From positions 2,108,001 through 2,172,000 of the forward strand of contig NZ_CP072934.1 of assembly GCF_024453815.1 (NCBI RefSeq): 64,000 nucleotides of DNA, in the 5' to 3' direction. This document shows, piece after piece, positions 1-64,000 of the stretch (its first letter is position 1; every line of letters starts with the position of its first letter). The translations under genes were made by a program, and so were the position numbers. The notes below the pieces were generated by a model. It was not told the DNA's origin, did not search any database, and saw only the letters and a program-made list of their open reading frames with translations. Source of the DNA: Corynebacterium pseudogenitalium. Its GTDB lineage: Bacteria; Actinomycetota; Actinomycetes; Mycobacteriales; Mycobacteriaceae.

Positions 1-189
1 CGCAAGCCCACCCGCAGATCCCCTTGGCTTCAAACGGACGCCACCCCCAGTGGGCGTTACAGCGATGACTGCCGGATCGCCGAACCTCCAGCGAAGTAGC
101 GAGCAGTCTCAAAAACAGCTAAATCCCAGCTCAACAGGGGTTTAGTGACTCATGCGGCTTTTATCATTTTCGACGTCTAAGCCTCCACT

Positions 190-213
190 AACACCCCTTT
201 TGCAGGGGTGTTT
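190..213. terminator. Hairpin terminator, possibly bidirectional
   Basis: AACACCCC and GGGGTGTT form a perfect 8-bp stem around a 7-nt loop, followed by a short T-rich tail. It could end transcription from a gene to the left of the window and also lies downstream of the VanW gene on the minus strand. Confidence 0.6.
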
Positions 214-246
214 ACGTTTGCCGTTTTTGAGGTGGGCGGAGACGCG

Positions 247-336
247 AGTGACAAAAGACGCAACCCGAAAAAGTAGGGTCGACATAACTGCAGGTCACAA
301 AATGGATAGCCAATAAGAGATGCGTCTTTTGTCACT
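247..336. repeat. Type C inverted-repeat element, copy C1
   Basis: The 90-bp element is bounded by perfect 16-bp inverted repeats: AGTGACAAAAGACGCA at 247-262 and its reverse complement at 321-336. Related 91-bp elements lie at 42650-42740 and 62852-62942. All three share an internal CTGCAGGT-like block. There is no coding capacity, so it resembles a MITE or a transcribed structured element. It lies 13 bp from type B copy B1. Confidence 0.8.
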
Positions 337-349
337 GGCGCAACGGGAC

Positions 350-428
350 GCGCACCAGATTCCGGCGTTTCGGCGAGCGTCCCAGCATTTCGCCCAGGTA
401 GCGCGCCTCGCGGGAGGGAATTTGGCGC
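350..428. repeat. Type B palindromic intergenic repeat, copy B1
   Basis: The left end reads GCGCACCAGATTCC and the right end GGAATTTGGCGC, forming an imperfect inverted repeat about 79 bp long overall. The internal core CCCAGGTAGCG is at 393-403. It matches the architecture of the type B copies at 6564, 42463, 42555, 42755 and 60735. Confidence 0.75.
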
Positions 429-443
429 ACGAGGAACAGGCAC

Positions 444-2090
444 CTACCCGCAGCGGACGATGGGCTGCGGGTCGTAGACCGTGGTGGTGGTTTCGCGGCT
501 GAGTTCGTTGCCGGCGAGGTCGGTGATCACGCGGGTGTCGGAGGTGGTGAAGCCGGGGGCGCCGCCGGACGGGGCGCAGTCGGGGCCGGTGACTGTGCGG
601 GGTTGTGGCTGGGTGTAGGCCCAGCGTCCGCCGTTGATGGACTGCACGTTGACGGTCTTGACGCCCATGAGGCTGACGGTGATGTTGCCGCCGCCGTAGT
701 TGGTGACGATTTTGACGGGGTGGTTGCTGTCGTTGCGGAAGGCGAGGTCGATGGCGCCTTCGTAGACGGTGGCTTCGCGCCCGGCTGGGTAGCGGGAGAT
801 GTAGTAGGAGTGTGGGGTGGAGGCGACGTCGGTCATGCCGGCGAAGTAGGCGGCGTTGTAGAGGGTGGTGGCGAATTGGGAGATGCCTCCGCCGACGGCG
901 GTGCCGCCGCGACCGTTGATGATGATGCCGGATTCAACGTAGCCCTGGGCGGTGCCGCGGGGACCGGTGTAGCCGTTGAGGGAGAACGTTTCGCCAGGGT
1001 TGACGATGGCGCCGTTGACGGTGTTGGCCACGATGCGGATGTTTTCGCCGGAGGCGCCACTGAAGCCGCCGGTGGTGAAGGAGCCGACGGTGTCGTTGAA
1101 GGTGGCTTGTTCGGCGTCGGCGGTGGTGAAGGCGGCGGGGACGTCTTTGTAGGTGGCGTCCCAGGTGCGGTCGGCGTCGTGGAGGAGGCGGTCGTCGAAG
1201 CCTTTGAAGGTGGCGTCCCAGTCGACGTTGATGCCGTCGACGGAGGGTTCGATGCCGCCGCTGGTGAGTACCCGGGCGTTCTTGGCCTCGACTTCGGACT
1301 CGTGCAGCTGCTCGCCGAGGATGGCGCCGGCTGCCTTGTGGTCCACGACGGGTTTCAGGACCTCGTCGAAGTGGAGGATCTCGCCGATGCGTTCCTTCGG
1401 GATCACGGCTGTGACATCTTCGCGGCCGTTGACGGTGAGTGGCCCGGAGAGGGCACGGTGGACCGGGCCGTCCATCGCTTCCTTGAGAGCAGGAGCGCCG
1501 ATGCGCGGCGCTATTGGTTGCGGCTCAACGGTGACGCCGTCTGGGTTGAGCCAGTGGGCGGTCAGCTGGGTGCGCAGCGCGTCGGCGGGCACGTCCTGGC
1601 CGTCCTCGGGGGTGCGTTCGCGGGCGGTGCCGCCTTCGAGGGTGATGGCGGCGTTGACGGGGTCGCGGTGCAGTTCTTTTTGCAGGCGGGTGATTTCTGG
1701 GGCGAGTTTCGCGTCGTCGACGCTGGGGACGACGGCCACTTCGTGCTCGCGGATCAGGCCGCTGAGGCGCTCAATCGGGCTTGCGGACTGCAGCCCGGCC
1801 GCCTCCACGGTCGCCAAGTAGTCGATGCCGAGCCCGGCGCGCTGCGGCACCACTTCGGCGCGCTCGGGCCCGGAGGTGACGGTGATGGGGCGTGAGGGGG
1901 CGTCGCCAAGCTGGGCTTTGAGCTCGGCTTCTGCTTCCTGCGGGGTGAGTCCGCCGATGGCGACGCCGCCGACGGTGGTGCCGCGCGGCACGTGGCCGCG
2001 GTTGAGCGCCAGGTCGGCGAGGTAGATGGCCAGCAGCACCGCGAGCACGCCCACGGAGAAGCCGATGAAGATCTTTGTTGCCCTATTCAC
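444..2090 (-). CDS. VanW-family protein with peptidoglycan-binding-like domains
   Basis: The protein has about 548 residues, with one N-terminal membrane anchor (FIGFSVGVLAVLLAIYLADL). Two segments resemble PG_binding_4 domains, roughly residues 70-190 and 200-310. A VanW domain follows at about 330-480, recognisable by NPGETFSLNGYTGPR and GGGISQFATTLYNAAY. The C-terminal tail carries two cysteines. Such proteins are envelope-located and thought to bind peptidoglycan or cross-linking stems; the exact role is unknown. I chose the GTG at 2090 because the anchor begins directly after it. An ATG at 2132 would add 14 residues and overlap the hexosaminidase gene. The short spacing to that gene suggests co-transcription. 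Confidence 0.85.
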   Translation of the reverse strand: MNRATKIFIGFSVGVLAVLLAIYLADLALNRGHVPRGTTVGGVAIGGLTPQEAEAELKAQLGDAPSRPITVTSGPERAEVVPQRAGLGIDYLATVEAAGLQSASPIERLSGLIREHEVAVVPSVDDAKLAPEITRLQKELHRDPVNAAITLEGGTARERTPEDGQDVPADALRTQLTAHWLNPDGVTVEPQPIAPRIGAPALKEAMDGPVHRALSGPLTVNGREDVTAVIPKERIGEILHFDEVLKPVVDHKAAGAILGEQLHESEVEAKNARVLTSGGIEPSVDGINVDWDATFKGFDDRLLHDADRTWDATYKDVPAAFTTADAEQATFNDTVGSFTTGGFSGASGENIRIVANTVNGAIVNPGETFSLNGYTGPRGTAQGYVESGIIINGRGGTAVGGGISQFATTLYNAAYFAGMTDVASTPHSYYISRYPAGREATVYEGAIDLAFRNDSNHPVKIVTNYGGGNITVSLMGVKTVNVQSINGGRWAYTQPQPRTVTGPDCAPSGGAPGFTTSDTRVITDLAGNELSRETTTTVYDPQPIVRCG

Positions 2091-2115
2091 CCGCCCCAGG
2101 GTAATAGAGTTTGGG

Positions 2116-3303
2116 CTATAACCCAACGTCAATGAGTTGTTGTTGCACGCGGGTCGCGGCTTCGTCGATGCGGGATTCGGGGATTTCTCCCTTTTCGACG
2201 CCCGCTACGACACCATCGATGATCCGCGCGATGTCGTGGCCGGAGGACCAGAGGGCTTGGTCGGCACCCGCGCTGATGGCGAGGCGGACCGCGTCCGGCG
2301 TGGGGGCGTATTCGAGGATGCCGCGCATGCCGGAGAGGTCGTCGGTAACGGCGACGCCTTCGAAGGGGACACCGCCGGGGTAGTCGCCTTCGCGCAGGAT
2401 GCGGTAGGCCTCCGGGTTGAGGCTGCTGGGCACGCCCTCGGCGCCGAGGCCGGGCACGATCATGTGGCCGACCATGACGCTGGCGCGCGGGAAGCGCTGC
2501 AGGAGCTCGCCGTAGGGGACCAGGTCGAAGGCGTGCAGGTCCCCGATTGGGGGCGTAGTGGCGAGCTTCTTGTGGGTGTCGCCTGAGGCGCGGCCGTGCC
2601 CCGGGAAGTGTTTGAAGGTGGGGGTGACGCCGGAGTCGAGAAGGCCTTGGGAGAAGAGCCCGGCGATGCGGGCGACCTCGGCGGGGTCGCGGTGGAAGGC
2701 GCGGTCCCCGATGATGGCCAGGTCGGCGGCATCGATGTCGACGACCGGGGCGTAGTCCACGTTGATGCCGTGGGCGCGAAGCGAACGGCCGATGTCGTAG
2801 CCGGTGCCCTGGATCACCGCGGGTGTGCCGGCGGCGAGGCGACCGGGCGCGGGGAAGTCCCCCAGGATGTCGGTGTGGCGTTGGACTCGGCCGCCCTCGA
2901 AGTCGATGGCGACGGTGAACCCGCGCGGGTACTGCTCGCGGAGAGCGTTGATGTCGTGGCCGGGGTCGTCGAGAAGCTTGGGGTCGGCCCAGCTGGGGAT
3001 GATAAGCCCGCCGACGCCCTGATCGAGGGCCGCGCGGGCCTGGTCGTAGTTCTTCACCCCGACAACCATGAGGGAGGCCACCCGCGCACGCAGGTCCTCC
3101 GGGACGCGCTGCTGGGCTGGCGTTTTGGGGACGATCTCGGTGATCGGCACCGTGTCGGTGGGCAAAAGTGGGATGTGGTTGTGGAGCGGAGCGGGCGTCG
3201 TCACGGGTTGTGGGGCCGGCTCGGGCGCGCACCCGGCGAGCACGACGACGAGCCCCGCCGTCACCGCGGCGGACCCCCATACACGTCTGGTACGCTTTTG
3301 CAC
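2116..3303 (-). CDS. lpqI: Lipoprotein beta-N-acetylhexosaminidase, glycoside hydrolase family 3 (LpqI/NagZ-like)
   Basis: A signal peptide with lipobox VVVLAGC predicts a lipid-anchored protein of 395 residues. The GH3 signature KHFPGHGRASGDTHKK is at about residue 215, and AVTDDLSGM supplies a probable catalytic or substrate-contacting Asp. The family removes N-acetylglucosamine from muropeptides in peptidoglycan turnover. In mycobacteria the homologue LpqI (Rv0237) neighbours the small secreted protein Rv0236A and AftD, and the same order is seen here. The GTG start at 3303 is immediately back to back with the divergent DUF2613 start at 3304, so a leaderless transcript is plausible. Confidence 0.93.
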   Translation of the reverse strand: MQKRTRRVWGSAAVTAGLVVVLAGCAPEPAPQPVTTPAPLHNHIPLLPTDTVPITEIVPKTPAQQRVPEDLRARVASLMVVGVKNYDQARAALDQGVGGLIIPSWADPKLLDDPGHDINALREQYPRGFTVAIDFEGGRVQRHTDILGDFPAPGRLAAGTPAVIQGTGYDIGRSLRAHGINVDYAPVVDIDAADLAIIGDRAFHRDPAEVARIAGLFSQGLLDSGVTPTFKHFPGHGRASGDTHKKLATTPPIGDLHAFDLVPYGELLQRFPRASVMVGHMIVPGLGAEGVPSSLNPEAYRILREGDYPGGVPFEGVAVTDDLSGMRGILEYAPTPDAVRLAISAGADQALWSSGHDIARIIDGVVAGVEKGEIPESRIDEAATRVQQQLIDVGL

Positions 3304-3480
3304 ATGTCAAACCGTACTACCTTGCCTTCCGTTGTGGCTAGCGCCGTCGTCGGTGTTGTGCTCGGCGTGGTGGGCGTGATTGGGGTAGCGGCGTTCTCCG
3401 GGCAGAATTCCGTGCCGGTGTCCAACGCCGTCCCGGCAGACGAGGCCGTGCTTGGCGGCCCGGAATATGGCGCGCGCTAA
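3304..3480 (+). CDS. Small DUF2613-family secreted or membrane protein
   Basis: This 58-residue protein has one hydrophobic segment (residues 11-32, rich in V and G) followed by a short polar tail. The ATG is at 3304. It matches the actinobacterial DUF2613 family; the mycobacterial counterpart Rv0236A sits in the same place beside aftD. Its 3' end overlaps the start of aftD by 14 bp, which implies translational coupling. Function is unknown; the constant neighbourhood suggests a link to arabinan synthesis or LpqI. No Shine-Dalgarno sequence fits upstream because the first base abuts the divergent gene. Confidence 0.85.
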   Translation: MSNRTTLPSVVASAVVGVVLGVVGVIGVAAFSGQNSVPVSNAVPADEAVLGGPEYGAR

Positions 3481-6421
3481 ACTCCGCAGCCTCACTCCCC
3501 ACTTGGTCGCGTGGGCAATCATCGCGCTGATTGTGTGGGCGCAGGCGCCGGGGCAGATCGCCGCGGACACCAAGTTCGACCTCACCACCAACCCGGCCGG
3601 GTTCCTCGCGCAGGCGATGCACGCCTACACGGACCGCTTCACGCTCGGGCAGCTGCAGAACCAGGCGTACGGATACCTCTTCCCCCAAGGCGTGTTCTTC
3701 CTGCTGCCGCTGCCCGCGTGGGTGTTGCAGCGCTGCTGGTGGACACTACTGGTCGGGTTGGCGTTCTCCGGGACGTACGCGCTGGCCAGACGGCTGGGCA
3801 TGCGCGGGGTGGCGGGCCCGGCGGTGGCCGGGGCGCTCTACGCGTTCAGCCCGCGAATCCTAACCACGCTGACCGCCATTTCTTCGGAGGCGTGGCCGGT
3901 GGCGTTGGTGCCGTGGACGCTGCTGCCGCTCCTGGGGGACCAACGCCGGGGGCCGCGCCTTGCCGCCGCGCTACTGCCGGTGGCGTGCATGGGCGCGGTC
4001 AACGCGACGGCCACCATCGCAGCCTGCCTACCCACCCTGCTCGTGCTGTGCGCGCAGCGCCACTGGCGCGCCGCCGCACTGTGGCCGGTGGGCGCAGTGC
4101 TGGTCAACGCGTGGTGGCTCGGCCCACTCGTGGTGCTCGGCCGCTACTCCCCACCGTTCACCGACTTTATTGAGTCCGCCTCAGTGACCACCGCGTGGCT
4201 CAACCCGATCGAGGTTCTGCGCGGCACCACCAGCTGGGCCCCGTTCGTCGACGCCGAGCGCGCCGCCGGGCACCTCCTGGTCACCGAGCCCGTATTCGTG
4301 CTGCTCACGGCGGGTGTGGCGGCGCTCGGCGTCGCGGGGCTAGCCCGGCGCGACATGCCCGCCCGCGGCCCGCTCGTCGCGGTCTTCGCGGTGGGCGTCG
4401 GCCTGTTGTGTTTCGCGCACGCCCACCCCTTACTTTTCGACGCCCCCCTCGCCGCCTTCCGCAACCTGCACAAGTTCGACCCGTTGGTCCGCCTCCCCCT
4501 GGCGTTGGGGGCCGGGTGGGTGGTGTCCCGGGCGCGAACCCCGCAGCTGGTCGGCGCCGTCACGCTGGTGGCGGTCGCGGTATCCCCGGCGTGGTCGCTG
4601 CGCCTCCTCCCGCAGGGCACCTGGCAGGAACCATCCGAAGATTGGGTCGCGGCAGCCCGCTGGCTCGACGAACACGCCACCGGCACCCGCACGCTCGTCG
4701 TCCCCGCCGCGCCTTTCGCCCGCCAGACCTGGGGCTGGACGCGCGACGAACCCATCCAGGCGCTCAGTCAGGCGCGCTTCGCAGTGCGCGACGCCATCCC
4801 CCTCGTCGACCCGGAGGCGATCCGCGGCCTCGACGGCCAGGTCCGCGCCGTGGACTCGGAGGCGCTGCGCGCCATCGGGGTGGGCGTCGTCGTGGTGCGG
4901 CACGATTTGGAGGAGGCGGTGGCGTCGACAAGCGTGCCTAATCTTGGCGAGCCGACCGTGCGCTTCGGGGACGTCGATATCTATGCGCTGGAGCCCACGC
5001 GCGACATGATGCTGACCAGCGCCACCCCCGTCCGCGTCGACGCCGGCGGCGAGGCCCTGCCCCTGTTGTGGCGCGAGTTCGGCTACTTCCCCGCCACCCT
5101 GACCAGCGGCGATGCGGACATCGTGACCGATACCCCGGCGCTGGCGGTGCGCAACTACGGCGCCGTGCAGCGCGCGCAGTCCGCGCACCTGGCCACCGCT
5201 TCGGAGGGCAAAGACGTGCGCAACCGGGTGCCAGACTACCCGTCTGCGGGCACACCCGTCGGCGTAGCCATGGCAGGCAGCGCTTCAGCTTCTTCCTCCG
5301 CCGCCGACGCCACCGCCTTCGGCGGCGCCCGCGCCTCCCGGTCACTGACCGCCGCATTCGACGGCCTCGACGACACCGCCTGGTGGCCCGCCGCCCAAGA
5401 CCCCCACCCGTGGCTACGCTTCACCCCCAACGCCGACACCGCCACCATCACCGCCACCGCCAACACAAAAGTGCAGGTCACGGACGCTTCCGGCGAGCGC
5501 ACGCTCAGCCTCGTCGCCGACCAACCCCGCACCATCAGCGTACGCGGCGAAACCACCCTCACGCTCACCGAACCCGTCGGCATCACCGAAATCGACGCCG
5601 GCATCCACCGCATCGTCGACGTCCCCGGCACAGCCGACACCTACTTCTTCCAACGCCTCATGCCCGAAACCACCACACTGCAGCGCGCCTTCACCACCGC
5701 CGAAGACGCCGAATGGCACCTCTCCTCCCCCGCCCTTATCGACGGCTCCTCCGCCACCAACACCGTCTTCCTTCCCGCCGGGCGCCACGAATTGGTCACG
5801 GACGCCGAAACGATCACGCTGCGGCGCGGGCCTGCGCCTGCTGTTTCTTGGGAGCCGGTTATTGGTGGCGCAGTTGTGCCCGCCGACCAGGACCGCCTGC
5901 TCATCACCACCCGCGCGTTCAACCCAGGGCTCCAAGCCAGCCTCGACGGCGAACCCCTCACCGCCCAACGCATCGACGCCGGCCAGCTCGCCTTCCGCAT
6001 CCCCGCAGGCCACGGTGGCACCCTCACGTTCTCCTTCGCAGGCGAGCGCCCCTACCGCCTCAGCCTATTCGGCGGGGCGGCGCTCAGCCTGGTCACCGCG
6101 CTGGTGTTGCTGTGGTTCGCGTGTCGACGCCGGTTTGTTGGCACTCCGGCCCGCCCCATCCCCGGCAGGATGGTGGCAGCGTTGCCGCTGGCAGCCGCGC
6201 TGTGCATCAACCCGGTACTCGGGATCGTCAGCGCCATCGGAGTCTGGGCGGTGCGCCGCTTTACCCTCCTGGCCAGACGCTACATTGCCGCCGGCGCCAT
6301 CACCGCCATGGGATTGTGGCTGGCCCGCGCGCCCTGGCCTTCCGCCGGGTACGCCGGCGACGCCGCCCTCATGCTCGTGGCCGGATGCGTCGCGGTGGCC
6401 TGCCTCGCCTGGCCGGACTAG
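3467..6421 (+). CDS. aftD: Arabinofuranosyltransferase AftD, DUF3367 GT-C family
   Basis: A large polytopic protein of about 984 residues. The first ~380 residues are membrane segments typical of GT-C glycosyltransferases, for example around GALYAFSPRILTTL. A long extracytoplasmic part follows, then about four membrane helices at the C-terminus. The family transfers arabinofuranose from decaprenyl-phosphoryl-arabinose during arabinogalactan and lipoarabinomannan synthesis on the outer face of the membrane. It is shorter than the mycobacterial enzyme (about 1400 residues), as usual in corynebacteria. The ATG at 3467 inside the DUF2613 gene is preferred; an in-frame ATG at 3452 would add five residues. 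A type A repeat follows 25 bp after the stop. Confidence 0.9.
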   Translation: MARAKLRSLTPHLVAWAIIALIVWAQAPGQIAADTKFDLTTNPAGFLAQAMHAYTDRFTLGQLQNQAYGYLFPQGVFFLLPLPAWVLQRCWWTLLVGLAFSGTYALARRLGMRGVAGPAVAGALYAFSPRILTTLTAISSEAWPVALVPWTLLPLLGDQRRGPRLAAALLPVACMGAVNATATIAACLPTLLVLCAQRHWRAAALWPVGAVLVNAWWLGPLVVLGRYSPPFTDFIESASVTTAWLNPIEVLRGTTSWAPFVDAERAAGHLLVTEPVFVLLTAGVAALGVAGLARRDMPARGPLVAVFAVGVGLLCFAHAHPLLFDAPLAAFRNLHKFDPLVRLPLALGAGWVVSRARTPQLVGAVTLVAVAVSPAWSLRLLPQGTWQEPSEDWVAAARWLDEHATGTRTLVVPAAPFARQTWGWTRDEPIQALSQARFAVRDAIPLVDPEAIRGLDGQVRAVDSEALRAIGVGVVVVRHDLEEAVASTSVPNLGEPTVRFGDVDIYALEPTRDMMLTSATPVRVDAGGEALPLLWREFGYFPATLTSGDADIVTDTPALAVRNYGAVQRAQSAHLATASEGKDVRNRVPDYPSAGTPVGVAMAGSASASSSAADATAFGGARASRSLTAAFDGLDDTAWWPAAQDPHPWLRFTPNADTATITATANTKVQVTDASGERTLSLVADQPRTISVRGETTLTLTEPVGITEIDAGIHRIVDVPGTADTYFFQRLMPETTTLQRAFTTAEDAEWHLSSPALIDGSSATNTVFLPAGRHELVTDAETITLRRGPAPAVSWEPVIGGAVVPADQDRLLITTRAFNPGLQASLDGEPLTAQRIDAGQLAFRIPAGHGGTLTFSFAGERPYRLSLFGGAALSLVTALVLLWFACRRRFVGTPARPIPGRMVAALPLAAALCINPVLGIVSAIGVWAVRRFTLLARRYIAAGAITAMGLWLARAPWPSAGYAGDAALMLVAGCVAVACLAWPD

Positions 6422-6445
6422 ATTTTGGTTGCCCGGCCGCCTGCT

Positions 6446-6547
6446 GAAAAAGTTCCCGCGCTCGGGAATTTTGGGTTTTCGGCCGGTTCCGGTCGACCGA
6501 CGTGACGTTTCCCCAGGTCGCGTCGTCTGTCTACGAAGAAAGTTCCC
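6446..6547. repeat. Type A intergenic repeat, copy A1
   Basis: The element begins with GAAAAAGTTCCC and ends with GAAGAAAGTTCCC. A small inverted repeat (TTCCCGCGCTCGGGAA) lies at the left end. The shared core GTTTCCCCAGGTCGCG is at 6507-6522. The block GGTCGACCGACGT just before the core also appears in copy A3, which the IS21 element interrupts. Copy B2 follows after 16 bp. Confidence 0.8.
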
Positions 6548-6563
6548 ACGACCGCTGCTTCTT

Positions 6564-6642
6564 CGCACCAGATTCCGGGTTTCCCGCGAGTGCGTTTGCA
6601 AACCCCCAGGTCGCGCAAACCTCATGCAGGAATTTGGTGCGC
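6564..6642. repeat. Type B palindromic intergenic repeat, copy B2
   Basis: The left end CGCACCAGATTCC and right end GGAATTTGGTGCGC (6629-6642) form an imperfect inverted repeat. The core CCCAGGTCGCG is at 6605-6615. Same orientation and spacing as copy B1. Confidence 0.8.
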
Positions 6643-6919
6643 ACCCGGCCGCCCCTCGCCTCGCACACTTTTAACACCTCGCCCGGAACGAATTCGAGTG
6701 ACAGCGCGCCATCTCCTCAGCGCAGTGTCGGGGACATCCCGCTGCTTCTACTTCCCAAGGCGACAAAGTCACTCCATATACAAGCGCTCTGCGATGTGCG
6801 GCAGCAATCACTAGAATGATCGCAGTCGGTGCTCACAGCAGAGCTGACAAAAATTGCAGGAATCAAAGACCAGTGCTTTGAGTAGATAGCACGCCCGAGA
6901 TATTGCGAAAGGTGTCGTT
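6643..6919. other. Upstream region of the small membrane protein gene
   Basis: No gene is apparent. The GC content falls towards the right. TAGAAT near 6812 could serve as a -10 box, but I found no convincing -35. The GAAAGG at 6908-6913 is a plausible ribosome binding site for the gene at 6920. Confidence 0.4.
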
Positions 6920-7192
6920 ATGTCTGAGAAACTGACGATCATTGGATCATATTTGGCTCTATTCGCGGCGGTACTGGGGCTTCTTTCCGGCCAGTTTCTG
7001 CTTGCGACGGTAGTCGCGGCGATTGGCGTGTGGGGGTTGCGGTCGCATAATCGGCGCTCAGCACTCGATGATGTTATTGCTTCTGATCTGCCAATCCCTT
7101 CGGCAGCAGAGTTAAAGAGCTATCGGGAGAAGAATCCAGATCTCTCTTTTTCTGAAGCAATCGTTGCTTGGCAGAAGGGTGAATCAGCCTGA
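6920..7192 (+). CDS. Small membrane protein of unknown function
   Basis: The 90-residue protein has two hydrophobic segments (about residues 7-22 and 24-43) joined by a short turn, then a basic stretch (RSHNRRS) and a soluble charged tail. A GAAAGG Shine-Dalgarno sequence lies 7 nt before the ATG. I do not recognise a family. It opens a lower-GC patch that also holds the secreted protease, so recent transfer is possible. Confidence 0.65.
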   Translation: MSEKLTIIGSYLALFAAVLGLLSGQFLLATVVAAIGVWGLRSHNRRSALDDVIASDLPIPSAAELKSYREKNPDLSFSEAIVAWQKGESA

Positions 7193-7366
7193 ATTCTTCG
7201 GGTTGCAGGCGATAGCTTTACCGCGTCTTCAGTCCATCACGCCCCAACGATGCTGAAAGCGTGGGATTACAAGCGTGCGATGGGCCCACCGCGGACTAGG
7301 CAGGCTAGATGACGATAGCGGAGTACGAGGGGTGAATCTGAGATTTATTGGGCTCCACCCCGTAAA

Positions 7367-7396
7367 TTGGCCCGTTCCCATTAGGGCACGGGCCAA
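7367..7396 (-). terminator. Hairpin terminator of the protease operon
   Basis: TTGGCCCG (7367-7374) pairs with CGGGCCAA (7389-7396). On the minus strand the hairpin is followed by TTT. It lies 39 bp after the last stop codon of the two-gene operon at 7435-9000. Confidence 0.65.
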
Positions 7397-7434
7397 AGAA
7401 ACGTCGGAAAACTCTCACACAACAGGCGGGTGAT

Positions 7435-7905
7435 CTACCAGTTCTGGAGCAAGCGAGCCCCAAGTGGCGACTGCAACGTCACCTTCATGGAGGCCGTGGA
7501 ACCGATCAGGATGCACTTATCAGGCGATCCTGGAATATTCCCTTCGTACACTCTAACTTTTACTGATGTCGCGGTCTCCGATGTCTCCGCGCGGTATCCG
7601 TAGCAAGTTTCGGTTCCGGCGGGGAAGAACACTCGAATTTCTGTCGGACTAATTACTTGATAGCCTGCCCATTTGACTTGACGCTCATTTTTGAGATCGT
7701 TGCGCGCCTCTCGGTCGAAAGGTTTTTGTCGAGTTTTGTGGACGATCCCCATTGCACTGCTGAGTTCGTCGCCGACAGGTGTGGCTGAGACTATTCCTAT
7801 GGTACTTCCCACTATCGCAAACACAGTTAAAATAACGCCGACCAAATGTACAGTTTGCGCATTCAAACCTGCGTTTATGCCGAATTTAGATAGTATGCCA
7901 GACAT
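7435..7905 (-). CDS. Membrane-anchored protein of unknown function, downstream of the protease
   Basis: The protein has 156 residues. It has one membrane segment at about residues 20-42 (HLVGVILTVFAIVGSTIGIV), then an extracytoplasmic domain with two cysteines. AAGGAG five bases before the ATG at 7905 favours this start over the GTG at 7911. It lies 9 bp downstream of the secreted protease gene and is probably co-transcribed with it. It might be a partner, inhibitor or substrate of the protease; that is inference from position only. Confidence 0.65.
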   Translation of the reverse strand: MSGILSKFGINAGLNAQTVHLVGVILTVFAIVGSTIGIVSATPVGDELSSAMGIVHKTRQKPFDREARNDLKNERQVKWAGYQVISPTEIRVFFPAGTETCYGYRAETSETATSVKVRVYEGNIPGSPDKCILIGSTASMKVTLQSPLGARLLQNW

Positions 7906-7914
7906 TCTCACTCC

Positions 7915-9000
7915 TTACTTCACTGGCCGACTCGCCGTTGAATCAAACATGTCCCAAATCTTGGAGGTTATGATCGGCGAACCGAGATACGACGCACCGT
8001 TTTCAGGACCAAACGAACTCACGGAGCGGATATGCCCCAGAGTTCCGTTGAAGTCTTCTAGCCATGCGCCACCGGATGCACCACCGCCAAAGTTGCACCC
8101 ATATGACATGTAGAAATTGAAGGACGACCAATTTTCGTTTTTCACCGGTACCGTACACCGAAACATAGCGGAACCCAGGAAACGTTTGCGGGGATATCCA
8201 ATTATGTCAGCTTTGAACGAACCTGCATTTCCGGAGCGCAGTCCATGGCCTCCAACCGCATCGACGAGACGTTTCCCTCTTTCTGAGTTGACAGTGACAA
8301 ACCCGAAGTCAGAAGCAAACCCACGAGGTGTAGCTCCATAGTTGGCCCAGTCAGTAGTTGTGGTCATAAAATTGGCCTTGAATCTCCCATGGGGTGCAAC
8401 ACCGATCGTATATTCTGGAACGAATACCCAGTTTTTATGAAACTCACCTCCGCTCCCGCTATGAACGCAGTGACCGGCAGTAATTACGGTACTTTTGTTG
8501 TCTGAGTTTACGGCAGATGCGGAGCAGACGTGATCTTCATATTGGCCATTGACTTTCTTTGAGAAAAATACTTTTCCATTCGCAGCACCGGAATTGCCGA
8601 TTCGAGAGTGCGCCTCACTGGCCGTTTGAGATGAGGAGAACGGTTCAATAGGTTCTGATGCTTCTTGTTCACGTTCTGGCACTTCAGGGGAAACGACAAC
8701 CTCTTTGCTGTTTGACGTTGCTCGGTCCGCCGCAAATGGCAAGTCGAGGGTTGCATCAACAGGAGTGGCTCTCGACATGCGATCCAGTGTCCAATACTCA
8801 TCCAGTGTCATCTCCGAGGAAACTGATCTAGTCGACTGATCATTCGGGTTAATTACTCCGACCGTGGTTTCAGCTTCTTCTCCGATGAATGATTCCTGAG
8901 CATGGACTGCCACTGGCGCCACAGCCATGGCCAGACAAGCCGATGATGCCAGGACTGTAGCCCGGTTGAAGATCTTTCTGATATGGGAGTTGAGATACAT
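7915..9000 (-). CDS. Secreted trypsin-like serine protease
   Basis: The 361-residue protein carries a Sec signal peptide ending near AVHAQ (about residue 35) and a propeptide-like acidic segment up to about residue 130. The S1 fold shows His in ITAGHCVHSG, a probable Asp in ASDFGFVTV, and Ser in GGGASGGAWLED. Cysteines near the His and Ser probably form disulfides. AAGGAG lies 6 nt before the ATG. The enzyme should be exported and activated by cleavage; its substrate is unknown. GC is lower than in flanking core genes, which suggests acquisition. Confidence 0.88.
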   Translation of the reverse strand: MYLNSHIRKIFNRATVLASSACLAMAVAPVAVHAQESFIGEEAETTVGVINPNDQSTRSVSSEMTLDEYWTLDRMSRATPVDATLDLPFAADRATSNSKEVVVSPEVPEREQEASEPIEPFSSSQTASEAHSRIGNSGAANGKVFFSKKVNGQYEDHVCSASAVNSDNKSTVITAGHCVHSGSGGEFHKNWVFVPEYTIGVAPHGRFKANFMTTTTDWANYGATPRGFASDFGFVTVNSERGKRLVDAVGGHGLRSGNAGSFKADIIGYPRKRFLGSAMFRCTVPVKNENWSSFNFYMSYGCNFGGGASGGAWLEDFNGTLGHIRSVSSFGPENGASYLGSPIITSKIWDMFDSTASRPVK

Positions 9001-9222
9001 GACAGCTCCTTGAGGTAGGGATGAAGGCTGCGTTCGTATGAGATAAACACATTGGTGTCGATATTATCACGCATGTTACTCTTTTTCAATACTGTGATAT
9101 GCAACACAATCTGTCTCTGGGGCTGGCATCGAAGTTACATATGCACCCCACCTACGCTGACTCTTGTTGAATGCCTACCCAGAACAGTTCCATACCAAAA
9201 CGGATCAACCCCCTACCACCCC

Positions 9223-9948
9223 CTACGCAGGGCAGATGACGGGCGCGCCGGAGACTGGGTCGTACAGGACCCGGGCTTCGATGCCGTAGACCTCTTCGAG
9301 GAGTTCGGGGGTGAGTACGTCGAGGGGTTCGCCGTGCGTGACCACGCGGCCGGCTTTCATGACGAGGAGTTCGTCGCAGTAGCGGGCGGCGAGGTTGAGG
9401 TCGTGGATTGCGACGACGGCTTGGCGTTCGGTGTCGGCGACGATGTTGCGGATGATGGTGAGCAGGCTGACTTGGTGGTGGAGGTCGAGGGCGGAGGTGG
9501 GTTCGTCGAGAAGGAGGAGTTGGGGTTCGCGTACCAGCATCTGGGCGACGCCGACGAGTTGGCGCTGGCCGCCTGACATGTGGCAGACCATCCGGTCGGA
9601 GATATGGAGGATGCCGAGGCGGTCCATCATCGCGGCGGTGGCCTCGAGTGGGTTGGTGACGGCGCCTCCGGCTTTTGCGGCGACGACGATGGATTCGAAC
9701 GCGGTCAGCGACGCGCTGGTCAGCAGGTCTTGGGGGACGTAGCCGACGTCGTGGGGCTCGCAGGTGGTGGTGACGGTGCCGGACGTGGGGGTTTTGAGCC
9801 CGGCGATAGTTTTGACCAGGGTGGACTTACCGGCGGCGTTGGGGCCGAGGAGGCCGGTGACGGCGCCGGGGGTGCCCAGGCGAAAGGTCATGTCGTGGAG
9901 GATAGGGGTGCGTCCGTAGGCAACGTTGAGGTCTGTGGCGACGATCAT
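9223..9948 (-). CDS. Iron-siderophore ABC transporter, ATP-binding protein
   Basis: This 241-residue ABC ATPase has Walker A GPNAAGKST at about residues 35-43, the signature MSGGQRQL at about 123-130 and Walker B LLLLDEPTSALD. It resembles the FepC/FecE group that powers import of ferric siderophores. It is the last gene of a three-gene minus-strand operon (binding protein, permease, ATPase), 2 bp after the permease gene. The DtxR box upstream of the operon points to iron control. The C-terminus after 'VYGIEARVLYD' is typical of this subfamily. Confidence 0.92.
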   Translation of the reverse strand: MIVATDLNVAYGRTPILHDMTFRLGTPGAVTGLLGPNAAGKSTLVKTIAGLKTPTSGTVTTTCEPHDVGYVPQDLLTSASLTAFESIVVAAKAGGAVTNPLEATAAMMDRLGILHISDRMVCHMSGGQRQLVGVAQMLVREPQLLLLDEPTSALDLHHQVSLLTIIRNIVADTERQAVVAIHDLNLAARYCDELLVMKAGRVVTHGEPLDVLTPELLEEVYGIEARVLYDPVSGAPVICPA

Positions 9949-9950
9949 GG

Positions 9951-11000
9951 TTAGTGGCCTGCCTTGCGGTAGCGGGAGAAGATCAGGAAGACGAAGAATG
10001 GGACGCCGACGATGGCGGTGATGATGCCGATCGGGATCACCAGGCCGGGTTTGACGGTGATGGAGACGGCGTGCGCGGCGGTGAGCAGCAGCGCGCCGGC
10101 CGCGGCGGAGGCGGGCAGGTAGAACTTCTGGTCCTCCCCGACCAGCATTCGGGCGATGTGGGGGCCGACCAGTCCGATGAAGCCGATGACGCCTGCGAAG
10201 GCCACGGAGGCTGCTGCCAGCAGGGATGCCACGATCAGGGTGGTGACGCGCAGGCGGGAGACGTTGATGCCGAGGGAGGCGGCGCGGGCGTCGCCAAGTC
10301 GGAGGGCGGTGAGCCGCCAGGCGTTGAACACCACGAACGGGATTGCGGCGGCAAGGAGGACGCCGATGATGCCGTCGGCGAGCCAGGTGGCGCGCTGCAT
10401 GGAGCCGAGCGTCCAGAAGACGATCTGTTGCAGCGCCTCAAGCGTTGCGCCGTACTGCATGAGCGACAGCAGCGCCTGGAAGAAGAAGGACAGGGCGATG
10501 CCGAGCAGGATCATGGTTTCGGCGGCGGCGCCGCGCCACACGGCTGCTGCGGCGACGACGGCCACCGCCACCAGGGCGGCCAGCGCAGCGGCGAGCGCCA
10601 GGTTGAACTGGGGGTGCGCGATCAGGTTGATGCCCAGCACGATCGACATCGCGGCGCCGAACGCGGCCGCCGCCGAGATGCCCAGCGTGAACGGCTCCGC
10701 GAGCGGGTTGTCCAGGATGGTTTGCATCATCCCGCCCGCAAGTCCCAGGGACGCGCCGATGAGCAGCGCCATCACCGAGGCCGGCAGGCGCAGGTCCCAC
10801 AGGACCACGGAGGCTTGCTCGGGTGCGGTGTTGGGGTGGAGGAGGGCGTCGAGAAGCTGGGAGGCGCTGAGGTTGATCGGGCCGACCACCGTGGCAACGA
10901 CGAAGCTGATGAACGCGACGAGCAGCAGCGCGCTAATCGCGATGAGTTTGCGTCGTCCTCGCTGGTGGTAGGCGCGGATCGCCTGATCTTGCTGGTTCAT
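9951..11000 (-). CDS. Iron-siderophore ABC transporter, FecCD-type permease
   Basis: The 349-residue protein is highly hydrophobic, with about nine or ten membrane helices. It contains the FecCD family hallmarks LRLPASVMALLIGASLGLAG near the N-terminus and GFIGLVGPHIAR at about residue 270. The ATG at 11000 follows the binding-protein gene by 7 bp. It forms the membrane channel, as a homodimer, for the ATPase and lipoprotein encoded beside it. Only one permease gene is present, unlike the second iron system at 54622-56639, which has two. Confidence 0.92.
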   Translation of the reverse strand: MNQQDQAIRAYHQRGRRKLIAISALLLVAFISFVVATVVGPINLSASQLLDALLHPNTAPEQASVVLWDLRLPASVMALLIGASLGLAGGMMQTILDNPLAEPFTLGISAAAAFGAAMSIVLGINLIAHPQFNLALAAALAALVAVAVVAAAAVWRGAAAETMILLGIALSFFFQALLSLMQYGATLEALQQIVFWTLGSMQRATWLADGIIGVLLAAAIPFVVFNAWRLTALRLGDARAASLGINVSRLRVTTLIVASLLAAASVAFAGVIGFIGLVGPHIARMLVGEDQKFYLPASAAAGALLLTAAHAVSITVKPGLVIPIGIITAIVGVPFFVFLIFSRYRKAGH

Positions 11001-11007
11001 GGTTCCC

Positions 11008-12192
11008 CTACTGCTGTGTCTGGGCGAAGAACGCGCCGGAGTAGTCGAATGGCAGCCAGTCGGCGTGGAACTGTTCGAAGTCCTTCGCCGGGTCCATGTC
11101 AGCGAAGGATTCTGGGTGCAGCCACTTCGCGAACGCCTCAAGTGCGAACACGTTGTACGGGTTGTCGTAGAACTGGTGGTAGACGGCGAAGTACTTGCCC
11201 TGCTTCGGCGCCTGCAGCAGGTCGAGACCCGGGGTGCCCAGCGGGTTGTTCAGGGTTTCGGCGGCGCGCTGTGGGCTGGACTGGTAGCCGAGCTCGACGT
11301 GGCTGAAGGTGTCCGGCTGGTCGGGCTTGCGTGCCCACTCGCCGCCGGTGACGATGAGGTTTTCGGGCTGCAGCTCGATCATCTTCTCAGCGCTGAACTG
11401 CTTGGAGTCGGCGGTGATGAGCTGTTCGCCCAGGTTGTTGCCGCCGGCGGCGGTGAGCAGCTGGCCAAGGTTCGCCTTGCCGGGGGTGCTGCAGCAGTCA
11501 ACGAAGCCCGCGGCGGACCAGATCAGGCCGTCTTTCTTTCCGTCCTTTGCGACGGCCTCTTCGACCCGACCCTTGATCTCTTCGACCTTCGATTCGTAGA
11601 ACTCGCCGTATTCCTTAGCGCGTTCCGACTTGCCCATCAGGTCGCCGAGCAGCTGCACGGAGCTGACGGTGTGCTCGAGTGGGGACTGGCGGAAGTCGGT
11701 GAAGACGTACTTCATGCCAGTCTGGTCCATCTTTTCCAACAGGCCGGATTCCTCGGCGACTTTCTTCTGGTCGAGCGTCATGACGACGACGTCCGGGTCC
11801 TGCGCCATGAGCGTCTCCAGGGAGACGTCGCCCTTGCCGATGTTGCCGATCTCCTGCGCCTTCATGGCGCCCTCGCTGATTTCGAAGACCTTGTCCTTGA
11901 ACGCCGGGGCGGCCTTGGTCAGGTCGTTGCCGTAGGCCACGACGTGGTCGAAGGGGTCCCCGCCGAGCAACGCGGTGGCGAAGACGCCGCGGCCCTCGCC
12001 GAGCACGATGCGCTCTGGGGCGTGGTCGAAGGTGACTTCGCGGCCGGTGACGTCGGTGACGGTCAGCGTCTTGTCCGCCGGGGTCGGCTCGGCGGATGGG
12101 GTGGTGTCGGCGCTGTTGCCCGAGCACGCGGCGAGTGAGGCGGCCGCGCACAGGGCGACGGCGCCGGTCATTGCTTTACGCAGGATGTTCAC
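11008..12192 (-). CDS. Iron-siderophore-binding lipoprotein of ABC transporter
   Basis: A 394-residue protein with signal peptide and lipobox (SLAACS), anchored to the outer face of the membrane. After a Pro/Thr linker it shows the Fe/B12 periplasmic-binding fold, with PERIVLGEG and DPDVVVMTLD segments. It captures ferric siderophore and hands it to the permease. AAGGA lies 8 nt before the GTG start. The DtxR box at 12246-12264 sits 54 bp upstream. It is the first gene of the three-gene operon. Confidence 0.92.
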   Translation of the reverse strand: MNILRKAMTGAVALCAAASLAACSGNSADTTPSAEPTPADKTLTVTDVTGREVTFDHAPERIVLGEGRGVFATALLGGDPFDHVVAYGNDLTKAAPAFKDKVFEISEGAMKAQEIGNIGKGDVSLETLMAQDPDVVVMTLDQKKVAEESGLLEKMDQTGMKYVFTDFRQSPLEHTVSSVQLLGDLMGKSERAKEYGEFYESKVEEIKGRVEEAVAKDGKKDGLIWSAAGFVDCCSTPGKANLGQLLTAAGGNNLGEQLITADSKQFSAEKMIELQPENLIVTGGEWARKPDQPDTFSHVELGYQSSPQRAAETLNNPLGTPGLDLLQAPKQGKYFAVYHQFYDNPYNVFALEAFAKWLHPESFADMDPAKDFEQFHADWLPFDYSGAFFAQTQQ

Positions 12193-12245
12193 AGTGGTTT
12201 CCTTGCCGTATTACGATTGTTCCAATAGAGCGAACAAACGATATA

Positions 12246-12264
12246 CCAGGCAAGGCTTACCTAA
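12246..12264 (-). promoter_or_regulatory. DtxR-type iron box
   Basis: Read on the minus strand the 19-mer is TTAGGTAAGCCTTGCCTGG, close to the DtxR consensus TTAGGTTAGCCTAACCTAA. It lies upstream of the siderophore-binding lipoprotein gene and overlaps the last codons of the acyltransferase gene at 12257. It should repress the operon when Fe2+ is sufficient. Confidence 0.8.
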
Positions 12265-13294
12265 CAACCCCCGCGCGGAGCTGGTGCACCACCCGCGCGC
12301 CGGGCACCTCCACCCACGAGTAGAACAAATAGCTCACCACCAGGCTCAACAGCACCGTCAGGGTGAGGACGGGGACGAAGTGGGCGCTAAAAAGCCCTAC
12401 CCCCAAGATTGGGAACACGAAGTAGAGCACCGCCATGTGCCACAAAAACAGCGAGTAGGACCACCGGCCCAGCAGCTGCGCCGAGCGCGTGCACAGCGCG
12501 GTGCCGTGCAGGCGCGGCGCGAGCGCGAACGGCACGATCCAAAGCGCCGCGAACAGCGCGCCGAGCAGCACCCGGACGTTGAACTCGGCGGCGCTCGGGT
12601 GCTCCAGCCCCGCAGGGCCAAGCACCCCGCCCGCCCACGCGACCGGTAGCGACAACGCCGGGAACACCCAGCGCAGCGCCGGCACCCGCAGCCGCCACGT
12701 GTGCCCGGCGCGCTCCACCTCCGCACACAGCAAGCCCACCGCGAACCACGGCGCAAAGGAGATCGACCAAATCTGCAGGTTCAGCTCCCCCGGCGTCTGC
12801 TCCGGGCTGGGGATCAGGTGCGGCCACACCAGGGCGGCCGCCACCGCCACCGCCAGCACCACCGCGCGGCCCCGGCGCCCGCACGCAAGGTAGGCGGGCA
12901 GGACCAGGTAGAACGCCACCTCGACACAGAGGGACCAGTGCTGGGTGAGGCCGTCGATAAGCCCGCCGGGGACGTAGAGCTGCGTAAGCGTCAGGTTGGC
13001 CAGAAGCGGGCCGGCGCGCACCCCCGCCAGTGGCGGCAACGTCACCACGATGATCGCCACGGACACCACGTACGCAGGCACAATGCGGGCGACGCGACGC
13101 CAGTAGTACTCGCGCGCCGGGCGGGGCTCGCCGCGCGCCAGCAAAAACGCCGACAGCGCGAAGAAGACGGCCACGAAGTAGTCGAAGCGCGCGAGCACCG
13201 GCGAGTCAGTGGCCGTCTGGAACGCCACGTGCGTCACCACAATGCCGAGCGCCGCGATACCGCGCAGGCCCGCCAGTTCCGGGAGTACGTTAAT
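12257..13294 (-). CDS. Membrane acyltransferase, acyltransferase-3 family
   Basis: About ten membrane helices and the N-terminal signature LRGIAALGIVVTH identify an acyltransferase-3 (OafA-like) enzyme. The Arg and His of that motif are functionally important in the family. Such enzymes move acyl groups onto envelope glycans or glycolipids. The start is unresolved: homology begins at about 13290, and no ATG, GTG or TTG lies between there and an upstream GTG near 13399, which would overlap the divergent DUF3068 gene. I placed it at an ATT (13294); an internal GTG in the GIVVTH motif would remove the key Arg. Its divergent neighbours suggest a shared envelope-lipid role. Confidence 0.8.
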   Translation of the reverse strand: MNVLPELAGLRGIAALGIVVTHVAFQTATDSPVLARFDYFVAVFFALSAFLLARGEPRPAREYYWRRVARIVPAYVVSVAIIVVTLPPLAGVRAGPLLANLTLTQLYVPGGLIDGLTQHWSLCVEVAFYLVLPAYLACGRRGRAVVLAVAVAAALVWPHLIPSPEQTPGELNLQIWSISFAPWFAVGLLCAEVERAGHTWRLRVPALRWVFPALSLPVAWAGGVLGPAGLEHPSAAEFNVRVLLGALFAALWIVPFALAPRLHGTALCTRSAQLLGRWSYSLFLWHMAVLYFVFPILGVGLFSAHFVPVLTLTVLLSLVVSYLFYSWVEVPGARVVHQLRAGVVR

Positions 13295-13303
13295 GTTTCT
13301 GAT

Positions 13304-14023
13304 GTGGACATTGTAAGCAAACGGCGCCTGGGCATCTGCGCCGCCATCATCGCGGTGTGCGTGGCGCTGAACTTCCTGTCCCCGCTCATCATCAACCACC
13401 AGCGGGTGCTCGCCCCCACCGAAAGCACCCTCCTTTTCGACGGCCCCTCCGCCCTCACCCGCACCCTCCTCATCACGGAGGGTCCCTCGGAGGAGCACCC
13501 GAAGAAGAAGGCGCTGACCATGTCCGCCACCGTCCGCAACGAGGGCACCGTCATCGCCGAGGACTCCTTCGAGGTCAACCCGGCCTCCGCCTACCCCACC
13601 AGCGGACGCCAGGGCTTAGGCTACGTCCTGCCGTACAACCCGGAGCGCCGCTCCTACCCGTTCTACGACCCGCTTGCGGACCTCGTCGTCCCCCTGGACT
13701 ACCTCGGCGCCGGCTGGGTCGCCGACCTGGAAACTTACAAGTACACCGCCACCATCGACGTGCCCGAATACCACGCCGAGCGCACCATCGACGTCGAGCG
13801 CCGCACCGGCCGCCTCCTCGACGAGTCGTGGACCATCACGCGCGGCCCCCTCAAGGGCCTCTACACACTCAGCGAAGAGAACAAGGCCACCGCGGCCTCC
13901 GCCGCACTTCACGACGTCCACATCCTCAAATCCCTCCAGGTCATGGCGTTCGTAACTCGCTTGGTCAGCGCGCTCGCGCTCTTCTACGCCTTCGTCCTGC
14001 TGGTGCGGCGCCGCCGTGATTAA
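13304..14023 (+). CDS. DUF3068 (porin PorA-like annotation) membrane protein
   Basis: This 239-residue protein has an N-terminal membrane segment (GICAAIIAVCVALNFLSPLI), a 180-residue extracytoplasmic domain containing the tract RSYPFYDPL, and a C-terminal membrane segment followed by RRRRD. That topology matches DUF3068 proteins of mycolate actinobacteria. A family member in C. glutamicum has been linked to lipoglycan maturation; I rely on memory for that. The GTG start at 13304 faces the acyltransferase with almost no gap. The 3' end overlaps the next gene by 8 bp, so the two are probably translated together. Confidence 0.82.
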   Translation: MDIVSKRRLGICAAIIAVCVALNFLSPLIINHQRVLAPTESTLLFDGPSALTRTLLITEGPSEEHPKKKALTMSATVRNEGTVIAEDSFEVNPASAYPTSGRQGLGYVLPYNPERRSYPFYDPLADLVVPLDYLGAGWVADLETYKYTATIDVPEYHAERTIDVERRTGRLLDESWTITRGPLKGLYTLSEENKATAASAALHDVHILKSLQVMAFVTRLVSALALFYAFVLLVRRRRD

Positions 14024-15464
14024 GGGGCGTCTGCTCTCCTGGCTGCTGGTTGCCTACGCGGTGGCCCTGATCCTCGGCGTGACCTGGCCGTTCCTCGCGC
14101 CGGGCGAGGCACTCGCGTACCGGGACATGCTCGTCCTGCCGAACATGGCGCTGACCCGCGCCGCGCTCGGCTTCGGGGACTTGCCGGCCCGCAACGTCCC
14201 CCAGGACGCACTGCTCGCCGTCCTCCCCTTCCCGGTCCTGACGGTGCGCGCGCTCGTGGTCGGCGCCGCCTCCGCTGCCGCTTCGGCGGGCTGGCGGATC
14301 GGGCGTAACGGCTGGGGCCGGTTCGCGGCGATCACGGTCGCGGTGTGGAACCCGTTCGTCGTCGAGCGCCTGTTGCAGGGGCAGTGGTCGGTGGCGGTGG
14401 CCGCCTGGCTGCTGCCGCTAGTGGCGCTTGGCGCGCGCGGCAGCATCGCCGCCCAGTGGATATGCTCGCTCACCCCCACCGGCGCCATCGCGGCCGCCCT
14501 CCACTCGCGACGCTGGCTGTTCAGCGCCCTGACCTGCGCGCCCTGGGTGGTCGCCGGTGCGCTCGCCGCCTTTGGCGGCGGTGAGGGGACATCCTCGGCG
14601 CAGGCCGCCGCCATGTTCGCCCCGCGTGCGGAGGCGGGCGTCGGCACCCTCGGCGCGCTGCTTGGCTTGGGCGGGATCTGGAACGCCCACGCCGTGCCCG
14701 CCTCCCGCGCCTCCGGCTTCGCCGTCTTCGGCGTGTTGCTTTTTGCCGTGCTGTGCCTGGCGTGGCGCCACGTCCCGCGCCGCCTCCTCGCGCTGGCGGG
14801 CCTCGGGTTCGCGCTGGCGCTCGCGTCGTGGGCGGGCCTACTCACCCCCATTATCCAGTACGTTCCCGGCGGCGGCCTCCTTCGCGACGCCCACAAACTC
14901 CTCATCCTCGCCATCCCCGCCTACGTCACCGCCGCCGGCAACCTCCCGGGGCTTCGCGCCCAACTCGCGGGCAGTTTCGCCCTCCTCCAGCTTCTCGACG
15001 CCCCCTTCGCCCTCTCCGCCCTCACCCCAGTTCCAGCGTCTTCCCTCCCGATCCCGCACGTCGACGACCAGGGCCGCGACGTCTTCTTCGTCGACCGCCC
15101 CACCCTCACCCGACGCGCCGACGGCGCCACCATCGTCGACCCCGCCCCCAAAATCATGAACGTCGTCGAGTCCGGCGCGCTGCGCGTTGGCGACGTGGAA
15201 GTCGACCCGCCGTCCCCGCGCTGGTCCGCCCTTAACGCGGATGTGGGGCTTGCCGCCTCGATGGGCGTCGGCGTGGTGGTGTACCCAGATGGCCGCTCGG
15301 TAAACACGGGGGCCGCGCCCGTCGGCCTGCCGCCGCTTGGCCTCGGACTGTTCGGACTGTGGTGCACATCGCCCCTGATTGCGCTGCTGACCAGGCGCTT
15401 TAAGCAGTTGGGGAACTCCCATTATTGGAGCATTTGCAGTATTCTTGCGCGTAGGTTAAAGTGA
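14016..15464 (+). CDS. Polytopic membrane protein, possible GT-C-like
   Basis: A 482-residue protein with about ten hydrophobic segments in the first 320 residues and a soluble, proline-rich stretch at about 330-420. A final membrane segment lies near the C-terminus. The motif GGGLLRDAHKLLILAIP resembles a conserved tract in GT-C-like envelope proteins. No catalytic residues can be assigned with confidence. It starts at a GTG overlapping the DUF3068 stop region, so it forms an operon with that gene. I expect a role in lipoglycan or glycolipid assembly; this is inference from neighbours and topology. Confidence 0.75.
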   Translation: MIKGRLLSWLLVAYAVALILGVTWPFLAPGEALAYRDMLVLPNMALTRAALGFGDLPARNVPQDALLAVLPFPVLTVRALVVGAASAAASAGWRIGRNGWGRFAAITVAVWNPFVVERLLQGQWSVAVAAWLLPLVALGARGSIAAQWICSLTPTGAIAAALHSRRWLFSALTCAPWVVAGALAAFGGGEGTSSAQAAAMFAPRAEAGVGTLGALLGLGGIWNAHAVPASRASGFAVFGVLLFAVLCLAWRHVPRRLLALAGLGFALALASWAGLLTPIIQYVPGGGLLRDAHKLLILAIPAYVTAAGNLPGLRAQLAGSFALLQLLDAPFALSALTPVPASSLPIPHVDDQGRDVFFVDRPTLTRRADGATIVDPAPKIMNVVESGALRVGDVEVDPPSPRWSALNADVGLAASMGVGVVVYPDGRSVNTGAAPVGLPPLGLGLFGLWCTSPLIALLTRRFKQLGNSHYWSICSILARRLK

Positions 15465-15501
15465 ACTCCAGGTAAACAAGAGTTTAACAAGGAGCGTAAC
15501 C

Positions 15502-15729
15502 ATGCAGATTCAGTTCAACACCATCCAGAAGCGCGTACTTCGCAACATCCGCCACGACCTCCTCGAGGCGTGGACTCCACAGTTCAGCGAAGCCGAAATC
15601 AACAACGCCTTCGACACCGTCCTCGCCGAGCACTGCAGCACCGCAACCGTCGAAGACTTCATCCCCGTCCTCGTCGAAGCCGAGATGCTCAACCGCCTGC
15701 GCGCAGGCAGCCTCCTCGCAGCCGCCTAA
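15502..15729 (+). CDS. Small three-helix-bundle dimerization-domain-like protein
   Basis: A 75-residue soluble protein predicted as three helices. The tracts RVLRNIRHDLLEAW and EINNAFDTVLAEH match small actinobacterial proteins called three-helix-bundle dimerization domain proteins. AAGGAG lies 7 nt before the ATG. Function is unknown. It is followed by a strong hairpin at 15791-15825 that can terminate its transcript. Confidence 0.75.
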   Translation: MQIQFNTIQKRVLRNIRHDLLEAWTPQFSEAEINNAFDTVLAEHCSTATVEDFIPVLVEAEMLNRLRAGSLLAAA

Positions 15730-15790
15730 ACTCCGGTTCACTCATACTCAACGCGCTCTGCCTGCCCCCATCCCCCTCCCTTCCATCTGC

Positions 15791-15825
15791 AAAAAGTTCC
15801 CGCGCCCTGCGTCTGGGAACTTTTT
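15791..15825 (+). terminator. Terminator-like hairpin, left arm of repeat A2
   Basis: AAAAAGTTCCC (15791-15801) and GGGAACTTTTT (15815-15825) make a perfect 11-bp stem ending in a T-run. It is the left part of type A repeat copy A2, so the repeat seems to double as terminator for the gene ending at 15729. Confidence 0.7.
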
Positions 15826-15913
15826 CGCGTTTTCGGGGGTTTCGGAGCTCACCTCCGAACGCGTTTCCCCAGGTCACGTCGTTCGCTCGCTCGAGCCCGC
15901 TGAAATAGTTCCC
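15791..15913. repeat. Type A intergenic repeat, copy A2
   Basis: The left end AAAAAGTTCCC is at 15791-15801, the core GTTTCCCCAGGTCACG at 15863-15878 and the right end GAAATAGTTCCC at 15902-15913. The right end is shared with the next copy, A3, giving a tandem arrangement. Confidence 0.75.
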
Positions 15914-16100
15914 AAGCTCGGGAACCATTTTGCGTTTTGCAGCTGCTCTAGTCGACTGTTGCGACCGGCTATTTGGTAGCAGTGTCGTGACTATCCGGTA
16001 GCACGACAGTGAGTATCTGGTAGCGCTGCACATCTCCTCACGTTCATACTTCCGGTAGCCACACCACACGGGTGTGGCATCAACCGGAAGGAGTCCGCTC

Positions 16101-17744
16101 ATGACGGATTACCGCGCGATAATGACGTTGCTGATCAAACAGCGTTCTTATCGCCAAATAGAACAACAACTCGGGTGCTCGCACCGTGCAATCGCACGCG
16201 CGAACCACACACTGCGAACCTGTGGATTTAGCACCGTTGAACAAGTCGCAGCGCTGACAGACAACGAGCTAGACGAGTTGTTCGTTGACAAACGAAGTAC
16301 CGGGCAAGGTGAATTCGTCCCGATTGACTTCGAAAAAGTCGTCAAAGCCCGCACAGGACGTACAAAGCAGACCCTGCAAGTCTTATGGGCACGCTACACC
16401 ACCACCCCAGCCGGTCCGGGGCAGCGTCACTACAGCTACGACAGGTTCCGCCAACTTGTCGCAGCACATGTCGACGCGACCGGGCTTTCAGCACGCATCA
16501 CACACGCACCAGGACACACCATGCAAGTCGACTGGGCAGGCACCAAGATGCGACTGTTTGACCCAACCGGGAAACCGGGTGCAAAAGTCAGTATCTTTGT
16601 CGCCTCTCTGCCATATTCAGGGATGCTGTTTGCCTGTGCATGTGCTGACCAACGCCAACAGGCCTGACTTGATGCTCACCGGTGTGCATTCGAATACTTC
16701 GGTGGTGTCTGCCAAGTCGTCGTGCCTGATAACGCGTCGACTGCGTCGAACGCAATCAGTACGTCAGATAGAAACCGGAAGGTCAATGACACCTACGAAC
16801 AGTTCTTGGAGCACTACAACACTGCAGCTCTTCCTGCCCGCCCGCGTCGACCGAAAGATAAAGCGAATGTGGAAGCCGCAGTCAAAATCGTCACACACAA
16901 GATCATCCATGCACTCGATGGTCACCAGTGTGTTGATCTTGACGAGCTCAATGACAAGATTGTCAGCCTTGTCGATGCAATGAACGATGCCACGCCGTTT
17001 CGGAGTCAGCAATCAAGCCGCCGGGACCTGTTTGAAACCTATGAGCAGCATCTTCTTGCCGATCTGCCGCAAACACCATGGCAGCACACCGAATGGAAAC
17101 GCGCGAAAGCCGCACCAGATTTCCACATCATTGTTGCCACGGTGCGCTACTCGGTACCGCATCAACTCGTTGGGCGCACCGTCGATGTGCGTATCACCGG
17201 CCAGGTACTGACAGTCTTTGATGCAGGTCAAACCGTTGCAACCCACCGGGTTTCACATACACGCGGGGCCTATGTCACTGACTGTGACCACATTCCCTCA
17301 GGCATGGATACCACACGCGGGTTGTGGACGAGTGAGTACTTCTACCGTGAAGCCAGCAAAGTTGGGCCGGCAACACGCAAAGTCATCGAAGAGCTCATCG
17401 CAGCAAAAGCAATCCCGGCCCAGGCTTATCAGTCGTGTCGCAACGTGTTGTCGATGGGCAAACACGCCAACAAACCCATTTTGGAAGAGGCCTGCCTGCG
17501 CCTGACAGCCAATGATGGCAGCCGACGTGCCGTGTCCTATACCGCAGTAAAAAACATGATGGCCGCGGTACGCAAAGAGCACACCACCCGACCCCGCGGG
17601 TTCGACCAAGCACAACGCACTACTACACCAATCTTGCCTGATTCGGCTGTGATTGAACATCGCGATACCACTGGGGCACTACTTGGCGGCGCAGACCAGT
17701 TCAGCATGGACAACCTTATGAAGAAAGGAACCCGAAACACATGA
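16101..17744 (+). pseudogene. istA: IS21 transposase istA with one in-frame stop
   Basis: The first part (16101-16667) has an N-terminal helix-turn-helix (SYRQIEQQLGCSHRAIARA) and the start of the DDE domain (HTMQVDWAGTKM). A TGA at 16665-16667 interrupts the frame, which then continues unchanged to 17744. The continuation includes FEYFGG, the VPDN tract, KANVEAAV and the C-terminal domain. IstA proteins usually have Trp at this position (QxxWLDAH), so TGG to TGA is the likely change. GGAAGGAG precedes the ATG at 16101. Its end overlaps istB by 4 bp. Confidence 0.88.
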
Positions 17745-18509
17745 CAAACTCAACCCCGCCAATGGATCGATTTCTTGATGAATCTGTCCTTGCTGACTTC
17801 ACAGCGTTGCGTATGACCGCGTTCGGTAAAACCGTGATCGACATTGCTAATGACCCAGCATTCGACACGTGGACGTTTTCACAAAAGGTGCTCTACGCAC
17901 TAGATAAGGAAGTCGCGGCCAGGCGTGAACGACGCATCAACAAACTTTTGAAAGCATCCCGATCGCCAAACCTTGATGCTTGTCTTGAAAACGTGGTGTG
18001 CACACCTGCCCTCAACATCAACCCGGAGCAAATCAGCCGACTCGCTCATGGTCAATGGTGCCATTTGGGACAAAACATTGTCATCCTGGGCAAATCCTGA
18101 AGTCGGCAAGACCTACCTGGCCCAAGCATTAATCAACGCGGCATGCCGCAACGATTACTCCGCGAGTTTCTACCGCACGGACATGCTTGCAGCACAACTT
18201 GCAGTCTTACAGCCCGATAACCCCACCCGGTTGAAGTTCATTGAGCAACTCCACAACGTGGACGTACTTGTCCTGGATGACTTTTTAACCACGCCGATTG
18301 ATGCTGCCACGGCGCATCAGATATTTAATATCCTCGCCGCGCGCGAACATACCGGCTCGACGATTGTGACCTCCCAGTTCACCCCGAAAGACTGGTATGC
18401 GTCGATTCCTGACGCGGTCATTGCAGAGTCGATTCTCAACCGGCTTGTCGTTGGTGCTGAGATCATCACGCTGGAAGGACCGAATATGCGCTTAGAAGCC
18501 AACGAGTAA
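17741..18509 (+). pseudogene. istB: IS21 helper ATPase istB, frameshifted in the Walker A motif
   Basis: The first frame (17741-18100) carries the N-terminal domain and ends with ILGKS then stop. The other frame resumes at PEVGKTYLAQALINAA and runs to 18509, with Walker B VLVLDDF and the usual C-terminus. Removing one T at about 18095 restores GKPEVGKT, a proper Walker A. The single-base insertion therefore destroys the nucleotide-binding loop. Confidence 0.88.
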
Positions 18510-18704
18510 CCCTCCAACGTCTCCGTGGCCCCTGGGTGATCCCTGCGCTACCGGGTACTCACTCAGGTGCTACCGGATACTCACCACGCCGCTACCATTT
18601 CAGTCTTCTAAACAGTCGACCGACGTAGTGTTTCCCCAGGTCGCGACGACTGACCACAAAGAAAGTTCCCAGGACCACGGGATAATGGAAAACAAGGCAC
18701 ATGC

Positions 18705-18899
18705 CTAGGAACAAAAACCGGGGCACTTCACCACCATCTTGTTGAGGCCAATGGCTAGGGTAAAAGCGGATTCCGCACTTTCCACCCTGCAAAATGGAAA
18801 TCTCCATCCTAATACATGATTCTGCTGTTGAATCTGCCAAATAGAAGGGCTGATCAGGTTCGTAATACCACGTTTCAGGCCCTCCAGCGATGCACTCAC
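18705..18899 (-). pseudogene. Possible transposase C-terminal remnant
   Basis: A 64-residue frame on the minus strand has the tract LEGLKRGITNLISPS, reminiscent of C-terminal regions of IS transposases with a T-N motif. It ends across the inverted repeat at 18718-18730. No N-terminal part is found to the right. I call it an IS remnant with low confidence. Confidence 0.35.
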
Positions 18900-18938
18900 C
18901 AGTGGAGCGCCCTCATATGGGAAAACAGAAAGACAAAA

Positions 18939-18974
18939 GCATCAAACGTTGAGTACTAGTTCAACACTTGATGC
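18939..18974 (-). terminator. Rho-independent terminator for the orphan gene at 19011
   Basis: GCATCAAACGTTGA (18939-18952) pairs with TCAACACTTGATGC (18961-18974) with one mismatch and an 8-nt loop. On the minus strand it is followed by TTTTGTCTTT. It lies 36 bp after the stop of the gene at 19011. Confidence 0.75.
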
Positions 18975-19010
18975 TCTTTCTGTGAAACATTCAGTCAGTG
19001 AGCTGAATGG

Positions 19011-19334
19011 TCAGAGTAGGTTTTCCGAGTCTATTTCTTTCCATCGTTGAGCTGCCGTGCCACGTTGTTTAAATGCGCTTACGAGGTCGCGAGCTACTGC
19101 GGGATGTCCTACGATGTGGCTTACTTTTGATAGTAGTTCGTTACTATCAGTCGCTTCTGAGTTGAGGAAATCTAGGATTTCTTGTCGAGCCCTGTATTCT
19201 TGTTCGAAGGTGAGGTCATGGCGTAGGCACGCTTTATCCCACGCTTTATGCTCTTCGGGGGCTGAGTTGAGTAGGATTGCGAGCCGTCCTTGGTTAAGTT
19301 CTAATTGGGAAATGCGATGCTCGATATTGTCCAT
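19011..19334 (-). CDS. Orphan AT-rich gene, unknown function
   Basis: The 107-residue protein is charged and predicted mostly helical, with no membrane segment or signal peptide. I do not recognise a family. The ATG at 19334 is chosen; an in-frame upstream ATG at 19358 would add eight residues. Base composition is clearly more AT-rich than the core genes. Its own terminator (18939-18974) supports a real transcription unit. It lies within the inverted ends of a putative IS remnant, so it may be a passenger. Confidence 0.55.
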   Translation of the reverse strand: MDNIEHRISQLELNQGRLAILLNSAPEEHKAWDKACLRHDLTFEQEYRARQEILDFLNSEATDSNELLSKVSHIVGHPAVARDLVSAFKQRGTAAQRWKEIDSENLL

Positions 19335-19653
19335 GTTTTTATAGGGCCAGCCAAGCAATAACGTCTGCGATCATCAGCGAGTAGGACGTACCGACGATTG
19401 GTTCTAGGGCTGTTGTGAGCTTTTCTTTCACGATGTGGTGCTCCAGATCCTCCGTAGATATTGGCAGTGGTGCTAATAATGATAACTTCTACCGAGCTAT
19501 CGCGCAGGCCGAATTTCGGCGATCTAAGATTGCTTCGGTCACCAACCTTCAACTTCCTCACACCTAGTGAACGGGGTGAAGGAAGTCAATTGAAGTGCCC
19601 CAGATTTTCCCATCTGCTCAGACGGAACAAAACCTGGGGCACTTCAGTCTTTC
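19335..19653. other. AT-rich gap with inverted IS-like ends
   Basis: No gene is supported. TGAAGTGCCCCAG (19591-19603) and CTGGGGCACTTCA (19634-19646) are a perfect 13-bp inverted pair, probably abutting ends of two insertion events or one hairpin. The left part is the probable promoter region of the orphan gene. Confidence 0.45.
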
Positions 19654-20126
19654 CAAAGGGAACGAAGAATGTCGGCAACATCGACTACGTAGCGGGTTGG
19701 TTCATCAAGGCCGCAGAGTACATGGGCGACCACACCGTACGCACGGCATTCGTATCGACCAACTCGGTTGTCCAAGGCGAACAGGTAGCAAACATTTGGT
19801 ACCCAATCACCCAATTGGGCTTCCACATTGACTTCGCGCACGACACCTTCCGTTGGGCGAACGAAGCAAGTGACCAAGCTCATGTCTTCTGCGTCATCGT
19901 GAGCTTTTCAAAGCAAAAGGTCACCCCGCGCTTATTCCACTACGAGACGCCAGACTCAAACCCGATGGATCTCCACCCGAGCCGCCTCAACACATACCTG
20001 GCCGACGCGCCGGATATTTTCGTCTGGAATCGCAATAGGCCCCTTTGGCCCGACACTGTCCCCTTGCAGGTCGCGCATTTTCACCTGGCCCGACCGATTT
20101 TGGGCGACCAGCGGCGCACTCCTTGA
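19654..20126 (+). pseudogene. Fragment of a type IIG-like DNA methyltransferase (MmeI/YeeA-like)
   Basis: A run of about 130 residues matches the middle of large restriction-modification enzymes. It includes GNIDYVAGWFIKAAEYM, FVSTNSVVQGEQVA, IDFAHDTFRWANEAS and NTYLADAPDIFVWNR. Intact proteins in this family have 900 residues or more and a catalytic NPPF motif just upstream, which is absent here. The fragment starts within about 10 bp of the IS-like end at 19646 and fades at about 20050. It marks the site of a lost R-M gene. Confidence 0.75.
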
Positions 20127-20409
20127 GCACCTCGACCGGAACGAAACCAGAACAAAACCAGTCCCGAAACCGGCACCACCCCCAACGCCACCAACCTGCT
20201 ATCGTGGTGCACAGGCCACTCAGCGAGCACCAGCCCGACCGGTTTCCTCGGGCGCAATTGGAAACCACCCAAACCTGTAACCCGGTGGCTTTCCGGGTCC
20301 CTGTGATTGATCCCTAAGCCTGCACAAGGTACACGGGTACAGTGCACATGAGAATTGGGAACTACCACGGTGCTGGGGGTGGCCGCCTATTTTTTTGAAG
20401 GAGGATGCG
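20127..20409. other. Gap between the methyltransferase fragment and the DIP1984-family gene
   Basis: No gene is supported. CAGGTCGCG at about 20070 and a nearby ACCTGG resemble the core of the intergenic repeats, but no ends are visible. AAGGAGG at 20398-20404 is a strong ribosome binding site for the gene starting at 20410. Confidence 0.4.
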
Positions 20410-20865
20410 ATGTTGTTGGCAGAGGCGCTGGCGAAGCGGGCGCAGGCACAGGATCGGCTGAATGAGTTGGAGCGTCGTTTGACGCGGAATGCGCGGATCC
20501 AGGAGGGGGATACCCCGGTGGAGGATTCGGAGGCGTTGTTGAAGGAGTCGGCGTCGGTGCTGCAGAGCATTGAGACGCTGGTCCGCCGGATTAACCACAC
20601 GAATGCGTCGACGCCGTTTGAGGGGGACGCGACGTTGACGGATGCGATTGCACGCCGGGATGCGTTTTTGCGCGCCCGGAGGTTTTATAGCGCGGTGGCG
20701 GATGCGGCGTCGGCACGCGCGGATCGGTATTCGGCCTCCGAGGTGCGGTATGTGTCCACGGTGGATGTGGGCCAGTTGCACGCGATGGCGGATAAGGCGG
20801 CGAAGGAGTACCGGGAGCTGGATACGAAGATTCAGCAGCTGAACTGGTCGACGGAACTGCTCTAA
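20410..20865 (+). CDS. DIP1984 family protein
   Basis: The 151-residue protein is soluble, charged and mostly helical with coiled-coil character (for example RLNELERRLTRNARIQEG). It matches the DIP1984 family, named after a C. diphtheriae protein and sometimes called septicolysin-like; the function is not established. AAGGAGG lies 5 nt before the ATG at 20410, which I prefer to the TTG at 20395. Codon use is typical of high-GC genes. It converges with the glycosyltransferase gene, overlapping it by 4 bp. Confidence 0.82.
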   Translation: MLLAEALAKRAQAQDRLNELERRLTRNARIQEGDTPVEDSEALLKESASVLQSIETLVRRINHTNASTPFEGDATLTDAIARRDAFLRARRFYSAVADAASARADRYSASEVRYVSTVDVGQLHAMADKAAKEYRELDTKIQQLNWSTELL

Positions 20866-21938
20866 GGGCGCGCGAGAGAGTCGATGAACTGGGTGAACTT
20901 GCGCCCAGTTTCCGCCCACGAGTAGGTCCCGGCGCGCTGTTGCGCCTGGGTGCCGAGGGTGTGGCGGAGGGGGGCGTCGTCAAGAAGGTGGGCGACTTCG
21001 GTGACGAACTCGGCGCGCGTTTCCACGAGCATGCCTGTTTCCCCGTGCTGCACTGAGTCGGCGAGGCCACCTGCCCCCGCGTAGCCGATGGTGGGGACGG
21101 CGTGTTGGGCGGCTTCGATGACGGCGATGCCCCAGCCTTCTTTGGCGCTGGGCATGAGGTGGAGTTGCGCGCGGGCGAGCAGGGCGTGTTTGTGGTCGTC
21201 GGCGACGTGGCCGTGGAAGATGACGCGCTCGCCTGCAAGGTCACCGGCGTAGTCGCGGAGTTGGTCTTCCCACCAGCCGGAGCCGATCACGTCGAGCACC
21301 ACGTTGTCGAGGGCAGCGACGGCGTCGATGGCGTGCTCGATCTGCTTGTGTGGCACGAGCCGGGACAGGGTGACCACGTGGGGGTGGCCGTCGTCGGCGA
21401 GGGTGGGCAGTTCGTCGGGCACTGGGTCCACTCCGTTTTCGATGATGCGGATCGCCGCCGGGCCCACCCCGAGCGCCTCCAAATCGCGTTTCGATGCCTG
21501 CGAGACCGTCACGTACGGCGCCCCCCGGTACACCCGCGGCGCCACCTTGGATTCCAGCCACCACCCGAACCGCCCGATGATCGGCCCAGCCACCGGCCAC
21601 TGTTCCTTGTGGCAGTGGTGGGTGAGCAGCACGGTCGTGGCCCGCGAGTAGAGGCGTGCGAAGAAGGGGATGCCGTTTTGGGTGTCCACGATGACGTCGG
21701 GCCGGTGCCGCCACGCGGCGAACGGCGCGAGCAAGTAGACGCTGTATTTGCCGCCGGCGCGCTCGAAGCGGATGCCGTTGCGCCGAGAGACGCGCGGTGC
21801 ATCGGTGTGTTTCGCCGTGCGATAGATCACCTGGTGGCCGGCGGCCGCGAGCGCTTCGCCGACGCGTTCCAGGTACGCCTCGGAGCCGCCACCTTGTGGG
21901 TGGGTGGAGTCGCGCCAACACATCAGCAGTATCTTCAT
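20862..21938 (-). CDS. Glycosyltransferase family 4 protein
   Basis: A 358-residue GT-B protein. The N-terminus has the GGGSEAYLERV motif expected for a donor/acceptor loop. The C-terminal domain has HLMPSAKEGWGIAVIEAAQHAVPTIGY, with the E-x7-E signature of GT4 enzymes. It probably transfers a sugar from a nucleotide donor to an envelope glycan or lipid in the cytoplasm. It is divergent from a methyltransferase gene starting 5 bp away, so they may act on the same product. Confidence 0.9.
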   Translation of the reverse strand: MKILLMCWRDSTHPQGGGSEAYLERVGEALAAAGHQVIYRTAKHTDAPRVSRRNGIRFERAGGKYSVYLLAPFAAWRHRPDVIVDTQNGIPFFARLYSRATTVLLTHHCHKEQWPVAGPIIGRFGWWLESKVAPRVYRGAPYVTVSQASKRDLEALGVGPAAIRIIENGVDPVPDELPTLADDGHPHVVTLSRLVPHKQIEHAIDAVAALDNVVLDVIGSGWWEDQLRDYAGDLAGERVIFHGHVADDHKHALLARAQLHLMPSAKEGWGIAVIEAAQHAVPTIGYAGAGGLADSVQHGETGMLVETRAEFVTEVAHLLDDAPLRHTLGTQAQQRAGTYSWAETGRKFTQFIDSLARP

Positions 21939-21942
21939 TGTC

Positions 21943-22683
21943 ATGTACCGTACCCGCCGCCTGGCCACGTTGGCACGTTCGTTGCGCTTGTTGCGCTCGT
22001 TTCGCTATGAGCAGTTCCGCCCCCGCATCTTTTACGAGGGGTTGGCCCGCGACACCTACCAGCTTCTCGACGCCCTCTCCGCCGACCTCACCTCCACCCC
22101 ACTGCGGGGCAAGTCGGTGTTAGATGTGGGCGGTGGGCCGGGCTATTTCGCCAAGGCCTTCGCGGACACGTTCTACGTGGGCGTGGAGCCGAGCGTCTCC
22201 GAGCTGTCCGCCGCCGGCATCAGTGGCTACGGCTCCGTTCGTGGCGACGGCACCGCCCTCCCCTTCGCCACCGACTCCTTCGACGTGGTGTACTCCTCCA
22301 ACGTTGCCGAACACATCCCGGATTGGCAGAAGATGGCCGAGGAGATGTTGCGTGTCGCCAAGCCCGGCGGCCTGGTGGTGCTGAGTTACACGGTGTGGCT
22401 GGGCCCCTTCGGAGGGCACGAGACCGGCCTGTGGGAGCACTACGTGGGCGGCGAGTTCGCCAGGCGTTGCTACGTGGCCGCCCACGGCCACGAGCCGAAG
22501 AACAAGTGGGGCGAGTCCCTCTTCGCCGTCTCTGCCAAGGAGGGTTTGGCGTGGGCGGAGTCGACCGGCAGGCTACTCACTGCGTTCCCGCGCTACCACC
22601 CGCGCTGGGCTTGGTGGCTCACGCGGGTGCCCCTGCTTCGCGAGTTTGCGGTTTCCAACCTGGTGGTCGTGCTGCGCGGGTAG
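21943..22683 (+). CDS. Class I SAM-dependent methyltransferase
   Basis: This 246-residue protein has SAM-binding motif I VLDVGGGPGYFAKAF at about residue 50, an acidic strand-2 end (GVEPS), and FDVVYSSNVAEHIPDW as motif II/III. It belongs to the methyltransferase-11 type. The substrate cannot be read from sequence. The ATG at 21943 is chosen because conserved residues begin soon after. It is divergent from a GT4 gene and followed 11 bp later by the gene at 22695. Confidence 0.88.
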   Translation: MYRTRRLATLARSLRLLRSFRYEQFRPRIFYEGLARDTYQLLDALSADLTSTPLRGKSVLDVGGGPGYFAKAFADTFYVGVEPSVSELSAAGISGYGSVRGDGTALPFATDSFDVVYSSNVAEHIPDWQKMAEEMLRVAKPGGLVVLSYTVWLGPFGGHETGLWEHYVGGEFARRCYVAAHGHEPKNKWGESLFAVSAKEGLAWAESTGRLLTAFPRYHPRWAWWLTRVPLLREFAVSNLVVVLRG

Positions 22684-22694
22684 GATCGGCAACT

Positions 22695-23078
22695 ATGAAA
22701 TTCCCGATCCAATTCCAAGCCCCGTCCATTTTCGCAGCTGTGCTGGCGGTACTCTCCATCGTGGTGGCCGTCGTGATGGGCGAAACCAGTTCGAAAGCGC
22801 CCGTCGTGCAGCCTCGTGGCGAGCAGTCAGTCATCCAGGTAGTTACCGAAGATGGCAAGTCAGCGGGCGTATGTGCACTCGGTGGTCTGCGTCAGGAAAA
22901 GGTGCACTACACCGACAAGAACTCCGTCTACTACTGGAAACTCGAACCCGGGGAAGAACGCATCGACGCGTCCTGCCCGAGTGTCGCGGCGCTGTCCTCC
23001 GGAAAGACACGGCTGGAGGGCCACGCGGTGGTCAGCAGCTTTGAGAAGCCGCAGGTTATCAAAATCACTGTCCGCTAA
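22695..23078 (+). CDS. Membrane-anchored or secreted protein of unknown function
   Basis: The 127-residue protein has one N-terminal hydrophobic segment (about residues 10-30) and an extracytoplasmic domain with two cysteines (GVCALGG and DASCPS) that could form a disulfide. I do not recognise a named family. It follows the methyltransferase gene by 11 bp, so it is probably co-transcribed. A strong bidirectional terminator follows. Confidence 0.78.
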   Translation: MKFPIQFQAPSIFAAVLAVLSIVVAVVMGETSSKAPVVQPRGEQSVIQVVTEDGKSAGVCALGGLRQEKVHYTDKNSVYYWKLEPGEERIDASCPSVAALSSGKTRLEGHAVVSSFEKPQVIKITVR

Positions 23079-23091
23079 GTTCGCATAAGCA

Positions 23092-23117
23092 AAGGCCCGC
23101 CACACGGCGGGCCTTTT
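23092..23117. terminator. Bidirectional hairpin terminator
   Basis: AAGGCCCGCC (23092-23101) and GGCGGGCCTT (23106-23115) form a perfect 10-bp stem with a 4-nt loop. T or A tracts lie on both sides. It separates the convergent genes at 22695 and pckG. Confidence 0.9.
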
Positions 23118-23138
23118 ACCTTAGAGGCTTAGTGCGAT

Positions 23139-24962
23139 TTACTTCGCGGCGTTGACGCGCTCCTCGAGCTTGTCCAGCTGCTCGAAGATTTCCTTCGGAA
23201 CGCGGTCGCCGAGTCCAGCGAAGTACTCGCGGGCATCTGCGACGTCGCCCTCCCACAGCTTCGGATCTGGGTAGAGGGCTTCCTTGACGTCCTCGATTGG
23301 CTCGTCGAGGCCCTCCAGGTCCAGGTCTTCCGCGCGGGCGGTGTAGCCGACCACGGTCTCGTCTGCGCCGACGCGGCCTTCGATGCGGTCCACGATCCAC
23401 TTCAATACGCGGGAGTTCTCGCCGAAGCCTGGCCACAGGTAGCGGCCGTCCTCGCCGCGGCGGAACCAGTTCACCAGGAAGATCGCCGGCATGCGGTCGC
23501 CGCCTTCGCGGCCCATGTCGATCCAGTGCTGGAAGTAGTCACCGACGTTGTAGCCGATGAACGGCAGCATGGCCATTGGGTCGTGGCGCAGGGAGCCGAC
23601 CTTCGCCTCTGCGGAGGCTGCGGTCTGGCCGGAGGACAGCATCGCGCCGATCATGGTGCCGTGCTCCCAGTCGTGCGCCTGGGTGACCAGTGGCACGGTG
23701 TCTGGGCGGCGTCCGCCGAAGAGGATGGCGTCGACCTTGACGCCCTTCCAGTCGTCGTACTCCGGTGCGGCGGTTGGGCACTGTGCGATTGGGGTGCAGT
23801 AGCGGGAGTTCGGGTGGGCGGCCTTCTCGCCGGACTCCGGGGTCCAGTCGTTGCCGTGCCAGTCCACGAGGTGTGCTGGGGCGTCGCCGTCCATGCCTTC
23901 CCACCAGACGTCGCCGTCGTCGGTGAGGCCGACGTTGGTGAACAGGGTGTTGCCTGGCTCCATGGTCTTCATGGCGATCGGGTTGGACTTGTAGTTCGTA
24001 CCAGGTGCAACGCCGAAGAAGCCGTTTTCTGGGTTGACGGCGTAGAGGCCGTCCTCACGCAGGTGCATCCAGGCGATGTCGTCGCCGACAACCTCGGCGG
24101 TCCAGCCCTCGAGCGACGGGGTGAGCATTGCCAGGTTGGTCTTGCCACATGCGGACGGGAATGCGCCGGTGATGTGGTAGACCTTGCCCTCTGGGGAGGT
24201 GAGCTTCAGGATGAGCATGTGCTCAGCCATCCAGCCCTCTTCCTTCGCCATGACGGAGGCGATACGCAGGGCGAAGCACTTCTTCGCCAGGATTGCGTTG
24301 CCGCCGTAGCCGGAGCCGTAGGACCAGATTTCCTTGGTCTCTGGGAACTGCGAGATGTACTTCGTCTCATTGCACGGCCACGCGACGTCTTCCTGACCTG
24401 GCTCGAGCGGCGCGCCGACGGAGTGGAGGCACGGTACGAACTTGTCGCCCTCAATCTTGTCCAGTGCTTCCTGGCCCATGCGGGTCATCACACGCATGGA
24501 CATGACCACGTATGCGGAGTCGGTGAGCTGGACGCCCAGCTTCGGGTCCGGGTCGCTGATTGGGCCCATGCAGAACGGCACAACGTACATGGTGCGCCCC
24601 TTCATGGAGCCGCTGAAGTGCTCGCGCATTTCAGCCTTGAGCTCGGCTGGGTCGCGCCAGTTGTTGGTTGGGCCTGCGCCGTCTTCGTCTTCGGTGGCGA
24701 TGAAGGTGCGAGACTCAACACGTGCGACGTCGGAAGGGTTCGAACGTGCAAGGAAGGAGTTCGGGCGCTTCTCCTCGTTGAGCTTGATGAGCGTGCCCTT
24801 CTCCACCAGCTCGGCTGCGAGGCGGTCCCACTCTTCCTGGGATCCGTCCGCGAAAACCACCTTGTCCGGGTCAAAGAGGTCGACAGCGTCGTTGATCCAA
24901 GCAATGAGCTGCTCATTGTCGGTTGGTACGTTGCCTTCGATGCGCTTCACGGCAGTGGTCAT
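23139..24962 (-). CDS. pckG: Phosphoenolpyruvate carboxykinase (GTP)
   Basis: The 607-residue protein is the usual length for GTP-dependent PEPCK. The kinase loop [13 protein letters not shown] is at about residue 270 and the reactive Cys lies in it. Other signatures include GDDIAWM and GRRPDTVPL. The enzyme converts oxaloacetate to phosphoenolpyruvate in gluconeogenesis. AGGAGAG lies 3 nt before the ATG. It is monocistronic: a terminator lies downstream and a 320-bp region with its promoter upstream. Confidence 0.97.
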
Positions 24963-25282
24963 AATCTCTCCTGGTCAAAATAGACAAACCTCTAGGTCCT
25001 AAGCCTATCGAAATCACGGTTACGCTGGTCTGCCTCCAGCTTTTCGACGCCCACCCCGGTCATAACCAGTGACATACTTCATAGATACGACCAAGAGTGA
25101 GCATGTAAATGTGCCCCGAAAAGGGGTGTGCCCGAACGGTGAGACGTCAATAAATATGGGCCGTACGCAGCAAAAACAACATTCTTTCACCGCGCAAACC
25201 CGAAAACAAACGTGACCGGACCCACATTCACCCTATTTTGGGGGTAAATGGGGGAATTGCATTTCACCACACCGTGTGGACA
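24963..25282. other. Divergent promoter region between pckG and trmB
   Basis: No gene is seen. The stretch contains the pckG ribosome binding site at its left edge and must hold promoters for both directions. TTGTCTATTTTGACC-like AT-rich sequence next to pckG is suggestive, but I cannot assign boxes securely. The middle part (25070-25190) is AT-rich. Confidence 0.5.
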
Positions 25283-26053
25283 ATGAACACGATGAACATG
25301 TCTGAGAATCCACGCCCCGGCATGGGCGAACTGCCCCACGGGCGGCCCCCACAAACTGAATTTGATACCGGCCTGGACTACCCGCGCCTCGGCTCGGTGA
25401 CGTTCCGCCGCGGCACGCTGACGGACAACCAGGAGGCGCTCTTCGAGGAGCACTGGCCGCGCCTGGGGCAGATGCTCAGCGACACCCCCATCGACGTCGA
25501 CGAGTGGTTCGGTCGCACGGGCCACCCGACGATCCTCGAAATCGGCTCAGGCACCGGCACCTCCACCGCCGCGATGGCACCGCTGGAGGCGGACACCAAC
25601 GTGATTGCCGTCGAGCTGTACAAGCCGGGCCTGGCGAAGCTGCTCGGATCCGTGGTGCGTGGCGAGATCGAGAACATCCGCATGGTGCGCGGCGACGGCG
25701 TCGAGGTACTGGCCCGCATGTTCGGCGAGGAAAGCCTCGACGGCGTGCGCATCTTCTTCCCAGACCCGTGGCCAAAGGCCCGCCACCACAAGCGACGCAT
25801 TATCCAGTCGGGCACGCTGAACCTCATCGCGACGCGCCTGAAGAAAGGCGGCGTGCTGCACGTCGCCACCGACCACGCCGACTACGCCGAGTGGATCGAC
25901 GAGCTCGTGAACGTGGAACCCATGCTGGAATACAAGGGTTGGCCGTGGCCGGAGGCGCCGTTGCTGACAGACCGTCAGGTCATCACTAAATTCGAGGGGA
26001 AAGGGTTGGAAAAAGACCACACGATCCGCGAATACCTCTGGGAGAAGAAGTAA
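25283..26053 (+). CDS. trmB: tRNA (guanosine(46)-N7)-methyltransferase
   Basis: A protein of about 256 residues. SAM motif [16 protein letters not shown] is at about residue 80. The family signature [18 protein letters not shown] is at about 160-177, and the C-terminal TKFEGKG tract is also typical. It methylates G46 in the tRNA variable loop. The start is ambiguous among ATGs at 25283, 25292 and 25298; none has a strong Shine-Dalgarno. It opens the operon leading to the NYN protein and the MmpL transporter. The M. tuberculosis homologue Rv0208c lies in the same order. Confidence 0.93.
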
Positions 26054-26056
26054 ACC

Positions 26057-26737
26057 ATGCAGGACCTGCAGGACAAGACGCACCCCTACACGCCAGGGGC
26101 CGAACCCGGCCCAGAAACCTACCTGCTCGTCTGGGACGCACCGAACCTTGACATGGGGCTCGGCGCGATCCTCGGCGGGAGGCCCTCCGGGGCGCAGCGG
26201 CCGCGTTTCGACGCCCTCGGCCACTGGCTCATCGGGCTCGCGGCGAAGGCCTCGCAGGAGACCGGCTCCACCATCGAGCCGGAAGCCACCGTGTTTACCA
26301 ACGTCGCCTCCCACAACGCCGAATCGGTCCGCCCGTGGGTGGACGCGCTGCGCAACGTGGGTTTCGCGGTCTTTGCAAAGCCGAAGACTGCTGAGGACTC
26401 GGACGTCGATCAGGACATGCTCACTCACATCCGCCGCCGCCTCGACGAGGGCGTGTTGCGCGGCGTCGTCGTCGCGTCTGCCGACGGCCAGAACTTCCAG
26501 GAGCCGCTCGAGCAGCTCGCGGAAGACGGCCTGCCCGTGACCGTCATCGGGTTCCACGAGCACGCCGCGTGGGCCGTCGACTCCCCGCTGCTGCGCTTCG
26601 TGGACCTCGAGGACATCCCGAACGTATTCCTGGAGCCGCTGCCGCGCATCAACCTGGAATCCCTGCCGGACGGCGGCGCATGGCTGCAGCCGTTCCGCCC
26701 GCTGACCTCGTTGCTGCACAACACCAAGGAAAAGTAG
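26057..26737 (+). CDS. NYN domain-containing protein
   Basis: The 226-residue protein begins with a NYN/PIN-like fold: LLVWDAPNLDM supplies the first Asp, DQDMLTHIRRRLD further acidic residues and VVVASADGQNF the last. Such domains are Mg-dependent ribonuclease-like. It lies 3 bp after trmB and 9 bp before the MmpL gene. The same gene order occurs in M. tuberculosis (Rv0208c, Rv0207c, Rv0206c). No envelope function is evident, so the association with mycolate export is unexplained. Confidence 0.88.
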   Translation: MQDLQDKTHPYTPGAEPGPETYLLVWDAPNLDMGLGAILGGRPSGAQRPRFDALGHWLIGLAAKASQETGSTIEPEATVFTNVASHNAESVRPWVDALRNVGFAVFAKPKTAEDSDVDQDMLTHIRRRLDEGVLRGVVVASADGQNFQEPLEQLAEDGLPVTVIGFHEHAAWAVDSPLLRFVDLEDIPNVFLEPLPRINLESLPDGGAWLQPFRPLTSLLHNTKEK

Positions 26738-26746
26738 GAGCTGGCC

Positions 26747-29065
26747 GTGTTTTACAGGTGGGGACATTTCGCGTACCGGCAGCGCAAAGTACTGCCGATT
26801 GTGGTCATCGCGGTAATCGTGGTGCTGCAGGTGCTCTTCGGCTCCAAGTTGGGCGAGCGCCTCTCGCAGGAAGGCTGGGAGGACCCGCGCGCGGACTCCA
26901 CCACAGCTGCCACCATCGAGAACGACACCTTCGGTCGCGACAACGCCGGTGATGTCATCCTGCTCGTCCGCGCCCCACAAGGCGTAGCCGACCCCGCCGT
27001 ATTCAACGAGGCCAACCGGCAAATCGAGGCCTTAAAAACCCAGTTCCCGGACCAGATCGACCACATCACCAGCTACTTCTCCGCGCCGAACCAGCAGCAG
27101 ATCACCGAGGACGGCACCGCCGCCTTCGCCGCGATCGGCCTGGCCGGCGACGGCGAACAGACGCTGAAAGACTTCCGCACCATCCAACCCGCGCTCAACG
27201 ACATCACGTTGCCCGGCGACGCCACCGTGCAGATCGCCGGCGCCACCGCCGTCGCCGACGCGCTGGACACCGGCATGGCCAACGACATCGCCCGCGCCGA
27301 AAAAGTCGGCCTGGTGTTCGTAGCCATCATCCTGCTGTTCGTCTTCGGTGGCGTGGTCGCCGCGGCAATGCCGCTGATCGTCGGCATCCTGTCCATCATC
27401 GGCTCCCTGTCACTGCTGTCCATCCTGGCGCAGTTCCAACAGGTCAACATCTTCTCCCAGTCGATTATTACGCTGCTCGGCCTGGGCCTGGCCATCGACT
27501 ACGGCCTGTTCATGGTCTCCCGCTTCCGCGAAGAACTCGACCGCGGCGTCAGCACCGAAGAGGCCGTCGCCGCCACCACAACCACCGCCGGCAAGACCGT
27601 GTTCTTCTCCGCGCTGATGGTCGGGGTGGCGCTCTCCGGCCTGCTCATGTTCCCGCAGGCCTTCCTCAAATCCGTGGCCTACGGCGCAATTAGCGCCGTG
27701 ATGCTCGCCGCGGTCATCTCCGTGACCATGCTGCCGGCGCTGTTCGGCATGCTGGGACCCAACATCGATAAGTGGTCGGTGCGGCGCACGTCGCGAAGGG
27801 GGCGTCGAATAGAAGACACCGTGTGGTACCGCCTTCCGGCGTGGGCGATGCGCAACTCGAAGAAAGTCGTCGTCGGCGCGACCGGCGCGCTGCTGCTGCT
27901 CACCGTGCCGATGGTCGGCATCACCTTCGGCGGCATCAACGAAAGCTACCTGCCGCCCAACCAGGAGACGCGGCAGGCGCAGGACGCCTTCAACGAGGAG
28001 TTCCCGGCGTTTCGCACCGACCCGATCAAGCTCGTAGTCACCAACGCCACCAACGAGCAGCTCGTGGACGTGGTCCTGCAGTCCCGCGAAGTCACCGGCC
28101 TGGCCAAGCCACTGTCCCCATCCCAGGCGACGAAGGACGGCACCACGGTGCTCTCCGCGCCGCTGGCGGACCGCAACGGCGGCCAAGCAGTCGTGGACCA
28201 GCTGCGCGCCATCGAGGCGCCAGAGGGCGTCGGCGTCTACATCGCGGGCACCCCGGCCATGGAAGTCGAATCCATCGAGGCGCTACTCGAGCGGCTGCCG
28301 TGGATGGCGCTCTACATGGTGCTGGCCACGTTCCTGCTGATGGCGCTGCTCTTCGGCTCGCTGATCCTGCCGGCGAAGGCCGTCATCATGAACGTGCTCG
28401 GCATCGGCGCCACCCTCGGGTTCCTCACCCTCGTCTTCGTTGACGGCGTCGGCTCCGGCCTGCTCAACTTCACCCCAGGCCCACTGATGAGCCCGGTGCT
28501 GGTGCTCATCATCGCGATCCTCTACGGCCTGTCCACCGACTACGAAGTCTTCCTGGTCTCCCGCATGGTCGAGGCCCGCCACAACCGCGCCACCACCGAC
28601 CAGTCCATCAAGTACGGCACGGCGCACACCGGCGGCATCATCACCGCGGCCGCCGCAATCATGATCGTGGTCGCCGCCGCCTTCGCCATGAGCGACATCG
28701 TCATGATGAAGTACATCGCATTCGGCATGATCGTCTCCCTGGCCCTCGACGCCACCATCATCCGCCTGCTCATCGTGCCCTCCGTCATGCACCTGTTGCG
28801 CGAGGACAACTGGTGGGCACCACGCTGGGTCAAGCGCGCCTACCGCAGCCTCGGCGAAGGCTCCAGCTCCGTCCCGCTTGTCGACGCCCCCTCCGACCCC
28901 ACCCACACCCCCGTCGACGAAGCGATCGCCCTCGACCCCTCCCCCGCCCGCGCAGGCAGGACCGTCAACGAAAACGCTGACCTGGTCCCCTTCACGGAAC
29001 TGATGCAGGAACTCGAAGCCCGCCGGGCCCTCGAGCAGCTCAAGAAGCGTGAACTTGAACGCTAA
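26747..29065 (+). CDS. cmpL1: MmpL-family transporter, MmpL3/CmpL1-like
   Basis: The 772-residue protein has the RND layout: TM1, first porter domain, TM2-6, second porter domain, TM7-12, then a cytoplasmic tail of about 70 residues. The paired Asp-Tyr motifs of the proton relay are visible in GLAIDYGLFMVSRF (about residue 250) and GLSTDYEVFLVSR (about residue 597). MmpL3-type proteins export trehalose monomycolate. Synteny with trmB and the NYN gene supports orthology to Rv0206c. The C-terminal tail is shorter than in MmpL3, as in other corynebacterial proteins. Start GTG at 26747, preceded by TAGGAG. Confidence 0.93.
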   Translation: MFYRWGHFAYRQRKVLPIVVIAVIVVLQVLFGSKLGERLSQEGWEDPRADSTTAATIENDTFGRDNAGDVILLVRAPQGVADPAVFNEANRQIEALKTQFPDQIDHITSYFSAPNQQQITEDGTAAFAAIGLAGDGEQTLKDFRTIQPALNDITLPGDATVQIAGATAVADALDTGMANDIARAEKVGLVFVAIILLFVFGGVVAAAMPLIVGILSIIGSLSLLSILAQFQQVNIFSQSIITLLGLGLAIDYGLFMVSRFREELDRGVSTEEAVAATTTTAGKTVFFSALMVGVALSGLLMFPQAFLKSVAYGAISAVMLAAVISVTMLPALFGMLGPNIDKWSVRRTSRRGRRIEDTVWYRLPAWAMRNSKKVVVGATGALLLLTVPMVGITFGGINESYLPPNQETRQAQDAFNEEFPAFRTDPIKLVVTNATNEQLVDVVLQSREVTGLAKPLSPSQATKDGTTVLSAPLADRNGGQAVVDQLRAIEAPEGVGVYIAGTPAMEVESIEALLERLPWMALYMVLATFLLMALLFGSLILPAKAVIMNVLGIGATLGFLTLVFVDGVGSGLLNFTPGPLMSPVLVLIIAILYGLSTDYEVFLVSRMVEARHNRATTDQSIKYGTAHTGGIITAAAAIMIVVAAAFAMSDIVMMKYIAFGMIVSLALDATIIRLLIVPSVMHLLREDNWWAPRWVKRAYRSLGEGSSSVPLVDAPSDPTHTPVDEAIALDPSPARAGRTVNENADLVPFTELMQELEARRALEQLKKRELER

Positions 29066-30047
29066 GTGGCTGCGCTGGACAGCACCCGTCGTCATCCTGA
29101 TTGTCGGCCTGGTGCTGTTTCGCGACCGCCTCCCCTTCCTCGGCGAAGCCTGGACCACGCTGCGCCGCGTCCACCCGCTGCCGCTGATCGGGGCCGTCGC
29201 CACCGCCTTTGGCGCCATCGCCGCCATGGCTGCTGTGATGCTGGTACTCCTCAACATCGAAGGGCACATCACCAACCTGCGCAATTGCATCAACATCACG
29301 CTCGCCTCCAACGCCTGGTCCACCACCGTCCCCGGCGGCCCGGCGCTCTCCGCGTGGCTGACCTTCCGCGTCCACCAGTCCTGGGGCGCCTCCACCGGAC
29401 TGTGCGCCTGGTTCTTCGTCGTCTCCGGGGCGTTGTCCACTGTGTGGATGGCGCTCATCGGCATCAGCGCCGTCGTCTTCATGGGCGCGAAACTGTCTGT
29501 GTGGGCCCTGGCCGGGTCGCTCGCGGGGACCGCGGCCGTCGTCGGCGGCCTCTACTGGGCAACCCGCAACCCGACAGTGCTGAAACGCTGGCTGCGCTTC
29601 CTGCCCGCCCGCGTCGCCACCAAAGCCAGCGGCGTTGTCGACCAGGTCGCCGCCATCCAAATGTCGCGCCGCCGCTTCACCGCCGCCGCCGTCTTCTCCC
29701 TGCTCAACCAGGTCCTCGACCTGGCCGTGCTCTACTTCTGCGCTTGGTCCGTCCTGGGCGCCGCCCCAGGTTTCAACCCCGGCCTCAACCAAACCTCCGC
29801 GATGGGCATCACCCTCGCGTTCATCATGACCAAACTCGCCGGCGCCGCCCAGGTCACGCCCGGCGGCGTGGGCACCGTGGAGGCCATCCTCGCCGGCTCC
29901 CTGGTCACCGTCGGCCTCACTCTTGTCGACGCCACCGCCGTCACCGTCCTCTACCGACTCATCTCCTTCGCCCTCATCACCGCCATCGGCTGGGTCGTCC
30001 ACACGGCGGAGTACGCCGGGCGCGGCTACATGCTGGGCAAGGCGTGA
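29049..30047 (+). CDS. YbhN/UPF0104-like membrane protein (lysylphosphatidylglycerol synthase TM region)
   Basis: A 332-residue protein with eight or nine membrane helices and the tract TPGGVGTVEAILAGSLV at about residue 275, typical of the LPG_synthase_TM family. It lacks the soluble catalytic domain of MprF, so it is not a lysyl transferase. It overlaps the MmpL gene by 17 bp, which suggests coupled expression. A homologous membrane protein (Rv0204c) lies near mmpL3 in mycobacteria. A role in lipid flipping or mycolate export is possible. Confidence 0.87.
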   Translation: MNLNAKWLRWTAPVVILIVGLVLFRDRLPFLGEAWTTLRRVHPLPLIGAVATAFGAIAAMAAVMLVLLNIEGHITNLRNCINITLASNAWSTTVPGGPALSAWLTFRVHQSWGASTGLCAWFFVVSGALSTVWMALIGISAVVFMGAKLSVWALAGSLAGTAAVVGGLYWATRNPTVLKRWLRFLPARVATKASGVVDQVAAIQMSRRRFTAAAVFSLLNQVLDLAVLYFCAWSVLGAAPGFNPGLNQTSAMGITLAFIMTKLAGAAQVTPGGVGTVEAILAGSLVTVGLTLVDATAVTVLYRLISFALITAIGWVVHTAEYAGRGYMLGKA

Positions 30048-30086
30048 GGTTGGTCCCATCGCCGCCGAAACCTAAATGGGAGTAAC

Positions 30087-30139
30087 AGGATTGTAGTATT
30101 CCCCTTTTCGTATATATTTTCGAGGATTACTACAATCCT
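30087..30139. promoter_or_regulatory. 12-bp perfect inverted repeat after the MmpL operon
   Basis: AGGATTGTAGTA (30087-30098) and TACTACAATCCT (30128-30139) are perfect inverted copies around a 29-nt AT-rich spacer. It lies 40 bp after the YbhN-like gene and 135 bp before the DUF3054 gene. It could be a terminator, though no T-run follows, or a binding site for a dimeric regulator. Confidence 0.5.
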
Positions 30140-30273
30140 ATTGCTACACTTTGCAGATTAGGCCGCGCCGTCCGGCCACAACCGCAAATCTGTTCACAAA
30201 TTCACTAAGCGGGTTTTGTGGCACCTACCAGCGACCTACCGACGCAACCAGGCACCGGGTTAGACTGTCTGAC

Positions 30274-30618
30274 ATGATTAAAAAACCGTACGCAATTGCT
30301 GCTGACTACGTTGCCATCGCCGCGTTCGCGCTGCTCGCGCGCATCGCGCACCAGACCGAAGAGATGCCGCTGAACTTCTTCGGCTGGCTGGAAACCTTCC
30401 TGCCGTTCGCGGTCGGGCTGGGGTTGGCGTGGCTGGCCACCCGCAAGGACAAGGGGTGGCTGATTTGGCTCATCACGATCGTGGTGGGCCTGATCATTTG
30501 GGGCTTCTACCGCCACAAGCTGCCGCACTACTCGTTCGTCATCGTGGCGAGCAGCATGTCGGCGCTGCTCATGCTGGGATGGCGCGGAGCAGCGAAACTG
30601 ATCCTGAAGCGGCGTTAG
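30274..30618 (+). CDS. DUF3054 family membrane protein
   Basis: The 114-residue protein has four membrane helices. The pattern with ADYVAIAAFALLARIAHQ at the N-terminus and WLATRKDKGW in the middle matches DUF3054. Function is unknown. The ATG at 30274 follows TCTGAC; no strong Shine-Dalgarno is visible. It converges with the 37-aa peptide gene, overlapping it by 4 bp. Confidence 0.82.
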   Translation: MIKKPYAIAADYVAIAAFALLARIAHQTEEMPLNFFGWLETFLPFAVGLGLAWLATRKDKGWLIWLITIVVGLIIWGFYRHKLPHYSFVIVASSMSALLMLGWRGAAKLILKRR

Positions 30619-30728
30619 CTCGACAGCCAACCCATGTTGGCCAGGAAGTCGCCGCCTTGGAGGGCGTAGATCATCCACACGAGGTGGTTGATGATGTCAC
30701 CGGCGATGTCGAGTGCAGAGGAAAGCAT
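30615..30728 (-). CDS. 37-residue amphipathic peptide, PorA-like candidate
   Basis: A short minus-strand frame with start ATG at 30728 and stop at 30615. AAAGGAG stands 9 nt before the start. It lacks a signal peptide. Polar residues recur every three to four positions (S3/S4, D7, D11, N14, Q24, N31) in an otherwise hydrophobic helix, giving an amphipathic acidic peptide. Corynebacteria make cell-wall channels from such 40-45 residue peptides (PorA type). It lies 21 bp after accD3 at the end of the mycolate operon. It could also be an unrelated small protein. Confidence 0.65.
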   Translation of the reverse strand: MLSSALDIAGDIINHLVWMIYALQGGDFLANMGWLSS

Positions 30729-30749
30729 GAAATTCTTCTCCTTTGAGTG

Positions 30750-32294
30750 TTAGAGCGGGCTGATGGTGTGCTTCTTCGGCAGGTCTTGCTCTTGTTTGGT
30801 GGCAAGTTGTCGAAGGGCGCGTCGTAACGAGATGCGGGTTTGGGACGGCTCGATCATTGAGTCGATGAACCCGCGCTCGGCGGCGACGTATGGGGAGGTC
30901 ATGGTTTCGTCGTAGAAGTCCATGAACATCTTCTTCATCGCCTCACGCTGGACGGGATCCTCGATGGCGGCGAGCTGCTTGCCCTGGATCATCACCACGG
31001 CAGCAGAGGAGCCCATGACGGCGATTTGCGCGGTCGGCCAGGCGAGGTTGATGTCGCCGGTGAGGTTCTTGGAACCCATGACGGCGTAGGCGCCGCCGTA
31101 CGCCTTGCGGACGATGAGGGTGACCTTCGGTACGGTGGCCTCGACGACGGCGAATGCTAGTTTGGCGCCGCGGTGGATGAGGCCTTCGCGCTCCTGGTCG
31201 ACGCCGGGCAGGTAGCCTGGCGTGTCCACGACGAAGACGAGGGGGATGTTGTAGGCGTCGCAGGTGCGGATGAAGCGCGCGCCCTTGTCGGCGGCGTCGG
31301 CGTCGATGCACCCGGCCTGGTACATGGGGTTGTTGGCGACAAAGCCGACGGTGCGGCCGTCGATGCGCCCGAAGGCGCAGATGAGGTTCTCGGCGTATCC
31401 TGCCTGGATTTCGACGAGGTTCTCGTCGTCGCCGAGCTGCACGAGGAGGTCCATCATGTCGTAGCCGGCGTTGGTGTCGTCGGGCATGAAGGTGTCGAGG
31501 GCGGAGTCGTCGAGGTCGTCGTCCTCGGGGGCCCATTCGACGGGGGCTGGGTCGAAGGTGGACGTCGGCAGGTGGGCGAGGAGGTCGCGGACGTAGTCGA
31601 AGGCTTCTTCCTCGGAGCCGACGACGGCCTGGATATTGCCGGACTGCTCCTGCACGCGGGCGCCACCGAGTTCGGCGGAGGTGATGTCTTCGCCGGTGAC
31701 TTCGCGGATGACGTTGGGGCCGGTGACGTACATTTCGGACTGGCCGTCGACGGCGACGACGAAGTCGGTGGTCACGGGCGCGTAGACGGCACCGCCGGCG
31801 GACTTGCCCAGCATGATGGAGATCTGCGGGCTGCGGCCGGATAGCGGGAGCTGGCGGCGGGCGATCTCGGAGTACATGGCCAGGGACGTCACGGCGTCTT
31901 GGATGCGGGCACCGCCCGAGTCCTGGATGCCGATGACGGGGCAGCCGATCTTGATCGCGAACTCCATGACCTCGACGACCTTGCGGCCGAAGGTGACGCC
32001 GACGGAACCGCCGTAGACGGTTTTGTCGTGGGCGTAGACGGCGACGGGGCGGCCGTCGACACGTCCGTAGCCGGTGACGACGCCGTCGGAGTAGACGGCT
32101 TTCTCGTCGCCGGGTGTGCGGGCCAGGGCGCCGATCTCAACGAAGGAGCCTTCGTCGAGAAGCGCGGCGATGCGCTGGCGCGGGGTGGTGTTTCCGGCGT
32201 CGTCGCGGCGCTTCCGCGAGCGCTCAGAACCGGGGTCCTGCGCTTTTTCTAGACGTGCACGCAGGTCAGCGAGCTTTTCTGCGCTAGTTGCCAT
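30750..32294 (-). CDS. accD3: Acyl-CoA carboxylase beta subunit AccD3 (mycolate synthesis)
   Basis: The 514-residue carboxyltransferase has two crotonase-like halves. It shows GGARIQDAVTSLAMYSEIARR, the VTGPNVIREVTGEDI tract and VVDTPGYLPGVDQER. With a biotinylated alpha subunit encoded elsewhere it makes the carboxyacyl-CoA extender used by Pks13. The ATG at 32294 is chosen over 32300 because MATSAEKL is the usual N-terminus. Its 5' end overlaps the stop of pks13 by 11 bp, so it is in the same operon. Confidence 0.95.
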   Translation of the reverse strand: MATSAEKLADLRARLEKAQDPGSERSRKRRDDAGNTTPRQRIAALLDEGSFVEIGALARTPGDEKAVYSDGVVTGYGRVDGRPVAVYAHDKTVYGGSVGVTFGRKVVEVMEFAIKIGCPVIGIQDSGGARIQDAVTSLAMYSEIARRQLPLSGRSPQISIMLGKSAGGAVYAPVTTDFVVAVDGQSEMYVTGPNVIREVTGEDITSAELGGARVQEQSGNIQAVVGSEEEAFDYVRDLLAHLPTSTFDPAPVEWAPEDDDLDDSALDTFMPDDTNAGYDMMDLLVQLGDDENLVEIQAGYAENLICAFGRIDGRTVGFVANNPMYQAGCIDADAADKGARFIRTCDAYNIPLVFVVDTPGYLPGVDQEREGLIHRGAKLAFAVVEATVPKVTLIVRKAYGGAYAVMGSKNLTGDINLAWPTAQIAVMGSSAAVVMIQGKQLAAIEDPVQREAMKKMFMDFYDETMTSPYVAAERGFIDSMIEPSQTRISLRRALRQLATKQEQDLPKKHTISPL

Positions 32295-35200
32295 TATCAA
32301 TCCATTCGTTCATGTACTTGCCCACGATGCCAACCGCGGGCTCGTCAACTACTGCCAAATGGTCGCCCGGCAGATGGACGATCGTCAAATCCTTCACGAT
32401 AGCGCCCCAGCCACCGTCCTCGTCAATGTGGGCGTAGGCCGGCTCCAGGGTAATGGCGCCGTCGTGCATGCGCTCGGCGCGGAACAGCAGCACCGGCACC
32501 TGCACGTCCGCCCAGCGGGCGAAGTCGAGGCGGTTGAGGATCTGATTATCGACGAAGGACGCGCGCTGGTGTTCCAGCACCCCGGCGGCGAGCCCGTGCT
32601 CGGAGGCGTCGGTGGTGGCGAGGAATTCCGCCAGCATGTTGAGGACAGCGTCCTCCCCTGCTGTCTCCAGCAGGTCGAAGGGCACCGGGAAGTCCAGCCC
32701 GTAGGTGTCCTTGGCGAACTTGGCGTAGCGCTCCCAACGCGCCTTGGCCTCCTCCGGGGTGTCGGGGGCGGGCTCTGACGGCTGGGTGGTGTCCAGCAGC
32801 GCGATGTACGCGATGCGGTCGTTGCCCAGCTGGTGCGCCACTTCGTAGGCGAGTGCGCCACCGAAGGACCAGCCCGCGAGCACGACCTTGCCCTCGGGCG
32901 CGATGCGGTTGATGTCTTCCACGTAGGCCGCGGCGCGCTCTTCGAGGGTGCCCTCGAGGCGCTCGACGCCGTACACCGCGACGTCGTCTGCTAATCGACG
33001 AGCCAACGGCTGGTACACCGCACTGGACCCACCGGCCGGGTGGAACACGAACACTGGCGGCTTGGTGGTGTGCTCTGGCTGCTGCAGCACCCGGATGTTG
33101 CCTTCGACCTCGGTTTCGAGGCCCTCGCGCACGATGTCGGCGAGCGGCTCGAGCGTTTCCGCGTCCTTGACCTGCTCCGCGGTCACGGTGATGCCGGAAC
33201 GCTCGCTCAGGTGGTTGGCGATGGCTTCGGCCTGCGCGTCGTCGATGGCGGGCAGCTCGGAGGTCACGCCCGCGGCGGCGGTGCCGGTGAACTTGGCCCA
33301 CGCGCCGAAGACCATGCGCTCGGAGGCGTCGCGGGGTGCGACGCCGACGCCCTGGGCGCCCTCAGGCTTCTCGGCGGGCTCGGCGGCAGCAGCATCGGCG
33401 GGCTCAGCGGGCTCGGCGGCAGCCTCAGCGGCCTCCGACTGCACCCCGGTGACCGCGTCCTCGACGATGCGGATGACGTCGGCGACGGAGGCGTCGCGAA
33501 GCGTTTGTACTGGCAGTGGCGGGATCTGGAAGTCGTTTTCCACGCGGTTCTTGATGCGCATGCCCATCAGCGAGTCCAGGCCGAGGTCGATGAGCGGTAG
33601 CTCGTCGGGGAGGTCCTCGGCGTCGTAGCCCATGGACTCGGACACGATGGAGCGCAGGCGCTGCGCGACGGACTCGCCGGAGTTCGGGTCCCAGCGGATG
33701 GCGTCGACGTCCGCGAGCTCGTCGGCGACGGGCGCGGCGTCACCAGCAACCTCAGCCGCCGGGGCCGGAGCAGCTGCGGTTGAGTCCTCCTCAACAGCGC
33801 CGCCAAGGTTGAGTGCGGTAGCGAAGCCCTCCGCCAGCAGGGTGTCCTCGTGGAAGACCTTCACGCTCACCCCGCCGAGCGAGGTCGCCGCGATCGTGGT
33901 CACGTCACCCTCTGCAGGCAGTACGTCGTGGTCCTCGTAGGCCACCACCCGGGAGCCGGGCAGGACTTCGGCGGCGACGGCGTCGATAATCTGGTGCGGG
34001 CTAAACAGCGTGTCCGCGGCCGTCGAGTACGCAACCTGGCCCTCCGGCAGGCGCACCTTCGCGCCGAGCAGTGAGGTGTGCGCGGAGGCGGGGCGCGCGT
34101 CGGTCCAGAATTCGGAGCGCTTGAACTGGGTCAGTGGGGCATCGATACGCGGGCCGCGGCCGTAGAACGCGGTGAAGTCGACAGCGGTGCCGGTGACGTA
34201 CAGCTTCGCGGCGAGGTCCAGGATGGACTCCACCTCGTCGACCTTGCGCTTGCAGGTAAACAGCAGCTGTGCATCCGGCTTCCCCGAAGCGAACGCGGTG
34301 TTCATCAGCCCCATGATCGCCACCGGGTTCGGCGCGACCTCCACGAGCGTGGTGTAGCCCTCAGCAAAAGCGGTCTCGGTGGCCTGCTGGATGTAGACCG
34401 GCTGGCGCGTCATGCGCAGGAAGTATTCGTCGGTGTGCACGACCTGGCCCGGCTGGTACACCACGCGCTCGTCGACGCTGCTCAGCAGCGGGATCCGCAG
34501 CGGGTGGGCCTCAATGCCGGCGATCTGTGCGGCCAAATCGCCCAGGATCGGGTCGAGCGCACTGGTGTGCCCGGCGCCGCGCACGCGCATCAGTCGCGCG
34601 AACTTGCCTTCCTCTTCCAGCTTTTCGACGAGCCCCTTCACGGCACCAACGGGACCGCCGACGGTGAGCATGCCGGGCCCGGCGAACACGGCCGCTTCAA
34701 CACCCGTGCCCTCCAATTGATCAGCACTCAATTCGACGACGGCCATGGCGCCCTCGTCGTCAGTGTCGGCGGTGAGCGCTTCGCCCTCACCCATCAGGCG
34801 AGCACGGTGGCACGCGATCACCATCGCGTCCTTCGCGCTGATGCCTCCGGAGGCGTAGCCCGCAGCGATCTCTCCCATGGACATGCCCATCACGGCTGCC
34901 GGGCGGATCCCGGCGGCGTCAAGCATGTCGGTCAGCGCGATCTGGTAGGCGGTCACCGCGACCTGGCCGGTCTCGGTGTCGTAGGTCAGCCCGTCGTCCT
35001 CGATGATTTCGATGATGGACCAGCCGGCCTCGAACTGGACGATGGAGTCCAGCTCACGCATCCGCTGCGCAAACAGCGGCGAAGATGCCATGAGCTGCTT
35101 CGCCATCTTGCGGTGCTGGGAGCCGAAGCCGGAGTACACAAACACCGGGCCGAGCGCGTTCGGCGAATCCGCCACGGCGATACCGGGGCCGACCTTGCCC

Positions 35201-37023
35201 TCGGCGACCTGGCGCAGCCGTTTGACGGCCTCCTCGGTCGTTGCGGCGGTAACCACCGCGGCGGAACGGCCATGGTTACGCAGCGCTAACGACCGCGCAA
35301 AAGGAATAAGGTCCGCGTCGGGGCGTCCCTCGAGCGCGTCGGCAAGCCCGGCTGCTGCGGTCTTGCGGCGCGAGGTCAGCAGGCCGCTGACGGGCAGGGC
35401 GGCCGTCGATACGCCGGTGAGCGCCTCGGGGCGCTGCGGTGCTGCTTCGTAGTCGGCGGGGTCGAACTCCTTGACCACGACGTGCGCGTTCGTGCCGCCA
35501 AAGCCGAAGCCGGAGACACCCGCCACGCGCTGGCCGGAGTACTGCGGCCACTCGCGCGGGTCCTCGACGACCTCAAGATTGTTGGCGTCGAAGTCGACGT
35601 AGCGGTTCGGGCCGGCGAAGTTCGCCATCGCAGGGATCGTGTCGCGCTGCAAGGCTTGGACGACCTTGATGAGTGCCGCCACGCCCGCGGCCGACTCCGA
35701 GTGGCCAATATTCGATTTCGCGGACCCAAGCAGCAGCGGCTGGCCAGCCTCGCGGCCGGTGCCGCAGACCTGCCCCAGCGCGGTCGCCTCGATCGGGTCG
35801 CCGAGGATGGTGCCGGTGCCGTGGGCCTCCACGAGGTCAACGGTGCGCGGGTCCACGCCCGCGTCGGCGTACGCCTGCTGCAACACGTCTACCTGGGCCT
35901 CCGGGTTCGGGGCGGTCAGGCCGTTGGAGTGGCCGTCCGAGTTGGTGGCGCTGCCCTTGATCACGGCGAGGATGTCGTCGCCGTCGGCGATGGCGTCCTC
36001 CACACGCTTGAGCACGATGAACCCGGCTGCTTCCGAGCGGACGATGCCGTCCGCGTCATCAGAGAATGCGTGGATCTTCCCGGAGGGCGAAATCACGCCC
36101 AGCTCCGAGAACATCAGGGAAGCGAACGGGTTAGCCAGGATGTTCACGCCGCCGGCGAGGGCGACGTCGGCTTCGCCCTCACGTAGCGCGCGCACCGCGT
36201 GGTGCACCGACACCAGCGAGGAGGAGCAGGCGGTGTCCACGTTCATGGACGGGCCACGGAAATCGAAGGCGTAGGAGATCCGGTTCGGGATCACCGCGCT
36301 CGACGCGCCGGTCAGCGCGTACGGGTGCGCCTGCGCCGGGTCAGCGCCCATGAGCATGCCGTAGTCGTTATTGGAGGAACCAACAAACACGCCCACGCGC
36401 TGCCCGCGCAGCGAGTCGGCGGGGATGTGGGCGTCCTCAAGCGCCTCCCAGGCGACCTCCAGCATGATGCGCTGCTGCGGATCGATATTCTTCGCCTCCA
36501 GCGGGGACAGGCCAAAGAACTCGTTGTCGAAGGCGGCGATGTCGTCGAGGTAGCCGCCGTCGGTGGCTTCCTCGCGCATCTTGGTGCGCAGGAACGGATC
36601 CGAGTTGTACTCGGACCAGCGGCCCTCCGGCAGCGGGCCGGTCGTGACCTCGCCTGCGGCGAGCAGCTCCCAGTACTCGTCCACGTTATTCGCGCCCGGG
36701 AACCGCCCGGCCGTGCCGACGATGGCGATGTCGTGACCCTTCGCCTCCACGTCGCGGCCGGTGGCGACGACGTTCGACGCCGCCGGGGCGTCAGCGGTCA
36801 GCGCGTGGGCCAAGGCAGCGATCGTCGGGTACTGGTAGGCCACGGTGGGGTCAATGCGTCGGCCCAGTAGCTTCTCCAGTTCCCCGGAGAGAACCACTGC
36901 GTCGCGGGACGAGAGCCCGTAGGACTCAAACGGGGTGGTCGCGTCAACGCTTTCCACACCGGTCGTCTCCGCAACCCACTGTTGCAGCCACTGGATCAAT
37001 GCATTCTCACTCATAGCATCCAA
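32284..37023 (-). CDS. pks13: Polyketide synthase Pks13, mycolic acid condensase
   Basis: A multidomain protein of about 1579 residues. In order: an N-terminal ACP (Ser39 in GLSSRDAV); a ketosynthase (Cys near 265 in DTACSSSLVSV, His in HGTGTILGDPIE); an acyltransferase (Ser near 715 in GMSMGEIA); a second ACP (Ser near 1150 in DLGLDSLMGM); and a thioesterase (Ser near 1385 in AGWSFGGA). An Ala/Glu-rich linker precedes the thioesterase. It condenses two fatty chains and transfers the beta-keto ester to trehalose. The true start may be the ATG at 37014. FadD32 activates its substrate and is encoded just upstream. Confidence 0.97.
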   Translation of the reverse strand: MDAMSENALIQWLQQWVAETTGVESVDATTPFESYGLSSRDAVVLSGELEKLLGRRIDPTVAYQYPTIAALAHALTADAPAASNVVATGRDVEAKGHDIAIVGTAGRFPGANNVDEYWELLAAGEVTTGPLPEGRWSEYNSDPFLRTKMREEATDGGYLDDIAAFDNEFFGLSPLEAKNIDPQQRIMLEVAWEALEDAHIPADSLRGQRVGVFVGSSNNDYGMLMGADPAQAHPYALTGASSAVIPNRISYAFDFRGPSMNVDTACSSSLVSVHHAVRALREGEADVALAGGVNILANPFASLMFSELGVISPSGKIHAFSDDADGIVRSEAAGFIVLKRVEDAIADGDDILAVIKGSATNSDGHSNGLTAPNPEAQVDVLQQAYADAGVDPRTVDLVEAHGTGTILGDPIEATALGQVCGTGREAGQPLLLGSAKSNIGHSESAAGVAALIKVVQALQRDTIPAMANFAGPNRYVDFDANNLEVVEDPREWPQYSGQRVAGVSGFGFGGTNAHVVVKEFDPADYEAAPQRPEALTGVSTAALPVSGLLTSRRKTAAAGLADALEGRPDADLIPFARSLALRNHGRSAAVVTAATTEEAVKRLRQVAEGKVGPGIAVADSPNALGPVFVYSGFGSQHRKMAKQLMASSPLFAQRMRELDSIVQFEAGWSIIEIIEDDGLTYDTETGQVAVTAYQIALTDMLDAAGIRPAAVMGMSMGEIAAGYASGGISAKDAMVIACHRARLMGEGEALTADTDDEGAMAVVELSADQLEGTGVEAAVFAGPGMLTVGGPVGAVKGLVEKLEEEGKFARLMRVRGAGHTSALDPILGDLAAQIAGIEAHPLRIPLLSSVDERVVYQPGQVVHTDEYFLRMTRQPVYIQQATETAFAEGYTTLVEVAPNPVAIMGLMNTAFASGKPDAQLLFTCKRKVDEVESILDLAAKLYVTGTAVDFTAFYGRGPRIDAPLTQFKRSEFWTDARPASAHTSLLGAKVRLPEGQVAYSTAADTLFSPHQIIDAVAAEVLPGSRVVAYEDHDVLPAEGDVTTIAATSLGGVSVKVFHEDTLLAEGFATALNLGGAVEEDSTAAAPAPAAEVAGDAAPVADELADVDAIRWDPNSGESVAQRLRSIVSESMGYDAEDLPDELPLIDLGLDSLMGMRIKNRVENDFQIPPLPVQTLRDASVADVIRIVEDAVTGVQSEAAEAAAEPAEPADAAAAEPAEKPEGAQGVGVAPRDASERMVFGAWAKFTGTAAAGVTSELPAIDDAQAEAIANHLSERSGITVTAEQVKDAETLEPLADIVREGLETEVEGNIRVLQQPEHTTKPPVFVFHPAGGSSAVYQPLARRLADDVAVYGVERLEGTLEERAAAYVEDINRIAPEGKVVLAGWSFGGALAYEVAHQLGNDRIAYIALLDTTQPSEPAPDTPEEAKARWERYAKFAKDTYGLDFPVPFDLLETAGEDAVLNMLAEFLATTDASEHGLAAGVLEHQRASFVDNQILNRLDFARWADVQVPVLLFRAERMHDGAITLEPAYAHIDEDGGWGAIVKDLTIVHLPGDHLAVVDEPAVGIVGKYMNEWIDNGN

Positions 37024-37052
37024 CCCTATCGGTCGTGCCTTTCTTTTCGTTA

Positions 37053-38846
37053 TCAGCCTTGGTAGTTCTTCGCGTTGACCTGGCGCGCAATCTTGCCTGA
37101 GGAGGAACGCGCGATCTCGTTCGGCGCGTAGAAGCGGATGTCCGACGGCGCCAGCCCGTGCTTCGCGGTCACGGCGGAGCGGATCGCCGCGATGGCGTCT
37201 GCATCACCGTCCGGGGTGGCGGTGTCCGCGCGCTCTACCAGCAGCACCAGCTTTTCGACGTCCTCCCCCGGCACCGCAAACGCAGCCACCGAATCTTTAC
37301 GCACGTGTTCGCTGGCCTCCATGACGGTGGCCTCGATGTCTTGCGGGTAGTGGTTACGTCCTGCGACCACGATGAGGTCCTTGACGCGGCCGGTGATGTA
37401 GAGGTGGCCGTCGAGAAGCGTGCCGAGGTCCCCTGTTGCCAGCCAGCCGTCCTTCGGCAGGCCTTCCTGGAGCGTGGCGCCGATGGTGTTGCCGAAGGTG
37501 TCGGCGGTGTCGCGCGCGCGGTCCTGGTAGCCGAGGGCGATGTTCGGGCCGTGTGCCCACAGCTCGCCGATGGTGCCAGGCGCGACCTCGTCGTGGGTCT
37601 GCGGGTCGACGACGGCGAAGTGCATCCATGACACCGGCTGGCCGTTGGAGGCCATCACAACGCCGCCATCTGTCTCTACCGCAAGCCCCTCGGTGAGCTT
37701 GTCACGGTCGAGGGTGACGAACTTGGGGCGGTCCGGGGTCTGCGGGGTGGAAACGAGCAGGGTCGCCTCCGCGAGCCCGTAGGAGGGGCGCATCGCTTTG
37801 CGGTCCAGGTTGAAGCCCTCGTAGGCCGCAATGAAGCTGTCGACGCTCGGCTTCGTCACCGGCTCAGAACCGATGACGAGGGCGTCGAGGACGGACAGGT
37901 CCAGGTCCTGCGGCGCGTGCCCGACGGCACGAGCGCACAGCTCGAGCGCGAAGTTGGGCGCCGCGGTGAAGACGTGGATGTCCTCCGGGTCGCTCTCGCA
38001 GCGACCGAGGCGTTCCACCCAGCGCATCGGCTGCTGGATGAAGTCACGCGGGGTGAATAGCTCGAACTCGCTGCCAAGGATGATCAGCATCATCGAGATG
38101 ATGATGCCCATGTCGTGGTGCAGTGGCAGCCAGCACGGCACGCGCATCGGCTGTTCCAGCTTCGCCGCCGTATAGATCTGGATGACGTTAGACACGATGG
38201 ACTCGTTGGTGAGCATCACGCCTGCCGGGTTGCGGGTGGAGCCGGAGGTGTACTGCAGGAAGGACACATGGTCCGACGTATCGACGTCCCCCTCCACCTG
38301 TCCGGCCACCCAGCCGGCAGCGAGCGTGTCCGGCAGCGCGTCGACCGCGATGATGCGCGGGCGTTCCTTGCCCGGCAGCTCCGCGAAGAAAGCGCGCACT
38401 GCTGGCGCGCCCTGCTTGTTGGTGAGCACCACGTTGGCCTCGGCGTCGGCGAGGACGGCGCGCAGGTGGCCTTCGTGGCCTGGCTCGGTCGGGTCGTAGA
38501 GCGGCACCGGGATCTGGCCAGCGTACATGGCACCCATGAATCCGAAGATGTACTCGGGGCAGTTGCCCGCCAGGATGGCCACGCGGTCCCCCGGCTTTCC
38601 GATCTGCTGCAGGCGCGCCGCCACCGACTTGATCCGTGTGTTTACTTCCGCGCGCGTGAACGTGCGCAGCGCCCCGTCCGGGTCTGCGGAGTAGTCCCAC
38701 GAGCGGATGTTGACGGTGTCTGTCGCACCGGCCTGTGCGGCTGCCCCGTAGAGCATCTCGGTGAGGGCCGGGATGGTGAAGTTCGGCGGGAGTTTGATCT
38801 GGCCGGTCTCATCAATAAACCGCTGAATCAGTACTTGGAGATCCAT
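37053..38846 (-). CDS. fadD32: Long-chain fatty acid AMP ligase FadD32
   Basis: A 597-residue adenylate-forming enzyme. The AMP-binding motif LQYTSGSTRNPAGV is at about residue 195, with SYGLAEATLLVS and TGDLGTLLDGHLYITGRVKD towards the C-terminus. The FAAL-type insertion is present, consistent with acyl-AMP rather than acyl-CoA formation. It loads the meromycolate onto the N-terminal ACP of Pks13. The start at 38846 gives MDLQVL; an ATG at 38852 is possible. It lies 30 bp upstream of pks13 in one operon. Confidence 0.95.
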   Translation of the reverse strand: MDLQVLIQRFIDETGQIKLPPNFTIPALTEMLYGAAAQAGATDTVNIRSWDYSADPDGALRTFTRAEVNTRIKSVAARLQQIGKPGDRVAILAGNCPEYIFGFMGAMYAGQIPVPLYDPTEPGHEGHLRAVLADAEANVVLTNKQGAPAVRAFFAELPGKERPRIIAVDALPDTLAAGWVAGQVEGDVDTSDHVSFLQYTSGSTRNPAGVMLTNESIVSNVIQIYTAAKLEQPMRVPCWLPLHHDMGIIISMMLIILGSEFELFTPRDFIQQPMRWVERLGRCESDPEDIHVFTAAPNFALELCARAVGHAPQDLDLSVLDALVIGSEPVTKPSVDSFIAAYEGFNLDRKAMRPSYGLAEATLLVSTPQTPDRPKFVTLDRDKLTEGLAVETDGGVVMASNGQPVSWMHFAVVDPQTHDEVAPGTIGELWAHGPNIALGYQDRARDTADTFGNTIGATLQEGLPKDGWLATGDLGTLLDGHLYITGRVKDLIVVAGRNHYPQDIEATVMEASEHVRKDSVAAFAVPGEDVEKLVLLVERADTATPDGDADAIAAIRSAVTAKHGLAPSDIRFYAPNEIARSSSGKIARQVNAKNYQG

Positions 38847-38885
38847 GGGCACTCCTTGTAGTCAGGTCCTAGAATTAGTTAGTTT

Positions 38886-39815
38886 CTAGAAAGAATCAAT
38901 TATGGACATTGCCCAATCTACAGCCCATTGCGGCGTAGTGGTACCCGGAATCACATCCGGGTTCGTGGCATACATCGCGTGATTGCCGTTGGCCAGCAAC
39001 AACGCACTCGCGCGGTCCACCGCATTTCCGATATCCTGCGGCGCGTCACAGATGGAATCATTCGGCGCACAAATCTCATACGCGCGGTCAGCCACCTGGC
39101 CGAAGCCACCCTGCCGCGCACCGGTCATCGTTGCGCCTGGCGTCGCCGCGCTCACAACCATCTGCAGCGGGCGCAGCGCAATCTCAGCGCCAACACCGCT
39201 CAGCTCAACACCAGGGTTCACGCCGACGCCGTTCTCACGACGCCCGTCCGCAATCATCAACGAGCCCAGCAGGCGCTCCGGCGGCAACGCGTGCGTCCCC
39301 GCGCCAATCTGGTTCGTAATATCGCCCGCAATCACCGCGCCCTGCGAGAACCCTGCCACAATGAACTTCGTCGACGGACACTGCTCCGCCACGAACGCAA
39401 TCTCGCCGTTCGCGCGCGCCGTGCCCTCAGCGCGGGACTCGTCGTAGCTCATCTCGTTGCGGCCCTGCGGAGTCTGGATGTTCCGGAACTGTGCCGTGTA
39501 CGGCACCGTGAACACGCGCACCTGGTCAATCGAGTAGCGCTCCTGCAGCGGGTTCGTAATCGACAGCATAAAGCTGTTCGGGTTCGCCTGCGGGGCGAAG
39601 GGGTCGTCGTCAATTGACGATTCCCACGTGCCCGGAATCGAGACGAACTCCACCGCCGGGCACCAATCTGGCTCCTGGCGCGCCTCCGTCGACGTGCCCG
39701 GCTCACCCGGCTCAACGACACTCGGCCCGTCCTGGTTCTTGAGCCACTGGAATACCCCCAGCCCAATCGCCGCGAGCACCACAATGACCGCAGCTACAAC
39801 GCCTGCTCTGCGCAT
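38886..39815 (-). CDS. Cutinase-like envelope esterase (Culp6/Rv3802c-like)
   Basis: The 309-residue protein begins with a membrane anchor or uncleaved signal (VVAAVIVVLAAIGLGVFQWL). The alpha/beta hydrolase nucleophile is in IVAGFSQGAVIAG, and CPAVEFVSIPGT opens the domain. The catalytic Asp and His are probably in the AYEICAPNDSICDAP segment and GNHAMYA. It matches the essential phospholipase/thioesterase Rv3802c, which lies beside fadD32 in mycobacteria. It acts outside the membrane, probably in mycolate lipid metabolism. Confidence 0.9.
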   Translation of the reverse strand: MRRAGVVAAVIVVLAAIGLGVFQWLKNQDGPSVVEPGEPGTSTEARQEPDWCPAVEFVSIPGTWESSIDDDPFAPQANPNSFMLSITNPLQERYSIDQVRVFTVPYTAQFRNIQTPQGRNEMSYDESRAEGTARANGEIAFVAEQCPSTKFIVAGFSQGAVIAGDITNQIGAGTHALPPERLLGSLMIADGRRENGVGVNPGVELSGVGAEIALRPLQMVVSAATPGATMTGARQGGFGQVADRAYEICAPNDSICDAPQDIGNAVDRASALLLANGNHAMYATNPDVIPGTTTPQWAVDWAMSIIDSF

Positions 39816-39824
39816 ATTACTCCC

Positions 39825-40292
39825 TTACTTGCACAGCTTGGACTGCGCGGTTTCACCAATCAGCGCCGCCACGGCATTCGCATCCAAATCGGTGCGGCGC
39901 TGCTCTACCAGCTGCCCCGCAACCGCATCGCGCGTCACGGAGTCACCATTGCACACCGTCGCGCCCGTCGCCGTCAACTGATCCTCGACGCCCTTCACAT
40001 TCACGCCGCTTTGCTGCAGCTGGTCAAGGAACGCCTGCTCTTTCGGGCTAAACGTCGGCGCCTGCTCCGGAATCGAGGTCACCTCACGCGCCGGCTGATC
40101 CGCCGGGCCCTGGTTTTTCGACGCCGGCTTCGCTCCCTCCGACGTCGTCGCCTTCGCAGTGCCAGACGCCGACGACGTTGCCGTCGGCGGGGCCTGCGTC
40201 GCCGTCACGTCATCGCTCTCCACCGTCGTGCCACCGCAGGCCGCCAAGCCCAACGCGAGGCAGAGGCTTGCGCTCGTCAGCAGTCGCTTCAT
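39825..40292 (-). CDS. Lipoprotein of unknown function (DUF732-like)
   Basis: The 155-residue protein has a signal peptide with lipobox LGLAACGG, then a Thr/Ala/Pro-rich linker to about residue 75. A small helical domain follows with two cysteines (ATVCNGD and SKLCK), resembling DUF732. It lies between two mycolate genes in one strand run (9 bp to the next, 9 bp from the previous), so it is probably part of the operon. Function is unknown. Confidence 0.82.
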   Translation of the reverse strand: MKRLLTSASLCLALGLAACGGTTVESDDVTATQAPPTATSSASGTAKATTSEGAKPASKNQGPADQPAREVTSIPEQAPTFSPKEQAFLDQLQQSGVNVKGVEDQLTATGATVCNGDSVTRDAVAGQLVEQRRTDLDANAVAALIGETAQSKLCK

Positions 40293-40301
40293 CGCCGCTC
40301 C

Positions 40302-42245
40302 TTACTTCCGCTCGCGGACCACGCCGTTGACCTGCTCCAGCGTTCCGTGCTGGAAGTCAATCACCAGTCCACCGGCAGGGATTTCGCGCATGTCCGAGGT
40401 CGGCCAGCCCATCGCGCCCTGCTCGTAGCCGCGCTTGCCCCACTCCTCGAAGATGTCGCCATAGAGCACCACGTGTGCGCCGGTCTCTGGCGACCAGTAG
40501 ATGTTGCCCTTCTCGAACTGCTGGAAGAACCCTCCGCGGATCGCGATCTCGTTGCTCTTCGGGTAGCCCAATGCGCTCGTCGCCGTGCCCAGCTCGCCGT
40601 ACTTCTCGGCGATCGCGCCGTGGACAATGTTGTGGCTCTTATCCGGGTTGCGGGTCAGGAACCCGCCCTGGAACTTCTGCACGTAGCCCTTGCCCACCTG
40701 GTTCGCCTCAGCAACCGGGTACTTCAGGTCGCCCGTCTCGTAGCCGTTCTCGCCCCAGGCCTTGAACATGTCACCAGGGATGGCGTACGCGCCGGTCTGC
40801 GGCGTCCAGTAAATAGAACCGTTCTCGAAGTGGACGAAGCGGCCAACGCCGTCTGGTGTCTTGGTCTCACCGGTGGTCGGGAAGCCGAGCCAGCTCGACG
40901 CGCCACCTAGGCCGCTGTACTTCGCCAGGATCGCGCCGAACAGCGGGTACGCACCCGTCTTCGGGGACCAGAACGCGGTACCACCACGGAAGTCCTCGGC
41001 CTTGCCCTTGCCGTCAGCGACGTCGTACTCGTTGTTCACGCAGCTGCCGATCACGCCAGACTTCGTCGCCTCAGCGATCGCGCCCACCGGGTTGCAGTCC
41101 GAACCACGGTCAGCCTCCGCCAACGCCAACGCATTCGCGATGTACGGCCAGGCCTGCGTCATCTCAAACTGCCAGTACTCCCAGGAGTGCACGCCCGACG
41201 GACGGAACTTCACAACCGGCTTCACCGGCGTCCGCGACGCGTAATCGACGAAGGTCTGCGTCGACAAGCGAGAAATCACCTCAAGCCCGACACCAGCCGG
41301 GTTCGCAGCGCTCTTCGCCACCGACTCCGGGTTACCAAAGTCATCGCGGCCCGAGCCCGAGGACACGTACACCGTCATGTCCTTCAACGCCTCAATGCCA
41401 AGCTTCGGGTCGTGGTCAATCCAGTCCTGCGACCCAGCCGGGCCCCACATCGCCTCCGAGTCGTAGCCGCCCGCATCCATCTGCGCGGCCTTAATCGCCG
41501 TCGGCATACCCGTGGTTGTGGTGTCCAAGTAACCAGAGAAGGAACCCACGAACTTGAACAGGTGCGGGTTACGCTCCGCCAGGTTAATCGCGGCAGTACC
41601 ACCCATCGAGATACCCACCACGGCACGGCTATCATTCGAGCGGAACTCGTTATTGAGCACCGGGACGAGCTCCTTCGTCAAGAAGGTCTCCCACTTGTAA
41701 TTCTTCCCGTTGTTCGGGCGCTGCCAATCCGAATAGAACGAAGACTCACCACCAACCGGCAGGATCACGTTCACGTTCTTGTCAGCGTAGAACTGCTCAA
41801 TATTCGTCTCGATGGTCCAGCCATTCTCATCATCACGAGCACGCAGACCATCCAGCGCCCACACCTCAGGGAACTTCGCCTGCGGATTCGAGTGCCAGTC
41901 ACGCGCCAGCAGGATCTGCACCTGCATCAGCTGCTCCGGCATCGCCGCCGAACGAATAAACACAGCCACGCGGCGGTTCGTCAACCACTCAATGCGGTCC
42001 ACGCTCACACCTTCAGGCAGGCCCGGGATCTGCGGGTTCTTATCAACCTCAATCGGCGTCCGCTTCGGCGGGTCCGACGGCCGAATATTATCCGACAGCC
42101 CACCACGGTTACTCGACAGCGGCAACGACGACTGCGCCGCAGCCGACGTCGACAACACCGGAACTAACGACGCCACCATCGGCACCGCCGCCGCAACAAT
42201 CGCAGCCTTCTTCATCCGATTCATAGGGGAACGGGTCTCACGCAT
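40302..42245 (-). CDS. cop1: Mycolyltransferase with C-terminal LGFP repeats (Cop1/PS1-like)
   Basis: The 647-residue protein has a signal peptide ending near STSAAAQ, then the antigen-85-type esterase domain. The nucleophile is in VGISMGGTAAINLAE (about residue 211), with His in SGVHSWEYW. The C-terminal 250 residues hold about four LGFP repeats (for example SSWLGFPTTGE), which bind the cell wall. It moves mycolates between trehalose and arabinogalactan. GGCAGGA precedes the ATG at 42245; an internal ATG at 42224 is an alternative. The long 5' region contains repeats B3, B4, C2 and B5. Confidence 0.94.
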   Translation of the reverse strand: MRETRSPMNRMKKAAIVAAAVPMVASLVPVLSTSAAAQSSLPLSSNRGGLSDNIRPSDPPKRTPIEVDKNPQIPGLPEGVSVDRIEWLTNRRVAVFIRSAAMPEQLMQVQILLARDWHSNPQAKFPEVWALDGLRARDDENGWTIETNIEQFYADKNVNVILPVGGESSFYSDWQRPNNGKNYKWETFLTKELVPVLNNEFRSNDSRAVVGISMGGTAAINLAERNPHLFKFVGSFSGYLDTTTTGMPTAIKAAQMDAGGYDSEAMWGPAGSQDWIDHDPKLGIEALKDMTVYVSSGSGRDDFGNPESVAKSAANPAGVGLEVISRLSTQTFVDYASRTPVKPVVKFRPSGVHSWEYWQFEMTQAWPYIANALALAEADRGSDCNPVGAIAEATKSGVIGSCVNNEYDVADGKGKAEDFRGGTAFWSPKTGAYPLFGAILAKYSGLGGASSWLGFPTTGETKTPDGVGRFVHFENGSIYWTPQTGAYAIPGDMFKAWGENGYETGDLKYPVAEANQVGKGYVQKFQGGFLTRNPDKSHNIVHGAIAEKYGELGTATSALGYPKSNEIAIRGGFFQQFEKGNIYWSPETGAHVVLYGDIFEEWGKRGYEQGAMGWPTSDMREIPAGGLVIDFQHGTLEQVNGVVRERK

Positions 42246-42462
42246 GAATTTCCTGCCTCAACTCTTCTTCTGGGCTTTTGCCATTTTTTGGGTGTGCACA
42301 ACCAGCGCCGCGTGCTCTACAGCCAACTCCGAGGGTTCCCCTCCCCCGGAATCAACCAGCGACGGCGCTAACAAATCACTCTAAAGGTTAAGTATGCCTT
42401 GAGAGTTTAGCCACCAGACACGCCGGAGCGCCACCAAGATATTTGGCTTGTGGATGGGGTGT

Positions 42463-42540
42463 GTGCACCAAATTCCCTCGGCGAGAGTCAGCGACCTGGG
42501 CGTTTGCAGATCAGCGCACGAGAATCCAGGAATTTGGTGT
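42463..42540. repeat. Type B palindromic repeat, copy B3 (reverse orientation)
   Basis: GTGCACCAAATTCC (42463-42476) and GGAATTTGGTGT form the ends. The core reads GCGACCTGGGCGTTTGC, the reverse complement of the B1/B2 core. Confidence 0.75.
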
Positions 42541-42554
42541 CAGGCCAGGTGGGG

Positions 42555-42635
42555 TGCGCACCACATTCCCGCATGCAAGTCCGGCGACCTGGACAAACGT
42601 AAAACCCACCCACTGAAATGCTGGAATTTGGTGCA
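42555..42635. repeat. Type B palindromic repeat, copy B4 (reverse orientation)
   Basis: The ends are TGCGCACCACATTCC (42555-42569) and GGAATTTGGTGCA. The core is GGCGACCTGGACAAACG. It lies 14 bp from B3 and 14 bp from C2. Confidence 0.75.
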
Positions 42636-42649
42636 GGGTCGAGCGGGGA

Positions 42650-42740
42650 AGTGACAAAGGACGCATCCCCAAAAGTGCTGGACATTCAAACCTGCAGGTA
42701 GATAAAGAGCTATATATATTAGGGTGCGTCTTTTGTCACT
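42650..42740. repeat. Type C inverted-repeat element, copy C2
   Basis: The terminal repeats AGTGACAAAGGACGCA (42650-42665) and TGCGTCTTTTGTCACT (42725-42740) differ at one position. The internal GACATTCAAACCTGCAGGT is shared with C3 and in part with C1. It lies 14 bp from both B4 and B5. Confidence 0.8.
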
Positions 42741-42754
42741 GACACCCCGAGCAA

Positions 42755-42834
42755 GCGCACCAAATTCCGTCCCGCGAGCCGCACCACCTGGGGAAACGCA
42801 AAACCCGCCCACCAAACCAAGGAATTTGGTGCGC
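42755..42834. repeat. Type B palindromic repeat, copy B5 (reverse orientation)
   Basis: The ends GCGCACCAAATTCC (42755-42768) and GGAATTTGGTGCGC (42821-42834) are perfect 14-bp inverted repeats. The core ACCTGGGGAAACGC is the reverse complement of GCGTTTCCCCAGGT. This is the cleanest type B copy. Confidence 0.85.
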
Positions 42835-42862
42835 GGGAGCCAAGAAGTGCAAGGGCTGGGAA

Positions 42863-43864
42863 CTACCAGGCGTTCATCACGTTGAGGATGCGCGGCTTCG
42901 TGTACTCGAGCTGCTGGCCGAACTGTTCCCAGTTGTGCAGGCCAACAGGTGTGAACACGGCGGTGTGCTTGACGCCGGTGGCCGTGGCCTTGGCGCTCCA
43001 CAGGCGTGTGGTGAAGTTCGCGACCATCTCGAGCGCGATACCGGCGGCCTTGTGCTGTGGCAGGTAGCGGTCGTCGCGTGCGGATGGAGTGCCGCTTCCG
43101 GCGGAGACGTAGACGTCGCGGCCCCGCAGGTTACCCATATTCAGGAATGGGTCGTTCTCGTAGCGGCGGGGATCAAAGATGGAGCCCCACATGGCGTTGA
43201 GGTTGTAGAGGCCGCCGTCGAGAAGTGCGAGGCGCAGCGCGGTTTGGGCGCCGGGGATGGTGGTGGTGAGGTAGCCGGAGTAGGACAACACCTGGCGGAA
43301 CTGCTGCGGGTGCAGCGCGGCGAGGTTGATCGCGGCGGTGCCACCCATGGACAGGCCGAGGATGGAGTTGTTCGTCGGGGATACGCCGAAGTGGCGCTGC
43401 AGGTATGCGGGCAGCTCCTTGGACAGGAAGGTGTCCCACTTGTAGGTGACGGGGCTGTTGAAGTTGTAGGTGGCTGGCGCGTTCCAGTCGGTGTAGAAGG
43501 AAGACTGGCCGCCGACCGGCATCACGAGGGTGATGTTGTGGTTGACGAAGGTGCGTGCTGCGTTGACATCTTGGACCCAGGCGTTGGTGCGTTCGGTGGC
43601 GCGGAGGCCGTCGAGCATGTAGAGGCCGGCGTTGCCGCCGCGCTGAGCGGGCTGGATCTGGACGGTGATGTGGCGGCCCATTGCTGGCGACCAGACGGTG
43701 CAGCGTTGTACCCAGTAGCCGACGCGGTCCCACTCGCAGGTGCCGGTGGAGTCGGGGCGCAGCCAGTCACGGTTGGCGGCTTGTGCTTGGGGGGCGGCGA
43801 CGATCATCGACAGCGCGGTCAGGAGCGCTACCACTAGGCCCATGAGTCCGTGGCGGTTCTTCAT
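42863..43864 (-). CDS. cmtB: Mycolyltransferase, antigen 85-type
   Basis: The 333-residue protein has a signal peptide ending near APQAQA. The esterase nucleophile is in LGLSMGGTAAINLAAL (about residue 173) and the His is in VGLHNWEQFG. It is the short form without LGFP repeats. It transfers mycolate from trehalose monomycolate to arabinogalactan or a second trehalose. It is adjacent to the LGFP form, as in C. glutamicum, where the second gene is called cmtB/mytB; the symbol here rests on position. Confidence 0.93.
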   Translation of the reverse strand: MKNRHGLMGLVVALLTALSMIVAAPQAQAANRDWLRPDSTGTCEWDRVGYWVQRCTVWSPAMGRHITVQIQPAQRGGNAGLYMLDGLRATERTNAWVQDVNAARTFVNHNITLVMPVGGQSSFYTDWNAPATYNFNSPVTYKWDTFLSKELPAYLQRHFGVSPTNNSILGLSMGGTAAINLAALHPQQFRQVLSYSGYLTTTIPGAQTALRLALLDGGLYNLNAMWGSIFDPRRYENDPFLNMGNLRGRDVYVSAGSGTPSARDDRYLPQHKAAGIALEMVANFTTRLWSAKATATGVKHTAVFTPVGLHNWEQFGQQLEYTKPRILNVMNAW

Positions 43865-43891
43865 ACAGCGTTTCCCTTTCTCAGCAGTTTG

Positions 43892-45700
43892 CTACCAAAC
43901 TACACGGGTACCGCTATGGATACCCAAATCCTCGCCTTGGCTGAGCCGTGCCTGTTCGTCGTCTGTGAGGTAGCTGAGGTAGGTGGAGGCGTCGTCGGAA
44001 AGCTGGAGGGTTCGGCCGTTACCCAGCGAGTATTTGATGTTCTTCCAGAAGCGTTCGCGGCTCATTGGCTCGCGGGACGTGGCGAGCAGCTCGGCTATTT
44101 CGGGGCTACGGAGTGCGGCGCGGGCTTGGCGCGCTTCCTCCTGGTCGATCCACTCGGGAAGCTTTGAGAGATCGACGGCCGTGTCCGCAACTTGCCATTC
44201 GGCGGCGAGCTGCTTGTCGTGTCCGACGCGCCCTTCGGGGTCGCGCGGCATACGGGCCGCGAGCGGCGTCGCAAGGCCGACGGTGTCGAGGACCCGGACG
44301 TCGAGCGGCGCGTTCATACTGGTCATCCCGAGGTTGATCAGGTAGAGCGACAACTGGTAGGCCTGCAGGTCACTGTCAGCCTCGGGGACGCGGGGGCGCG
44401 GGTACCAGGAGTAGAGCTCCGGGTCGCGGCTGATAAGCCCCGGTGCGATCTGCGCAGCACCAGCGTCGCGTGCCTCAATGACGACGTCCGCGTAGTTCGT
44501 CATGAGCTTCGAGGTCAGGAAGTCTTCGGCGTAGCGCGGCGGGTTGTCTGGTTCGCGATTGACGGCCATGGTCCAGAATTCGCGCTCGTCGACGATGCCC
44601 AATTCTTTGGCTGATCGCTCGTGAATGTCGTCGTCGAGCGGGTGAGCACGCACCACAATTATCGACGCCCACACCACCAACACCAGCGCGACCACCACGT
44701 TGAGGCGCGTCAGCGGGGCGGCCATCACCGGCAGCAGCAGCGCGAAGAGCGGCAGCAGCCACATGCGTCCGTGCATGAAGTCGCCGCCGACGCGCAGCAC
44801 GTACAGGATGTGGATCAGCGCGCACCCCACGACGAGTGCCACGATGGCGGCGCGGCGTCCGGTGACGAGGAAGCGTCGTAAAGAAATAAGGAGTACCGCG
44901 ATGACCAGCAAGAGCGGCAGGTACAGCGCGTAGGGCCCGATGAAGTCCCAGGCGTACTTGGCGCCTTCGGCCCACTCGCTGCCGGAGGCAGACTTGGCCA
45001 CCGCGGTGTGCGGGGTGAGCAGGCCGTAGTAGCCCATGCGGAAGATCTGGTATGCGGCGGGCACGGGCAGCGCCGCCGCCAGGATGCCGAGCGTCTTGCG
45101 CGGCGAGTACACCAGCAGGACCAGGCCGCTCAGCCCGCCGTAGAGTGCCAGCTCGGGGCGGACCAGCCAGGACAGTCCGCACCAGAAGGCCAGCCAGTAA
45201 CCGACCACGGGGGCGGCGCGGCGCGCGGTGCCGCCCGCCCACTGGACGAGTAGCGCCCACCACGCCGCCAGCCACAGCAGGGACAGGCCCCACTCCAGGC
45301 CAGAGGTGGCGAAGTCGCGCGCGGGCGGCAGGGCGAAGTACACCAGGATGCCCAGCGGCACCACCGGCGCGGCGCGCCAGAATTTGCCGGAAGCGTAGGT
45401 GGCCAGCACCGCCGCGACGACCGTGCACAGCAGCGCGAGCCACATCGCGATGGTTTCCAGGCGGGCGTCGCTGACCATCGCGAACGCGGTGATCAAGTAC
45501 TGCCACAGCGTGGAGGTGTTCGCCTCCACGCGCTCACCGGCATTGAAGACTGGGCCATTGCCGGCCAGCAGGTTGCGCACGGTGCGCAGGACGATGAGGC
45601 CGTCGTCAGACATCCAGCGCCTGGTCCACCCACCCCAAAATGCGAACACGCCCGCAATGGCGCACGACAGCAGCAGCGTCACCCGGGCGTTGATCTTCAT
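43892..45700 (-). CDS. aftB: Terminal beta-(1->2)-arabinofuranosyltransferase AftB
   Basis: A 602-residue GT-C protein with about ten membrane helices followed by a C-terminal soluble domain. The first loop has WMSDDGLIVLRTVRNL, whose acidic residues are expected to be catalytic. It adds the terminal arabinofuranose residues of arabinan, which carry the mycolates. It sits between the mycolyltransferase and ubiA genes, as in M. tuberculosis (Rv3805c). The ATG at 45700 is preferred, 13 bp after ubiA. Confidence 0.93.
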   Translation of the reverse strand: MKINARVTLLLSCAIAGVFAFWGGWTRRWMSDDGLIVLRTVRNLLAGNGPVFNAGERVEANTSTLWQYLITAFAMVSDARLETIAMWLALLCTVVAAVLATYASGKFWRAAPVVPLGILVYFALPPARDFATSGLEWGLSLLWLAAWWALLVQWAGGTARRAAPVVGYWLAFWCGLSWLVRPELALYGGLSGLVLLVYSPRKTLGILAAALPVPAAYQIFRMGYYGLLTPHTAVAKSASGSEWAEGAKYAWDFIGPYALYLPLLLVIAVLLISLRRFLVTGRRAAIVALVVGCALIHILYVLRVGGDFMHGRMWLLPLFALLLPVMAAPLTRLNVVVALVLVVWASIIVVRAHPLDDDIHERSAKELGIVDEREFWTMAVNREPDNPPRYAEDFLTSKLMTNYADVVIEARDAGAAQIAPGLISRDPELYSWYPRPRVPEADSDLQAYQLSLYLINLGMTSMNAPLDVRVLDTVGLATPLAARMPRDPEGRVGHDKQLAAEWQVADTAVDLSKLPEWIDQEEARQARAALRSPEIAELLATSREPMSRERFWKNIKYSLGNGRTLQLSDDASTYLSYLTDDEQARLSQGEDLGIHSGTRVVW

Positions 45701-45713
45701 TGCGCCAATGTTA

Positions 45714-46700
45714 CTAAGCCAGCGCTGGCACCACGTAAACTGCCAGCACAATGCACAGGATCCAGGCCGCGGCCAGCATCTGCAGCACGCGGTCTTCCAG
45801 GGCAATCTCGTCAGGCGCGCCGCCGTGACCACCGTCAACCTTCGCGGCGTAGCGCAGGATCGCGATCACAAACGGCACCATCGAAATCTGGTACCAGACC
45901 GCGGCCGCGCCCTCGACCGAGTTGGAGAGCTGGAAGCCCCACAGGGCGTAGCTCATCACGACGGCGGTCGCGGACAGGGTCCACACGAAGCGCAGGTAGG
46001 TGGCCGTGTAGCCCTCCAGAGCCTTGCGGATCTTCGCGCCCGTCTCCTGTGCCAGCAGCAGCTCCGCGTAGCGCTTGCCCGACGCCATGAACAGCGAACC
46101 GAACGCCGCGACCAGCAGGAACCACTGCGACAGGTCAATGTTCGCCGCCACGCCACCGGCCATGGTGCGCAGCATGAACCCGGAGGACACCAGCGCGATA
46201 TCAATGACCGGGATGTGCTTCCAGCCGAAGCAGTAGCCGAGCTGCAGCGCAATATAGATGCCAATCACGAGGGCGAGGGCGAAGCCGTCCGTCGCTAAGA
46301 AAGAGAGGCCAAGCGCTGCGACGATGAGCACCACCGCCATCGCGTAGGCCAGGTTGATCGGCAGCATGCCCGAGGCGATCGGGCGGAAGCGCTTCGTCGG
46401 GTGCTCGCGGTCGCTCTCCACGTCGCGGGCATCGTTGACAAGGTAGATCGAGGAGGCGCCGAAGCAGAACACCACGAACGCCAGCAGCACGTCCAGCGCG
46501 GTGCGCGAGGTCCACGCCTCCGTCCCAGCGGCCAGCGGAGCCGCCAGCACCAGGACGTTCTTCACCCACTGCTTCGGGCGAAGGCCCTTCACCATGGCGT
46601 CGGGAAGGTTCTTGGGCGGGACGCGTACCTGCTGGTAGTCGACGCCCTCGGTGTGGGGCTCTGGCTTCAAAAAGGGTTCGTGCGGTTGCGTGTTGCTCAC
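45714..46700 (-). CDS. ubiA: Decaprenyl-phosphate 5-phosphoribosyltransferase (UbiA family)
   Basis: The 328-residue polytopic protein has the prenyltransferase motif YLVNDARDVESDREHPTKRF at about residue 85, with NDxxDxxxD metal-binding Asp residues. It attaches phosphoribose to decaprenyl phosphate, the first step to decaprenyl-phosphoryl-arabinose. It starts at a GTG (46700) inside the stop region of the PAP2 gene, overlapping by 4 bp, so translation is coupled. The order matches Rv3806c-Rv3807c. Confidence 0.94.
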   Translation of the reverse strand: MSNTQPHEPFLKPEPHTEGVDYQQVRVPPKNLPDAMVKGLRPKQWVKNVLVLAAPLAAGTEAWTSRTALDVLLAFVVFCFGASSIYLVNDARDVESDREHPTKRFRPIASGMLPINLAYAMAVVLIVAALGLSFLATDGFALALVIGIYIALQLGYCFGWKHIPVIDIALVSSGFMLRTMAGGVAANIDLSQWFLLVAAFGSLFMASGKRYAELLLAQETGAKIRKALEGYTATYLRFVWTLSATAVVMSYALWGFQLSNSVEGAAAVWYQISMVPFVIAILRYAAKVDGGHGGAPDEIALEDRVLQMLAAAWILCIVLAVYVVPALA

Positions 46701-47200
46701 TTCAGCTGCCTTTCCACCTTGATCGTCGCTTTGGCGCACCCGGCGCCGAGCAAAGCACCGACAATAGTATCCGTCGGGTAGTGGACGCCAAGGAGGTTGC
46801 GGGAGAACATCATCACGGGCACGAGCAGCAGCGGCCACTTCTTGCCCGTGATGTCCATCAGGTGCACCGCGGCCGCGCCCGTGTTCGTCGCATGCGAGCT
46901 CGGGAACGAGAGCTTGGAGGGGGTGGCCACGCCAATGTTCACGCGGGGGTCATGCGGCCTTGGGCGCCGCACAATCCGCTTGATGACGACGCTCGCCGCG
47001 TGCGCCACGAAGGTGCCCACGCCCAGCGCCAGCCACTTCGAACGCCTCTTCTTGTCGACGCCCGCCCCGAGCCCCGCGACGGCCAACCAGCCAAGGTCGT
47101 GCTCGCCGAAGTGGCTCAGGCCCCTGGCCGCCTTGACGGCTGCCGGGGAGTACGCCGCGTTCTGGATCGCGACGAGGATATCAGCCTCACGCTTGCTCAT
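46697..47200 (-). CDS. PAP2-family phosphatase, probable DPPR phosphatase
   Basis: A 167-residue membrane protein with all three PAP2 signatures: KRIVRRPRP, SFPSSHATNTGA and SRNLLGVHYPTDTIVG. In the arabinan pathway it is expected to remove the 5-phosphate from decaprenyl-phosphoryl-5-phosphoribose, as proposed for Rv3807c. It lies between glfT2 and ubiA with overlaps on both sides (14 bp and 4 bp). Confidence 0.92.
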   Translation of the reverse strand: MSKREADILVAIQNAAYSPAAVKAARGLSHFGEHDLGWLAVAGLGAGVDKKRRSKWLALGVGTFVAHAASVVIKRIVRRPRPHDPRVNIGVATPSKLSFPSSHATNTGAAAVHLMDITGKKWPLLLVPVMMFSRNLLGVHYPTDTIVGALLGAGCAKATIKVERQLK

Positions 47201-49145
47201 CGAACACCTTCCCCCAGTTCTCTGCGCTAGTCAGCGCCGGTTTCGCGCTCTGGTACTGCTGGCGCAGTTCCTGCCAGCGCTCCTTGATTTCTTCCTGTAG
47301 CGCCTTGGTGTCGCGCAGCAGGTCGTCGGCAAGCGCCTTGTTGCGCTTGCGGAACGCCACACCCGTGCCACCTGCCGTGGCCACCGTCGCCGAGTCGAGG
47401 CGGGCCAGCGTGAACCAGCGGGCCTCCTCCGCGGTGAGGTTCAGCTGCGGCGCCTGCCAGTGCTCCTGGTTCTCCTGGGTGAACTGGTGGCGCAACGCCT
47501 TGACTGCCCACGGGATCTTCTTCAGCTTGGCCAGGCGCCCGCCGATGTTCTTGGTGGGTACGCCCGGCGCGCCCGTCGGCGCTGGCAGCTCCGTTGCGGA
47601 GGCGACGACCTTGGCGTCGTCGTAGTTTGCGCGGATCTTCTGGATGCGCGGCAGCGAGGTCTCGAGGATGTCGAACAGCTGGTCCGGGCCTGCGAGGAAG
47701 TCCTTCATGGCCTCCAGCTGGATGGCCATGGTGGAGTACTCCATGCACATGATGTGCTTGTAGGTGGACTTCAGCATGTTCTTCAGCATCGCGTCCGGGG
47801 AATCCGGGCCGTACAGGGAGGCGACGATGAGGCGGTTACGCATGTGGAAGTACGCCTGCCAATCGATGGCGTCGTCCTTATCGGCCCAGGCCATGTGCCA
47901 GATTGCGACGCCCGGCCAGGTGACCGTGGGGAAGCCGGCCTGCTTGGCGCGCAGGGCGTACTCGTTGTCGTCCCACTTGATGAACAGCGGCATCGGAAGG
48001 CCGAGCTTCTCCGCGACGACGCGTGGGAAGAGGTTCATCCACCAGCCGTTGTAGTCCACATCGACGCGGCGGTGCAGGGCACGCGACGTCGTCTTGCGAG
48101 GGTCCAGCTCTTCTTCCTCAGTGCCGAGGTAGCCCAGCGGGTACTTGGCAAAGTCATGGTCGTACACCGCGTGCTCCGCGGCGCGGAACATGAACACATC
48201 CTTATCGACGGCCTCTCCCGTCGTCCGCAGCTGCGACCGGTCCTGCAGGTTCAGCATCTGTCCGCCGACCAGGATGGGGGCCTTCGCGTAGCGGGCGGCC
48301 TGCACCGCGCGCAGGATCGAATCCGGCTCGATCGCGATATCGTCGTCCATATAGAGGATGTATGGGGCGTCCGTGGTGCGCAGCGCCTCGTACATGATGC
48401 GGCCGTAGCCGCCCGAGCCGCCCAGGTTGCCCTGGCGGAAGATCTGCAGCTTACCCTGCAGGTTCTTCTCCGCCTCCTTGAAGTCCGGCAGGTCCGACGG
48501 GTGCTGGTCGCCCTGGTCGGGCATCAGCACATCGGAGATCGATTCGAGCACGAACGGGTCCTCTGCCAGCGCGTGCAGGGCGTTGACGGCGTCGCGAGGC
48601 CTATTGAACGTCGGGATACCCACCGCGACCTGCTTCGGCTCCGGGCCGGTGGTCGTGCCGTCCGGCATCGTCTGGGCCTCCGGCTCCTTGTCGGAGAACC
48701 AACCCGCGTTGCGGATCGTCGTGTCCGTTTCCGCCGTGACGTCGAACCACAGCCAGCCGCCGTCCTCGAAGTTGCGCAGCGGCAGCACTACCTCCAGCAC
48801 GCCGTCGCTGGCCTCAGCGTTTTGCACAGCGATGCGCTTACCGTCGTGCTTCGAGCGGTAAATGGAGACAGTCGCCTGCCCCTCAACCTCCATCGCCAGC
48901 ACAACGTTTTCCAACTGCGACCAGCGCCGCCAATAGGATGCCGGGAACGCATTGAAGTACGTCTCGAAGGAAACTTCCTCCCCGGCGGGGATGGATACGC
49001 TCGTCCGGTCCGCCCACGTCAGGCGCTGCTTGTTCTGCTCTGCCTCGATGAGGTACAGCATGCGGACGTCGTGCGGTTCGCCCTTCTTCGGCATCAGCAC
49101 TCGCTGAAGGACTTCTACTGCAGTCGTGGTTTCCACAGGTCTCAC
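47187..49145 (-). CDS. glfT2: Galactofuranosyltransferase GlfT2
   Basis: A 652-residue enzyme with an N-terminal beta-barrel-like domain and a GT-A catalytic domain. The metal-binding DDD is in YILYMDDDIAIEPDS at about residue 266. The tract KWDDNEYALRAKQAGF supplies the probable catalytic acids, and AIWHMAWADKD the metal-binding His. It polymerises the galactan of arabinogalactan from UDP-galactofuranose in alternating beta-1,5 and beta-1,6 linkages. It ends the core gene run; accessory genes follow on the 5' side. Confidence 0.95.
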   Translation of the reverse strand: MRPVETTTAVEVLQRVLMPKKGEPHDVRMLYLIEAEQNKQRLTWADRTSVSIPAGEEVSFETYFNAFPASYWRRWSQLENVVLAMEVEGQATVSIYRSKHDGKRIAVQNAEASDGVLEVVLPLRNFEDGGWLWFDVTAETDTTIRNAGWFSDKEPEAQTMPDGTTTGPEPKQVAVGIPTFNRPRDAVNALHALAEDPFVLESISDVLMPDQGDQHPSDLPDFKEAEKNLQGKLQIFRQGNLGGSGGYGRIMYEALRTTDAPYILYMDDDIAIEPDSILRAVQAARYAKAPILVGGQMLNLQDRSQLRTTGEAVDKDVFMFRAAEHAVYDHDFAKYPLGYLGTEEEELDPRKTTSRALHRRVDVDYNGWWMNLFPRVVAEKLGLPMPLFIKWDDNEYALRAKQAGFPTVTWPGVAIWHMAWADKDDAIDWQAYFHMRNRLIVASLYGPDSPDAMLKNMLKSTYKHIMCMEYSTMAIQLEAMKDFLAGPDQLFDILETSLPRIQKIRANYDDAKVVASATELPAPTGAPGVPTKNIGGRLAKLKKIPWAVKALRHQFTQENQEHWQAPQLNLTAEEARWFTLARLDSATVATAGGTGVAFRKRNKALADDLLRDTKALQEEIKERWQELRQQYQSAKPALTSAENWGKVFDEQA

Positions 49146-49240
49146 TTTCGGTGCCTAGTTAGAGTTTCGTCCTAAGCGTAGTGCGTTCGCGGGCGCCGGT
49201 GCATGTTCGGCGCTCTCATATGTGGGTGCACATGAAAAAT

Positions 49241-49276
49241 CTGGCGGGCACCAACCCCCTTGTCGGTGCCCGCCAG
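49241..49276 (-). terminator. Strong rho-independent terminator of the 24-aa peptide unit
   Basis: CTGGCGGGCACC (49241-49252) and GGTGCCCGCCAG (49265-49276) form a perfect 12-bp stem. Reading the minus strand, ATTTTT follows. It lies 24 bp after the stop of the small frame at 49301. Confidence 0.88.
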
Positions 49277-49300
49277 TTCGCGTTCGCTCTGTGTTAGTTG

Positions 49301-49375
49301 TTAGTTCGATGCGCGGTCGATCGCCTCAAGGATCGTGCGCGTATCGTACGTGAGCAAGTATTTGAGGAACTTCAT
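49301..49375 (-). CDS. 24-residue peptide with its own promoter and terminator
   Basis: The minus-strand frame has ATG at 49375 and TAA at 49301. AAGGGAG lies 7 nt before the ATG. The peptide is basic at the start (MKFLKYLL) and charged later (TYDTRTILEAIDRA). It is too short for usual gene finders. Upstream are a -35/-10 pair with ideal spacing and a palindrome; downstream is a strong terminator. It could be a functional small protein, a leader peptide of a longer RNA, or part of an sRNA. Confidence 0.6.
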   Translation of the reverse strand: MKFLKYLLTYDTRTILEAIDRASN

Positions 49376-49431
49376 GACACTCTCCCTTCGGTTTTCATTT
49401 ACTTTGTTGCCCGTTTGTTAACTTGCTGTTT

Positions 49432-49479
49432 ACTTTAAAGAATTAGTGGGTGAAAGTCAAGCATTTATTTTCACCCACT
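49432..49479 (-). promoter_or_regulatory. Promoter of the 24-aa unit with an overlapping palindromic operator
   Basis: On the minus strand, TTGACT (49455-49460) and TAAAGT (49432-49437) are separated by exactly 17 nt. A perfect 11-bp inverted repeat, AGTGGGTGAAA (49445-49455) with TTTCACCCACT (49469-49479), overlaps the -35 box and the spacer. That placement suits a repressor site. Confidence 0.65.
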
Positions 49480-49572
49480 ATCTCGCTTTTCCGTTTACGC
49501 AGTTCAGAGCGACTTTTCGACGCCCCCACCGTTACCCCTGTGACTGGTGTGAAACTGTGCTAGGTTGCAACC

Positions 49573-50088
49573 ATGAACCGCAAAGCCCTCGGAGCCCTCG
49601 CAGCCTACTGCTGCGTCGTCATTGCGTTAACAATGTGTAAAGCGTTCTTCCGCATCGGCTACCTCTGGGACCCAGCCAACCAACGCCGCCGCGGACTCTC
49701 GCTACAGCCCCTCGCCGAGCTTCACGACGCCCAATCCTGGTTCGCGCCCCTCTTCGGCTACGGCGGCAACATCGCCTTCTTCATCCCCATCGGCGTGCTC
49801 GCATACGTTGCCTTCCGCGACGCCCGCTGGGCCGTGCTGTTCGGGTTCGGGCTGAGCCTGGCCGTCGAAACGGGACAATACATCTTCTCGCTCGGCTACT
49901 CAGATATCGACGACCTCCTCATGAACACCGTGGGCACCCTGGTGGGCGTCGGCATCGCGCGCGCATGCGGCCCGCGCCTGCACACCTTCTGGATCGTGCT
50001 CGGCTACGTCGTACCACTCTGCTTCCTCGGCCTCGTGTTCGTCGGCGAGCGCCTCGGCGACCCCTCCAAGGTCACCGAAGTCTACTGA
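49573..50088 (+). CDS. VanZ-family membrane protein
   Basis: The 171-residue protein has about five membrane helices and the VanZ tract GNIAFFIPIGVLAY followed by VETGQYIFSLGYSDIDDLLMNTVGTLVG, in which the ETGQ and Asp-rich segment is diagnostic. VanZ proteins are associated with teicoplanin resistance or envelope changes; the mechanism is unclear. The ATG at 49573 lacks a clear Shine-Dalgarno. It is followed 21 bp later by a 46-aa membrane peptide gene. Confidence 0.85.
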   Translation: MNRKALGALAAYCCVVIALTMCKAFFRIGYLWDPANQRRRGLSLQPLAELHDAQSWFAPLFGYGGNIAFFIPIGVLAYVAFRDARWAVLFGFGLSLAVETGQYIFSLGYSDIDDLLMNTVGTLVGVGIARACGPRLHTFWIVLGYVVPLCFLGLVFVGERLGDPSKVTEVY

Positions 50089-50109
50089 CATGCACTAGCC
50101 TTGCAACCT

Positions 50110-50250
50110 ATGGATTTCTTAATTGGCGGGGCAGGAATTTTGCTCTCCGCATTCGCGGCCATGTTCATCTCAGGCTCGACAGGCGCCATCATCGCGGCCG
50201 CCAGCGCGATCGTGGGCGTGGTGTTCCTTATTAAAGGTGCGCAGCGCTAG
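50110..50250 (+). CDS. 46-residue membrane peptide
   Basis: The frame runs from the ATG at 50110 to the TAG at 50250. It encodes two closely spaced hydrophobic segments, small-residue-rich (GGAGILLSAFAAMFISG and AIIAAASAIVGVVFLI), with a basic C-terminus KGAQR. It is 21 bp after the VanZ gene and probably co-transcribed. I do not recognise a family. It overlaps the 3' end of the convergent gene at 50247 by 4 bp. Confidence 0.6.
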   Translation: MDFLIGGAGILLSAFAAMFISGSTGAIIAAASAIVGVVFLIKGAQR

Positions 50251-50639
50251 CGCCGCCGCACCAGCTGGACCGCGCTCAACAACACCACCAGGCCGATGGG
50301 AATGAGGAACATAAAGAGGTTGATGATCGGCAGGGACATCTCCGCCCGATACTCTTCCCACCGCGCCACCGCCATCGACCCCCACCCGACCACCAGGCAC
50401 ACCGCGGCTACCCACGCCGTCACAACTGCCCTTCTGTAGCCGCGCCCCCACGCAGCTTGCGTGAACCAGACCGCGCCGCCCAGCGCAAGCAGCGCCGTCG
50501 ATGCCTCCACGATGCCGCACACCATGGTCATAGTCATGAATTCCACGGAGCTACCGAGCAGGATCTGCGTACCGATCGCCAGCGCGAGGCACACAACCAT
50601 CGCCGTCGCGTAGGTCCGGAGAATGCTTCGAGGTTCCAT
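50247..50639 (-). CDS. Small membrane protein of unknown function
   Basis: A 130-residue protein with four hydrophobic segments (residues about 10-30, 38-60, 70-88 and 105-125). The last is followed by VRRR. I do not recognise a family. The ATG at 50639 is used; an in-frame ATG at 50645 is possible. It is convergent with the VanZ pair. Confidence 0.65.
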   Translation of the reverse strand: MEPRSILRTYATAMVVCLALAIGTQILLGSSVEFMTMTMVCGIVEASTALLALGGAVWFTQAAWGRGYRRAVVTAWVAAVCLVVGWGSMAVARWEEYRAEMSLPIINLFMFLIPIGLVVLLSAVQLVRRR

Positions 50640-50671
50640 GTGCACATGGTACAGAGGTTTCCCCTCCTATC

Positions 50672-50703
50672 CTTTTGAAAAAGTTCCCCGCCCAACTTTT
50701 TCA
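50672..50703. repeat. Partial type A-like hairpin
   Basis: GAAAAAGTTCCC followed by CAACTTTTTCAG forms an imperfect hairpin like the left arm of repeat A2. The GTTTCCCCAGGT core is absent. It may be a decayed type A copy acting as a terminator between the genes at 50639 and 50742. Confidence 0.45.
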
Positions 50704-50741
50704 GTGACCACCACCCGCGGAACAGCACGTCAATCCCTCCG

Positions 50742-51962
50742 CTACGGACCCAACGCCCCAATCGGCGCAACAATCACACCGTCCGCACGCCTGTGGACCG
50801 GACCCCCTGAGGTCACGATGAGCAAAACTGTTTCCTGTTCAAGCTGATCCGCAAACCGTTTAAGCGTATCTGCGGCGTGGTCAAGAATCTCTGGCGTATA
50901 GCCAAGCTTCACTTCGACGAGTAAATCAACATCGTCAAAGCTGACTACAGCATCCACTTCGAGCTTTGTATTCAGCCTTGCGTGGTACACCGTCTTGCCA
51001 GTCAAAGCGCGTAATTCGTGCACAACGAGCGACTCAAACAGTTGCCCAAAATAGCGGGCATCCTGCATCAGATGATGTGGGCCTCGCTCAAGGACAGCCA
51101 TGGCGAACGAAGGGTCAGCGAGGTGACGCTTGGGAGACTTTCGCAACGTTGCTTTTGTCCTCAGGTGAGTCGACCAGGCTGGTTGATCCACGGAGACGAA
51201 AATCCGAGAAAGCGCGTCAAGGTAGTCACGCGCCGTATCGCGACTCACTTCGACGTCGGTTGCAATCGTCTGTAGGCCAAGCTCTGTCCCCACGGCTCTT
51301 GCAATAGAGCGCAAAACTCTACGAACCCGTTCCGAGTCGCGAGTCACATCCCCAACCGTGTGAATGTCTACGTCCGCGACTGTTTGCATGTAGTCGCGGA
51401 CGTTTTGAATGGCATCTTCCAAAGAAAGATCCATATTGTAGGGCAGGCCACCACGACACATCCGATTCGCTAAATCCGCAAATTCGAGCGGCGGAGTTGC
51501 AAAAGCAGGAGACTTACCAGCAACGACATCCCGCAAAGATACCGAGCCATCCGATTCGCCGGATTCAAATAGCGTCATGGTCGACATCGTCAATCGCGCA
51601 AATCTACCTGCCCCGGAGTGGCGAGTCGCGTTCACCCCAGGCGCTGTCGAGCCTGTGAAAATGAACTGCCCTTTCGCTTTGCGCCGATCAATTTCGTGTC
51701 GCGCAAAATCCCACAGGCGAGGATGCAGTTGCCACTCGTCGACAAGGCGAGGTGCCTCCCCATCGAGCAGCAACCGTGGATCGGTAGCCATCGCCAATGG
51801 GACGCTGGGATCGGTTTCAACATTCAAAATGCTTCCCGCTTGTCGGCTTGCCGTCTCTGTTTTCCCGCAGCCTTTTGGTCCCTGGATGAGCACCCCACCT
51901 TGCCGCCGAAGCGCTGCCTCTAATTGAGCGTCCGCAATGCGGGCAATATACGAATCCACCAT
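50742..51962 (-). CDS. AAA-family ATPase with DUF4143 (PD-(D/E)XK-like) domain
   Basis: The 406-residue protein has Walker A IQGPKGCGKTETA at about residues 26-38 and Walker B APRLVDEWQ at about 88. A DNA-binding-like middle region follows, then a C-terminal DUF4143 domain with LEVDAVVSFDDVDLLVEVKLG, a nuclease-like D...EVK pattern. Such proteins are common in genomic islands; a general function is not known. Three and a half copies of a 23-bp tandem repeat lie 36-116 bp upstream, suggesting autoregulation or a dedicated binding site. Confidence 0.88.
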   Translation of the reverse strand: MVDSYIARIADAQLEAALRRQGGVLIQGPKGCGKTETASRQAGSILNVETDPSVPLAMATDPRLLLDGEAPRLVDEWQLHPRLWDFARHEIDRRKAKGQFIFTGSTAPGVNATRHSGAGRFARLTMSTMTLFESGESDGSVSLRDVVAGKSPAFATPPLEFADLANRMCRGGLPYNMDLSLEDAIQNVRDYMQTVADVDIHTVGDVTRDSERVRRVLRSIARAVGTELGLQTIATDVEVSRDTARDYLDALSRIFVSVDQPAWSTHLRTKATLRKSPKRHLADPSFAMAVLERGPHHLMQDARYFGQLFESLVVHELRALTGKTVYHARLNTKLEVDAVVSFDDVDLLVEVKLGYTPEILDHAADTLKRFADQLEQETVLLIVTSGGPVHRRADGVIVAPIGALGP

Positions 51963-51997
51963 GAGGATAAATCATAGCCATGAACTGCCTATTCCGC

Positions 51998-52078
51998 ACT
52001 TTGAAATGGTTTCACTCGTCATTTTGAAATACTTTTACTCGGCAGTTTAGAATGGTTTTACTCGCCACTTTGAAATCC
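51998..52078. repeat. 23-bp tandem repeats upstream of the DUF4143 ATPase gene
   Basis: Three full units (51998-52020, 52021-52043 and 52044-52066) plus a 12-bp partial unit. Each reads like ACTTTGAAATGG then TTTNACTCGNC. The first 31 bp (51996-52026) recur exactly at 59079-59109. Confidence 0.85.
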
Positions 52079-52225
52079 ACTCCTACCAAAACCGAAAATC
52101 TGCTACAGCCTTGCCCCTGGCCTGGAATACGAGACACGTTGTGCGGTCCCGCTGCCGGGATAGCCGCGCGTAAATCCGCTAACGCCACCGAAGCCATTCC
52201 TATCCGCTCGACTGAGAGAGGCTTC

Positions 52226-52780
52226 ATGGCTACGTCTCCACCCTAGGCAGCTCAGGCTGCAGAAAATCGGCCGCTGTCCATTATGTTTGCGGCGGCGCTC
52301 GCTGCGTTTATCGCTACGTTTAATGAAACGTTCCTCAACGTCGGCTTCACCAACATCATGGCCGACTTCAACATTGGCGTCTCGACTGTCCAGTGGCTCG
52401 CCACGGCATACATGCTGGGCGCGGCCGTCATGACGCCCACCACGGGCTTCGTCTCCGACGGCGACGTGCTCGACGTCATCGGCGACTCCGTCCCGGCGCT
52501 CACCACACCGTATGCGCTGCTCGCGCACAACGACTCGACGGAGTTCGGTACCGACGTCGCCGTAGTCCTCGACCGGCCAATCGTCTCCATCGCGACCAAG
52601 TCCGTCATCACGGTCAACGTCAACAACGACCTCGGGCACATCTCCTCCATCCTCGCCGATAAACACCTAAAGAAGGCGCTGGTTGTGGCGGATGACGACA
52701 CCGTCGTGGGCACCATCAACCGCTCCGACATCAACCGCTACCTCGTATCGACGTTCGTCGACCCGGTCCCGAGCGCCTAG
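52226..52780 (+). pseudogene. MFS transporter-CBS gene with early stop and internal deletion
   Basis: An ATG at 52226 with a purine-rich site (GAGAGAGG) upstream opens MATSPP and then hits TAG at 52244. The same frame continues with two MFS helices (FNETFLNVGFTNIMADFNIGV and WLATAYMLGAAVMTPTTG). It then jumps directly into the end of one CBS domain (GFVSDGDVLD) and a complete second CBS half (VVADDDTVVGTINRSDINRYL). Helices 3 to 12 or 14 are missing. It looks like a drug-transporter-type MFS-CBS protein after in-frame deletion. It cannot transport. Confidence 0.75.
52729..52766. repeat. 38-bp direct repeat, left copy
   Basis: This block codes for INRYLVSTFVDP at the end of the CBS domain. 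An identical 38-bp copy in the same orientation lies at 57670-57707. Together they bracket the second iron-uptake cassette. Confidence 0.85.
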
Positions 52781-52794
52781 ACAAGGATTGCCCA

Positions 52795-52813
52795 TTAGGC
52801 AAGGCATACCTTA
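52795..52813 (+). promoter_or_regulatory. DtxR-type iron box 1
   Basis: TTAGGCAAGGCATACCTTA matches the DtxR consensus in both half sites. It lies 67 bp before the TTG start of the siderophore-binding lipoprotein gene. Confidence 0.8.
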
Positions 52814-52824
52814 GAGTGGTCACG

Positions 52825-52843
52825 TTAGGTCAGGGAGACCTAA
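52825..52843 (+). promoter_or_regulatory. DtxR-type iron box 2
   Basis: TTAGGTCAGGGAGACCTAA is a near-perfect palindrome with both DtxR half sites. It is 30 bp from box 1, about three helical turns, so two dimers could bind one face. Confidence 0.85.
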
Positions 52844-52879
52844 CGCGAAATTCTTTAACCACCTACGAAAGGTGCAACC

Positions 52880-53833
52880 TTGACACTCTTTACCCCTCGC
52901 GCCCTGAAGGGGATCGCAGCCACGTTCACTGCGGCGCTCATGCTTGCCAGCTGCTCCACCGGATCAAGCGATTCGACAACCGCTCCCGAAACCTCCAATG
53001 CCAACGGGTCAGAGGAGCGCATTGTGACAATGGGTCTCGGCGACGTCGATACGGTCCTTGCGCTCGGTGAACAACCGGTCGGTTACGCCACCTGGCAACA
53101 GGAAGGTTCGGGAGACCCTTCCGGACTTGGACCATGGGCCAAGGACAAACTCACAGTCGACCCAAACCCGATCCGGGATACGACCACCGAGTTAAGCACC
53201 GACACTGCCGAAAGAGTTGCCTCGCTCAACCCGACAAAGATCATTGCGGTGAACAGTGGTCTCGAAGCTGACAAGAAGGCGCTGCTCGAGCAAATTGCGC
53301 CAACTACCTTCCACTCGGATGCATACCAAGATTGGCAAGTGCCGTGGGATGAGCAGATTAAGGAAATCTCCAAGGCGTTGAATAAGGAAGCCGAAGGCGA
53401 AAAACTCATCGCCGATTCCGAGCAGGCTTTCCAAGATTTCCGCGAAGCTCACCCTGAGTTGCAAGGCAAAACAGCGGTAATCGGCATGCCTTACGACGGA
53501 AAGTTTGGCGTATACACCTCGGGCGACGGCCGCGGCTCCTTCATTGAAAAGCTTGGTTTCAAGATCCCAGAGAAGTTCAACGGCGATGGCTCCAGCTTCT
53601 TCCTCGACTGGTCGCCTGAAAACTACGTCGACTTCAACGACGTGGACTACCTCTTCGTGCTGGACTATTACGGCGCAATCGATGCGCTGAAGAACGACGA
53701 GAATTTCATGGACCTTGATGTCAACAAGCGTGGCGGGGTCTACTGGCTAGACACCGATACCGCCAATGCAATGAGCATGCCGAACCCCCTCACCATCCCG
53801 TACGCAATCGAGCAAATCAAAAAGTCGCTCTAG
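52880..53833 (+). CDS. Iron-siderophore-binding lipoprotein, second system
   Basis: This 317-residue protein has a signal peptide with lipobox MLASCS and the type III periplasmic-binding fold (LGDVDTVLALGEQPVGY, SLNPTKIIAVNSG). GAAAGG lies 7 nt before the TTG start at 52880. Two DtxR boxes upstream predict induction on iron starvation. It converges with the four-gene operon at 53855-57554, which supplies permeases, ATPase and a ferric-siderophore reductase, so the whole cassette forms one uptake system. Confidence 0.92.
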   Translation: MTLFTPRALKGIAATFTAALMLASCSTGSSDSTTAPETSNANGSEERIVTMGLGDVDTVLALGEQPVGYATWQQEGSGDPSGLGPWAKDKLTVDPNPIRDTTTELSTDTAERVASLNPTKIIAVNSGLEADKKALLEQIAPTTFHSDAYQDWQVPWDEQIKEISKALNKEAEGEKLIADSEQAFQDFREAHPELQGKTAVIGMPYDGKFGVYTSGDGRGSFIEKLGFKIPEKFNGDGSSFFLDWSPENYVDFNDVDYLFVLDYYGAIDALKNDENFMDLDVNKRGGVYWLDTDTANAMSMPNPLTIPYAIEQIKKSL

Positions 53834-53854
53834 AACACCAGGCGGAAGTGGTGC

Positions 53855-54625
53855 TTACCGGGGGACAACCAGTGGGCCCCCATTTACCGGGTCGGTTGCC
53901 ACGACAGCAGGCAGATCAAAAACGCTGTTCAGCAAAGTCTCCGTGACCACCTCGGCAGGCGCACCGACCGCACGAACCTCGCCACGCTGCATCACGATAA
54001 GTTGATCCGAGTAGCGTGCTGCGAGGTTCAAATCATGCAACACCATGAGCACGGTTCGCCCCTCTTGATCAGCGAGTCGACGTACGAGCGACAAGACCTC
54101 GACGGAGTGAGACAGGTCGAGGTATGTCGTCGGCTCGTCCAAAAACACGAGCGGAGTGTCCTGCGCCAAGACCATCGCGATCCAGGCACGCTGGCGCTGT
54201 CCGCCAGAAAGCCGTTCGAGTGGACGATCTGCAAACTCTGCAATATTGGTCAGTTCCATCACCGCATCAACCGCACGCGCATCCTCAGCAGAAGCCTGTC
54301 GTAGCCAAGACTGATGCGGGTGGCGTCCGCGGCTGACCAAGTCACGAACCGTCAGTCCCTCGGGGGCGACAGGCGTCTGTGGCAATACTGCTAGCTGACG
54401 CGCAATCTCTCGGCGCTTCATTTTCGACGTGTCTACGCCGTTCAGCATTACCGTGCCGCCATCGCGCGCAATAAGCCCTGCTGTAGCTCGCAACAGCGTT
54501 GACTTGCCGCAACCGTTGGGGCCGATGATTGTGGTGACACCGCCTTGGGGCACGTCGAGATCAATGCCGTCAACGATGACGGAAGCCCCATAACTCACCT
54601 TGAGATTTCGAACCTGAAGCATCAT
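53855..54625 (-). CDS. Iron-siderophore ABC transporter, ATP-binding protein, second system
   Basis: A 256-residue ABC ATPase with Walker A GPNGCGKSTLL at about residues 35-45, signature LSGGQRQRAW and Walker B PLVFLDEPTTYLD. It is of the FepC type. The start is one of two adjacent ATGs (54625 or 54622), overlapping the permease stop by 4 bp. It is the last gene of the operon that starts with the siderophore-interacting protein. Confidence 0.92.
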   Translation of the reverse strand: MMLQVRNLKVSYGASVIVDGIDLDVPQGGVTTIIGPNGCGKSTLLRATAGLIARDGGTVMLNGVDTSKMKRREIARQLAVLPQTPVAPEGLTVRDLVSRGRHPHQSWLRQASAEDARAVDAVMELTNIAEFADRPLERLSGGQRQRAWIAMVLAQDTPLVFLDEPTTYLDLSHSVEVLSLVRRLADQEGRTVLMVLHDLNLAARYSDQLIVMQRGEVRAVGAPAEVVTETLLNSVFDLPAVVATDPVNGGPLVVPR

Positions 54626-55617
54626 ACGGACACCTTTCGTGTTGCGCGTAGCAGTGTGTAGAGCAGTGCTGCGCCACCAATCGCAGTTGTAGCTATGCCC
54701 ACCGGCAAGTTCCCCGGCACCAGGGTGCGCACTGCTAAGTCTGCGCCAGACACAATCGCCGCGCCAGCGAGCATCGCTGTTCCTAAAGGTGGCGTTGCTG
54801 CTTGTGTGATCTTGCGTCCAATCTGTGGCGCAACAAACGCCACAAAAGCTATCGGACCAGACGCCGCGACGGCCACCGATGCCAGCACTACAGCCATGAG
54901 CATGAGGATGAGTTGCATATGCCGGGGCTCCACCCCGAGGCCAGCAGCCGTATCCTCCCCGAGCGAGAGCGCCTGCAGATTGAAGGCTGCCCACCGCAAG
55001 AACGGAACGACGACTGCCAGCGCAATAAGTACGGCGAGTGCATCGCGCCAGCTAGCAGAACCCACCGAGCCGGTCACCCACGCCTGCGCCTTGCCCACGT
55101 CACGATAGTCGGCGCGAACGAGCAGGAACGAGGTATATGCCATCGCCAGTGCATTGATAATGATCCCGGCGAAGACAAGCTGGAAAGACCCGAGACCCGC
55201 GCCACGGCTCAGCCACCAGATTGCCGCAGACACTGCTAATCCACCGAGGAACGCACTGAGCGGGACCCCCAGAAGATGCAGCAGCATTCCGGAGCTTCCA
55301 CCAGCAAGTAACGCAGTCAATGCGAAAGCGGAGGCACCCGAAGTGACGCCCAAGATGTCTGGGCTCGCCAATGGATTCCTCGTGATGGTCTGGAAGATCG
55401 CCCCCGCAAAACCAAGCGCAGCTCCTACTCCCAAAGCAGTTACCACCCGCGGCAGACGCCACTGAACAATCACCGTACGAGCCAATTCTGTGGATTGGCC
55501 CATGAGCGCAGAAGCGACATCCCGCACCGTAAGCCCGAAGTCCCCGACTATAACGCCGCCAAGGGCCGCGGCGAAAGCCAACACCGCAAGGACACCATTC
55601 GTCACGAAAACCCGCAT
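54622..55617 (-). CDS. Iron-siderophore ABC transporter, FecCD permease (second subunit)
   Basis: A 331-residue FecCD protein with about nine helices. It shows WRLPRVVTALGVGAALGFAG near residue 60 and AVAASGPIAFVAFVAPQIGR near 240. It forms a heterodimeric channel with the permease encoded just upstream. Its start overlaps the upstream permease stop and its stop overlaps the ATPase start, indicating coupled translation. Confidence 0.92.
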   Translation of the reverse strand: MRVFVTNGVLAVLAFAAALGGVIVGDFGLTVRDVASALMGQSTELARTVIVQWRLPRVVTALGVGAALGFAGAIFQTITRNPLASPDILGVTSGASAFALTALLAGGSSGMLLHLLGVPLSAFLGGLAVSAAIWWLSRGAGLGSFQLVFAGIIINALAMAYTSFLLVRADYRDVGKAQAWVTGSVGSASWRDALAVLIALAVVVPFLRWAAFNLQALSLGEDTAAGLGVEPRHMQLILMLMAVVLASVAVAASGPIAFVAFVAPQIGRKITQAATPPLGTAMLAGAAIVSGADLAVRTLVPGNLPVGIATTAIGGAALLYTLLRATRKVSV

Positions 55618-56639
55618 CACAGTTTCGCCCCTTTGCGCAAGAGGTACAGGGCAAATGGGGCACCAACGAAGGCGAGCGTGATGCCCACCTGCAATTCGCC
55701 GGGCCTGGCGATGACGCGGCCGATAACGTCGGCAAGCAAAAGCAACGTGGCCCCAGCCAACGCGGAACACGGTAGTACCCAGCGGTAATCGGGCCCCGTG
55801 AAGGCGCGCACAAGGTGTGGAACAACCAGACCGACGAACCCGATTGGGCCCGCCCCAGCCACCGCGGCACCCGTGAGCAATGCAACCAGGACGATGCCCA
55901 CGGCCCGCGAGAGGGGGACGCTCACGCCAAGTGCGCTTGCCACATCGTCTCCCAAGTTCAGGAGGTTCACCCTGTTTGCCATGGCGAAGGCCCCCACTAG
56001 TCCGAGGAGAATCACCGGGGCAAGCACCGCGACCACCTGCATGTCGCGCCCAGCGATAGCGCCCGCCGTCCAAAACCGCATCTCGTTGAGGCTTTGTGTA
56101 TTGGTCAGCACGATGCCGCTGGTGAGCGCACTACAAACCGCGCCCAGCGCAGAACCACCGAGCACAACCATGATCGGGCTCGATCCCAGGCTCCTCATAC
56201 TGAGTGTGAACACGAGCGCCACCGCAAGTATTGCGCCGAGGAATCCCACCCCAACAGTGCCCAACACCGTCATTGAGCCATGAAAGGAAATGGCTGCAGC
56301 CACCGCAAGCGCCGCACCAGGGCCTACACCCAGCAAGTTTGTGTCCGCGAGCGGGTTTCGAGTGTGCCCCTGCAGCAACGCCCCCGCTGTGCCCAACGCT
56401 GCCCCCACCAACAGGCCGAGCAGGGTGCGCGGAACCCGAAGCTGTGCAATGATCTTCGCCTCGTCGCTGGAGGCCTCAAGCCTCTCGGCTCCTCCCGAGA
56501 ATGCCAACACAATTCCGTCGCGAACCGCGCCCAACGTCGCCCCGAAACCCATTTCACGCGCCCCGAACAGAAGAGACACTAATGCCGCGCACACGGTGGA
56601 AGCCGCAAGGAAAGCGACAAGCCCTACACGTTTATCCAC
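55617..56639 (-). CDS. Iron-siderophore ABC transporter, FecCD permease (first subunit)
   Basis: A 340-residue FecCD protein with about nine helices. It shows LRVPRTLLGLLVGAALGTAG at about residues 68-87 and GPIGFVGLVVPHLVR at about 263-277. It follows the siderophore-interacting protein gene by 12 bp. The pairing with a second permease matches FepDG-type systems. Confidence 0.92.
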   Translation of the reverse strand: MDKRVGLVAFLAASTVCAALVSLLFGAREMGFGATLGAVRDGIVLAFSGGAERLEASSDEAKIIAQLRVPRTLLGLLVGAALGTAGALLQGHTRNPLADTNLLGVGPGAALAVAAAISFHGSMTVLGTVGVGFLGAILAVALVFTLSMRSLGSSPIMVVLGGSALGAVCSALTSGIVLTNTQSLNEMRFWTAGAIAGRDMQVVAVLAPVILLGLVGAFAMANRVNLLNLGDDVASALGVSVPLSRAVGIVLVALLTGAAVAGAGPIGFVGLVVPHLVRAFTGPDYRWVLPCSALAGATLLLLADVIGRVIARPGELQVGITLAFVGAPFALYLLRKGAKL

Positions 56640-56651
56640 TTTGTAACCCCG

Positions 56652-57554
56652 TTATCGCCAATACCCCATAAACGACACGTGGTGGCGAGGCACACCCGCC
56701 TCTTTCACCAGGAGCCGCCGCATCGCCGTCACAGCCGTGTTCTTCCCTGCGATCCAGTAATAGGTGTGCCCTGCAGTATCCGACGTGGGACCTATCAATT
56801 CTCCACTGCTGGAATACGTGGGTGTCTCCCAGACTTCATCGAGCTGGGCTTCATCCACAAGACCAGGTTCTCCATTTTCCAACGAAGCGGAGGCACAACG
56901 GGATCCAACTTCCTGTTTCAGCTGCGCAAGAAGCAAGCCTCCATAGTCGAAGTCCCCCTCTGCACGAAAATGCCACCGGACATCAACCTGTGAAGGGAAG
57001 TCGATGGGCAGGTGATTGCCGGCGGGCACCTCGATATCAACCGAACCAGCGAGCCCCTCGGGCCAATCCTCCAGGATACGAGCCATTGCAGGCAACGCGG
57101 TTTCATCGCCGTAAAGACGGGCAATCCCAGCAGATCCGGGGTTAAATTCAATACCAACACCGGAATCATCGTCGCGGGTTGGTCCAATAATCAGCAGCTG
57201 CTGTCCAGGGTGAGCGTCTTGTGCCCACGCCGAGGCGGGACCGGGACTATCGCTGTGCAAAACAAAATCCACATCCACTTCGTCAGGGCTGTCAGCACTT
57301 CGCCGGAACTCCCGAATGGAATAGGTACGCAGGTGTCCGCGCGTGTGCTCCGGCATCGCACGCCATGTGTCCCACCACCCCTCTTCGGGAAGCTCGAACA
57401 GACCGCTGGCAGGCGGGATCAGCAGCTTGATACGCAAATCTCTGATCGGAACGGCGGGCCCCATGGCGTCGATCCCGGTGAACGTCACCCGCTGGAAACT
57501 CGGCGCAATACGTTCACTCCGGACGACGGTTGCAAGAAAAGACCTAAAACTCAC
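56652..57554 (-). CDS. Siderophore-interacting protein (FAD-dependent ferric-siderophore reductase)
   Basis: The 300-residue protein has the ferredoxin-reductase-like fold. The FAD-binding tract HLRTYSIREFRR is at about residue 78. The C-terminal tract WIAGKNTAVTAMRRLLVKEA and the final GYWR are diagnostic of SIP proteins. It reduces ferric siderophore in the cytoplasm to release iron. A DtxR box at 57567-57585 lies 12 bp upstream of the start. It is the first gene of the operon down to 53855. Confidence 0.93.
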   Translation of the reverse strand: MSFRSFLATVVRSERIAPSFQRVTFTGIDAMGPAVPIRDLRIKLLIPPASGLFELPEEGWWDTWRAMPEHTRGHLRTYSIREFRRSADSPDEVDVDFVLHSDSPGPASAWAQDAHPGQQLLIIGPTRDDDSGVGIEFNPGSAGIARLYGDETALPAMARILEDWPEGLAGSVDIEVPAGNHLPIDFPSQVDVRWHFRAEGDFDYGGLLLAQLKQEVGSRCASASLENGEPGLVDEAQLDEVWETPTYSSSGELIGPTSDTAGHTYYWIAGKNTAVTAMRRLLVKEAGVPRHHVSFMGYWR

Positions 57555-57566
57555 CCCGTAAATTAT

Positions 57567-57585
57567 ATAGGCTTGCCTAACCTAT
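57567..57585 (-). promoter_or_regulatory. DtxR-type iron box at the SIP promoter
   Basis: ATAGGCTTGCCTAACCTAT is close to the DtxR consensus. It lies just before the siderophore-interacting protein gene and can block its promoter or transcription start. Confidence 0.82.
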
Positions 57586-57910
57586 AGAAAGTGTGAAGCG
57601 CGCAGTCCCCTAGCGCCCGCGTAGCTGGAGTCGGCTAGCCACCTTCAAAGCAGGTGACAGCAGGGGCATCATCAACCGCTACCTCGTATCGACGTTCGTC
57701 GACCCGGCGAAGTAAAAGGCGGATACATTCTCTTTAGCGATGGGTAGGACGCACTGATCGGAACCAGTTTGGTGCTTGTCCGACGCAAGCGGCCCTGAGC
57801 TTCCCTGTCACCAGGAGTGAGCGCGCTCGTTGTTCATATCGTCGTCGGCACCCATCCATTAAGCTCTGACACAGTGATTTCGACCCGCCATTTCGTCTGA
57901 AGGGAATAAC
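57586..57910. other. Gap with CBS remnant and 38-bp repeat
   Basis: The 38-bp repeat and a CBS-type C-terminal end (57670-57715) are the only recognisable content. The rest (57716-57910) holds the upstream region of the PspC gene, with GAAGGGAATAAC before its ATG. Confidence 0.55.
57670..57715 (+). pseudogene. Remnant of a CBS-domain C-terminus, with right copy of the 38-bp repeat
   Basis: The frame reads INRYLVSTFVDPAK and then TAA at 57713. The first 38 bp (57670-57707) are identical to 52729-52766, while the sequence before and after differs. It is the tail of a second, otherwise lost gene of the same family or the far side of an insertion that split one gene. Confidence 0.7.
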
Positions 57911-58132
57911 ATGCGCAGGCCTTACTACAGGACATCACGCGGACGCGTCATTGCAGGGGTCTGTGCAGGGCTCGCAGAACGCTACGGTCGCAGCCCAGAC
58001 ACAATCCGTTGGTGGTATGCAGTAGCGCAACTATTTAGCTTGCCCGCCATTGCCACCTATATCCTCCAGTGGTTGTTGTATCCGCTCGACGATAACCCTG
58101 AGCCGCCGGAAACTGAGCAACCTGCAAGCTGA
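57911..58132 (+). CDS. PspC domain-containing small membrane protein
   Basis: The 73-residue protein is a PspC domain. RGRVIAGVCAGLAERYGRSPDTIRW is the basic N-terminal part and the following hydrophobic stretch (LFSLPAIATYILQWLLYPLDD) the membrane segment. The tail is acidic and Pro-rich. PspC proteins respond to envelope stress. GAAGGGA lies 6 nt before the ATG at 57911. Confidence 0.88.
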   Translation: MRRPYYRTSRGRVIAGVCAGLAERYGRSPDTIRWWYAVAQLFSLPAIATYILQWLLYPLDDNPEPPETEQPAS

Positions 58133-58266
58133 CCAGCCAAGAGACGAGGTGGCGTGCCAGGTACCGCGCCCCACCGAATCTATCGGCAACGTCCTACACG
58201 TACAGGTGCAGTCCCGTACATTTATGGCATACCTATTAGTAGCTACATGCCGCTAGGTGTTTCCAC

Positions 58267-58983
58267 ATGTTTCATTTCCTTCCGTTACTAGCCATCCTTC
58301 TCGATTACTTCCTCGAAGTTCCGGATGCAGCATCGGAGCCAGAGTCACCGTTAGCGAGCATCATCAGCGTCTTTGGACCGTATTCGGCGTTGGTGTTTGG
58401 AATAGCCGCGCTGCTTTTGCGACCGCTACCCCGGAAGTTTTCGATTATCGCCAGCGCAGCCGGCCTGCTGGGCCTCATCGCAATCATTGTGCCCATGGTC
58501 CTGGCCCCCAGCCCAGAATCGTTTATACACGTTTGGATTCCGCTTCCGGCAGGGTTACTGCTCGCAGGAATCTACGTCCTCATCATTTCCCACATAGAGC
58601 AGGCCAATCCCGTGTTAGTACTTCATCAAGACACGAGCAGGCTATCGATGCCCGGCGCGATCACGGCCGCTTTTCTCATTCTTACTGCGGGGCGGCTACT
58701 CACTGCCCATGCGTGGCCGTCCCCGGAGGCAATCTTGGTAGGCACCGTCTGCACCCTGGCCACGCTCGCGTTTTATGAGATGAATTGGAAGTACCTGGTT
58801 GGCGCTGTGGTCATTATTCAAGCTGCGCAAATGTTTTATTCCGTACTCCCGGTCGAGGCATACATGCTCCACGAGGTGCAGCTTGCCGTCAAGGTTGCTT
58901 GCATTCTCGAGATTATCCGCGCAGGCACCCGCGAACATCTACTGAAGCAAGCATCGCGCAGCGAATCCCCGCGCAGCTGCTGA
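58267..58983 (+). CDS. Polytopic membrane protein of unknown function
   Basis: A 238-residue protein with about seven membrane helices. No family is recognised. It begins MFHFLPLLAILLDYFLEVPD. No strong Shine-Dalgarno precedes the ATG. The codon use is less biased than in core genes. Position next to PspC suggests nothing specific. Confidence 0.65.
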   Translation: MFHFLPLLAILLDYFLEVPDAASEPESPLASIISVFGPYSALVFGIAALLLRPLPRKFSIIASAAGLLGLIAIIVPMVLAPSPESFIHVWIPLPAGLLLAGIYVLIISHIEQANPVLVLHQDTSRLSMPGAITAAFLILTAGRLLTAHAWPSPEAILVGTVCTLATLAFYEMNWKYLVGAVVIIQAAQMFYSVLPVEAYMLHEVQLAVKVACILEIIRAGTREHLLKQASRSESPRSC

Positions 58984-59363
58984 GGAAAAACGTGTAAGCG
59001 TGGCTTGTGCCTTCCGGCGGATCTGCACCGATCAGATCGATAGCACTACCCGCTCATAGTCTTCTACCAGCACGTTCGGCACTTTGAAATGGTTTCACTC
59101 GTCATTTTGGAGGTCCATCCCCACCGACAGCACAAAGCCCTCAACCGAGCGCCCATGCCACTTCGCCCTGACAGATGCTCTAGACACTGCCATCATGCCC
59201 AGGCTGGCAATTGTTCACCCATTCGGTACAGATGGTGAGGCAATCATTGGGAGCAGGTGCGCTTTCCACCTATCCTTTGATGTTGCTTCAAATAGCAAAG
59301 GATAGATGTCTAAGTTTATAGGTTGGGTACGACATCACAACTTTGCATGCTAACTTATGACGT
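58984..59363. other. Gap upstream of the Fic gene with a copy of the ATPase-upstream repeat
   Basis: No gene is supported. A 31-bp block at 59079-59109 is identical to 51996-52026, but the tandem array is not extended here. The right half is AT-rich and should hold the Fic promoter. Confidence 0.55.
59079..59109. repeat. Second copy of the ATPase-upstream repeat unit
   Basis: Identical over 31 bp to 51996-52026: GCACTTTGAAATGG, then TTTCACTCGTCATTTTG. It is a single unit plus the beginning of another. Confidence 0.85.
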
Positions 59364-60533
59364 ATGGTGTGGCCGAGTGTGACTTATGAGACTTTGCCGT
59401 GGCAGGCTGCAACCGAGAATATATCGCGTCGGGCGCAGCTACGTACGCCGCGAAAATACGAGAGCGCCATAGTCCCGCGCATCGCTAACGAGGAATTGCA
59501 GCTACGCCCTGAAACGCTTGCAGCCGCGGATCGAGCAACCATCGCGGTGACGCGTTTCGACGCCACACACGCCACAGACCTCATTCCTTTTATCCCACTT
59601 TTGCTGCGCGGTGAAGCCGTCGCATCGAGTAGAATTGAACAACTTACCTCCTCGTCTCGCAAGATATTTGAAGCGGAACTTTCTGGTTCGGGGTCGGCCA
59701 ATGCAAAGCTGATCGTGGCGAATGTTCGACAGATGCAACGGGTGATTGCAGTTGATACAGCAACAACTGAAACGTTGTTGGCGATGCACAGTGTGCTTCT
59801 GCAGGACGCTGCACCGAGAATCGCAGGTCGACTGCGCGAGCAGCCGGTGTGGATCGGTGGACCGGACAACCACCACCCGGGCGGTGCATTGTTCGTTCCG
59901 CCGCACCACGATCATGTACCGGAGCTGTTGGCGGATCTGGAGAGGTTCATGTCGCGCCGCGACATCCCAGCGTTGGCGCAGGCCGCGATTACACACGCTC
60001 AGTTGGAAACCATCCACCCCTTCGCGGACGGAAACGGGAGGACAGGGAGAGCCCTCGTTCATGTGTTGCTGAAAACCCACGGCATCAGTGTCAATGGGTC
60101 GGTGCCAATCTCTGCAGGTTTGCTGTCCCATATTGATGACTACTTTGCTGCACTGGACGCATACCGGCAAGGTGACGCCGACCAAATCGTCAACCTTTTC
60201 GCAGCAAGTGCGCTCGAAGCCGTCGAGTACGGCACGTGGATCGCAGATGAACTGAATACGCTGCTGGATGAGTGGAAGCAACAGTTGACCGCACGCTCCG
60301 ATGCCCTTGTATGGAGAGTGCTCCCGTTGTTGTTGCAGCGGCCGGTAATCACCACGCGGATTGTGGTAGAGGAATTAGGAGCGACGCAGACCTCAGCAGG
60401 AAATGCGCTCGAAGCACTCGCGCAGGCCGGCATCGTTACCGGAGCACAGCTGGACAGACGCACCCGCGCCTGGCGAGCCCCCGACGTGTTGGATTTGCTC
60501 AATGAGTTCGCCGAGCAGAGGCGACGCACTTGA
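59364..60533 (+). CDS. Fic/DOC family protein
   Basis: The 389-residue protein has the full Fic motif HPFADGNGRTGR at about residue 217, so it should be active in AMP transfer. An N-terminal helix (VASSRIEQLTSS, about residue 90) resembles the inhibitory S/T-x-x-x-E-G/N helix but has Gln after Glu. The C-terminus has a winged-helix-like domain (VVEELGATQTSAGNALEAL). Such proteins modify targets such as gyrase or act with antitoxins. No separate antitoxin gene is seen, in keeping with the built-in helix. Confidence 0.9.
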   Translation: MVWPSVTYETLPWQAATENISRRAQLRTPRKYESAIVPRIANEELQLRPETLAAADRATIAVTRFDATHATDLIPFIPLLLRGEAVASSRIEQLTSSSRKIFEAELSGSGSANAKLIVANVRQMQRVIAVDTATTETLLAMHSVLLQDAAPRIAGRLREQPVWIGGPDNHHPGGALFVPPHHDHVPELLADLERFMSRRDIPALAQAAITHAQLETIHPFADGNGRTGRALVHVLLKTHGISVNGSVPISAGLLSHIDDYFAALDAYRQGDADQIVNLFAASALEAVEYGTWIADELNTLLDEWKQQLTARSDALVWRVLPLLLQRPVITTRIVVEELGATQTSAGNALEALAQAGIVTGAQLDRRTRAWRAPDVLDLLNEFAEQRRRT

Positions 60534-60554
60534 GGCGCAGAGCCCAGCGCCGCG

Positions 60555-60716
60555 ATGCCTTCGGCAAGAATCACTTGGTTGACTTTGATGGCAACGGCGA
60601 CGCTGGCATGCATCACACTGATCGTGGCAGGACCTGTGCCGAATATTCTGTGGGCCGCGCTGGTGGGCGCAGCCGCTGGCTGCCTGGTACGCATCACCGA
60701 TAGGAAGAAGCCGTAG
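60555..60716 (+). CDS. 53-residue membrane peptide
   Basis: An ATG at 60555 opens a frame to the TAG at 60716. It encodes two hydrophobic segments (LTLMATATLACITLIVAG and ILWAALVGAAAGCLV) and a basic C-terminus RITDRKKP. It begins 21 bp after the Fic stop. No Shine-Dalgarno is clear. I recognise no family, and it may be a coincidence of frame. Confidence 0.45.
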   Translation: MPSARITWLTLMATATLACITLIVAGPVPNILWAALVGAAAGCLVRITDRKKP

Positions 60717-60805
60717 CGTAGGGCCAAGAGCTGCGCGCACCAAATCCCCGAATTTCCCTTAGTGTCAGGATGGTTGTGAACGTCAATCCATAGGAGGTTT
60801 TGTTC

Positions 60806-61723
60806 ATGACCGACCCACAGTTGCCTGAGTTGGTGCCGTCAGCGTTGACGTCACCACCGACCGTTGCAACCCCGGTAAGGACCCACGGGGGCAAGACTAA
60901 AACATCACGCGAGGAAGTCAAAGAGATCCTAGCAATGCCACCGCGTGTGCTGGCAGCGGGGCAAGTACTCGATGAAGACACGTTGGCCTCACTTCAAGCA
61001 GTAGCAGTCGTGTTCTCCCCGTACCGCACTACTGGCTCTGGCAGGTGGTTTCATCCAGCACAGCAGCGACAAATGATCACGATTTATAACCGGTTGCCGT
61101 ACGGCACGAAAGGCCCATGGTGCACCCGACAGGCAATCCAGTCTTGCGATATCAAGCGCTGGGCCCGCGCATTACAGTTATCAAAGTCCACCACTGATGG
61201 TTTAGATGGTATTCAACGAGCCAAACGCAGCGTTGATGAAGCATATCGGGGAAGGTATTCACCTGACTACATCCGTGAGATGGCCATTGAATATCAGCTG
61301 GTGCCGTATGGCCAGAAAGAAGCGTGGTTGATTGAACATGGACTTGCTGACCACACCGTGCGACGCTGGACAGCAATGGTTGCCGATGGTGATCTCACCA
61401 CGCGTACTACACCAAGGAGGATTGGAACATTGACGATGGATGAGTGCGTTGAAATCCAGCAGTTACGCAAGGAAGTCTCCGCGTTGATGCAGCAAAAGCG
61501 CAAGCTCGAACTCGATGCGAAGCGTCGGGAGGAAGCTATGCAGCGTGCCCTGGATAAGGCAACAGAAAGAGCAGAGCGGGCTGAACTAGCCACTGATGTG
61601 TTGGGAAAAGCTTTAGCGACCATGCCAGGGCAACATGGCGTGGACTCAAACGTGGCGGAAGAGTCCTCACTCAAGACCAACAACGCCTCTACGACCAAGG
61701 ACAACACGCAGAAGAAACACTGA
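60806..61723 (+). CDS. IS3-like transposase subunit OrfA
   Basis: A 305-residue protein with two helix-turn-helix-like regions (tracts YSPDYIREMAIEYQLVPYGQKEAWL and DHTVRRW) and a C-terminal coiled coil (LRKEVSALMQQKRKLELDAKR), as in IS3 OrfA proteins. It is much longer than the usual 100 residues. AGGAGG lies 8 nt before the ATG at 60806. The slippery G GGA AAA (61603-61609) would move ribosomes into the orfB frame, giving a fused transposase. Confidence 0.85.
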   Translation: MTDPQLPELVPSALTSPPTVATPVRTHGGKTKTSREEVKEILAMPPRVLAAGQVLDEDTLASLQAVAVVFSPYRTTGSGRWFHPAQQRQMITIYNRLPYGTKGPWCTRQAIQSCDIKRWARALQLSKSTTDGLDGIQRAKRSVDEAYRGRYSPDYIREMAIEYQLVPYGQKEAWLIEHGLADHTVRRWTAMVADGDLTTRTTPRRIGTLTMDECVEIQQLRKEVSALMQQKRKLELDAKRREEAMQRALDKATERAERAELATDVLGKALATMPGQHGVDSNVAEESSLKTNNASTTKDNTQKKH

Positions 61724-61764
61724 TTGACCAGTTAGTTGACTGTGGCTATTCGAAAACTCACGCA

Positions 61765-62739
61765 ATGCGCATCATCGGAGTCTCACGCAGCCGCGTGTTC
61801 TATCAAACGAAGCCACGCCCACGTGTTGCCGATCCAATTGCCTACGACAAACGACGGATCAACCGACTGTCCGATACCACTGTCGAGCGCATCTTGGAAT
61901 TGCTAGACGCCAATCCACATTCCGGGGTGGACCAGGTGTTTTACGCCGCGTTAAACAACGGGATTTACCTGGCAAGCCTGCGCAGTTTCTACCGAGTTGC
62001 CAAAAAACATGGACGATTGCTCTACCAACGACACAACACCAAAGCCAAGCAAGCTCAACGCAAACGAAACGCCTCCCCGCCACATGTACGCGCCACAGCA
62101 CCAGGCCAGGTACTGTGCTGGGACATTACCTTCTTGCCTGGCCAATACGTCGGACAAAACTTCGCATGCCACACGGTCATTGACCTGTACTCCCGCGCAA
62201 TCGTTGGCTGCGTCGTAGCAGAACGCGAAAACAGCCACGTAGCAGCAGCAATGTTTGACGACATCCTGACTCGTTTTCCCCACGTGAAAACCGTGCACTC
62301 TGATAACGGCAGTGCGATGACAAGCAAACGCCTCGGCAAACTCTTCGCCAAACACGGTGTGGCCCGCTCATTTAACCGGCCTCACACCAGCAACGACAAT
62401 CCGCATACCGAGTCGGTATTCCACACGATGAAAGGCAGGACCTACTACCCGAAAACGTTTGCCACACTCGGCCACGCCAAAAACTGGCTCAACGAATGGG
62501 TGCCGGTCTATAACGCCACTCCCCACAGTGGAATCAACTACTACCCACCACAAGCAATCCTCGACGGCACCTGGGACAAACTGCAACACCAACGCGAGGA
62601 GGGGATGCGAAACGCGCTACGCGAAGGCATCATCACTCAACTTCCGAACACCGCAGCTGGCACAGGCATTCCGGCAGAAGTCAGCATCATCCGCACCACT
62701 ACCCAAACCGCCCCGCCCCCACAACCCATCACGATCTAA
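61765..62739 (+). CDS. IS3-like transposase subunit OrfB (DDE integrase)
   Basis: A 324-residue integrase-core protein. The catalytic acids are visible: Asp in VLCWDITFLPG, Asp in KTVHSDNGSAM and Glu in DNPHTESVFHTMK, 35 residues apart as expected. The frame is open upstream to the slippery heptamer at 61603, so the real product is probably an OrfA-OrfB fusion; the ATG at 61765 is only the first in-frame start. C-terminal signature NATPHSGINYYPPQ is typical. Confidence 0.9.
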   Translation: MRIIGVSRSRVFYQTKPRPRVADPIAYDKRRINRLSDTTVERILELLDANPHSGVDQVFYAALNNGIYLASLRSFYRVAKKHGRLLYQRHNTKAKQAQRKRNASPPHVRATAPGQVLCWDITFLPGQYVGQNFACHTVIDLYSRAIVGCVVAERENSHVAAAMFDDILTRFPHVKTVHSDNGSAMTSKRLGKLFAKHGVARSFNRPHTSNDNPHTESVFHTMKGRTYYPKTFATLGHAKNWLNEWVPVYNATPHSGINYYPPQAILDGTWDKLQHQREEGMRNALREGIITQLPNTAAGTGIPAEVSIIRTTTQTAPPPQPITI

Positions 62740-62851
62740 CACCCAACCATGTTCACAACCACTTGACATAAAGCGTTTCGGTTGGGCGCCGAGACGTTTC
62801 CCCAGGTCGCGCGAAGTCGACGCGGGAATTTGGTGCGCGTACAAGAGAAAG

Positions 62852-62942
62852 AGTGCCAATAGGCACAACCCGAATTACCCTAGACATTCAAACTAGCAGG
62901 TAAGAAATGTTCTAGATATAAACGGGTGCGTCCTTTGGCACT
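62852..62942. repeat. Type C inverted-repeat element, copy C3
   Basis: The ends are AGTGCCAATAGGCACA (62852-62867) and TGCGTCCTTTGGCACT (62927-62942), which pair imperfectly. The inner block GACATTCAAACTAGCAGGT is shared with C2. It lies 13 bp from B6. Confidence 0.75.
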
Positions 62943-62979
62943 CACCCCTCAAGACCCCGCCGAAACCCCAAGCGAACCC

Positions 62980-64000
<1,021 letters not shown>

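What the first reader, a model, noticed from the sequence alone, without database searches (positions are those of the whole stretch)
350..62838. Modular family of dispersed palindromic intergenic repeats (types A and B) sharing a core
At least nine copies lie only between genes. Type B (350, 6564, 42463, 42555, 42755, 60735) has inverted ends GCGCACCAAATTCC/GGAATTTGGTGCGC. Type A (6446, 15791, 15902) has AAAGTTCCC ends. Both carry GTTTCCCCAGGTCGCG near the right end, although the ends are unrelated. A shared core with swappable ends suggests a common recognition factor, such as a REP-associated transposase-like protein, a nucleoid protein or an RNA chaperone. I know of no named corynebacterial family with this layout.
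Basis: partly seen in the sequence, partly recalled or inferred. Interest (0 to 1): 0.75.

Follow-up and report, generated by a model that had tools for sequence, protein, structure and literature searches.

The report
Corynebacterium palindromic repeats with conserved core
Small palindromic repeats scattered between Corynebacterium genes share one short central sequence while their ends differ from family to family, and the centre sits relative to the ends in steps of about one DNA helix turn, which suggests docking sites for a protein complex on double-stranded DNA.

Summary
The window's 60735 copy is half of a B element split by an IS; the sister strain G135 has it whole. The shared core (TTTYCCCAGGTCG) recurs in other Corynebacterium species with many unrelated palindromic ends. 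Main new result: the palindrome's dyad takes few registers relative to the core, about -14, -3.5 and +7 in asymmetry units, roughly 10.5 bp apart. A prediction noted beforehand held in 48 of 48 armed elements at new loci. Elements are 97% intergenic, favour convergent gene pairs and the origin half, show no long target duplication, and differ at 16 of 31 orthologous sites. RAYTs are not the partner: Y1 transposases occur in 5 of 242 genomes. Helical phasing argues for a complex on duplex DNA rather than an RNA hairpin. Best reading: mosaic, partly mobile sites where a widespread core factor pairs with changing arm-binding proteins. Those proteins are unidentified.

The parts
247..336 (+). type C2 element (C arms, GCAGGT-type core)
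   Evidence: scan; R2 hit G000:C1:2108247-2108336; ortholog in G135
350..430 (+). type B element; absent from the orthologous site of G135 (97 bp between aligned blocks here, 22 bp there)
6446..6549 (+). type A element (left hairpin AAAAAGTTCCC/GGGAATTTT, core 6507-6522, right arm AAGAAAGTTCCC); limits by eye
6564..6642 (+). type B element
15790..15890 (+). type A element (hairpin arm plus core 15863-15878); right limit approximate
15901..15973 (+). left half of a type A element split by an IS21-like element
   Evidence: intact in G135
15974..18597 (+). IS21-like element inside the A element (53-nt inverted ends; IstB split over two ORFs)
18598..18675 (+). right half of the split A element, core 18630-18645
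42463..42542 (-). type B element, first of a B-B-C-B array
42556..42636 (-). type B element
42650..42740 (+). type C2 element
42755..42834 (-). type B element
60735..60756 (+). left end of a B element split by an IS
60757..62775 (+). IS with an rve-domain protein inserted in the B element, 4-bp duplication TTTC
62776..62838 (+). right part of the split B element with core 62796-62811
62852..62942 (+). type C2 element
   Evidence: R2 hit G000:C1:2170852-2170942

Best explanation
The repeats belong to a class of interspersed mosaic elements found in many Corynebacterium species, mostly about 75-100 bp: two inverted arms flanking one conserved, asymmetric core (about GCGTTTCCCCAGGTCGC; variants AAAANCCCAGGTCG and, with C arms, GCAGGTNA). 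Shown here: arms differ without visible relation between families, the core is shared, and the dyad of the arms takes only a few registers, about one helical turn apart, relative to the core. Inferred: the elements are sites on duplex DNA for one nucleoprotein complex. A widespread core-binding factor, probably a DNA-bending one, folds the short DNA so that arm-binding proteins, whose specificity changes from family to family, meet on the same face of the helix. The elements are gained, lost and exchanged as units without a long target duplication, settle most often between convergent genes and in the origin half of the chromosome, and keep arms and core while the interior drifts. Whether the complex transposes the element or serves the host is open; I favour a mobile, non-autonomous element that works like the E. 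coli RIB/BIME type (inverted motifs around a host-factor site).
For: (1) Register: 26 distinct arm families give asymmetries -16..-13, -4..-2 and 6..7, best period 10.5 bp, R = 0.91; arms found by the same routine at random places (126 of 6181 score 11 or more) give R = 0.15. A prediction noted beforehand held in 50 of 50 armed elements among 73 core hits, 23.8 expected by chance; 48 of the 50 are new loci, with 15 new arm families. (2) One arm type in two registers: C arms with CCAGGTC lie at -15..-13 in 22 of 25, C arms with GCAGGTNA at -4/-3 in 6 of 6 (the other 5 of 11 armed GCAGGTNA hits have no C arms). (3) 44 of 104 core hits have arms scoring 11 or more against 2.2% of 880 random positions. 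(4) Interior identity of 59 B sequences of this genome has median 0.40, while arms and CCAGGTC are nearly fixed. In 21 orthologous pairs with G135: arms 6/552, core 3/290, interior 30/802 differences; core against interior p = 0.025. (5) 16 of 31 orthologous intervals differ in content; one B is present here and absent in G135. (6) Adjacent B elements keep a 19-nt linker in 43 of 45 short gaps. (7) Intervals with elements: convergent 36/64, tandem 22/141, divergent 9/74; 55 of 62 B+C clusters in the origin half.
Against: No core- or arm-binding protein was found, and no gene neighbour recurs across many species. Only three main registers exist (plus +30 in one genome, G171, in phase only at the edge of the allowed range), so few independent shifts may underlie them, and the Rayleigh p-values, which treat families as independent, are not literal. 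In the new families alone the best period is 11.0, and with raw arm-end offsets instead of dyads 10.5 is not the best period. A few B variants were counted as separate families. In the own clade 4 of 77 armed cores lie outside the main register (-27, -18, -17, -8). C arms show two-sided compensated changes (pair 5/81: CG 7, AU 6, other 1), as a hairpin would. The near-fixed arms and core are partly by selection of the rows (arms within 2 mismatches, core within 3), and the arm count has the same bias. 11 of the 17 same-species comparisons show the same array content.
Confidence: 0.55

Rival explanations
1. Ordinary MITEs: non-autonomous or dead derivatives of insertion sequences with the same terminal repeats; the core is leftover sequence.
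For: Short, non-coding, inverted ends, patchy copy number, presence/absence as a unit. A mild excess of 2-bp flanking repeats (8 of 36, 2.4 expected) would allow a very short duplication.
Against: No longer target duplication: of exact flanking repeats of 4 to 10 bp only one, of 7 bp, in 36 elements. The same core with dozens of unrelated ends (39 distinct arm families) is not expected of leftovers from different ISs. G135, which has many elements, has no IstB-type IS21 (only DnaA and one sub-threshold match).
Confidence: 0.2
2. REPINs moved by a RAYT (Y1/HUH transposase) through single-stranded hairpins.
For: Hairpin-capable doublets with conserved ends and variable middle, tandem clusters, as described for REPINs (PMC3116915, passages).
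Against: Y1_Tnp in 5 of 242 genomes, with 0 or 1 core hit each, and none in the own genome. Helical phasing is not expected of single-stranded hairpins.
Confidence: 0.07
3. Functional RNA hairpins: transcription terminators or mRNA 3' stabilisers whose loop carries a protein-binding motif.
For: Location after genes and between convergent genes; C arms covary at one pair; different species keep pairing with different stems.
Against: B arms: 1 two-sided change in 102 sequences, below shuffles. Registers about one DNA turn apart. Some elements lie beyond a recognisable terminator-like hairpin (sequence, by eye).
Confidence: 0.15
4. Host chromosome-organising sites kept by selection, rare near the terminus as nucleoid-occlusion sites are in other bacteria (that comparison is recalled).
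For: 55 of 62 B+C clusters in the origin half, one in the terminal third; 48 of 69 core clusters in 13 other species; core changes more slowly than interior at fixed sites.
Against: Copy number runs from none to about 95 between species of the genus; array content changes within a species in 6 of 17 comparisons.
Confidence: 0.2

Closest known systems
E. coli RIB/RIP and other BIMEs (PU/REP mosaics with an IHF site; Boccard & Prentki 1993 seen only as a title in the reference list of PMC2267715; details recalled)
   Same: Mosaic of inverted motifs around a host-factor site, at 3' ends of transcription units, in regular arrays.
   Different: No visible PU/REP sequence; many unrelated arm types; the core does not look like an IHF consensus (recalled, not tested); registers one turn apart do not appear in the passages I read.
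REPINs with RAYTs (PMC3116915, passages)
   Same: Inverted doublets able to form hairpins, conserved ends, variable middle, tandem clusters including flanks.
   Different: No RAYT; a conserved central core; ends differ while the core stays.
GTAG- and CGTC-tagged REPs (PMC3733652, passages)
   Same: Palindromic families, several per group of bacteria, mostly outside genes; the CGTC type lacks a dedicated transposase.
   Different: Those are small stem-loops tagged at one end; the phyla named for them in the passages read do not include Actinobacteria.
Cod-1, Cod-3, Cod-5 of C. diphtheriae (PMC2267715: outline, sections 8 and 11, passages)
   Same: Stem-loop repeats of 74-170 nt in 17-35 copies, Cod-1 and Cod-5 mainly intergenic.
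   Different: Sequences are not given with these names in the main text; identity with the present class could not be tested.
MITEs
   Same: Short, non-coding, inverted ends, dispersed.
   Different: No target duplication of 4 bp or more as a rule, no parent IS found, one core shared by many end types.

Membership tests
REPIN/RAYT | two inverted end motifs forming one hairpin-capable unit | tested here: met
   95.9% of cells of the 12 B end pairs are standard pairs (rows were chosen for their ends)
REPIN/RAYT | RAYT (Y1_Tnp) gene in the genome | tested here: not met
   0 in own genome; 5 of 242 genomes, with 0 or 1 core hit each
REPIN/RAYT | GTAG or CGTC tag outside the stem | tested here: not met
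   no such unpaired terminal tag in the B and C alignments (by eye)
MITE | terminal inverted repeats, no coding capacity | tested here: met
   length under 100 bp; 97.1% intergenic
MITE | target-site duplication | tested here: not met
   exact flanking repeats of 4, 5, 6, 8, 9, 10 bp 0 of 36 and of 7 bp 1 of 36; 2 bp 8 of 36 (2.4 expected), 3 bp 2 of 36; one presence/absence site without a clear duplication
MITE | parent IS with the same ends | tested here: inconclusive
   IstB-type IS21 not found in G135; other transposase families not searched
RIB/BIME | inverted motifs around a site for a host DNA-binding factor | tested here: inconclusive
   arrangement and phasing seen; factor unknown
RIB/BIME | location at 3' ends of transcription units | tested here: met
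   (crude gene caller): convergent 36/64, tandem 22/141, divergent 9/74 intervals hold elements
RIB/BIME | PU/REP sequence | not tested
   no PU consensus was searched
Cod-1/3/5 | sequence match | not testable with these tools
Rfam RNA families | match over gathering score | tested here: not met
   0 matches in the window; other loci not searched

The most novel reading that the evidence does not exclude
A previously undescribed two-part DNA architecture system of Corynebacterium: one old, widespread core-binding architectural protein partnered by fast-diversifying arm-binding proteins, assembled only in helix-phased registers at origin-biased, terminus-poor sites between convergent genes, and used by the cell for chromosome organisation, supercoil control or division-site control.
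Probability: 0.2. Interest if true: 0.9.

Novelty: new variant of a known kind. Interest (0 to 1): 0.7.

Why it matters
Interspersed palindromes are usually sorted by their ends. Here the ends are the changeable part and a central core is the constant, with a geometry that seems quantised by the DNA helix. That gives a direct handle on the unknown protein (pull-down with one core sequence should work in several species), suggests how ends can change while a class of repeats persists, and makes the old question of what REP-like repeats are for testable in a genus with industrial and medical members and almost no RAYTs.

Tried and rejected
RAYT as partner: rejected. IS21 (IstB) as general partner: G135 has only its DnaA and one sub-threshold match, yet many elements. 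Linked autonomous gene: clustering of ORFs in the loci around cores gave no family shared by many species; the widest spans three genomes and looks like translated repeats. Core alone as evidence outside the genus: rejected, because 100 of 298 genomes of the order (a few Corynebacterium among them) hold TTTYCCCAGGTCG; I suspect chance coding matches (GACCTGGGRAAA reads D-L-G-K). Of 20 such places from other genera 1 had arms. Known RNA: no Rfam match in the window. Phages: CGTTTCCCCAGGTCGC occurs in 16 IMG/VR stretches, not followed up; the exact B pattern in none. The exact B pattern hit 51 stretches in genome contigs, 6 of them outside Corynebacterium; those 6 were left out of all counts as probable chance and not examined. 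Orientation against replichore: none seen (p = 0.48). Raw offsets of arm ends gave weaker periodicity than the dyad and no peak at 10.5 (at 10.5 left p = 0.0019, right p = 0.0067 for 23 hand-chosen rows, 0.012 and 0.059 for all 30; the left side is strongest at 8, the right at 13 bp); seven rows were dropped by hand there. The dyad measure does not depend on where an arm is cut. In the validation set 73 core hits were analysed of 95 places listed: the rest were not fetched, lay too near the end of a stretch, held N, or repeated a hit. One search was a failed script; one search had wrong strand handling and was redone. The list, whose output was cut, wrongly contains paired arms and was used only to spot IS insertions by eye. 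In one search, 11 of 35 element pairs were dropped for unequal length or identity under 75%. The genome searches scored only 150 of 983 and 150 of 1315 candidates, so the copy numbers are lower bounds.
Full report
What was checked. The window is G000:C1:2108001-2172000 of a single-contig genome of 2,389,603 bases; Corynebacterium records hit by a contig scan with the exact B pattern are NML98-0116, NML130628 and NML140438. G135, 'same species', has the record length of NML98-0116 (2,365,449); G160 shares contig coordinates with NML130628. Corrections: the 60735 copy is half a B element split by an IS, 15902 is half an A element split by an IS21-like element, and both are uninterrupted in G135. 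A third end type, C, was missed: AGTG[A/C]CAAA.GACGCA...TGCGTC.TTTG[T/G]CACT, mostly 79 bp with core AAAAGCCCAGGTCGTGAAAA (C1) or 90-91 bp with core CATTCAAACCTGCAGGT (C2).

Numbers. A covariance model of 102 B copies finds 95 B places in the own genome (129 matches before merging the two strands of one palindrome), 10 of them below 45 bits; a model built from C1 copies finds 41 C places (81 matches; I merged strands and removed three overlaps with B and one short match). Both searches scored only 150 candidates, so these are lower bounds. In 242 Corynebacterium genomes 22 have a B-model match; four (own, G135, G160, G161) reach the limit of 19 scored candidates.

The wider class. The weak matches in other species carry the same core but other palindromes, for example GCACAATGATCCCCC... 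in G037, GAACAAATCTCCCTCACGTT... in G230, CCGCCACTTTTTGCA... in G213, and 93-94-bp arrays with GTGCCAAAG or GTGCCAGATTT in G147. TTTYCCCAGGTCG occurs in 117 of 242 genomes; the reversed pattern has 9 hits in all by my count of the table. Because 100 of 298 genomes of the whole order also hold it, the core alone proves nothing, and I used the arms as the test: 44 of 104 core hits have inverted arms scoring 11 or more, against 2.2% of 880 random positions. Outside the genus 1 of 20 places had such arms. So in the genus many core hits, more than half, lack clear arms; some of these look like coding matches.

Helical registers. For each core I measured the asymmetry of the palindrome round CCAGGTC, which does not depend on how far the arms are followed. 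In other Corynebacterium species all 52 armed elements (of 110 core hits) fall at -16..-13 (14), -4..-2 (29) or 6..9 (9). In the own clade 73 of 77 (of 134 core hits) lie at -15..-13, the others at -27, -18, -17 and -8. Over 26 distinct arm families the best period between 5 and 20 bp is 10.5 (R 0.91), against 0.15 for arms found at random positions. I then noted the prediction and fetched new loci from 22 genomes: 50 of 50 armed elements (of 73 core hits analysed, of 95 places listed) are in phase, 23.8 expected; 48 of the 50 are loci not seen before, with 15 arm families new by my clustering. The +30 class of G171 (3 elements) is in phase only at the edge of the allowed range. In the 15 new families alone the best period is 11.0 (R 0.907; 10.5 gives 0.884); over all 39 families it is 10.75 (R 0.894; 10.5 gives 0.883). 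C arms with CCAGGTC lie at -15..-13 in 22 of 25 cases, C arms with GCAGGTNA at -4/-3 in 6 of 6: one arm type in two registers about a turn apart. Few registers exist, so common ancestry of layouts lowers the true number of independent trials.

DNA or RNA. B ends show one two-sided change in 102 sequences, fewer than in shuffles. C ends show a compensated pair, C-G in 7 and A-U in 6 of 14 sequences, and C-G 5, A-U 4, U-G 1 in C2. One-turn steps are a property of duplex DNA; I therefore favour a duplex complex, with the C covariation read as both arms following one binding specificity (inference).

Dynamics. Of 31 comparisons of orthologous intervals, 16 differ in element type, number or order: 6 of 17 with G135, 10 of 13 with G160, 0 of 1 with G161. 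Examples: own BBCB against G160 BBB and G135 C at window 42463-42834; own CBBB against G135 CB, 186 bp apart, the G135 B looking like the left half of one own B joined to the right half of another; elsewhere B and C swap at one site. An interval scored as empty can hold a decayed element (1966048). The B element at 350-430 is missing in G135 while the C beside it is kept. B interiors are near saturation (median identity 0.40 among 59 sequences) and the closest copies lie mostly near one another, so much of the turnover may be exchange of old alleles and unequal crossing-over rather than fresh jumps. In 21 orthologous element pairs with G135 the core changes more slowly than the interior (3/290 against 30/802, p = 0.025). 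Flanking repeats of 4 bp or more are absent but for one of 7 bp in 36 elements; 2-bp repeats are in mild excess (8, 2.4 expected).

Place. Elements are 97.1% intergenic (21.1% of sequence, own crude gene caller, 733,728 bases of own, G135, G160 and G161 stretches, chosen largely because they hold elements) and prefer convergent gene pairs. dnaA lies at the start of the contig; 55 of 62 own clusters are in the origin half, 1 in the terminal third. In 13 other species, picked from the listed part for having three or more hits and dnaA at the contig start, 48 of 69 core clusters are in the origin half (armed and unarmed cores together; G076 and G094 with rounded lengths, G013 and G038 with several contigs).

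Partners. RAYTs and IstB-type IS21 are excluded as general partners; no linked gene recurs widely. ISs use the elements as landing sites: the rve-type IS of the window sits in B, and by eye the same kind of IS end interrupts C and B elements elsewhere in this genome and in relatives; another IS of about 3 kb sits in a B element whose uninterrupted counterpart is seen in G160 (by eye).

Literature. In the rows shown by eight searches of the held library I saw no paper on such a family in Corynebacterium apart from the one with the Cod families; subscription papers are mostly not covered. I read passages of PMC3116915 and PMC3733652 and the outline, sections 8 and 11 and passages of PMC2267715; all other papers were seen as search listings only.

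Verdict. How it works is inferred, not shown, and the proteins remain to be found.

Noticed in passing
window 60757-62775: IS with an rve-domain protein (ORF 61765-62739), end CTTAGTGTCAGGATGGTTGTGAACGT, 4-bp duplication TTTC; by eye similar ends interrupt B or C elements in loci L006, L060, L069, L071, L073 and L080, so these palindromes look like preferred landing sites.
   Followed up: partly
window 15974-18597: IS21-like element with 53-nt inverted ends and IstB split over two ORFs; matches with the same IstB scores lie at G000:C1:1683002-1683698.
   Followed up: partly
window 51992-52072 and 59075-59109: Repeats of 23-bp spacing (TTTGAAATGGTTTCACTCG...), looking like multi-repeat transposon ends, near a DUF4143/AAA gene (50742-51962) and a Fic-domain gene (59364-60533).
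   Followed up: no
G000:C1:1552-1733 and G080:C1:1604: Elements sit just downstream of the DnaA_C match (1237-1437 and 1267-1467) in two species with different arms.
   Followed up: no
G000:C1:170612-173615 (in L182): A second kind of IS, about 3 kb, inside a B element; uninterrupted counterpart in L075 (G160); similar end in L003. Read by eye.
   Followed up: partly
L226-L230, L238-L242 (G096, G092): Arms of the type TCGTAGAAGTTGAC/GTCAACTTTTGCGA seem to recur beyond single elements and may cause the ORF cluster; not verified.
   Followed up: no
L321 (G478, another genus of the family): One core outside Corynebacterium with arms ATTGAACACCGTTA in the -4 register, 59 bp: possible distant member.
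   Followed up: no
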